NCBI GenBank assembly: GCA_964019415.1
Contig: OZ025886.1
Span: 731,884 to 795,883, forward strand
From: Ianthella basta
Lineage: Eukaryota > Porifera > Demospongiae > Verongiida > Ianthellidae
Direction: 5' to 3'
Length of the DNA stretch: 64,000 nt
Shown: positions 1-64,000 of the stretch, one piece after another
How the letters are laid out: every line of letters starts with the position of its first letter
Numbering within the stretch: position 1 is the stretch's first letter
The notes under the pieces: model-generated
The model's database searches: none
What the model was told of the DNA's origin: nothing
The model's input: only the letters and a program-made list of their open reading frames with translations
Program-made: the position numbers and the translations under genes

Positions 1-231
1 TTCATTGCATTCAAGTATTATGTGATTTAAACACACTCTCTGATGCACAATAACATGCTTGATATCATAATCATATCCACTATATTGTGTCATGTATAGA
101 CCTATAGCTGCACTCTCCTACTGTATCATGTGTGGACCTATGGCTATCCTACTCAGATACAGACACTACGTGTTACTCATTGTATGCTACAGTTCTACCT
201 TGTGGGTTTACTACATGTGAGCCAGAGGCAT
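1..231 (-). other. 3' untranslated or flanking sequence of gene A
   Basis: Downstream of the gene A stop. The same sequence flanks genes B (about 23480-23708) and C (about 46893-47123) and recurs at about 62415-62634. No clear polyadenylation signal was assigned. Confidence 0.55.
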
Positions 232-288
232 TCACAAACTATCAGTTTCTTGCCTTTCAAAGTTGGGGTTGCAATTGATTGTAGAATC
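232..288 (-). CDS. Gene A terminal coding exon (short cytoplasmic tail, ETDSL end)
   Basis: The acceptor ACACAG is at 289-294 on the plus coordinates, and 19 codons including TGA follow. The equivalent exons in B and C share the acceptor, the frame and the final residues QETDSL-stop, while the middle differs (NCNPNF here; NDYPWANF in B; NDYPNL in C). Conservation of frame and stop in three copies is what identifies this otherwise tiny exon. The last residues fit a class III PDZ ligand (acidic at -2, Leu at 0). Confidence 0.72.
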   Translation of the reverse strand, partial: DSTINCNPNFERQETDSL

Positions 289-2773
289 CTGTGTAGTTGG
301 GTAAGAAAGGTCAGAATAGATTTTCTAAACTAGAAATTAGGGCAGTCCTCTCATAAACAATTAATGTATATAGTACAATGGACAACAAAACAGCTACCTA
401 CCACTTGATCCACATTCTTGTCTTTGCCCCGCCTCCTGTATGGAAGTCAATGCACAAGTTCACCGGCCACTACCCTACGCTAACAACACTACTGCATGCT
501 GTTGATAATGTACATACCTGCCCACATACCTTAGGTAGATGACCATACATATCACCACAGGGACAGTGACTGCTATGATGACACCACAAACAACAAGACC
601 TGCTATGAGACCGCTTTCAACAATGGGCGGAAGACGAACTGCACAGAGAGTATGAAGGGAAAGGGGCAGGGAGCTATAGTGGTTCGATCTGCTTGTCAAA
701 ATTGGTGATAAGTATGTATGTTAACTAACAGTTCCTTGCAAATTGAATATACTAACCACAGTCAGTAACAACTCACTTATGTTCACAGTTGCATATCCAG
801 TGGATTGGAACTCATCATACTGTCTGTTTGGAATAGCATCCCTCCTCCTCCTGGCCATAGGAGGAGCAGGCGTGACCTGGAGAGAGCAGTCACATGCAAG
901 GAGTGGGTTCAGTGCTGCTGCATGTGGTGCTTGCTCTCTCCCTCACCTCAGTGCTGACAAAGTATCTGACAAAGCAGTCCAAAGTCATCCCTGCCATGAC
1001 AGGGCCATTCCTGTACCGACCAGGGAAGTCATTTGGCTCAGATTCATCACCCACACCATATTGGTAAGGGAAGTTGATCCCTTCTGCAGTTGGATCAAAC
1101 TCAGATGCAATATATGGCACATTGTCCTCTGCATTGTCGTATGTACCAAATGTGCTGTTGTCTGGGAAGGCTGTGTCTGGAGCTGTGCTTCTAGTTGTTG
1201 GGAGAATGTTTCTGATGCATAACACCCACAGGTGACTGCAAGGAGTTGGGAGTGGAAAAAGATGTAACAATACTAAGAAGAAGACAAGGAGCTGAGAAGA
1301 AAGCAGGTGTGCACTGCATGGGTGGTGGGGAAGAGGGCAAATGTACATGTACATATTCCCCTTGTATTAATATTGCCCTTGCTCCCTTGGAAATGTATAC
1401 ATAAGATTAATGTCACAATTGTATCTACCTTATATAGTTCACACTCATACACTCCTAGCATACACAGATTATAGCTATACACTGCTATACCTTAGAAAGT
1501 CTTGACGGACAAATGTAGGTGCAGGGATCACAATCTCCACTACTGCACTAGATCCAGCCCTAATTTGAGGCACACTGATAGAGGGAAGTTCCTCTCCTGG
1601 AGGAATTGTGGCCTCAAGCAAGGTGGCAAACACTTCACTCAAGGGAGGACAAAACTCCAGAACTGGATCATTGTTTGCTTGGACAGTCACATTGTAGTTA
1701 GTGAAGGGCTGCAGTCCAGTGATGTTGTATGAGGTATCAGCGACTGGGGTACTAGTTGTTGTCCCTCCAAGTTGACCGTATGTCAGTCGGTAGTTCCCAC
1801 TGAATGGACACGGTGGTGCTGTCCACCTCACATAGATGTAAGTTGGACGTCTCTCAGTAGCTGTGAGGTTGTCAGGAACAGCTGCATGCATGAATGGATG
1901 AGACTGCACAGTTAATGTTCCTCCTCAGATTAACAGAAAATATGTCCACTTACCCAGCACAATGTGTCATATGTCAGATTAAATATTATGAAGACAGCAT
2001 GCTACCTGATACTACAGATGAAAATATGCAGTACTAGCTTGTTAGCTGTTACGAGTGTTTTTAGGGGCTGCCGCAGTTGTACGTCAATGCTTACATTTAT
2101 AATTGAATGTATTGGGCGAAGTATTGGGTATAGGGAATTTTAGTCTGGAGACCAGACCCTAAGCGCCCCTGCGCAAAATTAGGGTCTGGTGCAACTCGTA
2201 TTCGGAAGTTGTGCAGGGATTTGAGATTCCGGCGCCTCCAATCAGATTACAGAACGCGCGAAATGCGGCGAAAGACGGATAATATCTGGCGCGAATATGG
2301 GAATTTTGGTGCGCTAACGTCGAAGATAACATGAAGAACGAGTTTGGTAAATAGTTTCTCGCATAAACTGTTTCTCACACGCTCTACTTCTTCGCTTAGT
2401 CGCAGATACTTTTCAGTTTCCGCGAAGCAGGGTCTGCAAACAAAGGCGCGTTGCGCGTGTTCGTCATCAAGAAGAGTCGCTGTGGATCCTGAAGCGGCTT
2501 GGAGTTCCTGGAGACACCTCAGTACACGTTCAGACGAGATCGATGCCAATATTCTCCGTTCTTTAGAGCCAACTGCTTTCTCACAAAGCTTGCAATATTC
2601 CATTAGACGCTAAACTCGTTCTTCATGTTATCTTCGACGTTAACGCACCAAAATTCCCATATTCGCGCCAGATATTATCCGTCTTTCGCCGCATTTTGCG
2701 CGTTCTGCAATCTGATTCAGGAAGTACCCTCCACCATCCAGAAAAGGGTCAATTATGCTGGTACGTGCTGGCA

Positions 2774-2852
<79 letters not shown>

Positions 2853-2976
2853 GTGTGTGTGTGTGTATGTGGTATGTGTGTGGTGTGTGTGTATGTATGT
2901 GGTGTGTGTGGTGTGTGTGTGCACGTGGTGTGTGTGTGGTGTGTGTGTGCATGTGGTGTGTGTGTGGTGTGTGTGT

Positions 2977-3056
<80 letters not shown>

Positions 3057-6000
3057 GAAGTTACTGAGGTATTATGACGCGATGTCATGTTTACCTATTG
3101 TGAGTGACAGAGCAGCGACCGAAGGGAGCAAGTATTTCGAGTTGGAGCGGCAGCCCCACGAGTTTTTAACTCGAAATACTTGTTTGCCACAGGTGGCTAT
3201 AATGCATTAGAGTGAAACTCACTTGTTTCAGTCAGTGTGAATGTCTCCATTTGTGTTGGTCCATCACCAGCTCGTGTGTTCCTTGCAAAGATGGTGACAT
3301 AGTACTCCTCACATGGGTAGGTCAGGTTGACCACAACAGTGGTGGTGGGGTGGGGCACTGTAGCCCCACCCACTGAGTCTGTGTCATTCATGACATCCAG
3401 AACATAGTAGATGATACCCACAGAGTCCGGAGTGGGGGGCACTCCCAGGAAGGAGGGGGGAGTCCATGTGAAGGTGACACTGAGGCAGTTCACACTGGTA
3501 GCAAAGGCAGCCACTTCACCTGGAACATCTGTTATAGGAGGAAGGGCAAAGTCAGCTCAGAGAAGTGGGGAAAGACTGTGATCAGATGGTTGCGGTATAT
3601 CACCAATCACATTTCATATCATCTACTCCATTCACTTCACTAGCGAACATGATCAGTTGTAGATTCATTCTCCACCCACCATAGATGAGCACCTCCTTGG
3701 TGGCCTTGTACTGCATTGGAATGTCTCCCTCAGCACTGTCGTTGGCTCTGCAGGTCACTGCACAGGTGTAGTTCCCACTGTCATTCACTTGACTGAAGCT
3801 GAGTGTGCTGTACAGTCCCCCAACTTCCACCTCAACAGAAGTACCAGTGTTTTCCACTGTGACTCCACTGACAAGGTCCCTGCTGTACAGGAGAGTACCA
3901 TCCTTGAACCAAACAAGGTAGAACACTGTTGTGTTCCAGGAACAAGTGAGAGTGACATTGTCTGTGGCATTACCATCCAGTGGATCCACGTCAGGTGTCA
4001 GGGTCACATCTGGGTCATCTGGAACATGGGATGACAGAGATCAATAGATCTTAGTAAGGAGTTAAAGATCAGCAGTGTGATGCTTTATGTATAGGGAAAC
4101 AATATGACACCTCATACATAATCTGCTACCAACCTGGCTCCACTGTCATGAAGTCTTCACTGGCAGAGGATCCATTGAAGAACAGGTTCTCTGCTGTCAC
4201 CGACACAGTCAGGTTGTCACATGCTGGTAGGTTGGGTGCCTCCACTGTGTTAGTTGGGTGGTCCACTGTAGTACAGAACAACACTGCTGAAGTGCTGTTA
4301 CTCACTTCCACAAAGTACCTCAACGTTGGGTTCCCTCCAGGGGGAATCCCCGTATACATGGAATTGTCCATCAAGGGCATCCAGTCAATGACAGCTGTCA
4401 CTGGTGATGTGTCATTGGATATGACGGCAGCTGATAACCCACTTGGTGCACTGGGAGATTCTGAGTAGAATGACAGGACAACATCTCTGTACATGTTGGC
4501 ACCTAAACTGCTGCTGTGCATGAAATGTATTCACTACTTACCATAGACAAACACCTCAGTGGTGTCCAGCAGATTCCCTGCAATCATACCAAACTCCACA
4601 CCCCTGGCCCCACAGGTCATAGCACAGGTGTAGTTGCCACTGTCATCCAATGTAGCATTGTGAATGGTCAGAGCGGACATCATCAGTGTGAAGTCACTGT
4701 CAATGTAGATCCCTTGTTGGGGTGCCATCAGGACATATGGAGCTGCCAGATCTTCATCATAGAGCAGTGCACCATTCTTGTACCATGCAACATAGTACAC
4801 TGAGGTGTACCATGAGCACACGAGAGAGATATTGCTGCCAGCCAGATAGTCTGCTGTGGACTCCACAGTTGACACATTGACTGTTGGCAGAACTGCATGG
4901 AGAAGGCACATTAGAACACACAGTGTGTTGGTAAATGTAACACAATGGAAGATGCTCTTTCATACAAACTACATGCACACAGTTGCATTTGCTGCAGACG
5001 CCTGCTCAACTTCCAAAAATAGCTGCTTGCTGCACATTTATGATAATGATTCTTATTTAAGTAGCTCCCAGTGTTAGATGGTGCAACTGTTACCATCAAG
5101 AATAGAAGACACTATTAGCAAATTGGTACCATTTTGGCACCAGCTTTAGCAAGTAAGTGTACCAATGTTGTTTTTGATCAGGAGGAATGTTCACAGCAAG
5201 ACAGCTAAGGGAACAACAATTCCATACTCACAAACTGGACAGATCAACTGGTATTACATGGTATGTAGTACCAGGTACAGACAGAATAATCAAGAACAAA
5301 ATTGAAAAACAATTAACAATTTCAGAGATGGAGTCATTGGTCCACTGCAAGTAAGTCATTCAGAATTGCCCTCATGCCTCCAATAAATTCACTTACCGCT
5401 ACTCTTAACCACTTAACTGTGAAATTATTATTTTGAGCCACTACCAGTAGTGTACCATGCATGCCCAGCAGAACAGCCCAGGCTGCCCAGACCAGATTTT
5501 TAGGCCTGGCCATTCTTTTGTATAGCAAAGATACTTGCTGGCCTGTGCATGTGGCCATCTAGGTAAGATTGTCTTGACGTGGCCTGACCACCTTTAAAGT
5601 GCTTCTTCCTGGCCTGCCATGCCATCCCACCTGTGTCCAAACTGCTTCAGTATCACATGTACATGTGTGCATGTGTGGGAAATTGGCAAATGCCCTCTCC
5701 ATGCACTACCAACCTGGCTCCACTGTCATGAAGTCTTCATTGGCAGGTGTTCCATTGAAGAACAGGTTTTCTGCTGTCACTGACACAGTCAGGTTCTCAC
5801 ATGCTGGCAAGTTGTTTGCCTCCACTGTGTTAGTTGGGTGGTCCACTGTGGCACTGAACAACACTGCTGAAGTGCTGTTACTCACTTCCACCAAGTACCT
5901 CAACATTGGGTTCCCTCCAGGGGGAATTCCCGTATACATGGAATTGTCCATCAAGGGGATCCAGTCAATGACAGCTGTCACTGGTGCTGTGTCATTGGAA

Positions 6001-9000
6001 TTGATGTCAGCTGACAATCCATTGGGTGTATTGGGAGGTTCTGAGTAGAATGATAGGGCAATTAACACACTGCAGCTCTGTTCATGTTGGCAGGCTAAAC
6101 AGTTTGGTGAAGTATATTCAGTACTCACCATAGACAAATATCTCGGTGGTGTCCAGCAGATTGGCTGCAATCATGCTAAAATTGACTCCCCTGGCCCCAC
6201 AGGTCACAGCACAGGTGTAGTTGCCACTGTCATCCAATGTAGCATTGTCAATGGTCAGGGTGGACATCATCAGTGAGAAGTTACTGGCAATGTAGATCCC
6301 TTGTTGGGGTGTCATTAGGACATATGGAGCTGCCAGATCTTCTTGATAGAGCAGCACTCCATCCTTGTACCATGCAACATAGTACACTGAGGTGTTCCAT
6401 GAGCACATGAGAGAGATGTTGCTGCCAGCCGGATAGTCTGCTGTGGACTCCACAGTTGACACATTGACTGTTGGCAGAACTGGAGAAGGCACATTAGAAC
6501 ACACAGTGTGTTGGTAAATGTCGCACAATGGAAGATGCTCATTCATACAAACTACATGCACACAGTTGCATTTGCTGCAGACGCCTGCTCAACTTCCAAA
6601 AATAGCTGCTTGCTGCACATTTATGATAATGATTCTTATTTAAGTAGCTCCCAGTGTTAGATGGTGCAACTGTTACCATCAAGAATAGAAGACACTATTA
6701 GCAAATTGGTACCATTTTGGCACCAGCTTTAGCAAGTAAGTGTACCAATGTTGTTTTTGATCAGGAGGAATGTTCACAGCAAGACAGCTAAGGGAACAAC
6801 AATTCCATACTCACAAACTGGACAGATCAACTGGGATATACGGTATGTAGTACCAGGTACAGACAGAATAATCAAGAACAAAATTGAAAAACAATTAACA
6901 ATTTCAGAGATGGAGTCATTGGTCCACTGCAAGTAGGTCATTCAGAATTGCCCTCATGCCTCCAATACATCCACTTACTGCTACTCTAACCACTTAACTG
7001 TGAAATTATTATTTTGAGCCACTACCAGTAGTGTACCATGCATGCCCAGCGGAACAGCCCAGGCTGCCCAGGCCATGGCCTGCCCATTCTTTTGTATAGC
7101 AAAGATACTTGCTGGCCTATGCATGTGGCCATCTAGGTAAGATTGTCCTGACGTGCCCTGACCACCTTTAAAGTGCTTCTTCCTGGCCTGCCATGCCATC
7201 CCACCTGTGTCCAAACTGCTTCAGTATCACATGTACATGTGTGCATGTGTGGGAAATTGGCAAATGCCCTCTCCATGCACTACCAACCTGGCTCCACTGT
7301 CATGAAGTCTTCATTGGCAGGTGTTCCATTGAAGAACAGGTTCTCTGCTGTCACTGACACAGTCAGGTTCTCACATGCTGGCAGGTTGGGTGCCTCCACT
7401 GTGTTAGTTGGGTGGTCCACTGTAGTACAGAACAACACTGCTGAAGTGCTGTTACTCACTTCTACCAAGTACCTCAACATTGGGTTCCCTCCAGGGGGAA
7501 TTCCCGTATACATGGAATTGTCCATCAAGGGCATCCAGTCAATGACAGCTGTCACTGGTGCTGTGTCATTGGAATTGATGTCAGCTGACAATCCATTGGG
7601 TGTATTGGGATGTTCTGAGTAGGATGATAGGGCAATTAACACACTGCAGCTCTGTTCATGTTGGCAGCTAAACAGTTTGGTGCAGTGTATTCACTACTTA
7701 CCATAGACAAACACCACAGTGGTGTCCTGCAGATTGTCTGCAATCATACCAAACTCCACTCCCCTGGCCCCACAGGTCACAGCACAGGTGTAGCTGCCAC
7801 TGTCATCCAATGTAGCATTGTCAATGGTCAGGGTGGACATCATCAGTGAGAAGTTACTGGCAATGTAGATCCCTTGTTGGGGTGTCATCAGGACATATGG
7901 AGCTGCCAGATCTTCATCATAGAGCAGCACTCCATCCTTGTACCATGCAACATAGTACACTGAGGTGGTCCATGAGCACACGAGAGAGATGTTGCTGCCA
8001 GCCGGATAGTCTGCTGTGGACTCCACAGTTGACACATTGACTGTTGGCAGAACTGCATGGAGAAGGCACATTAGAATACACAATGAGTTGGTAAATGCCA
8101 CACAAGGGAAGATGCTCATTCATACAAACTACATGCACACAGTTGCATTTGCTGCAGACGCCTGCTCAACTTCCAAAAATAGCTGCTTGCTGCACATTTA
8201 TGATAATGATTCTTATTTAAGTAGCTCCCAGTGTTAGATGGTGCAACTGTTACCATCAAGAATAGAAGACACTATTAGCAAATTGGTACCATTTTGGCAC
8301 CAGTTTAGCAAATTAAGTGTACCAATGTTGTTTTTGATCAGGTGGAATGTTCACAGCAAGACAGCTAAGGGAACAACAATTCCATACTCACAAACTGGAC
8401 AGATCAACTGAGATATATGATATGTAGTACCAGGTACAGACAGAATAATCAAGAACAAAATTGAAAAACAATTAACAATTTCAGAGATGGAGTCATTGGT
8501 TCACTGCAAGTAGATCATTCAGAATTGCCCTCATGCCTCCAATACATCCACTTACTGCTACTCTAACAACTTAACTGTGAAATTATTATTTTGAGCCACT
8601 ACCAGTAGTGTACCATGCATGCCCAGCGGAACAGCCCAGGCTGCCCAGGCCATGGCCTGCCCATTCTTTTGTATAGCAAAGATACTTGCTGGCCTGTGCA
8701 TGTGGCCATCTAGGTAAGATTGTCATGATGTGCCCTGACCACCTTTAAAGTGCTTCTTCCTGGCCTGCCATGCCATCCCACCTGTGTCCAAACTGCTTCA
8801 GTATCACATGTACATGTGTGCATGTGTGGGAAATTGGCAAATGCCCTCTCCATGCACTACCAACCTGGCTCCACTGTCATGAAGTCTTCATTGGCAGGTG
8901 TTCCATTGAAGAACAGGTTCTCTGCTGTCACTGACACAGTCAGGTTCTCACATGCTGGCAGGTTGGGTGCCTCCACTGTGTTAGTTGGGTGGTCTACTGT

Positions 9001-12000
9001 AGTACTGAACAACACTGCTGAAGTGCTGTTACTCACTTCCACCAAGTACCTCAAGGTTGGGTTCCCTCCAGGGGGATTTCCCGTATACATGGAATTGTCC
9101 ATCACGGGCATCCAGTCAATGACAGCTGTCACTGGTGCTGTGTCATTGGAATTGATGTCAGCTGACAATCCATTGGGTGTATTGGGACGTTCTGAGTAGG
9201 ATGACAGGGCAATTAACACACTGCAGCTCTGTTCATGTTGGCAGCTAAACAGTTTGGTGCAGTGTATTCAGTACTCACCATAGACAAACACCTCAGTGGT
9301 GTCCTGCAGATTGGCTGCAATCATACCAAACTCCACTCCCCTGGCCCCACAGGTCACAGCACAGGTGTAGTTGCCACTGTCATCCAATGTAGCATTGTCA
9401 ATGGTCAGGGTGGACATCATCAGTGAGAAGTTACTGGCAATGTAGATTCCTTGTGGGGGTGCCAACAGGACATATGGAGCTGCCAGATCTTCATCATAGA
9501 GCAGCACTCCATCCTTGTACCATGCAACATAGTACACTGAGGTGTACCATGAGCACACGAGAGAGATGGTGCTGCCAGCCGGATAGTCTGCTGTGGACTC
9601 CACAGTTGACACATTGACTGTTGGTAGAACTGGAGAAGGCACAATAGAACACATGGTGTGTTGGTAAAATGGAACTTAATGAATTGTGTGAAGTTAATGG
9701 CAAGGCTACGGAATTCCTGCAATATCTTATAGCTAGGCAGTCGACAGTCGGCAGCACTGATGTCACAGCAAGGAGCACGTGTCTACACAGGGCACAGCAC
9801 TTATGTCACATCTTCTGTGCATGTGCATGTATCACCTCGCGGTAAGAGCAGCTGCAGCGACCTGCACGGTGACCAGGTGTTTCTTAACATTGTAATTTAT
9901 TTTCCTCCGTCCTTGTGACGTGAATAGAGTTAGGCTCTATCCACAGGTGTGACCACATTACTACTTAGCAAGGTAAGCAAGGTCAAAGGTGAAAGGTTAA
10001 AGGGTTAAGGTCAAAGGTTAAGGGTCTAAGGTGGCACCTGGGGATGCTCCCCCATTAACCCAAGTAGTGGGCCCTCACGGCCCACTTCCGAAGGTGAGTG
10101 AACACCAGGTGAGTTCCGGAGGGGTGGCATAGACCATAGACATTATATAATGTCACACACGGTGTGTTGGTAAATGTCACTCATTGCAAGATGCTCTTTC
10201 ATACAAACTACATGCACACAGTTACATTTGCTGCAAACACCTGCTCAACTTCCAAAAAGGCAGCTTCTTGCTGCACATTTACAATATTGTTTCTTATTTG
10301 TATAAGTAGCTCCCAGTGCTAGACGATGCTCAACTGTTAGCATCATTTTAATGGCAAGAACAATAGGTATTATCAGTGAATTAGCACCAATTTTGCACTA
10401 GTTTAGCAATTAAGTGTGCCAATGCTGTTTTTGACCATGAGGAATGTTCAGAGCAAGACAGGGAACAACAATTCCATATTCACAACTTGGACAGAGCAAC
10501 TGATCAGACAGATCAATTGCTATAAACGGTTTGCAATACCAGGTAGAGACAGAATAATCAAGCGAAGCAGTTAACAATTTCAGAGATGGAGTCATTGGTC
10601 CACTGCAAGTAGGTCATTCAACATTGCCCTCATGCCTCCAATACATCCACTTACTGCTACTCTAACCATTTAACAGTGAAATTATTATTTTGAGCTACTA
10701 CCAGTAGTGTACCATGCCATCCCACCTGTGTCCAAACTGCTTCAGTATCACATGTACATGTGTGCATGTGTGGGAAGTTGGCAAATGCCCTCTCTGCTAC
10801 TAACCTGGTTCCACTGTCATGAAGTATTCACTGGCAGGAGTTCCATTGAAGAACAGGTTCTCTGCTGTCACTGACACAGTCAGGTTCTCACATGCTGGCA
10901 GGTTGGGTGCCTCCACTGTGTTAGTTGGGTGGTCCACTGTATCAGTGAACAACACTGCTGAAGTGCTGTTACTCACTGACACAAAGTACCTCAAACTTGT
11001 GTTCCCACCAGGGGGAATCCCTGTAGCATTGTCAAGCAATGCCATCCAGGAGATGACCGCAGTCACTGGCATTGTGTCATCTGATCTGATGACAGCTGAC
11101 AGACCAGTGGGTCCATCAGGACGTTCTAAAAAGTGGTAGAGTAAAGATTTACAATATATTGTCATCCCTGTTGTTCACTTGCAGCTGAAGGAATGAAAGA
11201 ATTCACACTATAGCACTTACCATACACAAACACATCCGAAGTGTTTTGCAGATTTGCTGTAATCTCACTAAAATTGCCTCTCCATGCCTCACAGCTCACA
11301 GCACAGGTGTAGCTGCCACTGTCATCTAATGCAGCATTGACAATAGTCAGAGTGGACATCATCATTGCATAGTTACTATTAACATTGATCCCTTGTGGGG
11401 GGCCCGTCTGGACAGAGGGAGTCACCAGATCTTCCTTGTAGATCAATACACCATTTTTGTACCATGCAGCATAGTACACTGAAGTGCTCCATGTGCACTT
11501 TAGCTGGATATTGGTACCGGAGGCTGCATCAACCCTATCAGGTGACACTGTGACTGTAGGTGGGACTGATAGTAGAGCAGTAGAACAGATTATGTATAGT
11601 AAATAATCAACAAGGGATAACAAAACGACAAAGGTAAGTGGTTCAAACACCTCGCATTAAGATATCTTCTAACTCCCCCATCTGCTAACCTGGCTCCACT
11701 GTCATGAAGTCTGTACGAGCAGGCATTCCACTGAGGAGGATGTTCTTTGCAGTCACTGACACAGTAAGACTCTCACATGCTGGAAGGTTGCATGCCTCCA
11801 ATGAGTTCAGTGGATGGTCCACTGTATCAGTGAACAACACCGTGGACATGCTGTTACGCACTTCCACACAATACCACAAAATTAGGGCTCCTCCTGGGGG
11901 GATCCCAGTAGCACTGCTCACCAAAGGCAACCAGGTGATATTAGCAGTCACTGGTTTGGTATCATCTGGTTTGATGACAGCAGTCACATTACTGGGGGCA

Positions 12001-15000
12001 TCAGGAGTTTCTGAATACAAAAATCAGGCTGATTGATTAAACATCCTTTCGTAGGCTGGCTTGCACAGTGAGGAATGAGACATTTAAAACTACCTACACT
12101 TACCATATATAAACACATGAATAGTGACCTTCAGATTCGCTGGGATCATACCAAACTGCACCCCCATTGCTCTACAGGTCACAACAAAGGTGTACTTGCC
12201 ACTGCAACCCAATGCAGCATTGACAATAGTCAGAGTGGACACCCTCAATGTGTAGCTACTGACAACAGTGATCCCTGGTAGAGGTTTCACCACGACAGTG
12301 AGAGTGGCTAGGTTTTCTGCATAGATTAGTATGCCATTCTTGTACCATGCCACATAGTACACTGAGGCACTCCATGTGCCCTGGATAGAGATGTTGTTGC
12401 CAGCTGAATAGTTTGCTGTGGACTCCACAGTTGACACATTGACTGCTGGCAAACCTGGAGAAGGCACATTATAACACATGACATAAAGATAACTATTATT
12501 TTGAGCTACTACCAGTAGTGTACCATGCCATCCCACCTGTGTCCAAACTGCTTCAGTATCACATGTACATGTGTGCATGTGCGGGAAATTGGCAAATGCC
12601 CTCTCTGCTACCAACCTGGCTCCCCTGTCATGAAGTCTTCACTGGCAGATGTTCCATTGAAGAACAGGTTCTCTGCTGTCACTGACACAGTCAGGTTCTC
12701 ACATGCTGGGAGATTGGGTGCCTCCACTGTGTTAGTTGGGTGGTCCACTGTAGCACTGAACAACACTGCTGAAGTGCTGTTACTCACTTCCACAAAGTAC
12801 CTCAACGTTGGGTTCCCTCCAGGGGGAATCCCCGTAGCATTGGCCATCAAGGCCATCCAGGAGATGTTAGCTGTCACTGGTGATGTGTCATTGGAATTGA
12901 TGTCAGCTGACAATCCATTGGGTGTATTGGGACGTTCTGAGTAGGATGACAGGGCAATTAACACACTGCAGCTCTGTTCATGTTGGCAGCTAAACAGTTT
13001 GGTGCAGTGTATTCAGTACTCACCATAGACAAACACCTCAGTGGTGTCCCGCAGATTGGCTGCAATCATACCAAACTCCACTCCCCTGGCCCCACAGGTC
13101 ACAGCACAGGTGTAGTTGCCACTGTCATCCAATGTAGCATTGTCAATGGTCAGGGTGGACATCATCAGTGAGAAGTTACTGGCAATGTAGATTCCTTGTG
13201 GGGGTGCCAACAGGACATATGGAGCTGCCAGATCTTCATCATAGAGCAGCACTCCATCCTTGTACCATGCAACATAGTACACTGAGGTGTACCATGAGCA
13301 CACGAGAGAGATGTTGCTGCCAGCCGGATAGTCTGCTGTGGACTCCACAGTTGACACATTGACTGTTGGTAGAACTGGAGAAGGCACAATAGAACACATG
13401 GTGTGTTGGTAAAATGGAACTTAATGAATTGTGTGAAGTTAATGGCAAGGCTACGGAATTCCCGCAATATCTTATAGCTAGCCAATCGACAGTCGGCAGC
13501 ACTGATGTCACAGCAAGGAGCACGTGTCTACACAGGGCACAGCACCTATGTCACATCTTCTGCGCATGTGCATGTATCACCTCGTGGTAAGAGCAGCTGC
13601 AGCGACCTGCACGGTGACCAGGTGTTTCTTAACATTGTAATTTATTTTCCTCCGTCCTTGTGACATGAATGGAGTTAGGCTGTATCTTCAGGTGTGATCA
13701 CATTACTACTTAGGGGTGGGTAAGCAAGGTCAAAGGTGAAAGGTTAAAGGGTTAAGGTCAAAGGTTAAGGGTCTAAGGTGGCACCTGGGGATGCTCCCCC
13801 ATTAACCCAAGTAGTGGGCCCTCACGGCCCACTTCCGAAGGTGAGTGAACACCAGGTGAGTTCCGGAGGGGTGGCATAGACCATAGACATTATATAATGT
13901 CACACACGGTGTGTTGGTAAATGTCACTCATTGGAAGATGCTCTTTCATACAAACTACATGCACACAGTTGCATTTGCTGCAAACACCTGCTCAACTTCC
14001 AAAAAGGCAGTTTCTTGCTGCACATTTACAATATTGTTTCTTATTTGTATAAGTAGCTCCCAGTGCTAGACGATGCTGTTAGCATCATTTTAATGGCAAG
14101 AACAATAGGTATTATCAGTGAATTAGCACCAATTTTGCACTAGTTTAGCAATTAAGTGTGCCAATGCTGTTTTTGACCATGAGGAATGTTCACAGCAAGA
14201 CAGCTAAGGGAACAACAATTCCATACTCACAACTTGGACTGAGCAACTGGTATATGTGGTATGCAGTATTAGGTAGAGACAGAATAATCAACAACGAAAT
14301 TGAGAAACAATTAACAATTTCAGAGATGGAGTCATTGGTCCACTGCCCGTAGGTCATTCAAAATTGCCCTCATGCCTCCAATACATCCACTTACTGCTAC
14401 TCTAACCAATTAACAGTGAAATTATTATTTTGAGCTACTACCAGTAGTGTACCATGCCATCCCACCTGTGTCCTAACTGCTTCAGTATCACATGTACATG
14501 TGTGCATGTGTGGGAAGTTGGCAAATGCCCTCTCTGCTACCAACCTGGTTCCACTGTCATGAAGTATTCACTGGCAGGAGTTCCATTGAAGAACAGGTTC
14601 TCTGCTGTCACTGACACAGTCAGGTTCTCACATGCTGGCAGGTTGGGTGCCTCCACTGTGTTAGTTGGGTGGTCCACTGTAGCACTAAACAACACTGCTG
14701 AAGTGCTGTTACTCACTTCCACAAAGTACCTCAAGGTTTGGTTCCCTCCTGGGGGAATCCCTGTAGCATTGTTCATCAATGCCATCCAGGAGATGTTAGC
14801 TGTCACTGGTGTTGTATCATATGGTGTGATGCCAGCTGACAAACCATTGGGTGTATTGGGAGGTTCTGAGTAGAATGATAGGGCAATTAACACACTGCAG
14901 CTCTGTTCATGTTGGCAGCTAAATAGTTTGGTGAAGTGTATTCAGTACTTACCATAGACAAACACCTCGGTGGTGTCCTGCAGATTGGCTGCAATCATGC

Positions 15001-16378
15001 CAAACTCCGCTCCCCTGGCCCCACAGGTCACAGCACAGGTGTAGTTGCCACTGTCCTCTAATCTAGCATTGCCAATGGTTAGTGTGGACGTCATCAGTGT
15101 GAAGTCACTGTCAACAGTGATCCCTTGTCGGGGTGCCATCAGGACAGATGGAGCAGCCAGGTCTTCCTCGTAGAGCAACACTCCATCCTTGTACCATGCA
15201 ACATAGTACACTGAGGTGGTCCACATGCAGAGGAGAGTGATGTCACTGCCAGCTGGATAGTCTGGCATCATACTGTATACTCCAATATCAACTGGCTCTG
15301 CAAACATAATTATATAAAATGGAATGCTATAAATGGCATTTCTTTCTACTTCATGTATAGTTATGTCATACTCACCATTCGGCTCTAAAGTTGAGAAGTC
15401 AAGAGGAGTTCCATTACTACTTTCACTGCCTCTCTCTGCTGTCAGTGTGGCTGTGAGGTTGGCACAAGCAGGGAGGTTGCAGATCTCCAGGTTGTCATTT
15501 GGATGACTGATGGATGCATTAGCAACTATGGTGTCACTCTCATTAAACACCATGATGGTGTACATGATATTTTGACCATCACCGGTGACATTGTTCAGAG
15601 CAGTCCAGGAGAACATGGCAGTGACAGGCTTAGAGTCGGCGGAAGGGTCCACTATCATGACATTAAACCCATCTGGGTCTGTGAGGGGTGCTGCATATAT
15701 TGACACACATACACACTGTTCTCATACACTGAGTCATTAAAGAACATATTAATTTTATTGTATTCACAGTATTACAGCAAGAGGTATATCAGCTTATGGT
15801 CATCAATCACCACCACAATTTAGAATCTGAATAGTTCAAAGTTCCTTGTACACTATGCAGACACGTTCAGGGTTTAACTGTGCTATAGATGTACAGTAGT
15901 TGTCACATAGTATCATCATCAATGCAAGTCACATATCAATGGAAGTCCCATAGGGTGCATAACACACTGTGTGCTTTATACGTTAAGGGCTGTGATGAAA
16001 GAGGTTTCATAAAATGTTTAGTTTAATAGGCACTTTTGTACAATACCATACATGCGTGATTGGAGTAGTGATAGTATATGACCAAATTTTATTTAGGGAG
16101 TGCATCCCCTGCATGCATGATTCAGAGAATGGGTCTTTGCCATTTGGTCGAAGAGTGTGTCCCTTGCCAGAGCTTAGCTCCTTGGGTGTTAAATCACATT
16201 TTTGACTTCCACCTCTTTCATTAACCTTTGGCTACTAGTTTGCGCACAAATGAGCTACACTTTACATTACTACCATAGGTATTATCATGAAAAGAAGATA
16301 ATTGAGTGCAGAATATGCAGAAATTAACATAAACATACTCACCCAATGGTGAAGGGGTCGGAGTAGGCTCTGGGGAAG
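232..16378 (-). CDS. Gene A: Ig/FN3-repeat single-pass membrane receptor (5' incomplete)
   Basis: Spliced gene on the minus strand, predicted cell-surface adhesion or recognition receptor. Exons in transcription order: a Pro-rich linker; FN3; eight Ig-FN3 pairs; one more Ig-FN3 pair (3680-4018, 3223-3528); an FN3-like exon 1491-1881; membrane-proximal module 947-1235; furin-site exon 777-876; TM exon 530-638; micro-exon 402-435; terminal exon 232-288. Every boundary has AG/GT and compatible phase. The chain from 16343 to the stop is 7,364 nt and closes in frame (about 2,453 residues). Ig exons carry C-x-W, WYKDG and DSGxYTC motifs with a second nearby Cys; FN3 exons carry many N-x-S/T sequons. 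No signal peptide or start was found, so the 5' end is missing or unrecognised. No EGF exon was seen, unlike genes B and C. Compared with B, one Ig exon next to 1953 is lost. The family resemblance is to generic Ig/FN3 adhesion receptors; no orthologue is recognised. Confidence 0.72.
402..435 (-). CDS. Gene A 34-nt cytoplasmic micro-exon
   Basis: Flanked by an acceptor ATACAG and a donor GTAGGT on the minus strand. It joins the TM exon in phase 2 and encodes [12 protein letters not shown] together with the split Arg codon, giving a strongly basic stop-transfer segment right after the membrane helix. It is identical in genes B (23885-23918) and C (47303-47336). Confidence 0.7.
530..638 (-). 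CDS. Gene A transmembrane exon
   Basis: This 109-nt exon encodes a single hydrophobic helix of about 24 residues ([13 protein letters not shown] followed by [16 protein letters not shown]). Acceptor CTGTGCAG; donor AAG|GTATGT. A second in-frame donor lies 12 nt downstream (end at 518), which would add YVGR before the basic tail. Exon length and phase are the same in B and C. Confidence 0.78.
777..876 (-). CDS. Gene A juxtamembrane exon with furin-type RRRR site
   Basis: This exon is recognised only by comparison of the three genes: acceptor TCTCCAG, donor AA|GTGAGT, incoming phase 0, outgoing phase 1, which fits both neighbours exactly. It encodes an ectodomain stalk with ARRRRDAIP followed by NRQY and [12 protein letters not shown]-x-R-R followed by D is a proprotein-convertase consensus. 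It is 100 nt here and 88 nt in B and C, a four-codon difference. Confidence 0.68.
947..1235 (-). CDS. Gene A membrane-proximal ectodomain module
   Basis: This 289-nt exon is open in frame from acceptor TTGCAG to donor GAG|GTGAGG. It encodes an acidic segment then [13 protein letters not shown] and [10 protein letters not shown]. The Y-x-NGP ... FVR pattern resembles the membrane-proximal ectodomain region of receptor protein tyrosine phosphatases. That is a motif-level resemblance only, and no phosphatase domain follows the membrane helix. Copies are at 24421-24706 and 47860-48145. Confidence 0.68.
1491..1881 (-). CDS. Gene A membrane-proximal FN3 exon
   Basis: FN3 signature: [21 protein letters not shown], then YRLTYG, then [17 protein letters not shown], as in the B, C, E, F and G strands of FN3. 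Phase 1 in, phase 2 out, matching the next exon. The 391-nt length is 12 nt less than B and C owing to a missing PPGV-like repeat. Confidence 0.75.
2238..2722. mobile_element. Nested element with about 107-bp terminal inverted repeats
   Basis: Bases about 2238-2345 are repeated in inverted orientation at about 2610-2722 with few mismatches. The 485-bp unit sits inside the larger element and is absent from the second copy of that element. It encloses a minus-strand ORF with paired CxxC motifs. Confidence 0.65.
2247..2603 (-). CDS. Small ORF with paired CxxC motifs (ZAD-like zinc-binding exon?)
   Basis: 118 codons inside the nested TIR element. The start is MEYCKLCEKAV and later FVCRPCFAETEKYLRL precedes a short amphipathic stretch. 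A CxxC pair near residue 4 and another about 50 residues on recall ZAD-type or similar N-terminal zinc-binding modules of metazoan DNA-binding or transposon-related proteins. A donor-like GTGTGA after the helix suggests only a first exon is carried. The last third is simply the TIR in translation. No homologue is recognised by name. Confidence 0.4.
   Translation of the reverse strand: MEYCKLCEKAVGSKERRILASISSERVLRCLQELQAASGSTATLLDDEHAQRAFVCRPCFAETEKYLRLSEEVERVRNSLCEKLFTKLVLHVIFDVSAPKFPYSRQILSVFRRISRVL
2779..3055. repeat. (GT)n microsatellite with variant units
   Basis: Long GT tracts with interspersed GTGGT and GTATGT variants. Translations here (CVCVC, HTHTH) are artefacts. A similar tract occupies the same place in the second copy of the element. 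Confidence 0.9.
3223..3528 (-). CDS. Gene A FN3 exon ([11 protein letters not shown] type)
   Basis: 306-nt phase 1-1 exon encoding an FN3 domain with [25 protein letters not shown] and YVTIFARN elements. It matches 26111-26416 (B) and 49556-49861 (C). In gene A it is separated from the next exon (1491-1881) only by transposon-rich intron, because the Ig exon found there in B and C is missing. Confidence 0.75.
3680..4018 (-). CDS. Gene A Ig exon (FYLVWFKDG type)
   Basis: 339-nt phase 1-1 exon. Ig fold markers are [31 protein letters not shown] and a terminal VLIYG strand. Equivalent to 26595-26939 in B and 50039-50377 in C. Confidence 0.78.
4134..4892 (-). CDS. Gene A Ig-FN3 exon pair 1
   Basis: Ig exon 4542-4892 (351 nt) and FN3 exon 4134-4460 (327 nt), both phase 1-1, separated by an 81-bp intron. 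The Ig exon carries SLVCSWYTS, VAWYKNG and [12 protein letters not shown]. The FN3 exon carries [20 protein letters not shown] and NLPACDNLTVSV. This is the downstream-most unit of the 1.58-kb tandem set. Confidence 0.78.
5714..6479 (-). CDS. Gene A Ig-FN3 exon pair 2
   Basis: Ig exon 6129-6479 and FN3 exon 5714-6040. They have the same lengths, phases and splice sites as pair 1. The following long intron (4893-5713) is nearly identical to the introns after pairs 3 and 4. Confidence 0.78.
7288..8052 (-). CDS. Gene A Ig-FN3 exon pair 3
   Basis: Ig exon 7702-8052 and FN3 exon 7288-7614, phase 1-1. The Ig exon keeps CSWTTSVYYVAWYKDG and DDSGSYTCAVTC; the FN3 exon keeps IPPGGNPMLRYLVEVSNS. Offset 1,574 bp from pair 2. 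Confidence 0.78.
8865..9629 (-). CDS. Gene A Ig-FN3 exon pair 4
   Basis: Ig exon 9279-9629 and FN3 exon 8865-9191, phase 1-1. The Ig exon is almost identical to 13024-13374, showing the larger 3.75-kb duplication. Offset 1,577 bp from pair 3. Confidence 0.78.
9669..10160. mobile_element. Inserted element of about 492 bp with 14-bp target duplication, copy 1
   Basis: Flanked by ggtgtgttggtaaa at 9655-9668 and 10161-10174, while the three sister introns (near 4920, 6500 and 8080) have the site unoccupied. It contains an AGGTCA-rich run near 9980-10020 and a short palindrome cattatataatg at its right end. No coding capacity was seen. A long target duplication suggests target-primed insertion, but no poly(A) tail is visible. 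Confidence 0.6.
10805..11565 (-). CDS. Gene A Ig-FN3 exon pair 5
   Basis: Ig exon 11221-11565 (345 nt; [30 protein letters not shown]) and FN3 exon 10805-11125 (321 nt). This Ig is more diverged than those of pairs 1-4, so it is an older member. Confidence 0.77.
11690..12454 (-). CDS. Gene A Ig-FN3 exon pair 6, Ig with substituted core residues
   Basis: Ig exon 12104-12454 and FN3 exon 11690-12010, phase 1-1 and open. The Ig is aberrant. The first core Cys region reads ISIQGTWSAS, where its sisters have LVCSWxTS, so the B-strand Cys is replaced by Gly. DDSGxYTC has become GCSGKYTFVVTC, so the usual F-strand Cys is Phe. Either the canonical disulphide is replaced by another pairing or the domain is relaxing. 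Confidence 0.73.
12616..13374 (-). CDS. Gene A Ig-FN3 exon pair 7
   Basis: Ig exon 13024-13374 and FN3 exon 12616-12936, phase 1-1. The Ig sequence is nearly the same as in pair 4; the FN3 has TANISWMALMANATGIPPGG in place of the MYTGIPPGG form. Confidence 0.78.
13414..13908. mobile_element. Inserted element with 14-bp target duplication, copy 2
   Basis: Same element and same flanks (13400-13413 and 13909-13922) as 9669-10160. It was copied by the 3.75-kb segmental duplication, not inserted separately. Confidence 0.6.
14545..15297 (-). CDS. Gene A Ig-FN3 exon pair 8
   Basis: Ig exon 14953-15297 (345 nt; [31 protein letters not shown]) and FN3 exon 14545-14865 (321 nt), phase 1-1 with an 87-bp intron between them. 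Confidence 0.78.
15376..15690 (-). CDS. Gene A most N-terminal FN3 exon found
   Basis: 315-nt phase 1-1 exon with VTAMFSWTALNNVTG, IMYTIMVFNES and NLPACANLTATLTAE. It is the most diverged FN3 of gene A. The intron to the Ig exon is 78 bp. Confidence 0.75.
16343..16378 (-). CDS. Possible gene A proline-rich linker exon
   Basis: 36 nt between TAAAG and GTGAGT, phase 1-1, encoding SPEPTPTPSPLG. Phase and composition fit an extracellular linker exon, but the acceptor lacks a strong pyrimidine tract and no paralogous copy supports it. Confidence 0.35.
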
Positions 16379-16550
16379 CTTTACATAGCACCACAGTAGA
16401 GCAAGCATGCAAGCAAGCAAGTGTGCATGGGAAAACAAAGATTACATGACATTATACTATTACCTCTGTGAAATAGCACCATGCACCAAGATATGTACAG
16501 ATGCAGTATGATTTCTCTGGTGGAGGAGTTAGAGTGTATAGTTACAAGGA

Positions 16551-16596
16551 ACACACACGCGCGCGCAAACACACACACACACACGCACACACACAA
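16551..16596. repeat. (CA)n microsatellite
   Basis: Short imperfect CA/CG dinucleotide tract upstream of gene A. Confidence 0.85.
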
Positions 16597-17045
16597 GGTG
16601 CCCTTCCACTAAGTTAAATGCTGTATGGTCTTTCATGCATGGGGCTCCTGAAAAGTGTATACCCCAACACAGACACAAGAGAAGTAATGGGTTTTGATGC
16701 ATATGACTAGTCATAAATGAATAGTAAGGCGAGGCATCCACCCACACATTTTCTACAATAGTGGGATAAAGTGGGCACATAGGTTAATAGATAAATTGTC
16801 TGAATGGAAACTATTAGTAAAAGTCATTATGTCCAATCTTCCTCTGAACTTGTATATACTATGGCTGGTAGTCTTTACACATGCTGTCATCCAAGTTGCA
16901 AATGTGCCAGTTAACGACACGTTGCATCATGAAAACACGCATGTGCCACTATTACAAGCTGTGGATGACTAGGAAAAGGGCTGAAACAAATTTGTCTATC
17001 ATCTACATGTTTGCATGGAGGGCTACTATCTGGAGATCACTACCT

Positions 17046-17690
17046 TATACGTACAAAATTTTGCGGCACATTATTATCGCAAATTTCGCGAACCCGTGGA
17101 GGTTCGCGAACATTCTTACAATTTCCCAGGGCCATATGCACGTATATACAGAGGGCGATAAATGCATGTGTAGTAAACAAACGCGTTTCTTATGTGGGGA
17201 ATGGCCAAGAAGACGATCAACGATTGCTTTAAGATCGTAGACATCTTTACCAAGGACTTGCCGGTTCGAGCAATCTACGCTCCGGTAATCATGCATACTA
17301 TCGGGCCGCTGCGCCGAACGATCACGGAGCAAAGGCAGGATATGGTGCGCGGAACGTGTCCCGCAGTCTTTCTAGACTGCCACTGCATAAGGATCTTTGC
17401 TGTCTCCACTTTCCCGTTCACACTGAAGAACTGCTCCTGACGATGCAGTCTAATCATCCTTGTAAACGTGATACCCGCAAACGCAACTGCATCCGTAAAC
17501 TGTCAGAAATGATCCTCAAAGCGCCAGTAGATCGAACCAAAGCGTAAAGCGATGCCTGAACCACTCTAGGTGCTGATATCTTGCGCACAAAGGGAGCCAT
17601 TTGCGAAATTATAATCTGGAAAATTGTCAGGTATGGGGCATTCGCGCGCGAAATATACATCCCGCGAAAATTTGCACGTATACGGTATCA
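17046..17690. mobile_element. CpG-rich TIR element of about 640 bp
   Basis: The left end tatacgtacaaaattttgcg and the right end are imperfect inverted copies (about 45 bp). The interior is CpG-rich, in contrast to the AT-rich surroundings. Short ORFs on both strands were seen (for example plus 17192-17440 and minus 17045-17332) with no recognisable domain. The target duplication is not clear. Confidence 0.5.
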
Positions 17691-18160
17691 CCTTAAGGCT
17701 AAAACTTTGATGGCATGCAACTAAATTTTAGGATCAGGTGGATTCTAAATTTAGGGATTTTTGAGAGTTTTTGGTGTATAATAATTTTTGCCAGTACAAA
17801 TATTTTTGCAGGCGCAAATTTTTGGCTGTGTTTGTATTACTCACTAAATTTTAAATTTGTAACTTAAAATTTGTGGCCTGATGGTAATTCATTTAGTATT
17901 CCTCAGTTCACCACCTTCCTCCTTTGGTTTAATGAAGGAAGATACATGTCCAACACTGGACTACAGTGGAGTGGGCCCTGAAGAATGTCTTAAGAGCCCG
18001 AGGGCTGACACAGCCTTGAAGAGTGTTTCACACAGGGAATCCTTCACCATATTGTACACACCATCATGGACATTGTGTATATATGAGGTCATGGTTATCT
18101 TTGAGATGAAAAGTAGGTCTGAATAGAGGAAACTACACCCCTAGTTACTTTGATCATCAC

Positions 18161-18261
18161 TAGTCTCGCGTAGCCAGACCGCCATCTTTGCTCAGACCCC
18201 GCCTTCGCAAAAGACGAAGGCGGGGTCTGAGCAAAGATGGCGGTCTGACTACGCGAGACTA
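18161..18261. mobile_element. 101-bp foldback MITE with 9-bp target duplication
   Basis: Almost perfect inverted repeat (about 47-bp arms, one mismatch) from tagtctcgcg to cgcgagacta, flanked by gatcatcac at 18152-18160 and 18262-18270. The 9-bp duplication and long arms suggest a Mutator-like or foldback origin. Confidence 0.8.
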
Positions 18262-19814
18262 GATCATCACCATAACCATAGTTTGATGGTCAGCTAGCTA
18301 GTAGCGTGCTAGAAAGCTGGTCCAACATGCAGTCTTGATATCTAGCCGGACAGCAGTGCTCTGTTGTAGATAGTAAGAGTCTCCTCTCTTTGACACAGAG
18401 CATTTGGCTTGACAATTACAGTAAATCCCCATAATAACTAATTATTATAACAAAAGTGGTGTTCCATGCAGTTTCCACCACTGGATTCTTGCAATTAGAT
18501 GGTAGTAATGGCAGCTGATGGCAGTAAGAGTCGCTAGGTGCAAGCTGCAGATGGTTAGGACAAAGATGAGCCCTTGAAAGTTGGAGTGCAATGCAGCAAG
18601 TAAAATTTGCTCTACATGCTTGTATATGTACCCTTGCACTTCCTGCATTTGGTTGCACGTGGTTGCCACAGCAGCTCATCACTGTCAAGAATAGAGTCGC
18701 AATTTGATACGCTTTCAACTTGTAGTGATGCCAGATGGTATTCAAGAAAGATGTATTGGTGGACTGTCATTAAATTAATACTGTATCATAAATCATAATA
18801 GTGAACATATTCCCATGCACAGACACTCGAGTGTGTGATCCATTCATTCCGTAGGTGCCATGTGCATTGGCTCCTGCACTTGCTTGACACACAAGTATAT
18901 TAGTATGCACACTGTACACAATAATTTTAACGGGGCACCCCAGTCATCACAGCAGGACTTATAGAGATGGTTGCAGCTATTCACAGTTGGACACTACAAA
19001 TAATGCCATAGTTCTTTCATTCCAATTGAAGTGCCGCAGGCATATTTATAGCTTGAAGGCCAATCGTGAAGTGCCCAAGGTGCACTGATTGCAGGGCCAG
19101 TCAGAGCTATTTCCAAGTTCCTACAGTATTTTGTATGCCTCCTTTGAAAGTGTTTGGCAGCGCCAACACCAGTTCGAACCACCCTGCATTGAGCGAGCTA
19201 GTGGCGCCGATTTTTCCCCTGGAATAATGGTCCCCTGGACCCATACTTTTTGTTGGACCAAAATTTCAGCGACAGGTAATACAAACAGCTTGCTTGACGG
19301 CAAGTCTGCCGATCGATAACTCTGTTCAGAAAACCGCTAGCGCAACGCATCCTAACTGATATACGTATATGCAGCTACCTGAAGTAGCATTATCACTGGT
19401 AGCGCATACTGTACACTAGTGTAAACGGGCGTCTTCAAATCAGTTTATCGTTTGGTTGTAAACTGCTGCTGTCGGAGAATTCCCATAACCCTCGCCATTC
19501 GGACGACTTCTCTCCTTTGCTAAAACGGTTATAGAGTCGTTACATCATCGTGAGCCTCTACGAAATCATCAACACCGACAACAGTGGCAAAACGTTTCCA
19601 CTCGCTTGTGAGATGCCATCTCGCGAAGTGCGTGCGAAACTACCTCGCTGGTCCGTGCTGTTAGATGAGTACGTTCGCTAAACCGCTTTGATCCAATCGA
19701 CTCGACTCTAACTCCGGTTGACTCGACTCTAACTCCGGTTTCGATCAACTTGCTCCGATGTAAAAGGACTTCGACCGATGTACTCTAGCTTAAACGAGCC
19801 ATATGATAATTATG

Positions 19815-20400
19815 TGGACAGTGAGCTGCATACTTCCTGAGCCTGCATCCGTGCACGAAAAACCAGCTCATCTTGCTCTTGTAGTTACTGCATGGGCTAC
19901 GATAGGCTACGACGGTACATGGTCTAGACCATGTACCGTCGTAGCTACATGCCCATGATGGTCTATACTACTGATCATGTCAGTAGTATAGACCATCCTC
20001 ACTCCTACTTATTAGGCGCATAGCTTTTCTCACCTACTGTAATTAGGTATGCGGACAGTGAGCTACGTACTTCCTGAACCTGCATCCGTGCACGAATAAC
20101 CAGCTCATCTTGCTCTTGTAGTTTCTGGGCTACGATGGTCTATACTACTGATCATGTCAGTAGTATAGACCATCCTCACTCCTACTTATTAGGCGCATAG
20201 CTTTTCTCACCTACTGTAATTAGGTATGCGGACAGTGAGCTACGTACTTCCTGAACCTGCATCCGTGCACGAATAACCAGCTCATCTTGCTCTTGTAGTT
20301 TCTGGGCTACGATGGTCTATACTACTGATCATGTCAGTAGTATAGACCATCCTCACTACTACTTGTTAGGTGCCTATAGCTTTTCTCACCTCCTGTAGCC
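19815..20400. repeat. 177-bp tandem repeats carrying a perfect hairpin
   Basis: About three units; the hairpin starts at 19957, 20134 and 20311 (177-bp spacing). Each hairpin has 18-bp perfect arms (gatggtctatactactga) around a 5-nt loop. Just upstream, 19906-19945 is a perfect 40-bp palindrome. Confidence 0.8.
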
Positions 20401-20424
20401 TGCACTGGACTTCCATTAATCAGT

Positions 20425-20598
20425 ATGGCCAACACCACTGCAATACAGCAAACAGTGAGTCTAGCTGTACCGCCAGTCCTCTCCATGATGGAACCCACAG
20501 AGCTACTCTCAGTAGTTGAGCCTGAGGTGAGTGAAGAACAGTGCAAGGAGTGTCATTATATAGTATCGGACTACTACGTGCTGACCACACCCGTGTAA
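20425..20598 (+). other. Repeated small ORF, truncated copy
   Basis: 57 codons starting MANTTAIQQTVSLAVPPVLS. It is related to 58742-59005 but ends early at TAA. Copies near 43372 and 62757 have an early TAG. A GTGAGT donor-like site follows the Glu-Pro-Glu codons, so it may be a first-exon remnant. Function unknown. Confidence 0.3.
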
Positions 20599-23500
20599 TC
20601 TATCAAAGGGCATTAGGTTGCACTTCAGCATTCCAGTATGTTGCAACAGCTGCAATATTAGTGAATTGACTACTGCACTGAACATAGGACTACTGAATTA
20701 TATGAATTATGTGTTAGTACTACATTGGACCGTTTATGTGTCCACTGCCTTATGGTGTGGCACACTTTAATAATGATGTTTCAATTTTGATTGATTAAAT
20801 GGTTGATTATAGCCATAACTGTGAGTATACCTCTACAATCACACCTGCAATACCAATAGGTAATAACTGATTATTGTATGCTGTTGTTGTCAGTGTTAAG
20901 TGTTCTGCATGGATGGATGGGCCATTTCCCCAGGTATACTCTCTGTGGTAGCTAACAATGTGACGTTTGCCTGCCACAGGAAGTGGGTATGATGTCACTT
21001 CCTTTACTGGAAACTTCTATGACGGCACACTCTTGCTTTTCAAGGGGCGCTATGCACAGTGGTACATAAAGGCAAACAGAGGCTCCTACTTGTAGGAGTG
21101 GTTCTGCTGTATAGATGTAATGTAGTATGGTCTTCAGACAGGTATGTAGACACGAAACTTGGTAGCCTCAACTTGGTGATAGCTAGGTGGTGTGTAACAT
21201 AAAAAGAAAGCACTACTATACCAGTTACACCCAAATGCTTTATAGAATTAATCATCTATTAACCAACCCAGAGACCAAATGAAAAGACTGAATACCTTGT
21301 AACCCAGGTTCTGTTAAGTCTCTGGCACACACAAGCACACACTCACTCACTGTTCTCTGTCACACATGTTCTGAGGTTCACTGCCTACAGAGTGCCTAGT
21401 CCAGTCATTCCTCACTTACACAGCCATTCCACTCTAACTACTGGTTATCCTACTACCAGAAGGCTACCCTGTTTACTCTACTGAGACTGCTTCCTACACA
21501 CATCTATGACTAACTTCACCTTCAATGGCTGTCATTGAGAGTATGAAGCTTCAAATAATGGACTACAGAGACTATTATTCATACAGAGACAACCCTTTTA
21601 AGTTTTAACAGAATACTCCCAGAGATCGAGTAGTGAGCTTAGAATTCGAAAGGCTGGGCATGAAGTCAAACTAGTAGCTATTAGTCATCATCATATCCTC
21701 ACTGTTTACTTGTACATGTATGCATGAATGTTCTAATGTTCATTAGCACTAAAAACGTCAAACCAGTATACTTAGTGCCTATAATTGACATGTTGACAGG
21801 TTACATGTCATCAGGCTTGAATGGAATCTGTTGATGTATAAAACATTGGATGGAACTTCTCCCATGCCAGAAAATGGTTTCATGGCAACAAGGAGTAGGT
21901 TGAGGTGTGTGCACATGAGCACACACATCTGCACTACAGTACTGCAGTAAGCAAATACGGGAAAGTGTGTGATGTGTCAATGACCAAAGAGCATAGGTTC
22001 TCTGCATGTCAATGTAGCATGTATGTGTCTCTATAGCAACATACATGACTTATCCTGTGTGGGCTATTGTGCCCATATATATTGTGTTACACACACTTTC
22101 AAGCTAGCTACGCATAATTGTGCAAGCACTCATACTTGTTACGTTTCACATAGCTTCGTCACGCCACAACCAACCATTACACTCACAATGAATGTGTACA
22201 GGGGAAATTGATTCAGTTTGGTTGTGCTTTCCTTTGGAAGTCAAACTGTGTTGTGTAGGTCTTGTTGCATGCAAGTAACAGTACCCTATGCCTTCTTAAA
22301 ATACAGTACATTGCTGCAAATTCACACAGGCTTTGTGTAACAGCTGAACCCGACATATCTGGAGAATGTGGCAATGTACAAACTATAAGTGTGGCACTGT
22401 ATTAATGAATTTCGTATTGGTTTGTATAATTTGTCATATATTGTATCTGCGCTTTGTTCATTATACATTTCTTGTGTAGTATCAATTTTACATCAGATTC
22501 TGTACAACGATAGATCTCTGAAGTATTATTTGCACTGTGCAATGTGTGTGAAATAAGAAGGGAATGTCACCAGTTTCTGTGGTATTGAAGGGTACATGGT
22601 GAATCTAAAAGTTGATCAGAGACCTTCTCTCCACAGTCGAAGATCCTTGTGGCAAGAGGCTAACGTGTGATGTTTATTAATCAAACGGCATTCCCAGTGC
22701 CACCCACACCCAAAGTACTACCTGCATGTATGTGTATGAAATAACTTCACTGCACATCACACACTGATACTTGATAATGATGTTCTAATATTCTATTGAA
22801 CTAAAAAGGTCAAACCAGTATACTTAATGCCTACTAATGACATGTTGACAGGTTACATGTCATCAGGCTTGAATGGAGTCTGTTGATATATAAAACATTG
22901 GATGGAGCTTCTCCCATGCCGGAAAATGGTTTCATGGCAACAAGGAGTAGGTTGAGGTGTGTGCACATGAGCATGCACATCTGCACTACAGTACTGCAGT
23001 AAGCAAATATGGTAAAGTGTGGGATGTGTCAATGACCAAAGAGCCTAGGCTCTCTGCATATCATGATCAATGTAGCTAGGTATGTGTCTCTGTAGCAACA
23101 TGCGTGACTTATCCTGTGTCTCTATAGCAACGTATGTGACTTATCCTGTGTGGGCTATTGTGTCCATATTTATTGTGTTACACACACTTTGGAGCTAGCT
23201 ACGTATGGTGCAAGCACTCATACTTGTAATGTTTCACATACAAGCACATCCTGGCTTTGTGTAATGTAATATGGTTACCTGTCCATAAGTAGACTTATAT
23301 CCGCCATACACTGAATGCTCCACATTGTTGCCTGCATGACTGCATCACTACACTCGGTAGGCTGGTTCAGTATCAACAGCATTGTATATAGCTATGTAAC
23401 ACCACAACCAACCATTGCACTCAAAATGAATGTGTACAGGGGAAATTGATTTGGTTTGGTTGTGCTTTCCTTTGGAAGTCAAATCGTGTTGTGTAGGTCT

Positions 23501-23708
23501 AAAATGACTGCCACACAATCTCTGATACAGAATAACACACTTGATATCATGTATCCACTATACTGTGCCATGTATAGACCTATAGCTCACTCTCCTACTG
23601 TATCATGTGTGGACCTATGGCTATCCTACTCAGATACAGACACTACGTGTTACTAGTTGTATGCTACAGTTCTACCTTGTGGGTTTACTACATGTGAGCC
23701 AGAGGCAT

Positions 23709-23771
23709 TCACAAACTATCAGTTTCTTGCTTTTCAAAGTTGGCCCAGGGGTAGTCATTGATTGTAGAGTC
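23709..23771 (-). CDS. Gene B terminal coding exon
   Basis: 21 codons including TGA after the acceptor [26 protein letters not shown]-stop. Compared with C there is one extra Trp-Ala pair. Same frame and same end as in A and C. Confidence 0.75.
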   Translation of the reverse strand, partial: DSTINDYPWANFEKQETDSL

Positions 23772-26700
23772 CTGTGTAGTTGGGTAAGAAATGTCAGAAT
23801 TGATTGTCAAAACTAGAACTTAGGGCAGTCCTCTCATAAACAAACAACGTATATAGCACAATGGACAACACAACAGCTACCTACCACTTGATCCACATTC
23901 TTGTCTTTGCCCCGCCTCCTGTATGGAAGTCAATGCACAAGTTCACCGGCCACTACCCTACGCTAACAACACTACTGCATGCTGTTGATAATGTACATAC
24001 CTGCCCACATACCTTAGGTAGATGACTATGCATATCACCACAGGGACAGTGACTGCTATGATGACACCGCAAACAACAAGACCTGCTATGAGACCACTCA
24101 CGACAATAGGCGGAGGAGGAACTGCAGAGAGAGTATGAAGGGAAAGGGATTGGGAGCTATAGTGACTGCTTCTGCTATTTTGCTTGTCAAAACTGGTGAT
24201 AAGTATGTATGTTAACTAACAGTTCCTTGCAAACTAACCACTGCCACGCAGTAACAACTCACTTATGTTCACAGTTGCATATCCAGTGGATTGGAAGACA
24301 TTGTACTGTCTGTTAGGAACAGCATCCCTCCTGCTCCTGGGAGGCATGACCTGGAGGTAGCAATCACATGCAAGGAGTGGGTTCAGTGCTGCTGCATGTG
24401 GTGCTTGCTCTCTCCCTCACCTCAGTGCTGACAAAGTATCTGACAAAGCAGTCCAGTCTTCCTGCCATGACAGGGCCATTCCTGTACCGACCAGGGAAGT
24501 CATTTGGCTCAGATTCATCACCCACACCATATTGGTAAGGGAAGGTGATCCCTTCTGCAGTTGGATCAAACTCTGATGCAATATATGGCACATTGTCCTC
24601 TGCATTGTCGTATGTGCCAAATGTGCTGCTGTCTGGGAAGGCTGTGTCTGGAGCTGTGCTTCTAGTTGTTGGGAGAATGTTTCTGATGCATACCACCCAC
24701 AGGTGACTGCAAGGAGTTGGGAATGTTAAGAGGTGTAGCAAGAAGATAAGGAGTTATGCAAAGGGAGCTAGGGTGTACTGGGCTGCGGGGTGGGGTGTGG
24801 AGAAGAGGGTGACTGTACATGTACATATACTCCTTTAATATTGCCCCTACTCCCTTTGAAATGTACACAATGTCACACATACCCTACGTTCTTGGTATGT
24901 ATGCCTTAGTTCATGCTCATGCACTCCTAGCATACACAGAATACAATTATACACTACACATTACATATAGCTATACACTATACTATACCTTAGAAAGACT
25001 TGACGGGCAAATGTAGGTGCAGAGATCACAATCTCCACTATTGCACTAGATCCAGCCCTAATTTGAGGCACAATGATAGAGGGAAGTTCCTCTCCTGGAG
25101 GAACTCCTGGAGGAGCTGTAGCCTCAGGCAGAGTGGCGAATACTCCACTCAAGGGAGGACCGAACTCCACAACTGGAGCGTTGTTTGCTTGGACAGTCAC
25201 CATGTAGTTAGTGAAGGGCTGCAGTCCAGTGATGTTGTGTGAGGTATCAGCGACTGGGATACTAGTTGTTGTCCCACCAAGTGGACCATATGTCAGTCGG
25301 TAGTTCCCACTGAATGGACTGGGTGGTGCTGTCCAATTCACATAGATGTAAGTTGGACGTCTCTCAGTAGCTGTGAGGTTGTCAGGAACAGCTGCATGCA
25401 TGAATGGAGGAGAGTGCACAGTTAATGCTCCTCCTCAGATTAACAGAAACCATGTCCACTTACCCAGCACAAGCACCTCCCTGATGGCACTGAACTCTTC
25501 AGACACTTGCTGCACTTCACCTCTAACCACCTGCCGAGCACGACATGTCACTGCACATGTGTAGTTTGCTGAATCAGTGATAAAGGCATCTGTGACTTGT
25601 AGAGTGCTCCAGCGAGCAGCAAAGTCAGCAGTGGCACTTGGACTACCAGTGAAGCTCCCATACTCCTGTCTCTCCACTCCCCTGACCCGGTCCTCTCCAT
25701 AGAAGGAGACACCATTCCTCAGCCAAGCCACATAGTAGACTTCAGCATCCCAAGAGCAGTTCAACATGATGGTGTTGTTGGCATTGGCTGGAGCTTGGAA
25801 GAGGTAGGTAACAGGGTCCTCCATTGGGGAGAGACTGACACTGACAGCAGCTGAGGAGTAGGGAAGTAAGGTGGAAGCACAGGTATCTAAAGGCATAATG
25901 CCAATATATTATGTAGCATCAAACCAATAACTCATAAAAGAGATTTCTATGCAACATTTAGTGGAGATATGTATGTATATAAGGGCAAAATGTTGTGCAG
26001 TGATTCATTCATGATCAATGTCAGACAGCGTTAACACTACCTTATCAATGCAAGTATACATACGTATGCAAATTGCACTGAATGTGGACATATCTAGAAT
26101 TGGAGCTCACTTGTTTCATTCAGAGTGAATATGTCCATAGTTGTTGGTCCATCACCAGCTCGCCTGTTCCTTGCAAAGATGGTGGCATAGTACTCCTCAC
26201 ATGGGTAGGTCAGGTTGACCACAACAGTGGTGGTGGGGTGGGGCACTGTAGCCCCACCCACTGAGTCTGTGTCATTCATGACATCCAGAATATAGTAGAT
26301 GATACCCACAGGGTCCAGAGTGGGGGGCACTCCCAGGAAGGAGGGGGGAGTCCAGGTGAAGGTGACACTGAGGTAGTCTACACTGGCAGCAAAGGTAACC
26401 ACCTCACTTGGAACATCTGTTATAGGAGGAAGGGCAGAGTCAAACAATAGCGGTGGGGAAAGATGTGAACAAACAACTTCATCACATCACTGTGATCAGA
26501 TGGTTGCTGTATGTCACCAATCCTATTCTCATATCATCTACTCCATGCACTTCATTAGTGAACATGATCAGTTGTAGATTCATTCTACACTCACCATAGA
26601 TGAGCACCTCCTTGGTGGCCTTGTACTGCATTGGAATGTCTCCCTCAGCACTGTCCTTGGCTCTGCAGGTCACTGCACAGGTGTAGTTCCCACTGTCATT

Positions 26701-29700
26701 CACTTGACTGAAGGTGAGTGTACTGTTCTGCCCCTCAACCTCCACCTCAACAGAAGCACCAGTGTTGTCCACTGTGACTCCACTGACAAGGTCCCTGCTG
26801 TACAGGAGAGTACCATCCTTGAACCAAACAAGGTAGAACACTGTTGTGTTCCAGGAACAAGTGAGAGTGATATTGTCTGTGACATTTCGAATTCCCTCCA
26901 GTGGATCCACATCAGGTGTCAGGGTCACAGTTGGGTCATCTGGAACATGGGATTAGTAAGGAGTTAAAGTTCAGCAGTGTGATGCTGTGTATAGGGAAAC
27001 AATCTGACACCTCATACATAATCTGCTACTAACCTGGTTCCACTGTCATGAAGGCTTCACTGGCAGAGGTTCCACTGAAGAACAAGTTCTCTGCTGTCAC
27101 TGACACAGTCAGGTTCTCACATGCTGGCAGGTTGGGTGCCTCCACTGTGTTAGTTGGGTGGTCCACTGTAGCACTGAACAACACTGCTGAAGAGCTGTTA
27201 CTCACTTCCACAAAGTACCTTAAGGTTTGGTTCCCTCCAAGGGGAATCCCCGTAGCATTATCCATCAAAGCTGTCCAGGAATTGACAGCTGTCACTGGTG
27301 ATGTGTCATTTGGTGTGATGACAACTGATAGACCATTGGGTGCATTGGGAGGTTCTAAATGAGGCACAGTCGAGTGCAGTAATGATAAAGAATTGTACTA
27401 TGATGTATCTTAGTAAATCACGCTGGTCTGTAGCAAGTGTTTAGCAGTACACTTACCATAGACAAACACCTCAGTGGTGTCCTGCAGATTGGCTGTAATC
27501 ATACTAAACTCCACTCCCCTTGCCCCACAGGTCACGGCACAGGTGTAATTGCCACTGTCAGTCAATGTAGCATTGTCAATGGTCAGGGTGGACATCATCA
27601 ATGTGAAGTCACTGGCAATGTAGATCCCTTGTTGAGGTGCCATCAGGACATATGGAGCTGCCAGATCTTCATCATAGAGCAGCCCACCATCCTTGTACCA
27701 TGCAGCATAGTACACTGAGGTGTTCCATGAGCACACGAGAGAGATGGTGCTGCCAGTCAGATTATCTGATGTGAATTCCACAGTTGATGCAGTGATTACT
27801 GGCAGAACTGGAAAAGATACAATATTATTAGAAAAAGAAATGTCACGTATTGTATTAGGTGGTGGGCAGCTCAATGCTGTACATCAGGGGGCTAGAATGC
27901 ATGTCACATGTACAGTATGTGTAACTGTTGTTGATTTAGTTGGCCTGCCATGAGGCGAGCAAATGTTAATCGTCTTTAGTTGTTTTAAGTGCATCCAGTA
28001 GCACATAATTATGTGCTCCTGGTGTATCCCATTGCACAGTGGTGGTTTGACACACACCAGTGTGTTGTTACCACAGACCTCGTGGCAAAGAATGTTGTTG
28101 TCACACACACATACATTATTAGACATACCTACAAACTACATGCACACATAGCTGCTTTAGCAGAGAGGTGTGATCAACGTCTAGTAGAGATTGTGATACA
28201 GAACTGTGTGCATAGTTCCCAGTGCTAAACATGGTTAATATACAAACCCCAGTGTACATAATTATTGATACAGTATGCATGTATACAACACGCAGTGGGT
28301 GGAGCTGAGGAGAGGAAACATCAAACTGGTAAACAATTTTAAAATAGGATCTAAACTCCTCTTGATTGTCTGGGACCATATCAGATTAATTTTGGCTATA
28401 TATACAAAACAGAAAAACTATATACCTTACTGAAATGTTATGTATGTTACATGTGCAACTTTCACGTAGGGTAGGTAGCCAGTCACTTCTGTGGCAAGGT
28501 ATATATTTGCAGCAAAGATGTCACTGTTTCATGGGTTAGTTAGCCTATGGCTATGTTTCAACCAAAACTGCTACTAACCTGGCTCCACCGTCATTAAATC
28601 TTCACTGGCAGGGGTTCCATTGAATGATTGGTACTCTGCTGTCACTGACACAGTCAGGTTCTCACATGCTGGCAGGTTGGGTGCCTCCACTGTGTTAGTT
28701 GGGTGGTCCACTGTAGTACAGAACAACACTGCTGAAGTGATGTTACTCACTTCCACAAAGTATCTCAAAGGTAGGTACTCATCAGGTGGAAGCGCTGGAG
28801 CATTCTCCAATAACTGTATCCAGGAGATGTTTGCTGTCACTGGTGTTGTGCCATCTGGTGTGATGACAACTGACAGACCATCAGGGGGAAGTGCTGAATA
28901 ATGGAGTACACATATCACATTACCTGTGGACATTAATGTAATGTGCATAAACTGTATCATGTCAAGAGGTGTCTTTAGATGTGTGAATCAATCAATGACA
29001 TTCATAGGTTGATCTTACTGTTGTGTGAAAGTTTAGAACTAGTCAGACCAAAGACCAAAGTGACTATTGTGATATAAAGGATGATATCATGTACTTGATT
29101 TTTGCTCTTATCGCTATGATATCTACGACATTATGTTTCAGTGGTCGCAGGTGCTGGGGAGAATGCAGCTAAGTGTTATCTTGAATTTGACCTTCATATC
29201 CAAGCACTGCTGACTTGGTCTACACTTCAGCACACTGATTCAATGAAGCTGGCAATTTGATGATGTGAAAATTGAAAGGGACGAAAGAGGATATTGCATG
29301 GCTTTATTTGTTTCATTTTAGGTTAATAATGAGAAAACACTTATTCATGCCACACAGAATTCAGAAGATGAATGTGACATTCTATATAACAGTTATATGC
29401 TATATGTAGCTATGTATAAGTATATAGCTTTAATATTGTATGTCACAGATACTGTCCAAGTGGGTCAAATTTGACAGTCAGCCAGAATTTGAATGGCGTG
29501 TCAGAAAGTTGATCATTATAGAATGCCACCTAAGTGAACACCTTAGTTAGGTACAAAGAGAATGCAGACAAGTACAGTGCCTGAGTGAAGATGAACTACA
29601 AGTAAAGAAGGAGCTTCATATGATCGAGCACTAGAGCAATACAATGGTGAACACTTCATACTGACTATAAACACCAGCAACAAGAGAATTGAAGACGTTA

Positions 29701-30744
29701 GAGAATGGTCTGGATGATGTCTTACCTCTGCAGTTCGCTCCATCATCAGCCAATGTGAAGCCAGCAAAGCAGGTGCAGGAGAAAGAGCCATCAGTGTTTG
29801 AGCAGGATTGCTGACAATTATCTGTGTCCATTGCACACTCATCAATGTCTGCATGGGTTGGGGGGAGGAATGTGTATAGAGTACAATAGTACCGGTGACT
29901 AAAAGGAATGAAAGCAAAACAGGGATTGATCAAAGCTGGTCATACAAAGTGCTTTTTAGGGGCTGCCGCAGGCAGCCCCTATATTGTTTTCAAATTGACG
30001 TTTTCATATGGCTTCATGTTACGGATATATATATATATATATATAATACGCCAACCTACGGTTGTACGTCAATGCTTATAATTATATTGAATGTATTGGG
30101 CGAAGTATTGGGTATAGGGAATTTATATTGTCGGCCATTTTATTCGGCCGGAAGTGGACCGTGTGCGAGGCCAAGGGACTTTGAAAACCGGCTTCTAAAC
30201 GACGTCTTAGCGAACTTTGGACGTTTTCTTCCTCCTCTGATCCTGGAACAGACCTCTACAGCACTTCTGGTCGACGGGTAAAGACACAGCTTCGAGACAG
30301 CGCCCAACAGGTCATCGACTTCGCCCCGCGCCTTCTTCGATAATGGCCGCGCCCGCCTCGGAGGACTTCACTCCGCCGCCTGGAACACATGACAGGAGCA
30401 ACGTAGAAACTGGTGAACGCCGTGATATGTAGACGCTAACATTCTTCAACCGTTTGTAGCGTTGAAAAGCTTAACTCGCACGGTTGCCCTTCTGAATGCT
30501 CTTCAGAGCCTGGCCCACGCGTACTGCGCTGTAGCAAACGTACGTAGCTTTTGCCATCACAGACCACTAGCTACTCTGGCGACTGTGAGTTCCTTGCTAC
30601 ATTATATTACTGTGAATATTTACGGTAAATGCGTGTGCTGTAAGCAGTCATGTGTCTGTCTGTGCTGGAGATTTCTCTGTGCATGTGTGATGTGTGTGTG
30701 TGTGGTCTGTGATGCGTGTGTGGCCGGTGTGTGTGTGTGTGTGT

Positions 30745-30784
<40 letters not shown>

Positions 30785-30796
30785 ATGTGTGTGGCC

Positions 30797-30869
<73 letters not shown>

Positions 30870-30882
30870 ACATGTGTATGGG

Positions 30883-30934
<52 letters not shown>

Positions 30935-33900
30935 ATGTAGCTATGTCTGGTGACTAGTGGTGTATGTGTACTGTCACTGAGGTGTATGACACAATGTCAT
31001 GTGTTAACAATCATGAGTGACAGAGCAGCGACCAAAGGGAGCAAGTATTTCAAGTTGGGGCGGCAGCCCCACGAGTTTTTTAACTCGAAATACTTGTTCA
31101 GTAAGAGTGAGTTCTTCATGTTTGGGAGGATGCGTATTAGAAAGAGTATTAGTAATTGATGGGCTTAGCCATGCAGTTCATCCCATTGAAATTCAATAAT
31201 ATACAACAGCCAGGATTGAATGCCCCCTCCCCCCCCCCCCACACACACATTTGTGTGCACAAGTATGCACACAATGGCAGAACATACCGGAATTTACTAT
31301 ACAAAAATGGAGTTATACAGTATGACAGATCAGCGCACTCTATGTAAGAATACAAGTCTGACCTACTGTCCTTGTATTTAATGCGTGCTGCTAGAAATTG
31401 CTGTTTCTCCGAAAACTGTACAAACAATCACGCTGTTTATACATTTCTGCATGGTGTCAGAAGGCCACTTGGCATTGATGGAAGATCCAGATCTAGAGGT
31501 ATGTACTGTACAAGCATTAGTTCAGAGTCATGTCATGTGGCAGGATACCTCACTCAGTACAAGGAACTCTACCTATGTTATTTATTCTGCAGCCATGCTA
31601 ATTTGAGTCCAATCTAAATTAATCGAGATAAGTTCGGATTTATAGAGTGCACGCATATGTATATAAAATTTTGTGAATTAGCTGGTATATAACTGCAAAA
31701 CATCCCAATGCCTATACTGCAAAATTAATGCATACAGCATACTAGTAGACACTGGGTAAGTGAACACTGTTTACCTGACAGTAAGTAGTACATGAACAAT
31801 AGCACAACCACTGGAGCTCAGAACATGGCTAGTGACTAGGGTAGCTTAGCTGGTAAAATGAAATTATGAAATATGCATGCATTCACCTGTGCATGTCATT
31901 CCATTTCCAGTGTATCCACCATTGCAGGTACATGTGAAGGACCCAGGTGTGTTTGTGCACCTGGCATTTGAATCACAAGGAGACGACATACATTCATCGA
32001 TATCTGTAAGAGCAGGTTAGGAAGATGACATTATTATAATGTGGACAAAAGTGATTAATGAAATGGCCAGAAAAGTATAATTATATATTTACCCATGCAA
32101 CTCAATCCGTCTCCAACATATCCACCATTGCAGGTACATGTGAAGGACCCAGGTGTGTTTGTGCACCTGGCATTTGAATCACAAGGAGACAACATACATT
32201 CATCGATATCTGTAAGAGCAGGTTAGGAAGATGACATTATTATAATCCTCCAAAAACAAGGGCAGATGTAGGGATGGTGCAGTGTGTTGCTGAAGGGCAT
32301 GGCAAACCACCTGGCAGAAAAACCGTAGGAACAAGGAGGAGGGCCGGTCCATGCAAAGAGGAGGGCCAGCCTGTCCATGCAAACCCAGATCATTAACATT
32401 CGCTGACTTTGAATAAATCTCAATCATATTTCGCTGCCACTCTGACTACGTATATACCCACACCACAGGCGGCATACAAAAGAGCTGCACTGTACCTACA
32501 TCCTTGAATGCAGGATGCTTGCGGAGTGAAACCGAAAGTGCCAGCTAGCTCTGCACCGCCAAACGAACGCGGAAATGGCGGCAGGAAGCAATCGCGTAAC
32601 AAGTGAAAATGGCTTCCAAATGGCACGACTGCGGAGAACCTTCAAAATGGAACGCGAGCGAATGGCGGGCGAAGCATGTCCCGTATGCACCCTGGAACAT
32701 CTTACCGCGTTGTGGAACTAATGATTGCAACGCAACTAAAAAGGATTAGGCGGCCGAAGAAACAAAGAATGCAGGCCGGTTGCAACGGTTGCCAATTACG
32801 TCATGGAAAAATGGCGACCCGTAGTTATGGGCGCCTTAGCCCGGAGAATCGCCACATGCCATACTACGTCGCAGCATTCCCTAACCTAAAAAAGGCACTA
32901 GCCAGGAAGGGGTCGAGAAGAACTGCGAATGAATTGTTGTCTTAATCTTTGTCGTTCGTGAGCTACAGCTGACGGAGAAGAAGAAAAAGAAGAAGAAGAC
33001 GAAACACGGAAAATGACGACGACGATTTCTACTCGACGGCGCGCTTGCGCTTGGAAATAAGGTTAGCTCTGAATACTGTACAGCCTACCTTCTTCATAGA
33101 CGGTTTCTTTCGCCGGCTCTTACTTCTGTTCAGGAGTAGCTCGACTTTTCGTTTGTATTACAGCATGCAAACAACCACCACCATCCCTACATAGACAGCA
33201 TTACCGTGCTGTCTGATGTGGACAAAAGTGATTGATGAAATGGCCAGAAAAGTATTAATTAAACATTTACCCATGCAACTCATTCCATCTCCAGTGTATC
33301 CACCATTGCAGGTACATGTGAAGGACCCAGGTGCGTTTGTGCACATGGCATTCGAATCACAAGGAGACGACATACATTCATCGATATCTGTAAGAGCGGG
33401 TTAAGAAGATGACATTATTATAATATGGACAAAAGTGATTAATGAAATGGCCAGAAAAGTATAATTATATATTTACCCATGCAACTCAATCCGTCTCCAG
33501 CATATCCACCATTGCAGGTACATGTGAAGGACCCAGGTGTGTTTGTGCACATGGCATTCGAATCGCAAGGAGACGACATACATTCATCAATATCTGTAAG
33601 AGCAGGTTAGGAAGATGACATCATTATAATGTGGACAAAAGTGATTGATATAATGGCCAGAAAAGTATTAATTAAACATTTACCCATGCAACTCATTCCA
33701 TCTCCAGTGTATCCACCATTGCAGGTGCATGTGAAGGACCCAGGTGTGTTTGTGCACATGGCATTCGAATCACAAGGAGACGACATACATTCATCGATAT
33801 CTGTAAGAGCAGGTTAGGAAGATGACATTATTATAATGTGGACGAAAGTGATTAATGAAATGGCCAGAAAAGTATAATTATATATTTACCCATGCAACTC

Positions 33901-36900
33901 AATCCGTCTCCAACATATCCACCATTGCAGGTACATGTGAAGGACCCAGGTGTGTTTGTGCACGTGGCATTCGAATCACAAGGAGACGACATACATTCAT
34001 CGATATCTGTAAGAGCAGGTTAGGAAGATGACATCATTATAATGTGGACGAAAGTGATTGATATAATGGCCAGAAAGGTATAATTATATATTTACCCATG
34101 CAACTCATTCCATTTCCAGTGTATCCACCATTGCAGGTACATGTGAAGGACCCAGGTGTGTTTGTGCACGTGGCATTCGAATCACAAGGAGACGACATAC
34201 ATTCATCGATATCTGTAAGAGCAGGTTAGGAAGATGACATCATTATAATGTGGACGAAAGTAATTAATGAAATGGCCAGAAAAGTATAATTATATATTTA
34301 CCCATGCAACTCAATCCGTCTCCAACATATCCACCATTGCAGGTACATGTGAAGGACCCAGGTGTGTTTGTGCACCTGGCATTCGAATCACAAGGAGACG
34401 ACATACATTCATCGATATCTGTAAGAGCAGGTTAGGAAGATGACATTATTATAATGTGGACGAAAGTGATTAATGAAATGGCCAGAAAAGTATAATTATA
34501 TATTTACCCATGCAACTCAATCCGTCTCCAACATATCCACCATTGCAGGTACATGTGAAGGACCCAGGTGTGTTTGTGCACGTGGCATTCGAATCACAAG
34601 GAGACGACATACATTCATCGATATCTGTAAGAGCAGGTTAGGAAGATGACATTATTATAATGTGGACGAAAGTGATTAATGAAATGGCCAGAAAAGTATA
34701 ATTATATATTTACCCATGCAACTCAATCCGTCTCCAACATATCCACCATTGCAGGTACATGTGAAGGACCCAGGTGTGTTTGTGCACATGGCATTCGAAT
34801 CACAAGGAGACGACATACATTCATCGATATCTGTAAGAGCAGGTTAGGAAGATGACATCATTATAATGTGGACGAAAGTGATTGATATAATGGCCAGAAA
34901 GGTATAATTATATATTTACCCATGCAACTCATTCCATTTCCAGTGTATCCACCATTGCAGGTACATGTGAAGGACCCAGGTGTGTTTGTGCACCTGGCAT
35001 TCGAATCACAAGGAGACGATATACATTCATCGATATCTGTAAGAGCAGGTTAGGAAGATGACATCATTATAATGTGGACGAAAGTGATTAATGAAATGGC
35101 CAGAAAAGTATAATTATATATTTACCCATGCAACTCAATCCGTCTCCAACATATCCACCATTGCAGGTGCATGTGAAGGACCCAGGTGTGTTTGTGCACA
35201 TGGCATTCAAATCGCAAGGAGACGACATACATTCATCGATATCTGTAAGAGCAGGTTAGGAAGATGACATTATTATAATGTGGACGAAAGTGATTAATGA
35301 AATGGCCAGAAAAGTATAATTATATATTTACCCATGCAACTCAATCCGTCTCCAACATATCCACCATTGCAGGTACATGTGAAGGACCCAGGTGTGTTTG
35401 TGCACATGGCATTCGAATCACAAGGAGACGACATACATTCATCGATATCTGTAAGAGCAGGTTAGGAAGATGACATCATTATAATGTGGACGAAAGTGAT
35501 TAATGAAATGGCCAGAAAAGTATAATTATATATTTACCCATGCAACTCAATCCGTCTCCAACATATCCACCATTGCAGGTACATGTGAAGGACCCAGGTG
35601 TGTTTGTGCACATGGCATTCGAATCGCAAGGAGACGACATACATTCATTGATATCTGTAAGAGCAGGTTAGGAAGATGACATTATTATAATGTGGACGAA
35701 AGTGATTAATGAAATGGCCAGAAAAGTATAATTATATATTTACCCATGCAACTCAATCCGTCTCCAACATATCCACCATTGCAGGTACATGTGAAGGACC
35801 CAGGTGTGTTTGTGCACATGGCATTCAAATCGCAAGGAGACGACATACATTCATCGATATCTGTAAGAGCAGGTTAGGAAGATGACATCATTATAATGTG
35901 GACGAAAGTGATTGATAAAATATCCAGAAAAGTATAATTAAATATTTACCCATGCAACTCATTCCATTTCCAGTGTATCCACCATTGCAGGTACATGTGA
36001 AGGACCCAGGTGTGTTTGTGCACATGGCATTCGAATCACAAGGAGACCACAGTGTCACACATTCATCAATATCTGTAAGAGTAGGGTTAGGATGTTTGAA
36101 TTGCATTATTAAGAAGGTGGCACAATAAAAGTGACGAAATTAAGCATTCAAAGGCATGCCACTAGAATGATATCAATATAATAATATCAATATTATTGGT
36201 ACTGTAACAGTATATCACAGGAAATTTGGTAGGGAATTCACTTTGATTGCAATTGATTGATATACCTTTGAGATCATATCCACCAATATTTCCAACTGCC
36301 AAATTGTTAACATAATATCGCTTTGGCATTAGGCCTGCCCAACTGCCAAGTGTAACAACCACTACAATTTGAGCAATCTGCCAAAATAGCTACCAGGCAA
36401 ATTTCTAGCACATTATGATAATTTTGACATGCATAACTATCAGGTTATCCAGAATGCATACTCATGGTGTTTAACAATTATCCAAAAAACACATGAAAGA
36501 AATTCAGTAGTGATTGATTTCTCAAGTGCACAGCATATTTAGGGAGCAGGACAATAGTGAACACTTCATCCAGAATATATAAACCAACTAGAAAAGGAAT
36601 AAATTAAACCAGGTTGGGACAATGTGAATACGTTGGTCTTACCTGTGCAAGTCATTCCATCAGCAGCCAATGTAGAGCCAGCAAAGCAAGCACAAAGGAA
36701 AGAGCCATTAGTGTTGAAACAAGCGTGCTGACAATTATCTGTGTCCATTGCACACTCATCAGTGTCTGCATGAGTGTGGAAGGGGGCGTGGCATACATGA
36801 TGTCTTCCCATCAGCTATGCCTAATACATGTATATGTCATGTCTACATGTGAGTGTGAGTGTAGCTACAAAATAATTATATACACATTATGCATGCTTTC

Positions 36901-39900
36901 AAGTCTGTGTGTGCATGCACTTTCTGATACTAAAATGAGTGAATGTTGTCCGGTTCAGTATGGCATGCAATTGTATGCACAGTGAATGTGATGAATTTAA
37001 ACCATACGCAGACATATACATGTAATTATATACAGGCTTATGTCAGCCTCTGAGAAAAACAAACTATACATGGTAGACTTGTTTTGAATGAAGAGTCTGG
37101 AAAATGGGAAAATATCATTCCTGTGGTGTTCCTTTGGCCATGCAGTTCATTCCATTCAAATCCAGTGTATAGTCAAGATAGCGCACATGCACATGCACTC
37201 ACACACATATACACTCACAGCGAGGAAGACAAGCACACTGCAGAACCTATCTTATTAACGGAATTCACAAAACATGAAATGAAGTTAGACATCAGATCTG
37301 AACTATTAATTGTACTGTCATTTAGCGTGTGCTGCTTGTGAATCATTGTGTTCTTGAAGGACAACTGTCACTATCAGTGAAACTCACAGAAGTAGCACTA
37401 ATGTGCATGGGTTTAGAGGAAGAGGCCAGTTTGAATACTGTATCTGTACTGTATAGAGCTATGTAAATCCCCAAACATATGCAGCATGAACTAGTTCACC
37501 CAAGAAGCATTATCCCCTGAAATACTATCACCTGGCATATCTTAATACTCCTGGTGTTACTGGGCTGTAGTGTGACATGATTAGAAATGCAAGAGTATTG
37601 GTTAATATATTAGCTAGATAGGTTAGTGTGGCTGGTCAACTATGAATGCATGTGCATATATTTACCTGTGCAAGTTGTTCCATTTCCAGTGTATCCAGCA
37701 TTGCAGACACATGTGCTCGAGCTCGTGGTTCCATTGGGGCCTCTAATTAGTATTGGTGTTGAGCACACGGCATTTGGATCACAAAGTGGATCACAAAGTG
37801 CTGCAAGAGTAGGTTAGGAAATTGGGTCTGTTCATTGAGAGGTAGCACAATGCATGTGATATATATTATATAATTATTGGAAATCTCTAAGGGGCAGAAA
37901 AGGGATCATGGTGGGTATGGTATGTAATGTATGAGTATACGTAAAGCTTTATTGGTGCATACAATGTTCACATTGTAGACAATTTTTTATAAAGGCATGA
38001 GGATATCTTGTAGAATTCATGTACCAAATCCATATCACCCTCATGACTGTCACACACACTTTACTCCTGTGCATGCTGTCTACCCCAGACTTCTAAGACA
38101 AATGTTCTGTTGTGACATTTAGTGCAGGGCTTGGAAATCTGAATGACAACCTATGGGTTCTTGCCCTTCTCCGTAGTTGGGACTATCACAGATACAATCA
38201 CTACTTTCACATGGTATATAAGTAGATAGCGGGCCTCCTCAGAGATTGTGATCTGGTGACATACAATGGGAAGTTTATGCAAGATATTGCTAACTTCACA
38301 GGACTCTCCACTCTTGTGTACCATGAGTTTACACTCTAGCTTAAACGGCTTGTATATGCTGATGGCTGATGGGAAGTTTATGCAAGATGTTGCTAACTTC
38401 ACAGGACTCTCCCCTCTTGTGTACCACGAGTTTACACTCTAGCTTAAACGGCTTGTATATGCTGATGGCGGACTGCATACTTCTTGAATCTGCATCTGTG
38501 CACAAATAATCATCTCATTATAATAATAATTGATCTTATTTAATGTGGGGAACCTTTAGCCAGCTTCCAGACCCACAACACATACATAATACAAACAACA
38601 CAGACACACATACAGTAAGATCAGTTTGTCATTTGTTCAGTGGGACTGTTTGTTGTCAGGGGGTGCTGCCACTGAAAACTTCACTGCCATGGCCTGGGCT
38701 TGAGCTTGAACTGGAAACATCCCATAATCATGGATCTTGAATCGTGTGCTTCAGCTCCAGACCACCAGCACCACCCTCTCATCTTGCTCTTGTAGTTACT
38801 GGGCTATGATAGGCCCCAACAATGCCAGTCATGTCGGAATGAATCCTTCTGCACTAGCAGCTGGCTATTCCTACACACGGAAATGCTCGGAAATGATCAA
38901 AGAAGGAGTACAAATCCATTTTATCAACAGCCATTGAGTAACCTCCTCAAGTATCGGTGGAAATATATTCATCTACGACAGCTCATACAGTGGAAAGCTG
39001 TGTACTGACCTATCCCACCAGTTAGCTCAAGTGTACAAGCTGACCACTGTTTTGGAGGAAGGATGCAACCAGGTGGAGCCACAGCTGACAGTCAGAGTGC
39101 TGACCATACCACAGCAGGAAGGGAGCAAAGACTGTGGTGTGTATGCGATAATTACCTATGCATATCATGCAGCCTGGATGATATTACAGGCATCTTTTTA
39201 GACGGGAAAAAAATGAGAAGTCACTTGGCAAAGTACTTCATCAGGGAAAGATGTTCCCATTCCAAAGGAAGAGGTATAGCCCCAAGTTCTTGCACCCACG
39301 AAAGCCAAAGAATATCAGTCTGCACTGCAGTTGTCTCATGCCAGAGACCTGGGTTGACATGGTCACATGTGATTTCATGTGATCAGTGGTCCACATGCAT
39401 GTGTGTTGGGTTGAAGGTAATGCCAGCTTCGGAGGAACAATGGATTTGTAATGACTGTGCATGAGTGCAGAATATTGGTTAATTAGATATGGTAGGGTAG
39501 GATAGAGTGGCTGGTCAACTATGAATGTGCATCAGTCTACTTACCTGTGCATGTTGTTCCATTTCCAGTGTATCCAGCATTGCAGGTACATGTGAAGGAC
39601 CCAGGTGTGTTTGTGCACATGGCATTCGAATCACAAGGAGAGGACAAACATTCATCATTGTCTGCAAGAGTAGAGTTAGGATGTTTGAACTGTGCTATTA
39701 AACAGGTGGCACAATAAAAGTGATTAAATTAAGCATTCAAAGGCATGCCACTAGAATGATATCAATATAATTGGTACCGTACGTAGCATGAACTAGTTCA
39801 TCCAAGAAGCATTATCCCCTGAAATACTATCACCTGGCATATCTTAATACTCCTGGTGTTACTGGGCTGTAGTGTGACATGATTAAAAATGCAAGAGTAT

Positions 39901-40101
39901 TGGTTAATATATTAGCTAGATAGGTTAGTGTGGCTGGTCAACTATGAATGTGCATATATTTACCTGTGCATGTTGTTCCATTTCCAGTGTATCCAGCATT
40001 GCAGACACATGTGCCGCTCAAGCTCGTGTTTCCGGTGGGGTCTCTAATTGGTGGTGTTGAGCACATGGCATTTAGATCACAAGTGGATGCACCACATGGT
40101 A
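23709..40101 (-). CDS. Gene B: EGF-Ig-FN3 single-pass membrane receptor (5' incomplete)
   Basis: Paralogue of gene A on the minus strand. Reconstructed order: EGF exons 39964-40101, 39545-39661, 37666-37800, 36643-36765, 35950-36072; a 13-exon cbEGF array 33271-35860; 32093-32209, 31887-32003, 29726-29848; FN3 28579-28893; Ig 27457-27807; FN3 27034-27354; Ig 26595-26939; FN3 26111-26416; Ig 25464-25886; FN3 24989-25391; then 24421-24706, 24263-24350, TM 24013-24121, 23885-23918 and stop exon 23709-23771. The 5,558 nt close in frame (about 1,851 residues, 21 EGF, 3 Ig, 4 FN3). Most EGFs have the DIDEC calcium-binding start. The EGF-to-FN3 junction is supported by the same arrangement in gene C. 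The start codon and signal peptide were not found; an Ulp1 relic and a TIR element lie inside or just upstream of its 5' introns. Function is inferred as calcium-dependent extracellular adhesion or recognition. Confidence 0.75.
23885..24121 (-). CDS. Gene B TM exon and cytoplasmic micro-exon
   Basis: TM exon 24013-24121 ([13 protein letters not shown] followed by a hydrophobic helix) and micro-exon 23885-23918 ([12 protein letters not shown]). The 94-bp intron between them is identical to the introns in A and C. Confidence 0.77.
24263..24706 (-). CDS. Gene B membrane-proximal module and furin-site exon
   Basis: Module exon 24421-24706 ([23 protein letters not shown]) and stalk exon 24263-24350 ([10 protein letters not shown], then [11 protein letters not shown]). 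R-S-R-R followed by D is a proprotein-convertase consensus. Phases 2-0 and 0-1 fit the flanking exons. Confidence 0.7.
24989..25391 (-). CDS. Gene B membrane-proximal FN3 exon
   Basis: 403 nt, phase 1-2. FN3 motifs are [31 protein letters not shown] and [17 protein letters not shown]. Confidence 0.76.
25464..25886 (-). CDS. Gene B Ig exon lost from gene A
   Basis: 423-nt exon, phase 1-1. Ig markers are [20 protein letters not shown] and [13 protein letters not shown]. Two acceptors 36 nt apart (exon ends 25886 or 25850) are both in frame, so the stretch [12 protein letters not shown] may be optional. Gene C has the same exon at 48909-49331; gene A keeps only about ten bases of it near 1955. 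Confidence 0.76.
26111..26939 (-). CDS. Gene B Ig-FN3 exon pair (FYLVWFKDG type)
   Basis: Ig exon 26595-26939 (345 nt; [30 protein letters not shown]) and FN3 exon 26111-26416 (306 nt; [14 protein letters not shown]). Both are phase 1-1. Confidence 0.78.
27034..27807 (-). CDS. Gene B Ig-FN3 exon pair (gene A-like repeat type)
   Basis: Ig exon 27457-27807 (351 nt; [30 protein letters not shown]) and FN3 exon 27034-27354 (321 nt). This single pair is the counterpart of the unit amplified in gene A and is absent from gene C. Confidence 0.78.
28579..28893 (-). CDS. Gene B first FN3 exon after the EGF region
   Basis: 315-nt phase 1-1 exon ([42 protein letters not shown]). It is homologous to 50492-50791 in C, which is also followed upstream by an EGF exon. 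Confidence 0.75.
29726..29848 (-). CDS. Gene B cbEGF exon nearest the FN3 domains
   Basis: 123-nt phase 1-1 exon: [16 protein letters not shown], then [17 protein letters not shown] and NC. Six Cys, calcium-binding DxDEC start. Same exon at 51147-51269 in C. Confidence 0.77.
29953..31096. mobile_element. Non-autonomous element with GGGGCTGCCGC ends, copy 2
   Basis: Inserted in a gene B intron between EGF exons. The gene C counterparts near 51361-51385 and 53721-53745 are uninterrupted (catacaaagtactttctcag). It carries a CpG-rich centre (30130-30560) with a CCGGAAGTG motif, then a (GT)n tract, and ends in the same hairpin as copy 1. Confidence 0.65.
30689..30936. repeat. (GT)n microsatellite inside the element
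   Basis: GT tract with variants at the same internal position as in copy 1. It gives spurious CVCVC/HTHTH frames. Confidence 0.9.
31887..32209 (-). CDS. Gene B two cbEGF exons, detached end of the 206-bp array
   Basis: Exons 31887-32003 and 32093-32209, each 117 nt, phase 1-1, spaced exactly 206 bp like the main array. Both read SNARC where most units read SNAMC. They are cut off from the array by a 971-bp insertion in the next intron (32247-33217). Confidence 0.76.
32247..33217. mobile_element. 971-bp CpG-rich insertion in an EGF-array intron
   Basis: It splits an otherwise constant 89-bp array intron between attataat and gtggacaaa. Short inverted repeats tgtagggatggtg (about 32267) and accatccctaca (about 33180) lie near its ends. 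It is rich in CpG and in ATGGCG motifs. No target duplication was recognised, so the mechanism is open. Confidence 0.6.
32575..32721 (+). other. Small ORF in the CpG-rich insertion
   Basis: 48 codons: [14 protein letters not shown], then [18 protein letters not shown] and a stop. The start lies in aaatggcggc, which fits both a YY1 site and an initiator context. No homologue is recognised, and it may be chance or a captured first exon. Confidence 0.25.
33271..36072 (-). CDS. Gene B tandem array of 14 cbEGF exons (206-bp period)
   Basis: Starts at 33271, 33477, 33684, 33890, 34096, 34302, 34508, 34714, 34920, 35126, 35332, 35538, 35744 (117 nt each) and 35950 (123 nt). Each unit is a 117-nt exon plus an 89-bp intron, phase 1-1, with a perfect acceptor and donor. 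The encoded domain runs [16 protein letters not shown], then [11 protein letters not shown] and [11 protein letters not shown]. It has six Cys, the calcium-binding DxDEC motif and the C-x-N-x4-F-x-C-x-C Asn-hydroxylation motif. Introns are as conserved as exons, so the units arose recently. Two subtypes alternate (VGDGL and TGN/DGM). Confidence 0.8.
36643..36765 (-). CDS. Gene B cbEGF exon (CAMDTDNC type)
   Basis: 123-nt phase 1-1 exon: [16 protein letters not shown], then [17 protein letters not shown] and MTC. Related to 29726-29848 and to 55101-55223 in C. Confidence 0.75.
37666..37800 (-). CDS. Gene B non-calcium EGF exon
   Basis: 135-nt phase 1-1 exon reading [15 protein letters not shown], then a longer Ser/Thr-rich loop and [16 protein letters not shown]. 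It lacks the DxDEC start. Its duplicate is 39964-40101. Confidence 0.65.
38737..39470 (+). pseudogene. Ulp1 (C48)-PHD transposon-type pseudogene, copy 1
   Basis: Contains the region ending HFINSH followed by TGA where Trp is expected after the catalytic His. Then come the Asp region (YDSSYSGKL), the catalytic Cys motif [11 protein letters not shown] and a degraded Cys-rich PHD-like tail. The frame breaks several times, including a deletion after the Cys motif and one extra base in the PHD part. It lies opposite in strand, in a gene B intron. Confidence 0.6.
39545..39661 (-). CDS. Gene B cbEGF exon upstream of the Ulp1 relic
   Basis: 117-nt phase 1-1 exon with [18 protein letters not shown] and [11 protein letters not shown]. 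An Ulp1/PHD pseudogene lies in the intron between this exon and 37666-37800. Confidence 0.7.
39964..40101 (-). CDS. Gene B most 5' EGF exon found
   Basis: 138-nt phase 1-1 exon: [16 protein letters not shown], then [17 protein letters not shown]. It lies inside a segmental duplicate of about 2.3 kb together with 37666-37800. No upstream exon was recognised. Confidence 0.65.
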
Positions 40102-40318
40102 CTGCAAGAGTAGGTTAGGAAGTTGGGCCTGATCATTGAGAGGTAGCACAATGCATGTGATATATATTATATAATTATTAGAAATCTCTAAGGGGCAGAA
40201 AAGGGATCATGGTGGGTATGGTATGTAATGTATGAGTATATGTAAAGCTTTATTGGTGCATACAATGTTAATATTGTAGACAATTTTTATAAAGGCATGA
40301 GGATATCTTGTAGAATTC

Positions 40319-40945
40319 TAGCCTCGTTCCCAGGCCGTCCAAGTTAATTAGCGCGGGGGCGGAAAGGACGGCCTGGGAACCACTGTTAGCGCATGCGCGA
40401 AGATTTCCCATCAAATAACTAGCTCGTAAGAGCTTTAGCCCTAGTTATTTGCCTGCCTTGCCTTAGAGAAGACGTACGGCAAGGCTGTCGCGAAGAGCGC
40501 GGCTTCTGGAAGCTTCCTCGCTGTGGATATCCCTTTGTACTCGCATCTGTAGCAGCTAGCAAGAATGGCTAAGCTTACAATAGCAGAGAAATGCTATTTT
40601 GGAACGAAGCGGAGAGTCAGACAGGCTCACATGTATGCAATGGTCGGCGCACAACCTTACCGCGAGCCATAATAGACCCAGACGACGTTAGCGAGACTGC
40701 CTTGCTCCCGTCAGTCCCGTGCGCAGTGTTTGAAAATCACTAGCACCGCATATCGAAGTATCTCGGCAAACTGACTAACGTCGGTAATTTTCTACCCAAA
40801 CTGGACCAGTTCCGACTGTTCTGAGCGTTTCCCAGCTGTCCATTTCATGGTTCACCTATACTCTTCTACACGTAGATTACGGGAACATATACGAAGTTTT
40901 CCCGCCCCCGCGCTAATTAACTCGGACGGCCTGGGAACGAGGCTA
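40319..40945. mobile_element. 627-bp TIR element with 9-bp target duplication
   Basis: About 46-bp terminal inverted repeats starting tagcctcgttcccaggccgt, flanked by gtagaattc at 40310-40318 and 40946-40954. The duplicated neighbour keeps the empty site, a single gtagaattc at 38010-38018. The GC-rich interior includes a 35-codon ORF at 40565-40672. Ends TAGCCTCG/CGAGGCTA resemble those of the foldback at 18161. Confidence 0.85.
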
Positions 40946-41591
40946 GTAGAATTCATGTACCAAATCCATATCACCCTCATGATTGTCACACACACTTTAC
41001 TCCTGTGCATGCTGTCTACCCCAGACTTCTAAGACAAATGTTCTGTTGTGACATTTAGTGCAGGGCTTGGAAATCTGAATGACAACCTATGTGTTCTTGG
41101 CCTTCTGCGTAGTTGGGACTATTACAGATACAATCACTACTTATATAAGTATATAAGTATATAAGTAGATAGCGGGCCTCCTCAGAGACTGTGATATGGT
41201 GACATTCAATGGGAAGTTTATGCAAGATATTGCTAACTTCACAGGACTCTCCACTCTTGTGTACCATGAGTTTACACTGTAGCTTAAACGGCTCTTATAC
41301 GTATGCTGATGGTGAGCTGCATACTTCTTGAATCTGCATCTGTGCACAAATGATCATCTCATAATAATAATAATTGATCTTATTTAATGTGGGGAACCTT
41401 TAGCCAGAAGGCCACTCTTCCAGACACCCACAACACATACATAATACAAACAACACAGACACACATACAGTAAGATCAGTTTGTTATTTGTTCAGTGGGA
41501 CTGTTTGTTGTCAGGGGGTGCTGCCACTGAAAACTTCTCTGCCATGGCCTGGGCTTGAGCTTGAACTGGAAACATCCCATAATCATGGATC

Positions 41592-42340
41592 TTGAATCGT
41601 GTGCTTCAGCTCCAGACCACCAGCACCACCCTCTCATCTTGCTCTTGTAGTTACTGGGCTACGATAGGCCCCAACAATGCCAGTCATGTCGGAATGAATC
41701 CTTCTGCACTAGCAGCTGGCTATTCCTACACACGGAAATGCTCGGAAATGATCAAAGAAGGAGTACAAATCCATTTTATCAACAGCCATTGAGTAACCTC
41801 CTCAAGTATTGGTGGAAATATATTTATCTACGACAGCTCATACAGTGGAAAGCTGTGTACTGACCTATCCCACCAGTTAGCTCAAGTGTACAAGCTGACC
41901 ACTGTTTTGGAGGAAGGATGCAACCACGTGGAGCCACAGCTGACAGTCAGAGTGCCAACCATACCACAGCAGGAAGGGAGCAAAGACTGTGGTGTGTATG
42001 CGATAATTACCTATGCATATCATGCAGCCCGGAAACATGATATTAGAGGCATCCTTTTAGACAGGAAAAAATGAGAAGTCACTTGACAAAGTACTTCCGC
42101 CAAGGAAAGATGTTCCCATTCCAAAGGAAGAGGTATAGGCCCAAGTTCTTGCACCCACGAAAGCCAAAGAATATCAGTCTGCACTGCAGTTGTCTCATGC
42201 CAGAGACCTGGGTTGACATGGTCACATGTGATTCATGTGATCAGTGGTCCACATGCATGTGTGTTGGGTTGAAGGTAATGCCAGCTTCAGAGGAACAATG
42301 GATTTGTAATGACTGTGAACGAGTGCAGGACATTGTGGTA
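41592..42340 (+). pseudogene. Ulp1 (C48)-PHD transposon-type pseudogene, copy 2
   Basis: The best preserved copy: HFINSH then TGA (41790-41792), [22 protein letters not shown], then a one-base loss in an A-run shifts the frame before MRSHLTKYF. The tail has CSC, CDSCDQW, CVGL and WICNDC as in a PHD finger, but the zinc-binding His position is Thr. A donor GTATGT follows QDIV. Confidence 0.65.
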
Positions 42341-42779
42341 TGTAAGCTGCAACTTTGTTTTCACAACATTATAGCTATAGTTACTCTGCATATGTATTCA
42401 TCCACTTGTCTGCTTAGAGTCATGTACTCTTATGAAGTCAAATATTCCAATGCATATATTGTGATGATGATGAAAATGAAATGCATACTTAGTATTTGGC
42501 CTGAAAAACCCTAAAATGTAGACACAGATCAGGGGTCTGCATATTTCAGGGTAGGTCCAAAGATCTAAGTCTATTTCTAAAATATTTGTTCCGGGGGTCC
42601 AAATATTTCGAAATATTTGGACTGGGGAAATCTTTTCAGGGGGTACAAATTTTTCATGACAGGCAATCGCGCGTGTAGCTCCATAGATAGTTTGGGGTGC
42701 GCAGTACGTACGCGTGTTGTCTAGGCAACTTCTAGTTGTCTGTGTGAACCCTCGCTAAACTGCCTTATAATCGAAGCGA

Positions 42780-45700
42780 CGCTTTGCACCAGTGTAAACT
42801 GGCGTCTTCAAATCAGTTTAGAATTTGGTGTTAAACAGCTGCTGTCGGAGAATTCCCATAACCCTCACCATTCGGGCGACTTCTCTCCTTTGCTCTAACG
42901 GTCATACAGTCGTTACATATGGTCATCATGAGCCTCTACGACATCATCAACAGAGGCAAAACGTTTCCACTCGCTTACGACAGGCTATCTCGCAAAGTGC
43001 GTGCGAAGCTACCTCGCTGGTCCGTGCTGTGTTAGATGAGTACGTTCGCTAAACCACTTTGATTCAATCGACTCGACTCTAACTCCGGTTTCGATCAACT
43101 TGCTCCGATGTAACAGGACTTCGACCGATGTACTCTAGCTTAAACGGACCGTATGATAATTAGGTATGTGGACGGTGAGCTGCATACTTCCTGAACCTGC
43201 ATCCGTGCACCGATAACCAGCTCATCTTGCTCTTGCAGCTACTGGACTACGATAGGCTACGATGGTCTATACTACTGATCATGTCAGTAGTATAGACCAT
43301 CCTCACTCCTACTTGTTAGGTGTATAGCTTTTCTCACCTCCTGTAGCCTGCACAGGACTTCCATTAATCAGTATGGCCAACACCACTGCAAAGTAGCAAG
43401 CATTGAGTCTAGCTGTACTTCAGTTCTCTCCATGATGGAACCCACAGAGCTACTCTCAATAGCTCAGCCTGAGGTGAGTGAAGAATAGTGCAAGGAGTGT
43501 CATTACCAAACTACTACGTGCTGACCACCCACGTGAATCCTTTCAAAGGGGCATTAGGTTGCACTTCAGCATTCCAGTATGTTGCAGCAGCTGCAATATT
43601 AGTGAATTGACTAATGCACTGAACATGGGATTACTGGCATATATAAATTATGTGTTAGTGCTACATTGGACCTTTTGTGTGTCCAGTGCCTTATGGTGTG
43701 GCACACTTTAATAATGATGATTGATTGATTGAATGGTTGCTTATAGCCATAACTGTGAGTATACCTCTGCAATCACACCTGCAATACCCATAGGTAATAA
43801 CTGATTATTTTATGCTGTTGTTGTCAATGTTAAATGTTCTGCATAGATGGATGGGCCATTTCCCCAGGTGTACTCTCTGTGGTAGCTAACAATGTGACAT
43901 TATGTCTGCCACAGGAAGTGGGTATGATGTCACTTCCTTTACTGGAAACTTCTATGACGGCACACTCTTGCTTTCAAGGGGCACTATGCACAGAGGTACA
44001 TAGTGGGGTGGATCATCCCCTTAAAGGCAAACAGAGGCTCCTACTGGTAGGAGTGGTCCCTCTGTATAAAAATATATGTAGTATGGTCTTCAGACATGTG
44101 CGTAGACATGAGACTCAGTAGCCTCAACTTGGTGGTAGCTAGGTAGTGTGTAGCATTAAAGAAAAAACTACTAACCAGTTACACCCAAACACTTTATAGA
44201 ATAATCTATTAACCAACCCAGAGACCAAATGAAAAGACTGAGTACCTTGTAACCCAGGTTCTGTTTAGTCTCTGGCACACGCACATGCACACAAACACAC
44301 ACACACTCACTGTTCTCTGTCACACACATTCTGAGGTTCACTGCCTACAGAGTGCCTAGTCCAGTCATTCCTCGCTTACACAGCCATTCCACTCTAACTA
44401 CTGGTTATCCTACTACTGGAAGGTTTACTATACTGAGACTGCTTCCTACACACATCTATGACAAACGTCACCTTCAATGGCTGTCATTGAGAGTAAAAAC
44501 TTCAAATAATGGACTACAGAGACTACTATTCATACAGAGACAACAATTTTAAGTTTAACAGAATACTCCCAGAGATCGAGCAGTGAGCTTTGAAAGGCTG
44601 GGCATGAAGTCAAACTTCTCCCATGCCAGAAAATGGTTTCATAGCAACAAGGAGGATGAGGTGTGTGCACATGAACACTCACATCTGCACTACAGTACTG
44701 CAGTAAATAAATATATATAATAATATGTGGTAAAGTGTGGGATGTGTCAATGACCAAAGAGCCAAGGTTCTCTGCATGACAATGTAGGTAGAGGTATGTG
44801 TCTTTGTAGCAACATACGTGACTTATCCTGTATAGACTATTGTGTCCATATTTTTATTGTGTTACACACACTTTCGCTGCATATCATGATCAATGTAGCT
44901 AGGTATGTGTCTCTGTAGCAACACACATGACTTATCCTGTGTGGGCTATTGTGTCCATATTTATTGTGTTACACACACTTTCAAGCTAGCTGCGTATGGT
45001 GCAAGCACTCATACTTGTAATGTTTCACATACAAGCACATCATGGCTTTGTGTAATGTAATATGGTTACCTGTCCATAAGTGGACTTATATCAGCTGTAC
45101 ACTGACTGCCCCACATTGCTGACTGCATGACTTCATCACTACACTCGGTAGGCTGGTTCAGTATCAACAGCATTGTATATAGCTTTATAACACCACAACC
45201 AACCATTATACTCACAATGAATGTGTACAGGTGAAATTGATTCAGTTTGGTTGTGCTTTCCTTTGGAAGTCAAACTGTGTTGTGTAGGTCTTGTTGCATG
45301 CAAGTAACGGTACCCTAGGGCCTTCTTAAAATACAGCTGCAAATTCATGCAGGCTTTGTGTAACAGCTGAACACGACATATCTGTACAAACTGTAAGTGT
45401 GGCACTATATTAATGTATATTGTATTGTTTAGTATAATTTGTCATATTTTGTATCTGTGCTTTGTTCATTATACATTTCTTGTGTAGTATCAATTTTACA
45501 TCAAATTCTGTACAACGACACATCTCTAAAGAATTATTTGCACTGTGCAATGAGAAGAGAATGTCACCAGTTTCTGTGGTATTGAAGAGTACATGGGGAA
45601 TCTAAAAGTTGATCAGAGACCTTCTCTCCACAGTCAAAGATCCTTGTGGAAAGAAGTTAACATGTGATGTGTATTAATCAAATGGCATTCCCAGTGCCAC

Positions 45701-47123
45701 CCACGCCCAAAGTACTACCTGCGTGTATGTGTATGTAATAACTTTACTGCTTATCACACACTGATACTGATTAACCCTTTCCTTCTGCATGCATGACTAC
45801 AGCACTTCATTTGGTTAGCATGCTATGTCTCTGTCATTTGTATAAATGACTGCCACACGTTGCTGGCTGCCTACAATAAGTATATCAAAAGAGGGAGATT
45901 GGAAAGTGAGTGTGTGTGTTTGTGTGCACACAACTAAATCCATCTGCATGTCTTTTATGCATCCAAAGGTAATGGCCAGAGAGACTAGGTTCCTTTGCCA
46001 GTGTATCTGCCTCAGTAGATACGAACGTGACCAGCTCTGTGTGGTCTGTTGTGGCGGCATTACGCACAATGGCCAGGCTTATACACACTCAGTTGTGGCT
46101 GTGTTGAACACAGACTGTCAGTGTATGCTTGTAATACTTAACATTCTAGCACATGGCTTCAGGTAAGGTAATACAATTACTTGTCCTAATTCAGAGTTGC
46201 TTGTTTACTCCCCCCACATTGTTGCTTGCATGACTGTGTCACTACCCACTTCTTCCTGCGCCCTCCCCCCCCCCTCCCCCTCCTCCATACAGCAGTGTTA
46301 CAAATGTATACGTAGCTCTAAAGTCATATCACTGTGCTAATAGTTTGTGACTATTTATTACTATGATGCTTGCATCTTTCAAATCCAGATTTTTATAGTT
46401 TTGTACTGCAGAGTGTGTTTTCAGTGTATAATAATATGTCTGTATTTGTATTGTATGGGTGTGCATTAAATTGGTGTTATATATTTCTTATACAAGTGCA
46501 TGTGTTTGCACATACTGCATGGACAATGACGTGAGTCATTAATTGACAATTTTGCTCCTGTGTATACATTGTTTGGATACATGTGGGTCATGAGCTGTGG
46601 ATGGAGCAGTGTGGCTGTATGACCTGCTGATGTACTGTGTTACATACTGTACATGAGCAGTGAACACAATGTGGTAACTTCTACAGATTCTTGTCTTTCA
46701 TTATGTGTTATAATTGACACATGGGTCATGGATGTAGAATATGTTAACAAATCACACAATCTCCTTCCATGCAAGCACAAAACTAACTATGTATGGAAAT
46801 TACCTTCATGCTATCTCTGATCAATAATTTGTGCTAGCAATTAATCTAGACATACGCAAAGGTGACTTGTATTAACTGTACGAATACAACACTTCATTGC
46901 ATTCAAGTATTATGTGATTTGAACACAATCTCCGATACACAATAACTCACTTGATATCATAATCATATCCACTATATTGTGTCATGTATAGATCTATAGC
47001 TGCACTTTCCTACTGTATCATGTGTGGACCTATGGCTATCCTACTCAGATACAGACACTACGTGTTACTCATTGTATGCTACAGTTCTACCTTGTGGGTT
47101 TACTACATGTGAGCCAGAGACAT
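42780..47123. repeat. Gene C 3'-flank block of the segmental duplication
   Basis: Counterpart of 19420-23708 and 57205-62634. It carries one copy of the 41-bp hairpin (43261-43301). Confidence 0.75.
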
Positions 47124-47180
47124 TCACAAACTATCAGTTTCTTGCTTTTCTAAGTTGGGGTAGTCATTGATTGCAGAGTC
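47124..47180 (-). CDS. Gene C terminal coding exon
   Basis: 19 codons including [21 protein letters not shown]-stop. Same acceptor and frame as A and B. Confidence 0.75.
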   Translation of the reverse strand, partial: DSAINDYPNLEKQETDSL

Positions 47181-50100
47181 CTGTGTAGTTGGGAAAGAAA
47201 TGTCAGAATAGATGTTCAAAACTAGAAATTAGGACAGTCCTCTCATAAACAAACAACGTATATGTTATATATAGCACAATGGACAACAAAACAGCTACCT
47301 ACCACTTGATCCACATTCTTGTCTTTGCCCCGCCTCCTGTATGGAAGTCAATGCACAAGTTCACCGGCCACTACCCTACGCTAACAACACTACTGCATGC
47401 TGTTGATAATGTACATACCTGCCCACATACCTTAGGTAGATGACTATACATATCACCACAGGGATAGTGACTGCTATGATGACACCGCAAACAACAAGAC
47501 CTGCTATGAGACCACTCACGACAATGGACGGAGGAGGAACTGCACAGAGAGTATGAAGGGAAAGGGGCTGGGAGCTATAGTGACTGCTTCTGCTATTTTG
47601 CTTGTCAAAATTGGTGATAAGTATGTATGTTAACTAACAGTTCCTTGCAAATTGTACAGTACATTGAACACACTAACCACTGCAATGCAGTAACAACCCA
47701 CTTATGTTCACAGTTGCATATCCAGTGGTTTGGAAGACATTGTACTGTCTGTTGGGAATAGCATCCCTCCTGCTCCTGGGAGGCATGGCCTGGAGAGAGC
47801 AGTCACATGCAAGGAGTGGGTTCAGTGCTGCTGCATGTGGTGCTTGCTCTCTCCCTCACCTCAGTGCTGACAAAGTATCTGACAAAGCAGTCCAGTCTCC
47901 CTGCCATGACAGGGCCATTCCTGTACCGACCAGGGAAGTCATTTGGCTCAGATTCATCACCCACACCAAATTGGTAAGGGGAGGTGATCCCTTCTGCAGC
48001 TGGATCAAACTCAGATGCAATATATGGCACATTGTCCTCTGCATTGTCGTATGAGCCAAATGTGCTGCTGTCTGGGAAGGCTGTGTCTGGAGCTGTGCTT
48101 CTAGTTGTTGGGAGAATGTTTCTGATGCATACCACCCACAGGTGACTGCAAAGAGTTGGGAATGTTAAGAGGTGTAGCAAGAAGATAAGGAGTTATGCAA
48201 AGGGAGCTAGGGTGTACTGGGCTGTGGGGTGGGGTGTGGAGAAGAGGGTGACTGTACATGTACATATACTCCTTTAATATTGCCCCTACTCCCTTTGAAA
48301 TGTACACAATGTCACACATACCCTACGTTCTTGGTATGTATGCCATATGTATAGTTCATGCTCATGCACTCCTAGCATAAACAGAATACAATTATACACT
48401 ACAGATTACATATAGCTATACACTATACTATACCTTAGAAAGACTTGACGGGCAAATGTAGGTGCAGAGATCACAATCTCCACTATTGCACTAGATCCAG
48501 CCCTAATTTGAGGCACAATGATAGAGGGAAGTTCCTCTCCTGGAGGAACTCCTGGAGGAGCTGTGGCCTCAGGCAGAGTGGCGAATACTCCACTCAAAGG
48601 AGGACCGAACTCCACAACTGGAGCGTTGTTTGCTTGGACAGTCACCATGTAGTTAGTGAAGGGCTGCAGTCCAGTGATGTTGTATGAGGTATCAGCGACT
48701 GGGGCACTAGTTGTTGTCCCACCAAGTGGACCATATGTCAGTCGGTAGTTCCCACTGAATGGACTGGGTGGTGCTGTCCAATTCACATAGATGTAAGTTG
48801 GACGTCTCTCAGTGGCTGTGAGGTTGTCAGGAACAGCTGCATGTATGAATGGAGGAGAGTGCACAGTTAATGCTCCTCCTCAGATTAACAGAAACCATGT
48901 CCACTTACCCAGCACAAGCACCTCCCTGGTGGCACTGAACTCTTCAGACACTTGCTGTACTTCACCTCTAACCACCTGCCGAGCACGACATGTCACTGCA
49001 CATGTGTAGTTTGCTGAATCAGTGATAAAGGCATCTGTGACTTGTAGAGTGCTCCAGCGAGCAGCAAAGTCAACAGTGACACTTGCACTACCAGTGAAGC
49101 TCCCATACTTCTGTCTCTCCACTCCCCTGACCTGGTCCTCTCCATAGAAGGAGACACCATTCCTCAGCCAAGCCACATAGTAGACTTCAGCATCCCAAGA
49201 GCAGTTCAACATGATGGTGTTGTTGGCACTGGCTGGAGCTCGGAAGAGGTAGGTAACAGGGTCCTCCATTGGAGAGAGACTGACATTGACAGCAGCTGAG
49301 GAGTAGGGAAGTAAGGTGGAAGCACAGGTATCTAAAGGCATAATGCCAATATATTATGTAGCATCAAACCAATAAGTCATAAAAGAGATTTCTATGCAAC
49401 ATTTAGTGGAGATATGTATGTATACAAGGGCAAAATGTTGTGCAGTGATTAATTCATGATTAATGTCAGACAGCGTTAACACTACCTTATCAATGCAAGT
49501 ATACATATGTATGCAAATTGCACTGAATGTGGACATATCTAGAATTGGAGCTCACTTGTTTCATTCAGAGTGAATGTCTCCATTGTTGTTGGTCCATCAC
49601 CAGCTTGCCTGTTCCTTGCAAAGATGGTGGCATTGTACTTCTCACATGGGTAGGTCAGGTTGACCACAACAGTGGTGGTGGGGTGGGGCACTGTAGCCCC
49701 ACCCACTGAGTCTGTGTCATTCATGACATCAAGAATATAGTAGATGATACCCACAGGGTCCAGAGTGGGAGGCACTCCCAGGAGGGAGGGGGATGTCCAG
49801 GTGAAGGTGACACTGAGGTAGTCTACACTGGCACTAAAGGTAACCACCTTGCTTGGAACATCTGTTATAGGAGGAGGGCAAAGTCAAACAATAGCGGTGG
49901 GGAAAGATGTGAACAAACAACTTCATCACATCACTGTGATCAGATGGTTGCGGTATGTCACCAATCCTATTCTCATATCATCTACTCCATGCACTTCATT
50001 AGTGAACATGATCAGTTGTAGATTCATTCTCCACCCACCATAGATGAGCACCTCCTTGGTGGCCTTGTACTGCATTGGAATGTCTCCCTCAGCACTGTCC

Positions 50101-53100
50101 TTGGCTCTGCAGGTCAATGCACAGGTGTAGTTCCCACTGTCATTCACTTGACTGAAGGTGAGTGTACTGTTCTGCCCCCCAACCTCCACCTCAACAGAAG
50201 CACCAGTGTTGTCCACTGTGACTCCACTGACAAGGTCCTTGCTGTACAGGAGAGTACCATCCTTGAACCAGACTAGGTAGAACACTGTTGTGTCCCAGGA
50301 ACAAGTGAGAGTGACACTGTCTGTGGCATTCCCCTCCAGTAGATTCACATCAGGTGCCAGAGTCACCACTGGGTTATCTAGAACATGAAAATAATATTAA
50401 TTTTACATTGCTATCATACCCATGCTAAGTTGAGCTATGACTTTTGTAAGAAGCATGTATACATATGAATCTGCCAAGTTCTGCTGCCAACCTGGCTCCA
50501 CTGTCATGAAGTCTTCACTGGCAGAGGTTCCATCGAAGAACTGATACTCTGCTGTCACTGACACAGTCAGGTTCTCACATGCTGGCAGTTTGGGTGCCTC
50601 CACTGTGTTAGTTGGGTGGTCCACTGTAGTACAGAACAACACTGCTGAAGTGCTGCTACTCACTTCCACCAAGTACCTCAAAGGTCGGTACTCTACAGGT
50701 GGAAGCATCGGAGCATTCTCCAATAAGGGTATCCAGGAGATGTTTGCTGTCACTGGTGTTATGCCAACTGACAGACCATCAGGGGGAAGTGCTGAATAAT
50801 GGAGTAGACATGTCACATTAACTGTGGACATTAATGCAATGTGCATAAACTGTATCATGTCAAGAGGTGTCCTTAAATGTGTGAATCAAGCCAAGTCAAT
50901 CAGTCAGCCAGAATGTGAATGGTGTGTCAGAAAGTTGATCATTATAGAATGCCACCTAAGTGAACACCTTAGTTAGGTGCAAAGAGAATGCAGACAAGTA
51001 CAGTGCCTGAGTGAAGATGAACTACAAGTAAAGAAGGAGCTTCATCGAGCACTGGAGCAATACAACGGTGAACACTTCATACTGACTATAAACACCAGCA
51101 ACAAGAGAATTGAAGATGTTAGAGCATGTTCTGGATGATGTCTTACCTCTGCAGTTCGCTCCATCATCAGCCAACGTGAAGCCAGCAAAGCAGGTGCAGG
51201 AGAAAGAGCCAATTGTGTTTAAGCACGATTGCTGACAATTATCTGTGTCCATTGCACACTCATCAATGTCTGCATGGGTTGGGGGGAGGAATGTGTATAG
51301 AGTACAATAGTACTGGTGACTAAAAAAATGAAAGCAAAACAGGGATTGATCAGAGCTGGTCATACAAAGTACTTTCTCAGTAAGAGTGAGTTTGTGAGAC
51401 TTTTCATGTTTGGGAGAATGCAAATGGAAAAGATATAAGTAATGGTTGGGCTTAGCCATGCAGTTCATCCCATTGAAATCCAATAATATACATCAGCCAG
51501 GATTGAATGCCCCCCCCCCCCCCCCCCACACACACACACATTTGTGTGCACATGTATATACACAATGGCAGAACATACCGGAATTTACTGTAGAAAAATG
51601 GAGTTATACAGTAAGACAGATCAGCGCACTCTATGTAAGAATACAAGTCTGACCTACTGTCCTTGTACTTAATGTGTGCTGCTTGCATGGGATTGCTGTT
51701 TCTCCAAACACTATCCAAGCCATCATGCTATTTATACATTTCTGCTTGGTGTCAGAGGGCCACTTGGCATTGATGGAAGATCCAGAGGTATGTACTGTAC
51801 AAGCATTAGTTCAGAGTCATGTCATGTGGCTGGGTACTTTATTAAGTACAAGCAACTCTACCAGGCCTATATTATTTATTCTGCAGCCCTGCTAATTTGA
51901 GTCTAATCTAAACTAATCGAGATAAGTTCGGATTTATAGAGTGCACGCATATGTATATAAAATTTTGTGAATTAGCTGGTATATAACTGCAAAACATCCC
52001 AATGCCTATACTGCAAAATTAATGCATACAGCATATATACTAGGAGACATTTGGTAAGTGAACACTGTTTATCTGACAGTATGTAGTACATGAACAATGG
52101 CACAACCACTGGAACTCAGAACATGGCTAGTGAATTTCAGATAGGGTAGCTTAATTAGCTGGTAAAATGAAATTATGAAGTATGCATGCATTCACCTGTG
52201 CATGTCATTCCATTTCCAGTGTATCCACCATTGCAGGTACATGTGAAGGACCCAAGTGTGTTTGTGCACATGGCATTTGAATCACAAAGAGAGGACAAAC
52301 ATTCATCAATGTCTGCAAGAGTAGGTTAGGAAGATGAGATTATTATAATGTGGACAAAAAGTGATTGATAAAATAGCCAGAAAAGCATAAGTAAATATTT
52401 ACCCATGCAACTCATTCCATTTCCAGTGTATCCATCATTGCAGGCACATGTGAAGGACCCAGGTGTGTTTGTGCACATGGCATTTGAATCACAAGGAGAC
52501 GAAATACATTCATCAATGTCTGCAAGAGTAGGTTAGGAAGATGAGGTTATTATAATGTGGACAAAAGTGATAATGGCCAGAAAAGCATAATTAAATTAAT
52601 ATTTACCCATGCAACTCATTCCATTTCCAGTGTATCCACCATTGCAGGTACATGTGAAGGACCCAGGTGTGTTTGTGCACATGGCATTTGAATCACAAGG
52701 AGACGGCAAACATTCATCAATGTCTGTAAGAGTATGTTAGGAAGGTGAGATTATTATAATGTGGACAAAAAGTGATTGATAAAATGGCCAGAAAAGCATA
52801 ATTGAATATTTACCCATGCATGTCATTCCGTCTCCAGCATATCCATCATTGCAGGCACATGTGAAAGACCCAGGTGAGTTTGTGCAAATGGCATTTGAAT
52901 CACAAAGAGACGACACACATTCATCAATATCTGCAAGAGTAGGGTTAAGATGTTCGAACTGTGTTATTAAAAAGGTGGCACAATAAAAGTGATGAAATTA
53001 AGCATTCAAAGGCATGCCACTAGAGTGGTAATCAATATAATTATATCAATATAATAGTTACAGTATTACAGGCAATTTTGTAGGGAATTTACTTTGATTG

Positions 53101-55223
53101 CAATCGATTGATATACCTTTGAGATCACATCCACCAATATTTCCAACTGCCAAATTGTTAACATTATAATATCACTTTGGCATTAGGCCTGCCCAACTGC
53201 CAAGTGTAAAAACCACTACAATTTGAGCAATCTGCCAAAATAGTTTCCAGGCAAATTTCTAGCCCCATTATGGTAATTCTGGCATGCATAACTGTCAGGT
53301 TATCCAGAATGCATACTCATGGTGTTTAACAATTATCCAAAATCCAATTATACAAAATGAAAGAAATTAAGAAGTGATTGATTTCTCAAGTGCACAGCAT
53401 ATTTAGGGAGCAGGACAATAGTGAACACTTCATCCAGAATATATACACCAACTAGAAAAGGAATAGATTAAACCAGGTTGGAACAATGTGGGTACATTGG
53501 TCTTACCTATGCAAGTCACCCCATCATCAGCCAATGTGAAGCCAGCAAAGCAGGTGCAGGAGAAAGAGCCAATTGTGTTTAAGCACGATTGCTGACAATT
53601 ATCTGTGTCCATTGCACACTCATCAATGTCTGCATGGGTTGGGGGGAGGAATGTGTATAGAGTACAATAGTACCGGTGACTAAAAAGAATGAAAGCAAAA
53701 CAGGGATTGATCAGAGCTGGTCATACAAAGTACTTTCTCAGTAAGAGTGAGTTTGTGAGACTTTTTATGTTTGGGAGAATGCAAATGGAAAAGATATAAG
53801 TAATGGTTGGGCTTAGCCATGCAGTTCATCCCATTGAAATCCAATAATATACAACAGCCAGGATTGAATGCCCCCCCCCCCCCCCCACACACACACATAT
53901 TTGTGTGCACATGTATACACATACCGGAATTTACTGTACACAAAATGGAGTTATACAATAAGACAGATCAGCGCACTCTATGCAAGAATACTAATTTGAC
54001 CTACTGTCCTTGTATTCAATGTGTGCTGCTTGCACGGGATTGCTGTTTCTCTAAAGAGAAACGCCACTCGAGTGAAGCCCGTAGAAGTAGCCCAAACCAC
54101 AAGTTAAGTGGAAGAGACCAGTGTAAACACTGTACAAACCATCATGCTGTTTATACATTTCTGCATGGTGTCAGAGGCCACTTGGCATTGTTGGAAGATC
54201 CAGAGGTATGTACTGTACAAGCATTAGTTCAGAGTCGATCATGTCATGTGGCAGGATACCTTATTCAGTACAAGGAACTCTATCTAATATATTGTTTATT
54301 CTGCAGCCCTGCTAATTGAGTCTAATCTAAACTAATCGAGACAAGTTAGGATTTATAGAGTGCATGCATACGTATATAAAATGCACTGAAATTATCATGC
54401 ATGCACTCACCTGTGCATGTCATTCCATTTCCAGTGTATCCACCATTGCAGGCACATGTGAAGGACCCAAGTGTGTTTGTGCAAATGGCATTTGAATCAC
54501 AAAGAGACGACAGTGTCACACATTCATCAACATCTGCAAGAGTAAGGTTAGGATGTTTGAACTGCGTTATTAAACGGGTGGCACAAAAAAGTGATGAAAT
54601 TAAGCATTCAAAGGCATGCCACTAAAATGATATCATGAATATAATAATATCAATATTATTGGTACAGTATCACAGGAAATTTGATAGGGAATTCACTTTG
54701 ATTACAATTGATTGATATACCTTTGAGATCATATCCGCCAATATTTCCAACTGCCAAATCGTTAACATTATAATATCACTTTGGCATTAAGCCTGCCCAA
54801 CTGCCAAGTGTAAAAGCCACTACAATTTGAGCAATCTGCCAAAATAGCTTCCAGGCCATTTTCTAGCCCCATTATGGTAATATTGGCATGCATAACTGTC
54901 AGGTTATCCAGTATGCATACTCATGGTGTTTAACAATTATCCAAAAAACAAATGAAAGAAATTAAGAAGTGATTGATTTCTCAAGTGCACAGCATTGGGA
55001 GCAGGACAATAGTGAACACTTCATCAAGAATATATACACCAACTAGAAAAGGAAGAAATTAATAAACCAGGTTGGGACAATGTGGGTACATTGGTCTTAC
55101 CTGTGCAAGTCATTCCATCAGCAGCCAATGTAGAGCCAGCAAAGCAGGCACAGCGAAAAGAGCCATCAGTGTTGAAACAAGCGTCTTGACAATTATCTGT
55201 GTTCTGTGCACACTCATTAGTGT
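47124..55223 (-). CDS. Gene C: EGF-Ig-FN3 single-pass membrane receptor, short form (5' incomplete)
   Basis: Third paralogue on the minus strand. Exons in order: EGF 55101-55223, 54411-54533, 53507-53629, 52814-52930, 52607-52723, 52403-52519, 52196-52312, 51147-51269; FN3 50492-50791; Ig 50039-50377; FN3 49556-49861; Ig 48909-49331; FN3 48434-48836; membrane-proximal 47860-48145; furin exon 47702-47789; TM 47431-47539; micro-exon 47303-47336; terminal 47124-47180. The 3,305 nt close in frame (about 1,100 residues). Exons and introns closely match gene B, so the copies are recent. C lacks the Ig-FN3 pair that B has at 27034-27807 and the EGF array expansion. The 5' end beyond 55223 was not identified. 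Confidence 0.75.
47303..47539 (-). CDS. Gene C TM exon and cytoplasmic micro-exon
   Basis: TM exon 47431-47539 and micro-exon 47303-47336, same phases and lengths as in A and B. The tandem donor 12 nt into the intron is conserved. Confidence 0.77.
47702..48145 (-). CDS. Gene C membrane-proximal module and furin-site exon
   Basis: Module exon 47860-48145 ([23 protein letters not shown]) and stalk exon 47702-47789 ([10 protein letters not shown], then [11 protein letters not shown]). Phases fit. Confidence 0.7.
48434..48836 (-). CDS. Gene C membrane-proximal FN3 exon
   Basis: 403-nt exon, phase 1-2, nearly identical to 24989-25391. Confidence 0.76.
48909..49331 (-). CDS. Gene C Ig exon (VAWLRNG type)
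   Basis: 423 nt, phase 1-1, [17 protein letters not shown] and [11 protein letters not shown]. It has the same alternative internal acceptor as B, 36 nt away. Confidence 0.76.
49556..50377 (-). CDS. Gene C Ig-FN3 exon pair (FYLVWFKDG type)
   Basis: Ig exon 50039-50377 ([30 protein letters not shown]) and FN3 exon 49556-49861 ([14 protein letters not shown]), both phase 1-1. Confidence 0.78.
50492..50791 (-). CDS. Gene C first FN3 exon after the EGF region
   Basis: 300-nt phase 1-1 exon ([32 protein letters not shown]). It is 15 nt shorter than its B counterpart, from a five-codon loss in the A-B strand region. Confidence 0.75.
51147..51269 (-). CDS. Gene C cbEGF exon nearest the FN3 domains
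   Basis: 123 nt, phase 1-1, [16 protein letters not shown] and [17 protein letters not shown]. Almost identical to 53507-53629, reflecting an internal duplication of about 2.36 kb. Confidence 0.77.
51512..51528. repeat. Poly(C)/CA tract
   Basis: Run of C followed by CACACA in a gene C intron. Equivalent tracts are at about 31228 and 53871, consistent with duplication. Confidence 0.85.
52196..52930 (-). CDS. Gene C four cbEGF exons of the 206-bp family
   Basis: Exons 52196-52312, 52403-52519, 52607-52723 and 52814-52930, each 117 nt, phase 1-1, spaced 204-207 bp. These are the unexpanded and more diverged counterpart of the gene B array. Confidence 0.76.
53507..53629 (-). CDS. Gene C cbEGF exon (CAMDTDNC type)
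   Basis: 123 nt, phase 1-1, [16 protein letters not shown] then [13 protein letters not shown]. Its upstream intron 53630-54410 duplicates 51270-52195. Confidence 0.75.
54411..54533 (-). CDS. Gene C cbEGF exon
   Basis: 123 nt, phase 1-1. It carries the two extra codons also seen at 35950-36072, so those two exons are orthologous positions in B and C. Confidence 0.73.
55101..55223 (-). CDS. Gene C most 5' cbEGF exon found
   Basis: 123 nt, phase 1-1, DTNECAQNTDNCQDAC then [17 protein letters not shown]. Counterpart of 36643-36765. Phase 1 entry means further upstream exons must exist. Confidence 0.72.
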
Positions 55224-57387
55224 CTGCATAAGTGTGGAAGGGGGCGTGGCCTACATGATGTCTTCTACATGTATATGTCATGTCTGTAACCATGTGAGTG
55301 TGAGTGTAGCTACAAAATAATTATTTACACATTATGCATGCTTTCAAGTCTGCGTGTGAATGCACTTACTGATACTAAAATGAGTGAATGCTGTCCGATC
55401 TGGTATGGTATGCGATTGTATGCACAGTGAATGTGATGAATTTAATACCATATGCAGACATATAATTATATGTAGGTTTATACCCGCCACTGAGAAAAAC
55501 AAACTATATATGGCAGACTTGTTTTAAATGAAGAGTCTGGAAGATCGGAAAATATCATTCCTGTGGTGTTCCCTTGGCCATGCAGTTCATTCCATTCAAA
55601 TCCAGTGTATAGTCAAGATAGTGTACATGCACATGCACTCACACACACACACTCACAGCGAGGAAGACAAGCACACTGCAGAACCTATCTTATCAATGGA
55701 ACATGAAATGAAGTTAGACATCAGATCTGAACATTCTGTGAAAGGATACAAATCTGAATTATTAATTGTACTATCATTTAGTGTGTGCTGCTTGTGAATC
55801 ATTGTGTTAATTCTTGAAGGACAACTGTCACTATCAGTGAAACTTATAGAAGTAGCACTAATGTGCATGCATGGGTTTAGAGGAAGAGGCTGGTTTGAAT
55901 ACTGTATCCCCATAAAAGCCATGTAAATTCCCAAACATACGTAGCATTAACTAGTCCATCCAAGAAGCATTATCTCCTGAAATACTATCACCTGGCATAT
56001 CTTAATACTCCTGGTGTTACTGGGCTGTAGTGTGACATAATTAGAAATGCAAATAATGTAACATCAGTATTTATGGAGCGTTGATGAGCATTCACTTAGC
56101 TGTAGGTCTGGTTCCAGTAAAACGTTTCGACTACGAGGTTCTTCATCAGTTACAAAACTGGTTCTGGCTATTACTGCACACGGAAATGCTCGGAAATAAT
56201 CAAAGAAAGAGTACAAATCCATTTTATCAACAGCCATTGAGTAACCTCCTCAAATATTGGTGGAAATATGTATATTCATCTACGACAGCTCATACAGTGG
56301 AAAGCTGACCTACCTACTGACCTATCCCACCAGTTAGCTCAAGTGTACAAGCTGACCACTGATTTGGAGGAAGGATGCAACCACGTGGAGCCACAGCTGA
56401 CAGTCAGAGTGCCAACCATACCACAGCAGGAGGGGAGCAAAGACTGTGGTGTGTATGCGATTGCCAATGCATATCATGCAGCCCGGAAACATGATATTAG
56501 AGGCATCCTTTTAGACAGGAAAAAATGAGAAGTCACTTGGCAAAGTACTTCCGCCAAGGAAAGATGTTCCCATTCCAAAGGAAGAGGTATAGCCCCAAGT
56601 TCTTGCACCCACGAAAGCCAAACAATATCTGTCTGCACTGCAGTTGTCTCATGCCAACATGCATGTGTGTGTTGGGTTGAAGGCAATGCAAACTTCGGAG
56701 GAACAATGGATTTGTAATGACTGTGCACGAGTACATGACATTGTGGTATGTAAGCTACAACTTTATTTTCACAACATTATAGCTATAGCTACTCTGTATA
56801 TGTATTCATCCACTTGTGTGCTTAGAGTCATGTACTTTTATGAAGTTCAAATTCCCATGCATGCATGTATTGTGCTGATGAAAATGAAATGCATACCTAG
56901 TATTTGGCATGGAAATCCTAGAATGTAGACACAGATTAAGGGTTCACATATTTCAGGGTAGGTCCAAAGATCTCAGTCCATTTCTAAAATATTTGTTCCG
57001 GGGGCCCAAATATTTCAAAATATTTGGACACACTGGGGAACCTTTTTAGGGGGATCCAAACTTTACATGACAGGCAATAGCGCGTGTAGCTCCATAGATA
57101 GTCTGGGTGCCCAGTACGTGCTGTCTAGGCAACCTCTAGTTCTCTGTGTGAACGCTCGCTAAACTGCCTTAATCGAAGCGACGCTTTGCACCAGTGTAAA
57201 CGGACGTCTTCAAATCAGTGTAGCGTTTGGCGTTAAACTGCTGCTGTCGGAGAATTTCTATAACGCTCTCCATTCGGGCGACTTATCTCCTTTGCTTTAA
57301 CGGTCATACTGTCGTTACATATGGTCATCATGAACCTCTACGACATCATCAACAGTGGCAAAATATTTCCACTCGCGTGCGAGAGGC
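55224..57387. other. Spacer upstream of gene C
   Basis: Copy of the gene B 5' region, but with the non-calcium EGF exon deleted between about 56055 and 56165. Contains Ulp1 copy 3. The 5' exons of gene C were not found. Confidence 0.45.
56165..56745 (+). pseudogene. Ulp1 (C48)-PHD transposon-type pseudogene, copy 3
   Basis: Same TGA after the catalytic His (56238-56240), same A-run loss as copy 2, [21 protein letters not shown] retained in frame up to the loss. A deletion removes the middle of the PHD-like finger. Confidence 0.6.
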
Positions 57388-57988
57388 CGGTGTCACGGTT
57401 TATTCCATCCCCCCAGTTTTGTATCCCCCCGGGTAAAATAAACTAGGATACTTCATCCCCCGACTTCGAATTTCTGAGTATTTCTTAACTCTTTTTGGTG
57501 TGTTTCATCTCGAGGGTTTGTTTTGACATCCATCAACCCTGCTTTGACAAGCAGTTGCTAAGATTCGGACCGTTGCTTGCTCCTCACATGCTCAGGCTGT
57601 AGCGTCGATGTACCTGCACATCGATGTCCACCAGTTTGTGAAACTGCACGCTGTACTGCTATTCAAGCACTTCTGCTCGTTGTAGTAGTGCCCTCTTGAC
57701 ATTCTTCGAGAACCCAGAGGACTACACAAGCATCCCAGCCATGGCAGAGGGACAAAAACCTCACCGCGGTCGTCAGTTAACAAGATTGATGTGGTCTTCT
57801 GCAAGGACTGCAAAGGAAGTGCAGGGTTCGCAGACATCGTCACCTAACAGTTTCTTCTGGTAGTGGTAAGTCTCATCCTGCAGCAGGGTGCATTTTACTA
57901 GCTTCTCTCAGCATTTCTGTGTCGTTTAACCAACTTTCGGTTACCCGGGGGGATACTTTATATGGGGGTAAAATAAACTGTGACACCG
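57388..57988. mobile_element. 601-bp TIR element with 3-bp target duplication
   Basis: Ends cggtgtcacggtttatt and aataaactgtgacaccg. Flanks ggc/ggc fit a 3-bp target duplication in gagaggccatctcgc, and the two sister blocks (near 19606 and 42980) have the site empty. The minus-strand 83-codon frame at 57592-57843 has no recognised domain. Superfamily not assigned. Confidence 0.7.
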
Positions 57989-58741
57989 GGCCATCTCGCA
58001 AAGTGCGTGCGAAACTACCGCGCGCTGGTCCGTGATGTTAGTACGTAGATGAGTACGTTGGCTAAACCGCTTTGATCCAATCGAATCGACTCTAACTCGG
58101 GTTTCTATCAACTTGCTCCGCTATGTAAACGGGTGTTCAAATAGGACTTCGACGTGCTCTAGCTTAAACGGGCCGTATGATAATTATGTGGACACGCAGT
58201 GAGCTGCATACTTCCTGAACCTGCATCCGTGCACGAATGATCAGCTCATCTTGCTGTTGTAGTTACTGGGCTACGATAGGCCCTGAGGATGTCAGTCCTG
58301 TCGAAACGAATCCTTTTGTACTAGCAGCACTGGTATTCCAGCATACGTCGACCATGCACTCGGCTGATAGACTAGTACTGGGGCACTCAAGCATGTCACT
58401 AACACATCTTTAATCCTCCATGCTGTATGCACCATGCACATTCTCCTAGTATACAGATTTCCGATAATCGCGAAAGTACTCGATGGAGCTGGTCCAATCT
58501 TTTCATTTCAGATAAATTTTATATTGCAGCTAGTAGTTCGCACCGCGGCACTGCTACTATAGCATATAGTGGTTCACACTTACCAGTATTTGTATATAAA
58601 GCTGCCGGCTAATGCATGACTGCCAATAGCAGCAGCAGATCCACTGATCATGTCAGTAATATAGACCATCCTCACTCCTGCTTGTTAGGTGTACAGCTTT
58701 TCTCACCTTCTGCAGGCACCTCTAGACTTCCTTTAATCAGT

Positions 58742-59005
58742 ATGGCCAACACCACTGCAATACAGCAAACAGTGAGTCTAGCTGTACCACCAGTCCTCTC
58801 CATGATGGAACCCACAGAGCTACTCTCAATATTTCAGCCTGAGGCAAGTGAAGAACAGTGCAAGGAGTGTTATTATATAATAGTACCAAACTACTGTGTG
58901 CTGACCATCCCTGTGAATCCCTTCAAAGGGACAATTAGGAGCATTAGGTTGCATTTCGGCATTCCAGTATGTTGCAGCAGCTGCCATATCCAGGGAACTG
59001 ACTAA
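58742..59005 (+). CDS. Repeated small ORF, longest copy, unknown function
   Basis: 87 codons: MANTTAIQQTVSLAVPPVLS, then EEQCKECYYIIVPNYCVLTI and a Cys-rich end CCSSCHIQGTD. It is one of four repeated copies; the others carry early stops. The Cys pattern (CxxC, CCxxC) is suggestive, but no family is recognised. It may be a relic of a repetitive element. Confidence 0.3.
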   Translation: MANTTAIQQTVSLAVPPVLSMMEPTELLSIFQPEASEEQCKECYYIIVPNYCVLTIPVNPFKGTIRSIRLHFGIPVCCSSCHIQGTD

Positions 59006-59527
59006 TGCACTGAACATATATAGCAATACTGACATATATTAATTATGTGATAGTGTTACATTGGACCTTTTGTGTGTCCAGTGCCTTATGGTGTGGCACA
59101 CTTTAATAATGATGATTGATTGATTGAATGGTTGATTATAACCGTAACTGTGGCTATATCTCTACAATCACACCTGCAATACCCATAGGTAATAACTGAT
59201 TATTGTATGCTGTTGTTGTCACTGTTTAATGTTCTGCATGGATCGATGGATGGACAGTTTTCAGTTATGTAGGTACCCTTCCAATGTATCTGTAGCATTT
59301 ACTAATGTGTGTTGGTCTAGTACTCTTACTTATGCCTACTGTTCCTTTCCTGTACCTCCCCCCATAGCTACATGGACCCTTTTCTGCTGTCATGTATTTG
59401 GCAACCCTGCACTCAGTCTGGGGAAATTGTGTAATTCACCTGAATGATTTTGGTATGTGTCCTATTTCCCTATATTCATAATAGCCTTTAATTATCACTG
59501 TAACACTGCACACTCTATGCCTACCTT

Positions 59528-59625
59528 CGAGAATGACAGGTTACATGTCACATGTAACCTGTCATTCGATCTGGGAGGTAGACATTAATGTTGAGTCAAC
59601 ATTAATGTAATCTGTCATTCTAGGA
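59528..59625. repeat. Paired palindromes
   Basis: gaatgacaggttacatgt and its exact inverse around a single base, followed by a 13-bp-arm palindrome acattaatgttga/tcaacattaatgt and a further ctgtcattc. Probably a foldback element. Confidence 0.7.
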
Positions 59626-62600
59626 TTTAGGTATGTTAAGATGTGTGCAGTGTTACATGTGTAAATATTTTCATCAGGAGTGCATAATGAGAAGTGCTCC
59701 TGTTTTAAAGTATAGGGAAATATGCAATAACATTGTAACACTACCTATGCAGTAAAGGGATGAGTGGCTAGGAAGAGAGATCTCAAGCTTTTCAATCACA
59801 CTAGCCAAATAACCCTCCAGTGAACAAATCTAGAGTTCCTGGCAAAGTTCTGCAGTTACTGTAAGCTAAACATAGTAAAGTGTGGGATGTGTCAATGACC
59901 GAAGAGCCTAGGCTCTCTGCATGCCAATGTAGCTAGGTATGTGTCTCTATAGCAACATACGTGACTTATCCTGTGTGGACTATTGTGTCCATATTTATTG
60001 TGTTACACACACTTTCAAGCTAGCTACGTATATATGGTGCAAGCACTAATACTTGTAATATTTCACATACAAGCACATCATGGCTTCGTGTAATGTAATA
60101 TGGTTACCTGTCCATAAGTAGACCTATATCAGCCATACACTGACTGCCCCACATTGCTGCCTGCATGACTGCATCACTACACTTGGTAGGCTGGTTTGGT
60201 ATCAACAGCATTGTATATAGCTTTATAACGCCACAACCATTGCACCCAAAATGAATGTGTACAAGGGAAATTGATTCAGTTTGGATGTGCTTTCCTTTGG
60301 AAGTCAAACTGTGTTGTGTAGGTCTTGTTGCATGCAAGTAACAGTACCCTAGGCCTTCTTAAAATACAGTACATTGCTGCAAATTCACACAGGCTTTGTG
60401 TAACAGCTGAACCAGACACATCTGGAGAATGTGGCTATGTACAAACTATAAGTGTGGCACTGTATTAATGTATTTTGTATTGGTTATAATTTGTCATATT
60501 TTGTATCTGTGCTTTGTTCATTATACATTTCTTGTGTAGCATAGCAATTTTACACATCAGATTCTGTACAACGATACATCTCTGAAGTATTATTTGCACT
60601 GTGCAATGAGAAGAGAATGTCACCAGTTTCTGTGGTATTGAAGAGTACATGGTGAATCTAAAAGTTGATCAGAGACCTTCTCTCCACAGTTGAAGACCCT
60701 TGTGGCAAGAGGTTAACGTGTGATGCTTATTAATCAAACGGCATTCCCAGTTCCACCCACGCCCAAAGTACTACCTGCATGTATGTGTATGTAATAACTT
60801 TACTGCACATCACACACTGATACTGATTAACCCTTTCCTTCTGCATGCATGACTACAGCACTACATTTGGTTAGCATGCTATGTCTCTGTCATTTGTATA
60901 AATGACTGCCACACGTTGCTGGCTGCCTACAATAAGTATATCGAATGAGGGAGATTGGAAAGTGAGTGTGTGTGTTTGTGTGCACATAACAAAATCCATC
61001 TGCATGTCTTTTATGCATCCAAAGGTAATGGCCAGAGAGATTAGGTTCCTTTGCCAGTGTATCCGCCTCAGTAGATACGAACGTGACCAGCTCTGTGCGG
61101 TCTGGTGTGGCTGCATTATATACAATGGCATATGTGCACTCAGTTGTAATTGTAGGCTTGTAATACTAAACATTCTAGCACATGGTTTCAGGTAAGGTAA
61201 TACGATTACCTGTCCTAATTCAGTAAACTGGTAAACTGATAATATGAGCTATGTCTCTGCCATGAAAACAATGACTGCCACACATTGCTGGCTGCCTGCC
61301 TCTATCCCTATACCTGTACTAAGGAGGCAGTTGCACACCCTTTGGCAGTGTGAACATCTCAGTGATACGTATAGGTAGCTGTACATTGCTGCCAAATTGA
61401 CTGGTGCCATTTGTGAGTGGGCGCACTAGGAATCTTCATGGACAGCATACAGGTAGCTACAGTACTGCTGCTTGTGTGTATGTTTGTGTGCACATGGACA
61501 AATCCATCCTGCATGTGATTATTTTTGCTACATTCAGTAATCAAACATAATAATTATATTAAAGAGTAGAAGGTTGGGCAGAGAGATTAGGTTCCTTTGC
61601 CAGTGTATCTGCCTCAGTAGATACGAACGTGACCAGCTCTGTGCGGTCTGTTGTGGCTGTGTTGAACACAGACTGTCAGTGTATGCTTGTAATACTTAAC
61701 ATTCTAGCACATGGCTTCAGGTAAGGGAATACAATTACCTGTCCTAAGTCAGACTTGCTTGGTTACTCACCCCACATTGCTGCTTGCATGACTGTGTCAC
61801 TACCCACTTCTTCCTTCGGTCGCGGGTACACTGGGCAACTGCACTGAGCACTAAGGCAATCACAAACTGTGTACAGGCACTTATATAGGATACCAGACAA
61901 CATAACACAGAAAGACAAAGCGGTGTTCACAGCCTGCGCTACACAAAATACATTCATAGTAATACACTAATACATTGCATGACATAGAATCAACACATAC
62001 AAAGACAAGTGACAGTCACATGACAAGAAGCCACACTCAGCACTGTTACATCATTAAGTTTACAATATTTGCTTCTTTGTATACATTGTCTGGATACATG
62101 TGGGTCATGAGCTGTGGATGGAGTAGTGTGGCTGTATGACTAGCTGATGTACTGTGTTACATACTGTACATGAGCAATGAACACAATGTGGTACCTTCTA
62201 TGGATTCTTGTCTTTCATTATGTGTTATAATTGACATGTGGGTCATGAGCTGTGCACTATGTTAACTAATCATACAATATCTCCTCCCACGCAAGCACAA
62301 AACTACTTGTGTATGGAAATTACCTTCATATTATCTCTGATCAATAATTTGTGCAGCAATGTTTCTAGGCATATGCAAAGGTGACTTGTATTAACTGTAC
62401 GAATGCAACACAAGCTTCATTGCATTCAAGTATTAGGTGATTTGAACACACTCTCTGATGCACAATAACATATTTGATTTCATGCATCCACTATATTGTG
62501 CCATGTATAGACCTATAGCTGCACTCTCCTACTGTATCATGTGTGGACCTATGGCTATCCTACTCAGATACAGACACTACGTGTTACTCATTGTATGCTA

Positions 62601-62636
62601 CAGTTCTACCTTGTGGGTTTACTACATGTGAGCCAC

Positions 62637-64000
62637 GATGGTACATGGTCTATACTACTGATCATGTCAGTAGTATAGACCATCCTCACTCATACTTCTT
62701 AGGTGTACAGCTTTTCTCACCTTTTATAGGCACCTCTAGACTTCCTTTAATCAGTAAGGCCAACACCACTGCAAAATAGCAAACATTGAGTCTAGCTGTA
62801 CCGCCAGTCCTCTCCATGATGGAACCCACAGAGCTACTCTCAATAGTTCAGCTCGAGGTGAGTGAAGAATAGTGCAAGGAGTGTTCGTATATAGCACCCA
62901 ATTACTGCATACTGATCACCCTTTGTACCCTTTAGCTAGGTTACATTTTTGCATTCCAGTATGTTGCTACAGAAACCAGTGAATTGACCAATGCTCTGAA
63001 CCTAGTATTAGGACTACTGGCAGACAAATTATGCTTTAGTGCTACATTGGACCTTTGTGTGTCCCAGCACCTTATGGTTTGATGCACTTTAATAATGATG
63101 ATTGATTGATTTGTTGATGGCAGCCGTAACTGTGGCTATATCTCTACAATCACACCTGCAATACCCATAGGTAATAACTGGTTGTTGCATGCTGTTATTG
63201 TCAGTGCTCAATGTTCTGCATGGATGGAACAATTATATAGGTATCCTTCTGTGTATAGCATGTACTACTATGTTCTGTCTAGTAGCTGCTCTTATTTGCA
63301 CCTATTGTTTATTCATTTTACCCTCCCCCCTCCTTCTCAATAACTATACAGCTATGTGGTCCCTTTTCAGTTGTACATGTGTTTTCGCAAACGTGCCCTC
63401 GGGGAAACGTGCCTGCAAATGGTAGACAACAGGAATGCCGCATCCAACAGGGTGGGTTTCCATGCAGCTCATGCATTTCAGTGTGTGTTCTATTTCCCTA
63501 AATGTGATAACGTTAACATTGTAACACTACATGCTTTATGTCTATGTCCTGGAATGACAGGTTAAATGTCAACATCATTGTCACCTGTGACCAAACAGAC
63601 TAAGTACCTTTGCCAGTATTATGTGCCTCATCAGTAGATATGGACCTGACCAGTCCTGTAGATATGAATGTGACCAGTCCTGTAGATATGAATGTGACCA
63701 GTCCTGTAGATATGAATGTGACCAGTCCTGTAGATAGGAACGTGACCAGTCTTGTGTGGGAAGTTGTTGTCTTAATTGTTACTATACCTATACATACATG
63801 GCATGCACACTCAATTGCATGCCTGTAATACTTCACATTCTAGCACATGCCTTCATGTACTCTAACATCCTTGTATATATTACCTGTCATGATTTAGACT
63901 TGTTTGGTTTGTGTCCACCACACTCATCCTGCATGCCTAACATTGCTGGTTGCATAACTGCATCACTACACACATACACTACTTCATGTCCAGTGTACAC
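62637..64000. repeat. Fourth, partial and shuffled copy of the flank block
   Basis: Starts with the hairpin sequence joined abruptly to the gene flank at 62634. It then follows the order seen at 20311 and 43261, including a broken copy of the small MANTT ORF. No supported gene in this stretch. Confidence 0.6.
63634..63753. repeat. 24-bp minisatellite, about five units
   Basis: Unit gtagatatgaatgtgaccagtcct repeated with minor changes. The frame MNVTSPVD is open through it but lies in repeat DNA. Confidence 0.85.

Follow-up and report, generated by a model that had tools for sequence, protein, structure and literature searches.

The R3 receptor-type tyrosine phosphatases (RPTPs), which include PTPRB, PTPRJ, PTPRQ and invertebrate relatives, have an ectodomain of fibronectin type III (FN3) domains only and a single cytoplasmic phosphatase (PTP) domain, according to the part of PMC5336234 consulted. 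A juxtamembrane domain with a C..CNGPL signature and fixed intron phases is described as common to R3 RPTPs and uroplakins 2 and 3 (UPK2/3) in the sections of PMC5242461 consulted, which also report a furin site in many invertebrate R3 members and members without PTP in Ciona. These uroplakins and PTP-less Ciona genes provide a precedent for an RPTP-type juxtamembrane and transmembrane (TM) region with a short non-enzymatic tail, and variable arrays of immunoglobulin (Ig) and EGF domains are not described for them in the same sections. Other comparable systems are the R2A phosphatases (LAR/PTPRF, PTPRS, PTPRD), with an ectodomain of Ig and FN3 domains and tandem PTP domains, and the Hydractinia Alr and Botryllus fester/FcoR genes, clustered loci for transmembrane receptors that have Ig-type domains and differ in their tails.

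Here we analyse a 64,000-nucleotide stretch of the Ianthella basta genome (the window; C19:731884-795883 of a 209-Mb assembly, C19 being contig OZ025886.1) that holds three genes, A, B and C, all on the minus strand. Compared by description rather than by alignment, these genes resemble R3 RPTPs in an NGP motif, an RxRR motif before the TM segment and the intron phases of the TM exon. They differ from R3 RPTPs in that the family adds Ig and EGF domains to the ectodomain and has no Cys before NGP, and in that no PTP domain was found in the window genes, while two relatives, D and 1100k, have two each. The family shares the Ig and FN3 ectodomain of the R2A phosphatases and, in D and 1100k, their tandem PTP; the window genes differ from them in their alternating Ig and FN3 exons, their EGF arrays and the lack of any PTP found. 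The likeness to Alr and fester/FcoR holds in outline only, and the last tail exon of the family keeps no tyrosine of ITIM/hemITAM type. From these sequence comparisons, we consider the window genes RPTP-like in their anchor and probably of shared ancestry with RPTPs, fitting no named subtype. We found no description of such a cluster among the titles and abstract beginnings of the open-licence literature matches listed.

Three modular genes in the window

Exons were found by taking templates from open reading frames, searching for their copies in translation and placing the splice sites. This procedure gave the following features, in window positions:

232..20486, minus strand: gene A, with a signal peptide, 0 EGF, 9 Ig and 11 FN3-type exons, TM and short tail; model not spliced end to end
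about 20390-20486, minus strand: signal-peptide exon of gene A, ending in phase 1
12104..12445, minus strand: an Ig exon of gene A that has degenerated, with neither canonical cysteine left
23709..40101, minus strand: gene B, with 21 EGF, 3 Ig and 4 FN3-type exons, TM and short tail; model not spliced end to end
47124..58803, minus strand: gene C, with 8 EGF, 2 Ig and 3 FN3-type exons; predicted model complete from ATG to stop codon, all junctions GT-AG
58707-58803, minus strand: signal-peptide exon of gene C, ending in phase 1
47860..48145 (C), 24421-24706 (B) and 947-1235 (A), minus strand: juxtamembrane (anchor) exon, with 23 close copies genome-wide
47702..47789 (C), 24263-24350 (B) and 777-876 (A), minus strand: linker exon with an R-x-R-R (furin-like) motif
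47431..47539 (C), 24013-24121 (B) and about 529-630 (A), minus strand: TM exon
47303-47336 and 47124-47180, minus strand: cytoplasmic exons of gene C, of 11 and 18 residues

Spliced in silico, gene C gives a predicted protein of 1,121 aa from 19 exons with zero internal stops, in the order signal peptide, eight EGF, FN3a, Ig, FN3c, Ig, FN3z, juxtamembrane domain, furin-like linker, TM and two tail exons. The short tail of gene A has the C-terminal end DSTINCNPNFERQETDSL, followed by the stop, and a translated search of the window found no EGF exon in this gene. A candidate signal-peptide exon of gene B, near 43.4 kb, carries a 1-nt deletion. The first-pass annotation of this DNA had counted the EGF, Ig and FN3 exons of each gene, and we reproduced those counts exactly. 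Its statement that the three genes share their last seven exons had to be reduced to six (last FN3, juxtamembrane, furin-like linker, TM and two cytoplasmic exons), as the Ig exon preceding the last FN3, the membrane-proximal Ig, is present in B and C and absent from A. Its gene extents were also too short, since the signal-peptide exons listed above add to the 5' side of A and C.

The stretch of gene A without the membrane-proximal Ig holds a 277-bp (GT)n array. We rejected a zinc-finger-like open reading frame at this place, with a zf-AD match (E 0.21) under the cut-off. Two further observations concern the signal-peptide exons. A spare copy at 62728..62817 (minus strand), between gene C and its upstream neighbour, is possibly the remnant of a lost gene. 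At 19957-20397, a 177-bp tandem repeat (2.5 copies, 97%), the unit of which contains an inverted repeat, extends into the region of the gene A signal-peptide exon.

All domain exons had been described as phase 1-1, and this architecture was recovered in 58/58 exons, namely all Ig, EGF and FN3-type exons minus the three last FN3 exons of A, B and C, which are of phase 1-2. The first placement imposed phase 1; after any-phase rescoring within 24 nt of every called boundary, 58/58 acceptors and 58/58 donors were best in phase 1. As shuffled ectodomains of animals are typically built from class 1-1 modules, which are general in Metazoa (PMC8001218, in the part consulted), and the domain exons of the window are likewise flanked by phase-1 introns, phase alone is no pointer to recognition.

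We observed Pfam Ig family matches in 13/13 Ig exons scanned, of 14 in total with the degenerate one left out, and in a VIA-align comparison the predicted structure of the Ig exon has a V-type (V-set) fold. The FN3c and last-FN3 exons matched fn3 in 6/6 cases, although the FN3c of gene C scored only 18.2 bits, below the cut-off of 25. Of the 18 FN3-type exons, 12 are of the FN3a/FN3b type, and six of these gave a weak fn3 match (best E 0.0063). Alignment of FN3a/FN3b with FN3c reached 61% probability (E 8e-5), and a PDB profile search with the FN3a alignment returned one match, at chance level. This amounts to weak sequence evidence that the 12 FN3a/FN3b exons are FN3. The one EGF exemplar exon scanned passes its Pfam cut-off. 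Calx-beta and Wreath domains characterise the sponge aggregation factor family; no Calx-beta match was obtained in the exons scanned, among which that one exemplar represents the EGF exons.

The anchor family and its cytoplasmic tails

A search of the genome with the juxtamembrane exon returned 24 matches, 23 of them close (A, B and C included) and one distant (38% identity, C19:5.53 Mb). The close anchors are located on C19 (18), C22 (2) and C7 (3). With each Ig exon assigned to the nearest downstream anchor, 20/23 members have between 1 and 11 Ig exons, counts that are lower bounds:

C19: 629k 5, 647k 11, 670k 5, D 1, A 9, B 3, C 2, 799k 5, 833k 3, 849k 5, 889k 3, 945k 5, 951k 2, 1000k 2, 1028k 2, 1100k 3
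C22: 2 and 9
C7: 1 and 1

By this assignment, no Ig exons belong to 1705k, 1710k and C7:8462k. Copies of the TM exon with no juxtamembrane match lie at C19:979000-979110 and C1:3536328-3536438 and are possible gene remnants.

The motif NGPV is present in 23/23 anchors and is preceded by R, not C, which departs from the C3X(n)C4NGPL signature of R3 and UPK2/3 members. A furin-like RxRR occurs in 22/23 linker exons (the exception is 951k), and in the gene C model the TM exon has intron phases of 1 before and 2 after, as described in the consulted sections of PMC5242461. The juxtamembrane region has no Pfam match. Tyrosine-phosphatase exons lie downstream of 4/23 anchors (D, 629k, 647k and 1100k), to which they are joined by position and strand. 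As 23 genes share the anchor and four of them have phosphatase exons downstream, we conclude that the anchor is RPTP-like and not of an unknown kind.

Gene D (anchor at C19:723486) is the next gene just below the window and runs on into phosphatase exons, pieces of which match Pfam Y_phosphatase at 5e-57. In a PDB search, its first PTP domain was matched best to PTPRS and LAR, and the bit scores were about 194-195 for the single-domain chains of 2nv5, which we take to be PTPRD, and PTPRG, versus 157 for PTPRB. Exons for two PTP domains are present in both D and 1100k; the second domain of D is cut off by tandem satellite DNA (C19:717600-718400), and that of 1100k has IHD in place of the catalytic-site HC. 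The catalytic HC is usually lost in D2 domains of receptor phosphatases. No phosphatase exons were found for A, B, C and 799k, for which a 120-kb search covered the downstream DNA and found only those of gene D (705,884-825,883). None was seen for the remaining 15 of the 19 other anchors in a genome search that scored 150 of 422 candidates; the 1.5-kb flanks of the anchors are uninformative on this point, as phosphatase exons are invisible there even for the four phosphatase genes. Elsewhere in the genome, many phosphatase-domain matches lie in long clusters (C6, about 4.2-7.6 Mb; C12, about 4.4-6.1 Mb) that suggest big expansions of other phosphatase genes. A separate search for silicatein returned six loci, four with the cathepsin-type SCWAF and two with no match to the site pattern used.

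A short homologous tail exon, with an AG acceptor, a stop and the consensus DSxIxxNPNFExQE, was found in 16/19 of the other members; in the 1.5-kb flanks of 1705k, 1710k and C7:8462k it was not found. Its core reads exactly NPNF in 7/16 copies (gene A among them), SPNF in three, PWANF in B and YPNL in C, and the C22 and C7 copies diverge further, with weak matches (E 0.004-0.086). The copy in 1000k has a premature stop. The NPNF core recalls NPxY/F adaptor motifs, and the C-terminal end (T/I)DSL, present in 8/16 copies, recalls PDZ ligands. Among the 16 copies, only those of B and C contain a Tyr, and the 11-residue other tail exon of the window genes has none. Comparing the 16 last tail exons with ITIM/ITAM-type motifs as generally defined, we observed no conserved tyrosine of this type. 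Tyrosine-kinase tails were rejected, with zero kinase matches near any anchor among the matches listed (130 of 2397 candidates scored). Loss of the PTP as a single event was also rejected, given that on the FN3z-exon tree the tail label must change two or more times; the tree of the juxtamembrane exon is nearly unresolved and forces only one change. In both trees genes with an undecided tail were labelled short, and both are confounded by exchange.

The ectodomain units occur beyond this family. Arrays of the same Ig and FN3a exon types lie at C8:3.159-3.244 Mb and C19:1.59-1.64 Mb, and the genome search gave no juxtamembrane match on C8 or on C19 between 1.10 and 1.70 Mb. At C19:1638500-1644500, Ig/FN3 exons are followed by NIDO (1.4e-6), AMOP (2.4e-4, under the cut-off) and VWD (1.1e-18) matches. 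The NIDO-AMOP-VWD proteins, which are presumably mucin-4-like, thus have the same Ig/FN3 exon types directly upstream at C19:1.64 Mb, with an anchor that differs from that of the window genes. From exon order and strand we infer splicing between these parts, in which case the same ectodomain units would have NIDO-AMOP-VWD as a third type of terminus. The Ig/FN3a array at C8:3.22 Mb is succeeded by EGF-like stretches and then by an FN3 (1.2e-12), which may be part of another gene. One array end was inspected in each of the two clusters (C8 and C19:1.6 Mb).

These genome-wide results bear on the earlier claims. Modular, clustered genes with freely varying domain number are borne out by the range of 1 to 11 Ig exons across 20/23 members. 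The anchor, described as fixed, is indeed conserved, yet it is not private to the three genes, with 23 close copies and phosphatase exons downstream of four. Nor are the modules confined to genes with this anchor: the same Ig/FN3 exons also precede other membrane-proximal domains.

Exon-unit turnover, selection and exchange

Two repeated regions of the window record duplication of exon units:

33216..36092, minus strand: EGF exon-unit array with a 206-bp period and 13.9 copies, recent tandem
4134..15690, minus strand: FN3a-Ig exon pairs repeated along gene A, in part through a recent ~1.58-kb duplication unit

In the EGF array, identity is 95.8% in exons (13 units) and 96.9% in introns (11 of equal length). 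As the exons are no more alike than the introns, the units are very young, and selection has yet to filter them. These data indicate that tandem duplication underlies the gain and loss of exon units.

We calculated dN/dS by the NG86 method as mean dN over mean dS for all pairs of paralogues of this one assembly, with too-short matches left out. The ratio was 0.30 for the juxtamembrane exon (22/23 genes; dN > dS in 7/231 pairs), 0.28 for the linker exon (23 genes; 18/253 pairs), 0.51 for the membrane-proximal Ig (19 genes; 23/171 pairs) and 0.61 for the last FN3 (21 genes; 4/210 pairs; 0.62 when pooled in the neighbourhood). Other values pooled in the neighbourhood were 0.56 for FN3a, 0.62 for IGa, 0.51 for IGb, 0.70 for FN3c, 0.46 for EGF2 and 0.54 for EGF1 (0.86 within C; 43/378 pairs above 1). 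The range by exon class is 0.28-0.70, and the sole exception is one Ig exon, the membrane-proximal Ig in the four genes B, C, D and E, at 1.10 (4/6 pairs above 1, few changes). Judged by these ratios, there is no general sign of ligand-driven diversification in the sequences. The first-pass annotation had named purifying selection throughout as evidence against its recognition reading; such selection is largely what we observed (mostly 0.3-0.7), between paralogues only and with the exception at 1.10. Diversification focused on Ig loops was rejected (entropy 0.54 in loops versus 0.44 in strands, permutation P 0.17, eight aligned copies).

Across 91 pairs from 14 hand-chosen loci, the juxtamembrane exon is 94% identical, its 3' intron 89% and its 5' intron 56%. 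Blocks of similarity begin and end sharply, and dS is unequal between adjacent exons of one pair. The 3' intron (70 nt in most genes) can be read open for 18 codons to PCM-stop in 10/23 genes, including A, B, C and D, and we rejected its retention as a source of a secreted form, since the stop or the frame is lost in 13/23. As the reading is open in 10 genes and lost in 13, sequence exchange explains the similarity of this intron better than coding does. A run test covered 15 of the 18 C19 genes (all but 1705k, 1710k and 951k), and for 6/105 pairs none of 2000 permutations reached the observed signal; because domain constraint violates the test's assumption that sites vary evenly along the sequence, some of this signal could stem from uneven constraint. 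The six include phosphatase-tailed 1100k with B and with C, and phosphatase-tailed 629k with 799k. These comparisons indicate sequence exchange between family copies, phosphatase-tailed and short-tailed alike.

Possible roles of the family

On balance, we slightly favour the explanation that the window contains three members of a family of ~23 RPTP-related surface-receptor genes, most apparently without a phosphatase, that evolves by exon-unit duplication and exchange. The family would descend from RPTPs or share an ancestor with them. Its outer parts (Ig, FN3-type and EGF) would recognise ligands located on other cells, on matrix or on microbes. The phosphatase members would transmit the signal, and short-tailed members may bind the same ligands in adhesion or as decoys or co-receptors, their short tail possibly used for trafficking or for binding adaptors. 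Different tails would then read out a single set of binding modules.

It is possible, if somewhat unlikely, that these are ordinary adhesion or developmental receptors whose domain number drifts near-neutrally via unequal crossing-over in repetitive class 1-1 arrays. The dN/dS ratios below 1 in almost every exon class fit such drift, as do EGF units as alike in introns as in exons, new copies that selection has so far left unfiltered, and the generality of class 1-1 modules in Metazoa (PMC8001218, part consulted); in our judgement, however, a family of about 23 copies, with different tails and genes of as many as 11 Ig exons, is large for plain adhesion. We consider it very unlikely that most of the genes are duplicates in decay, accompanying a few functional phosphatase receptors, as gene C is intact across 19 exons, the short tail exon is retained in 16/19 members and dN/dS is 0.30 in the juxtamembrane exon (22 genes) and 0.28 in the linker (23 genes), even though the broken signal-peptide copy of B, the degenerate Ig of A, the premature stop in the 1000k tail and the TM exon at C19:979000 that has no matching anchor are what decay would leave.

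An allorecognition locus, with polymorphic, homotypically binding receptors that decide fusion or rejection between individuals, would resemble cnidarian and tunicate loci in outline, sharing with them clustered V-type Ig receptors, varying domain number, exchange and mixed tails (Botryllus FcoR is described in the part of PMC12065747 consulted). We regard it as distinctly unlikely given dN/dS mostly well below 1, a last tail exon without a conserved tyrosine, and a main text of an Amphimedon graft transcriptome study (PMC5450542, as consulted) in which the terms tyrosine phosphatase, immunoglobulin, fibronectin and receptor do not occur. Equally improbable, in our assessment, is a role in innate sensing of microbes or symbionts, with receptors diversified as exon units arise and disappear: no domain specific to a microbial ligand was seen in the exons scanned, while family expansion and copy variation agree with this explanation, and Ig and FN3 genes are among the responding or expanded sets in sponge immune studies (PMC6208332 and PMC8242945, parts consulted).

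Within the favoured explanation of an RPTP-related family, the genes are candidates for cell or microbe recognition. An unlikely, more specific proposal is that these genes make up a recognition locus in an early-branching animal. A single evolving pool of V-type Ig, FN3 and EGF units would there be joined to interchangeable ends (tandem phosphatase for signalling; a short tail for adhesion, decoy or co-receptor function; NIDO-AMOP-VWD), and gene conversion would homogenise the anchor and transfer outer units from one kind of end to another. If this pooled-module proposal is true, the sponge would have a phosphatase-based paired-receptor system, free of ITAM and ITIM, that works like the activating and inhibitory receptor pairs of vertebrates. 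The analysis places a variable cluster of Ig-type receptors beside the receptor-phosphatase family, and there are signs of sequence exchange between its phosphatase members and those that apparently lack the enzyme. Should polymorphism exist between individuals, the cluster would become a concrete candidate for a locus of self/non-self or symbiont recognition. Without polymorphism, it would still provide a clear case of RPTP tail diversification, beside the precedent described for uroplakins (PMC5242461, sections consulted), in which exon-unit turnover is measurable.
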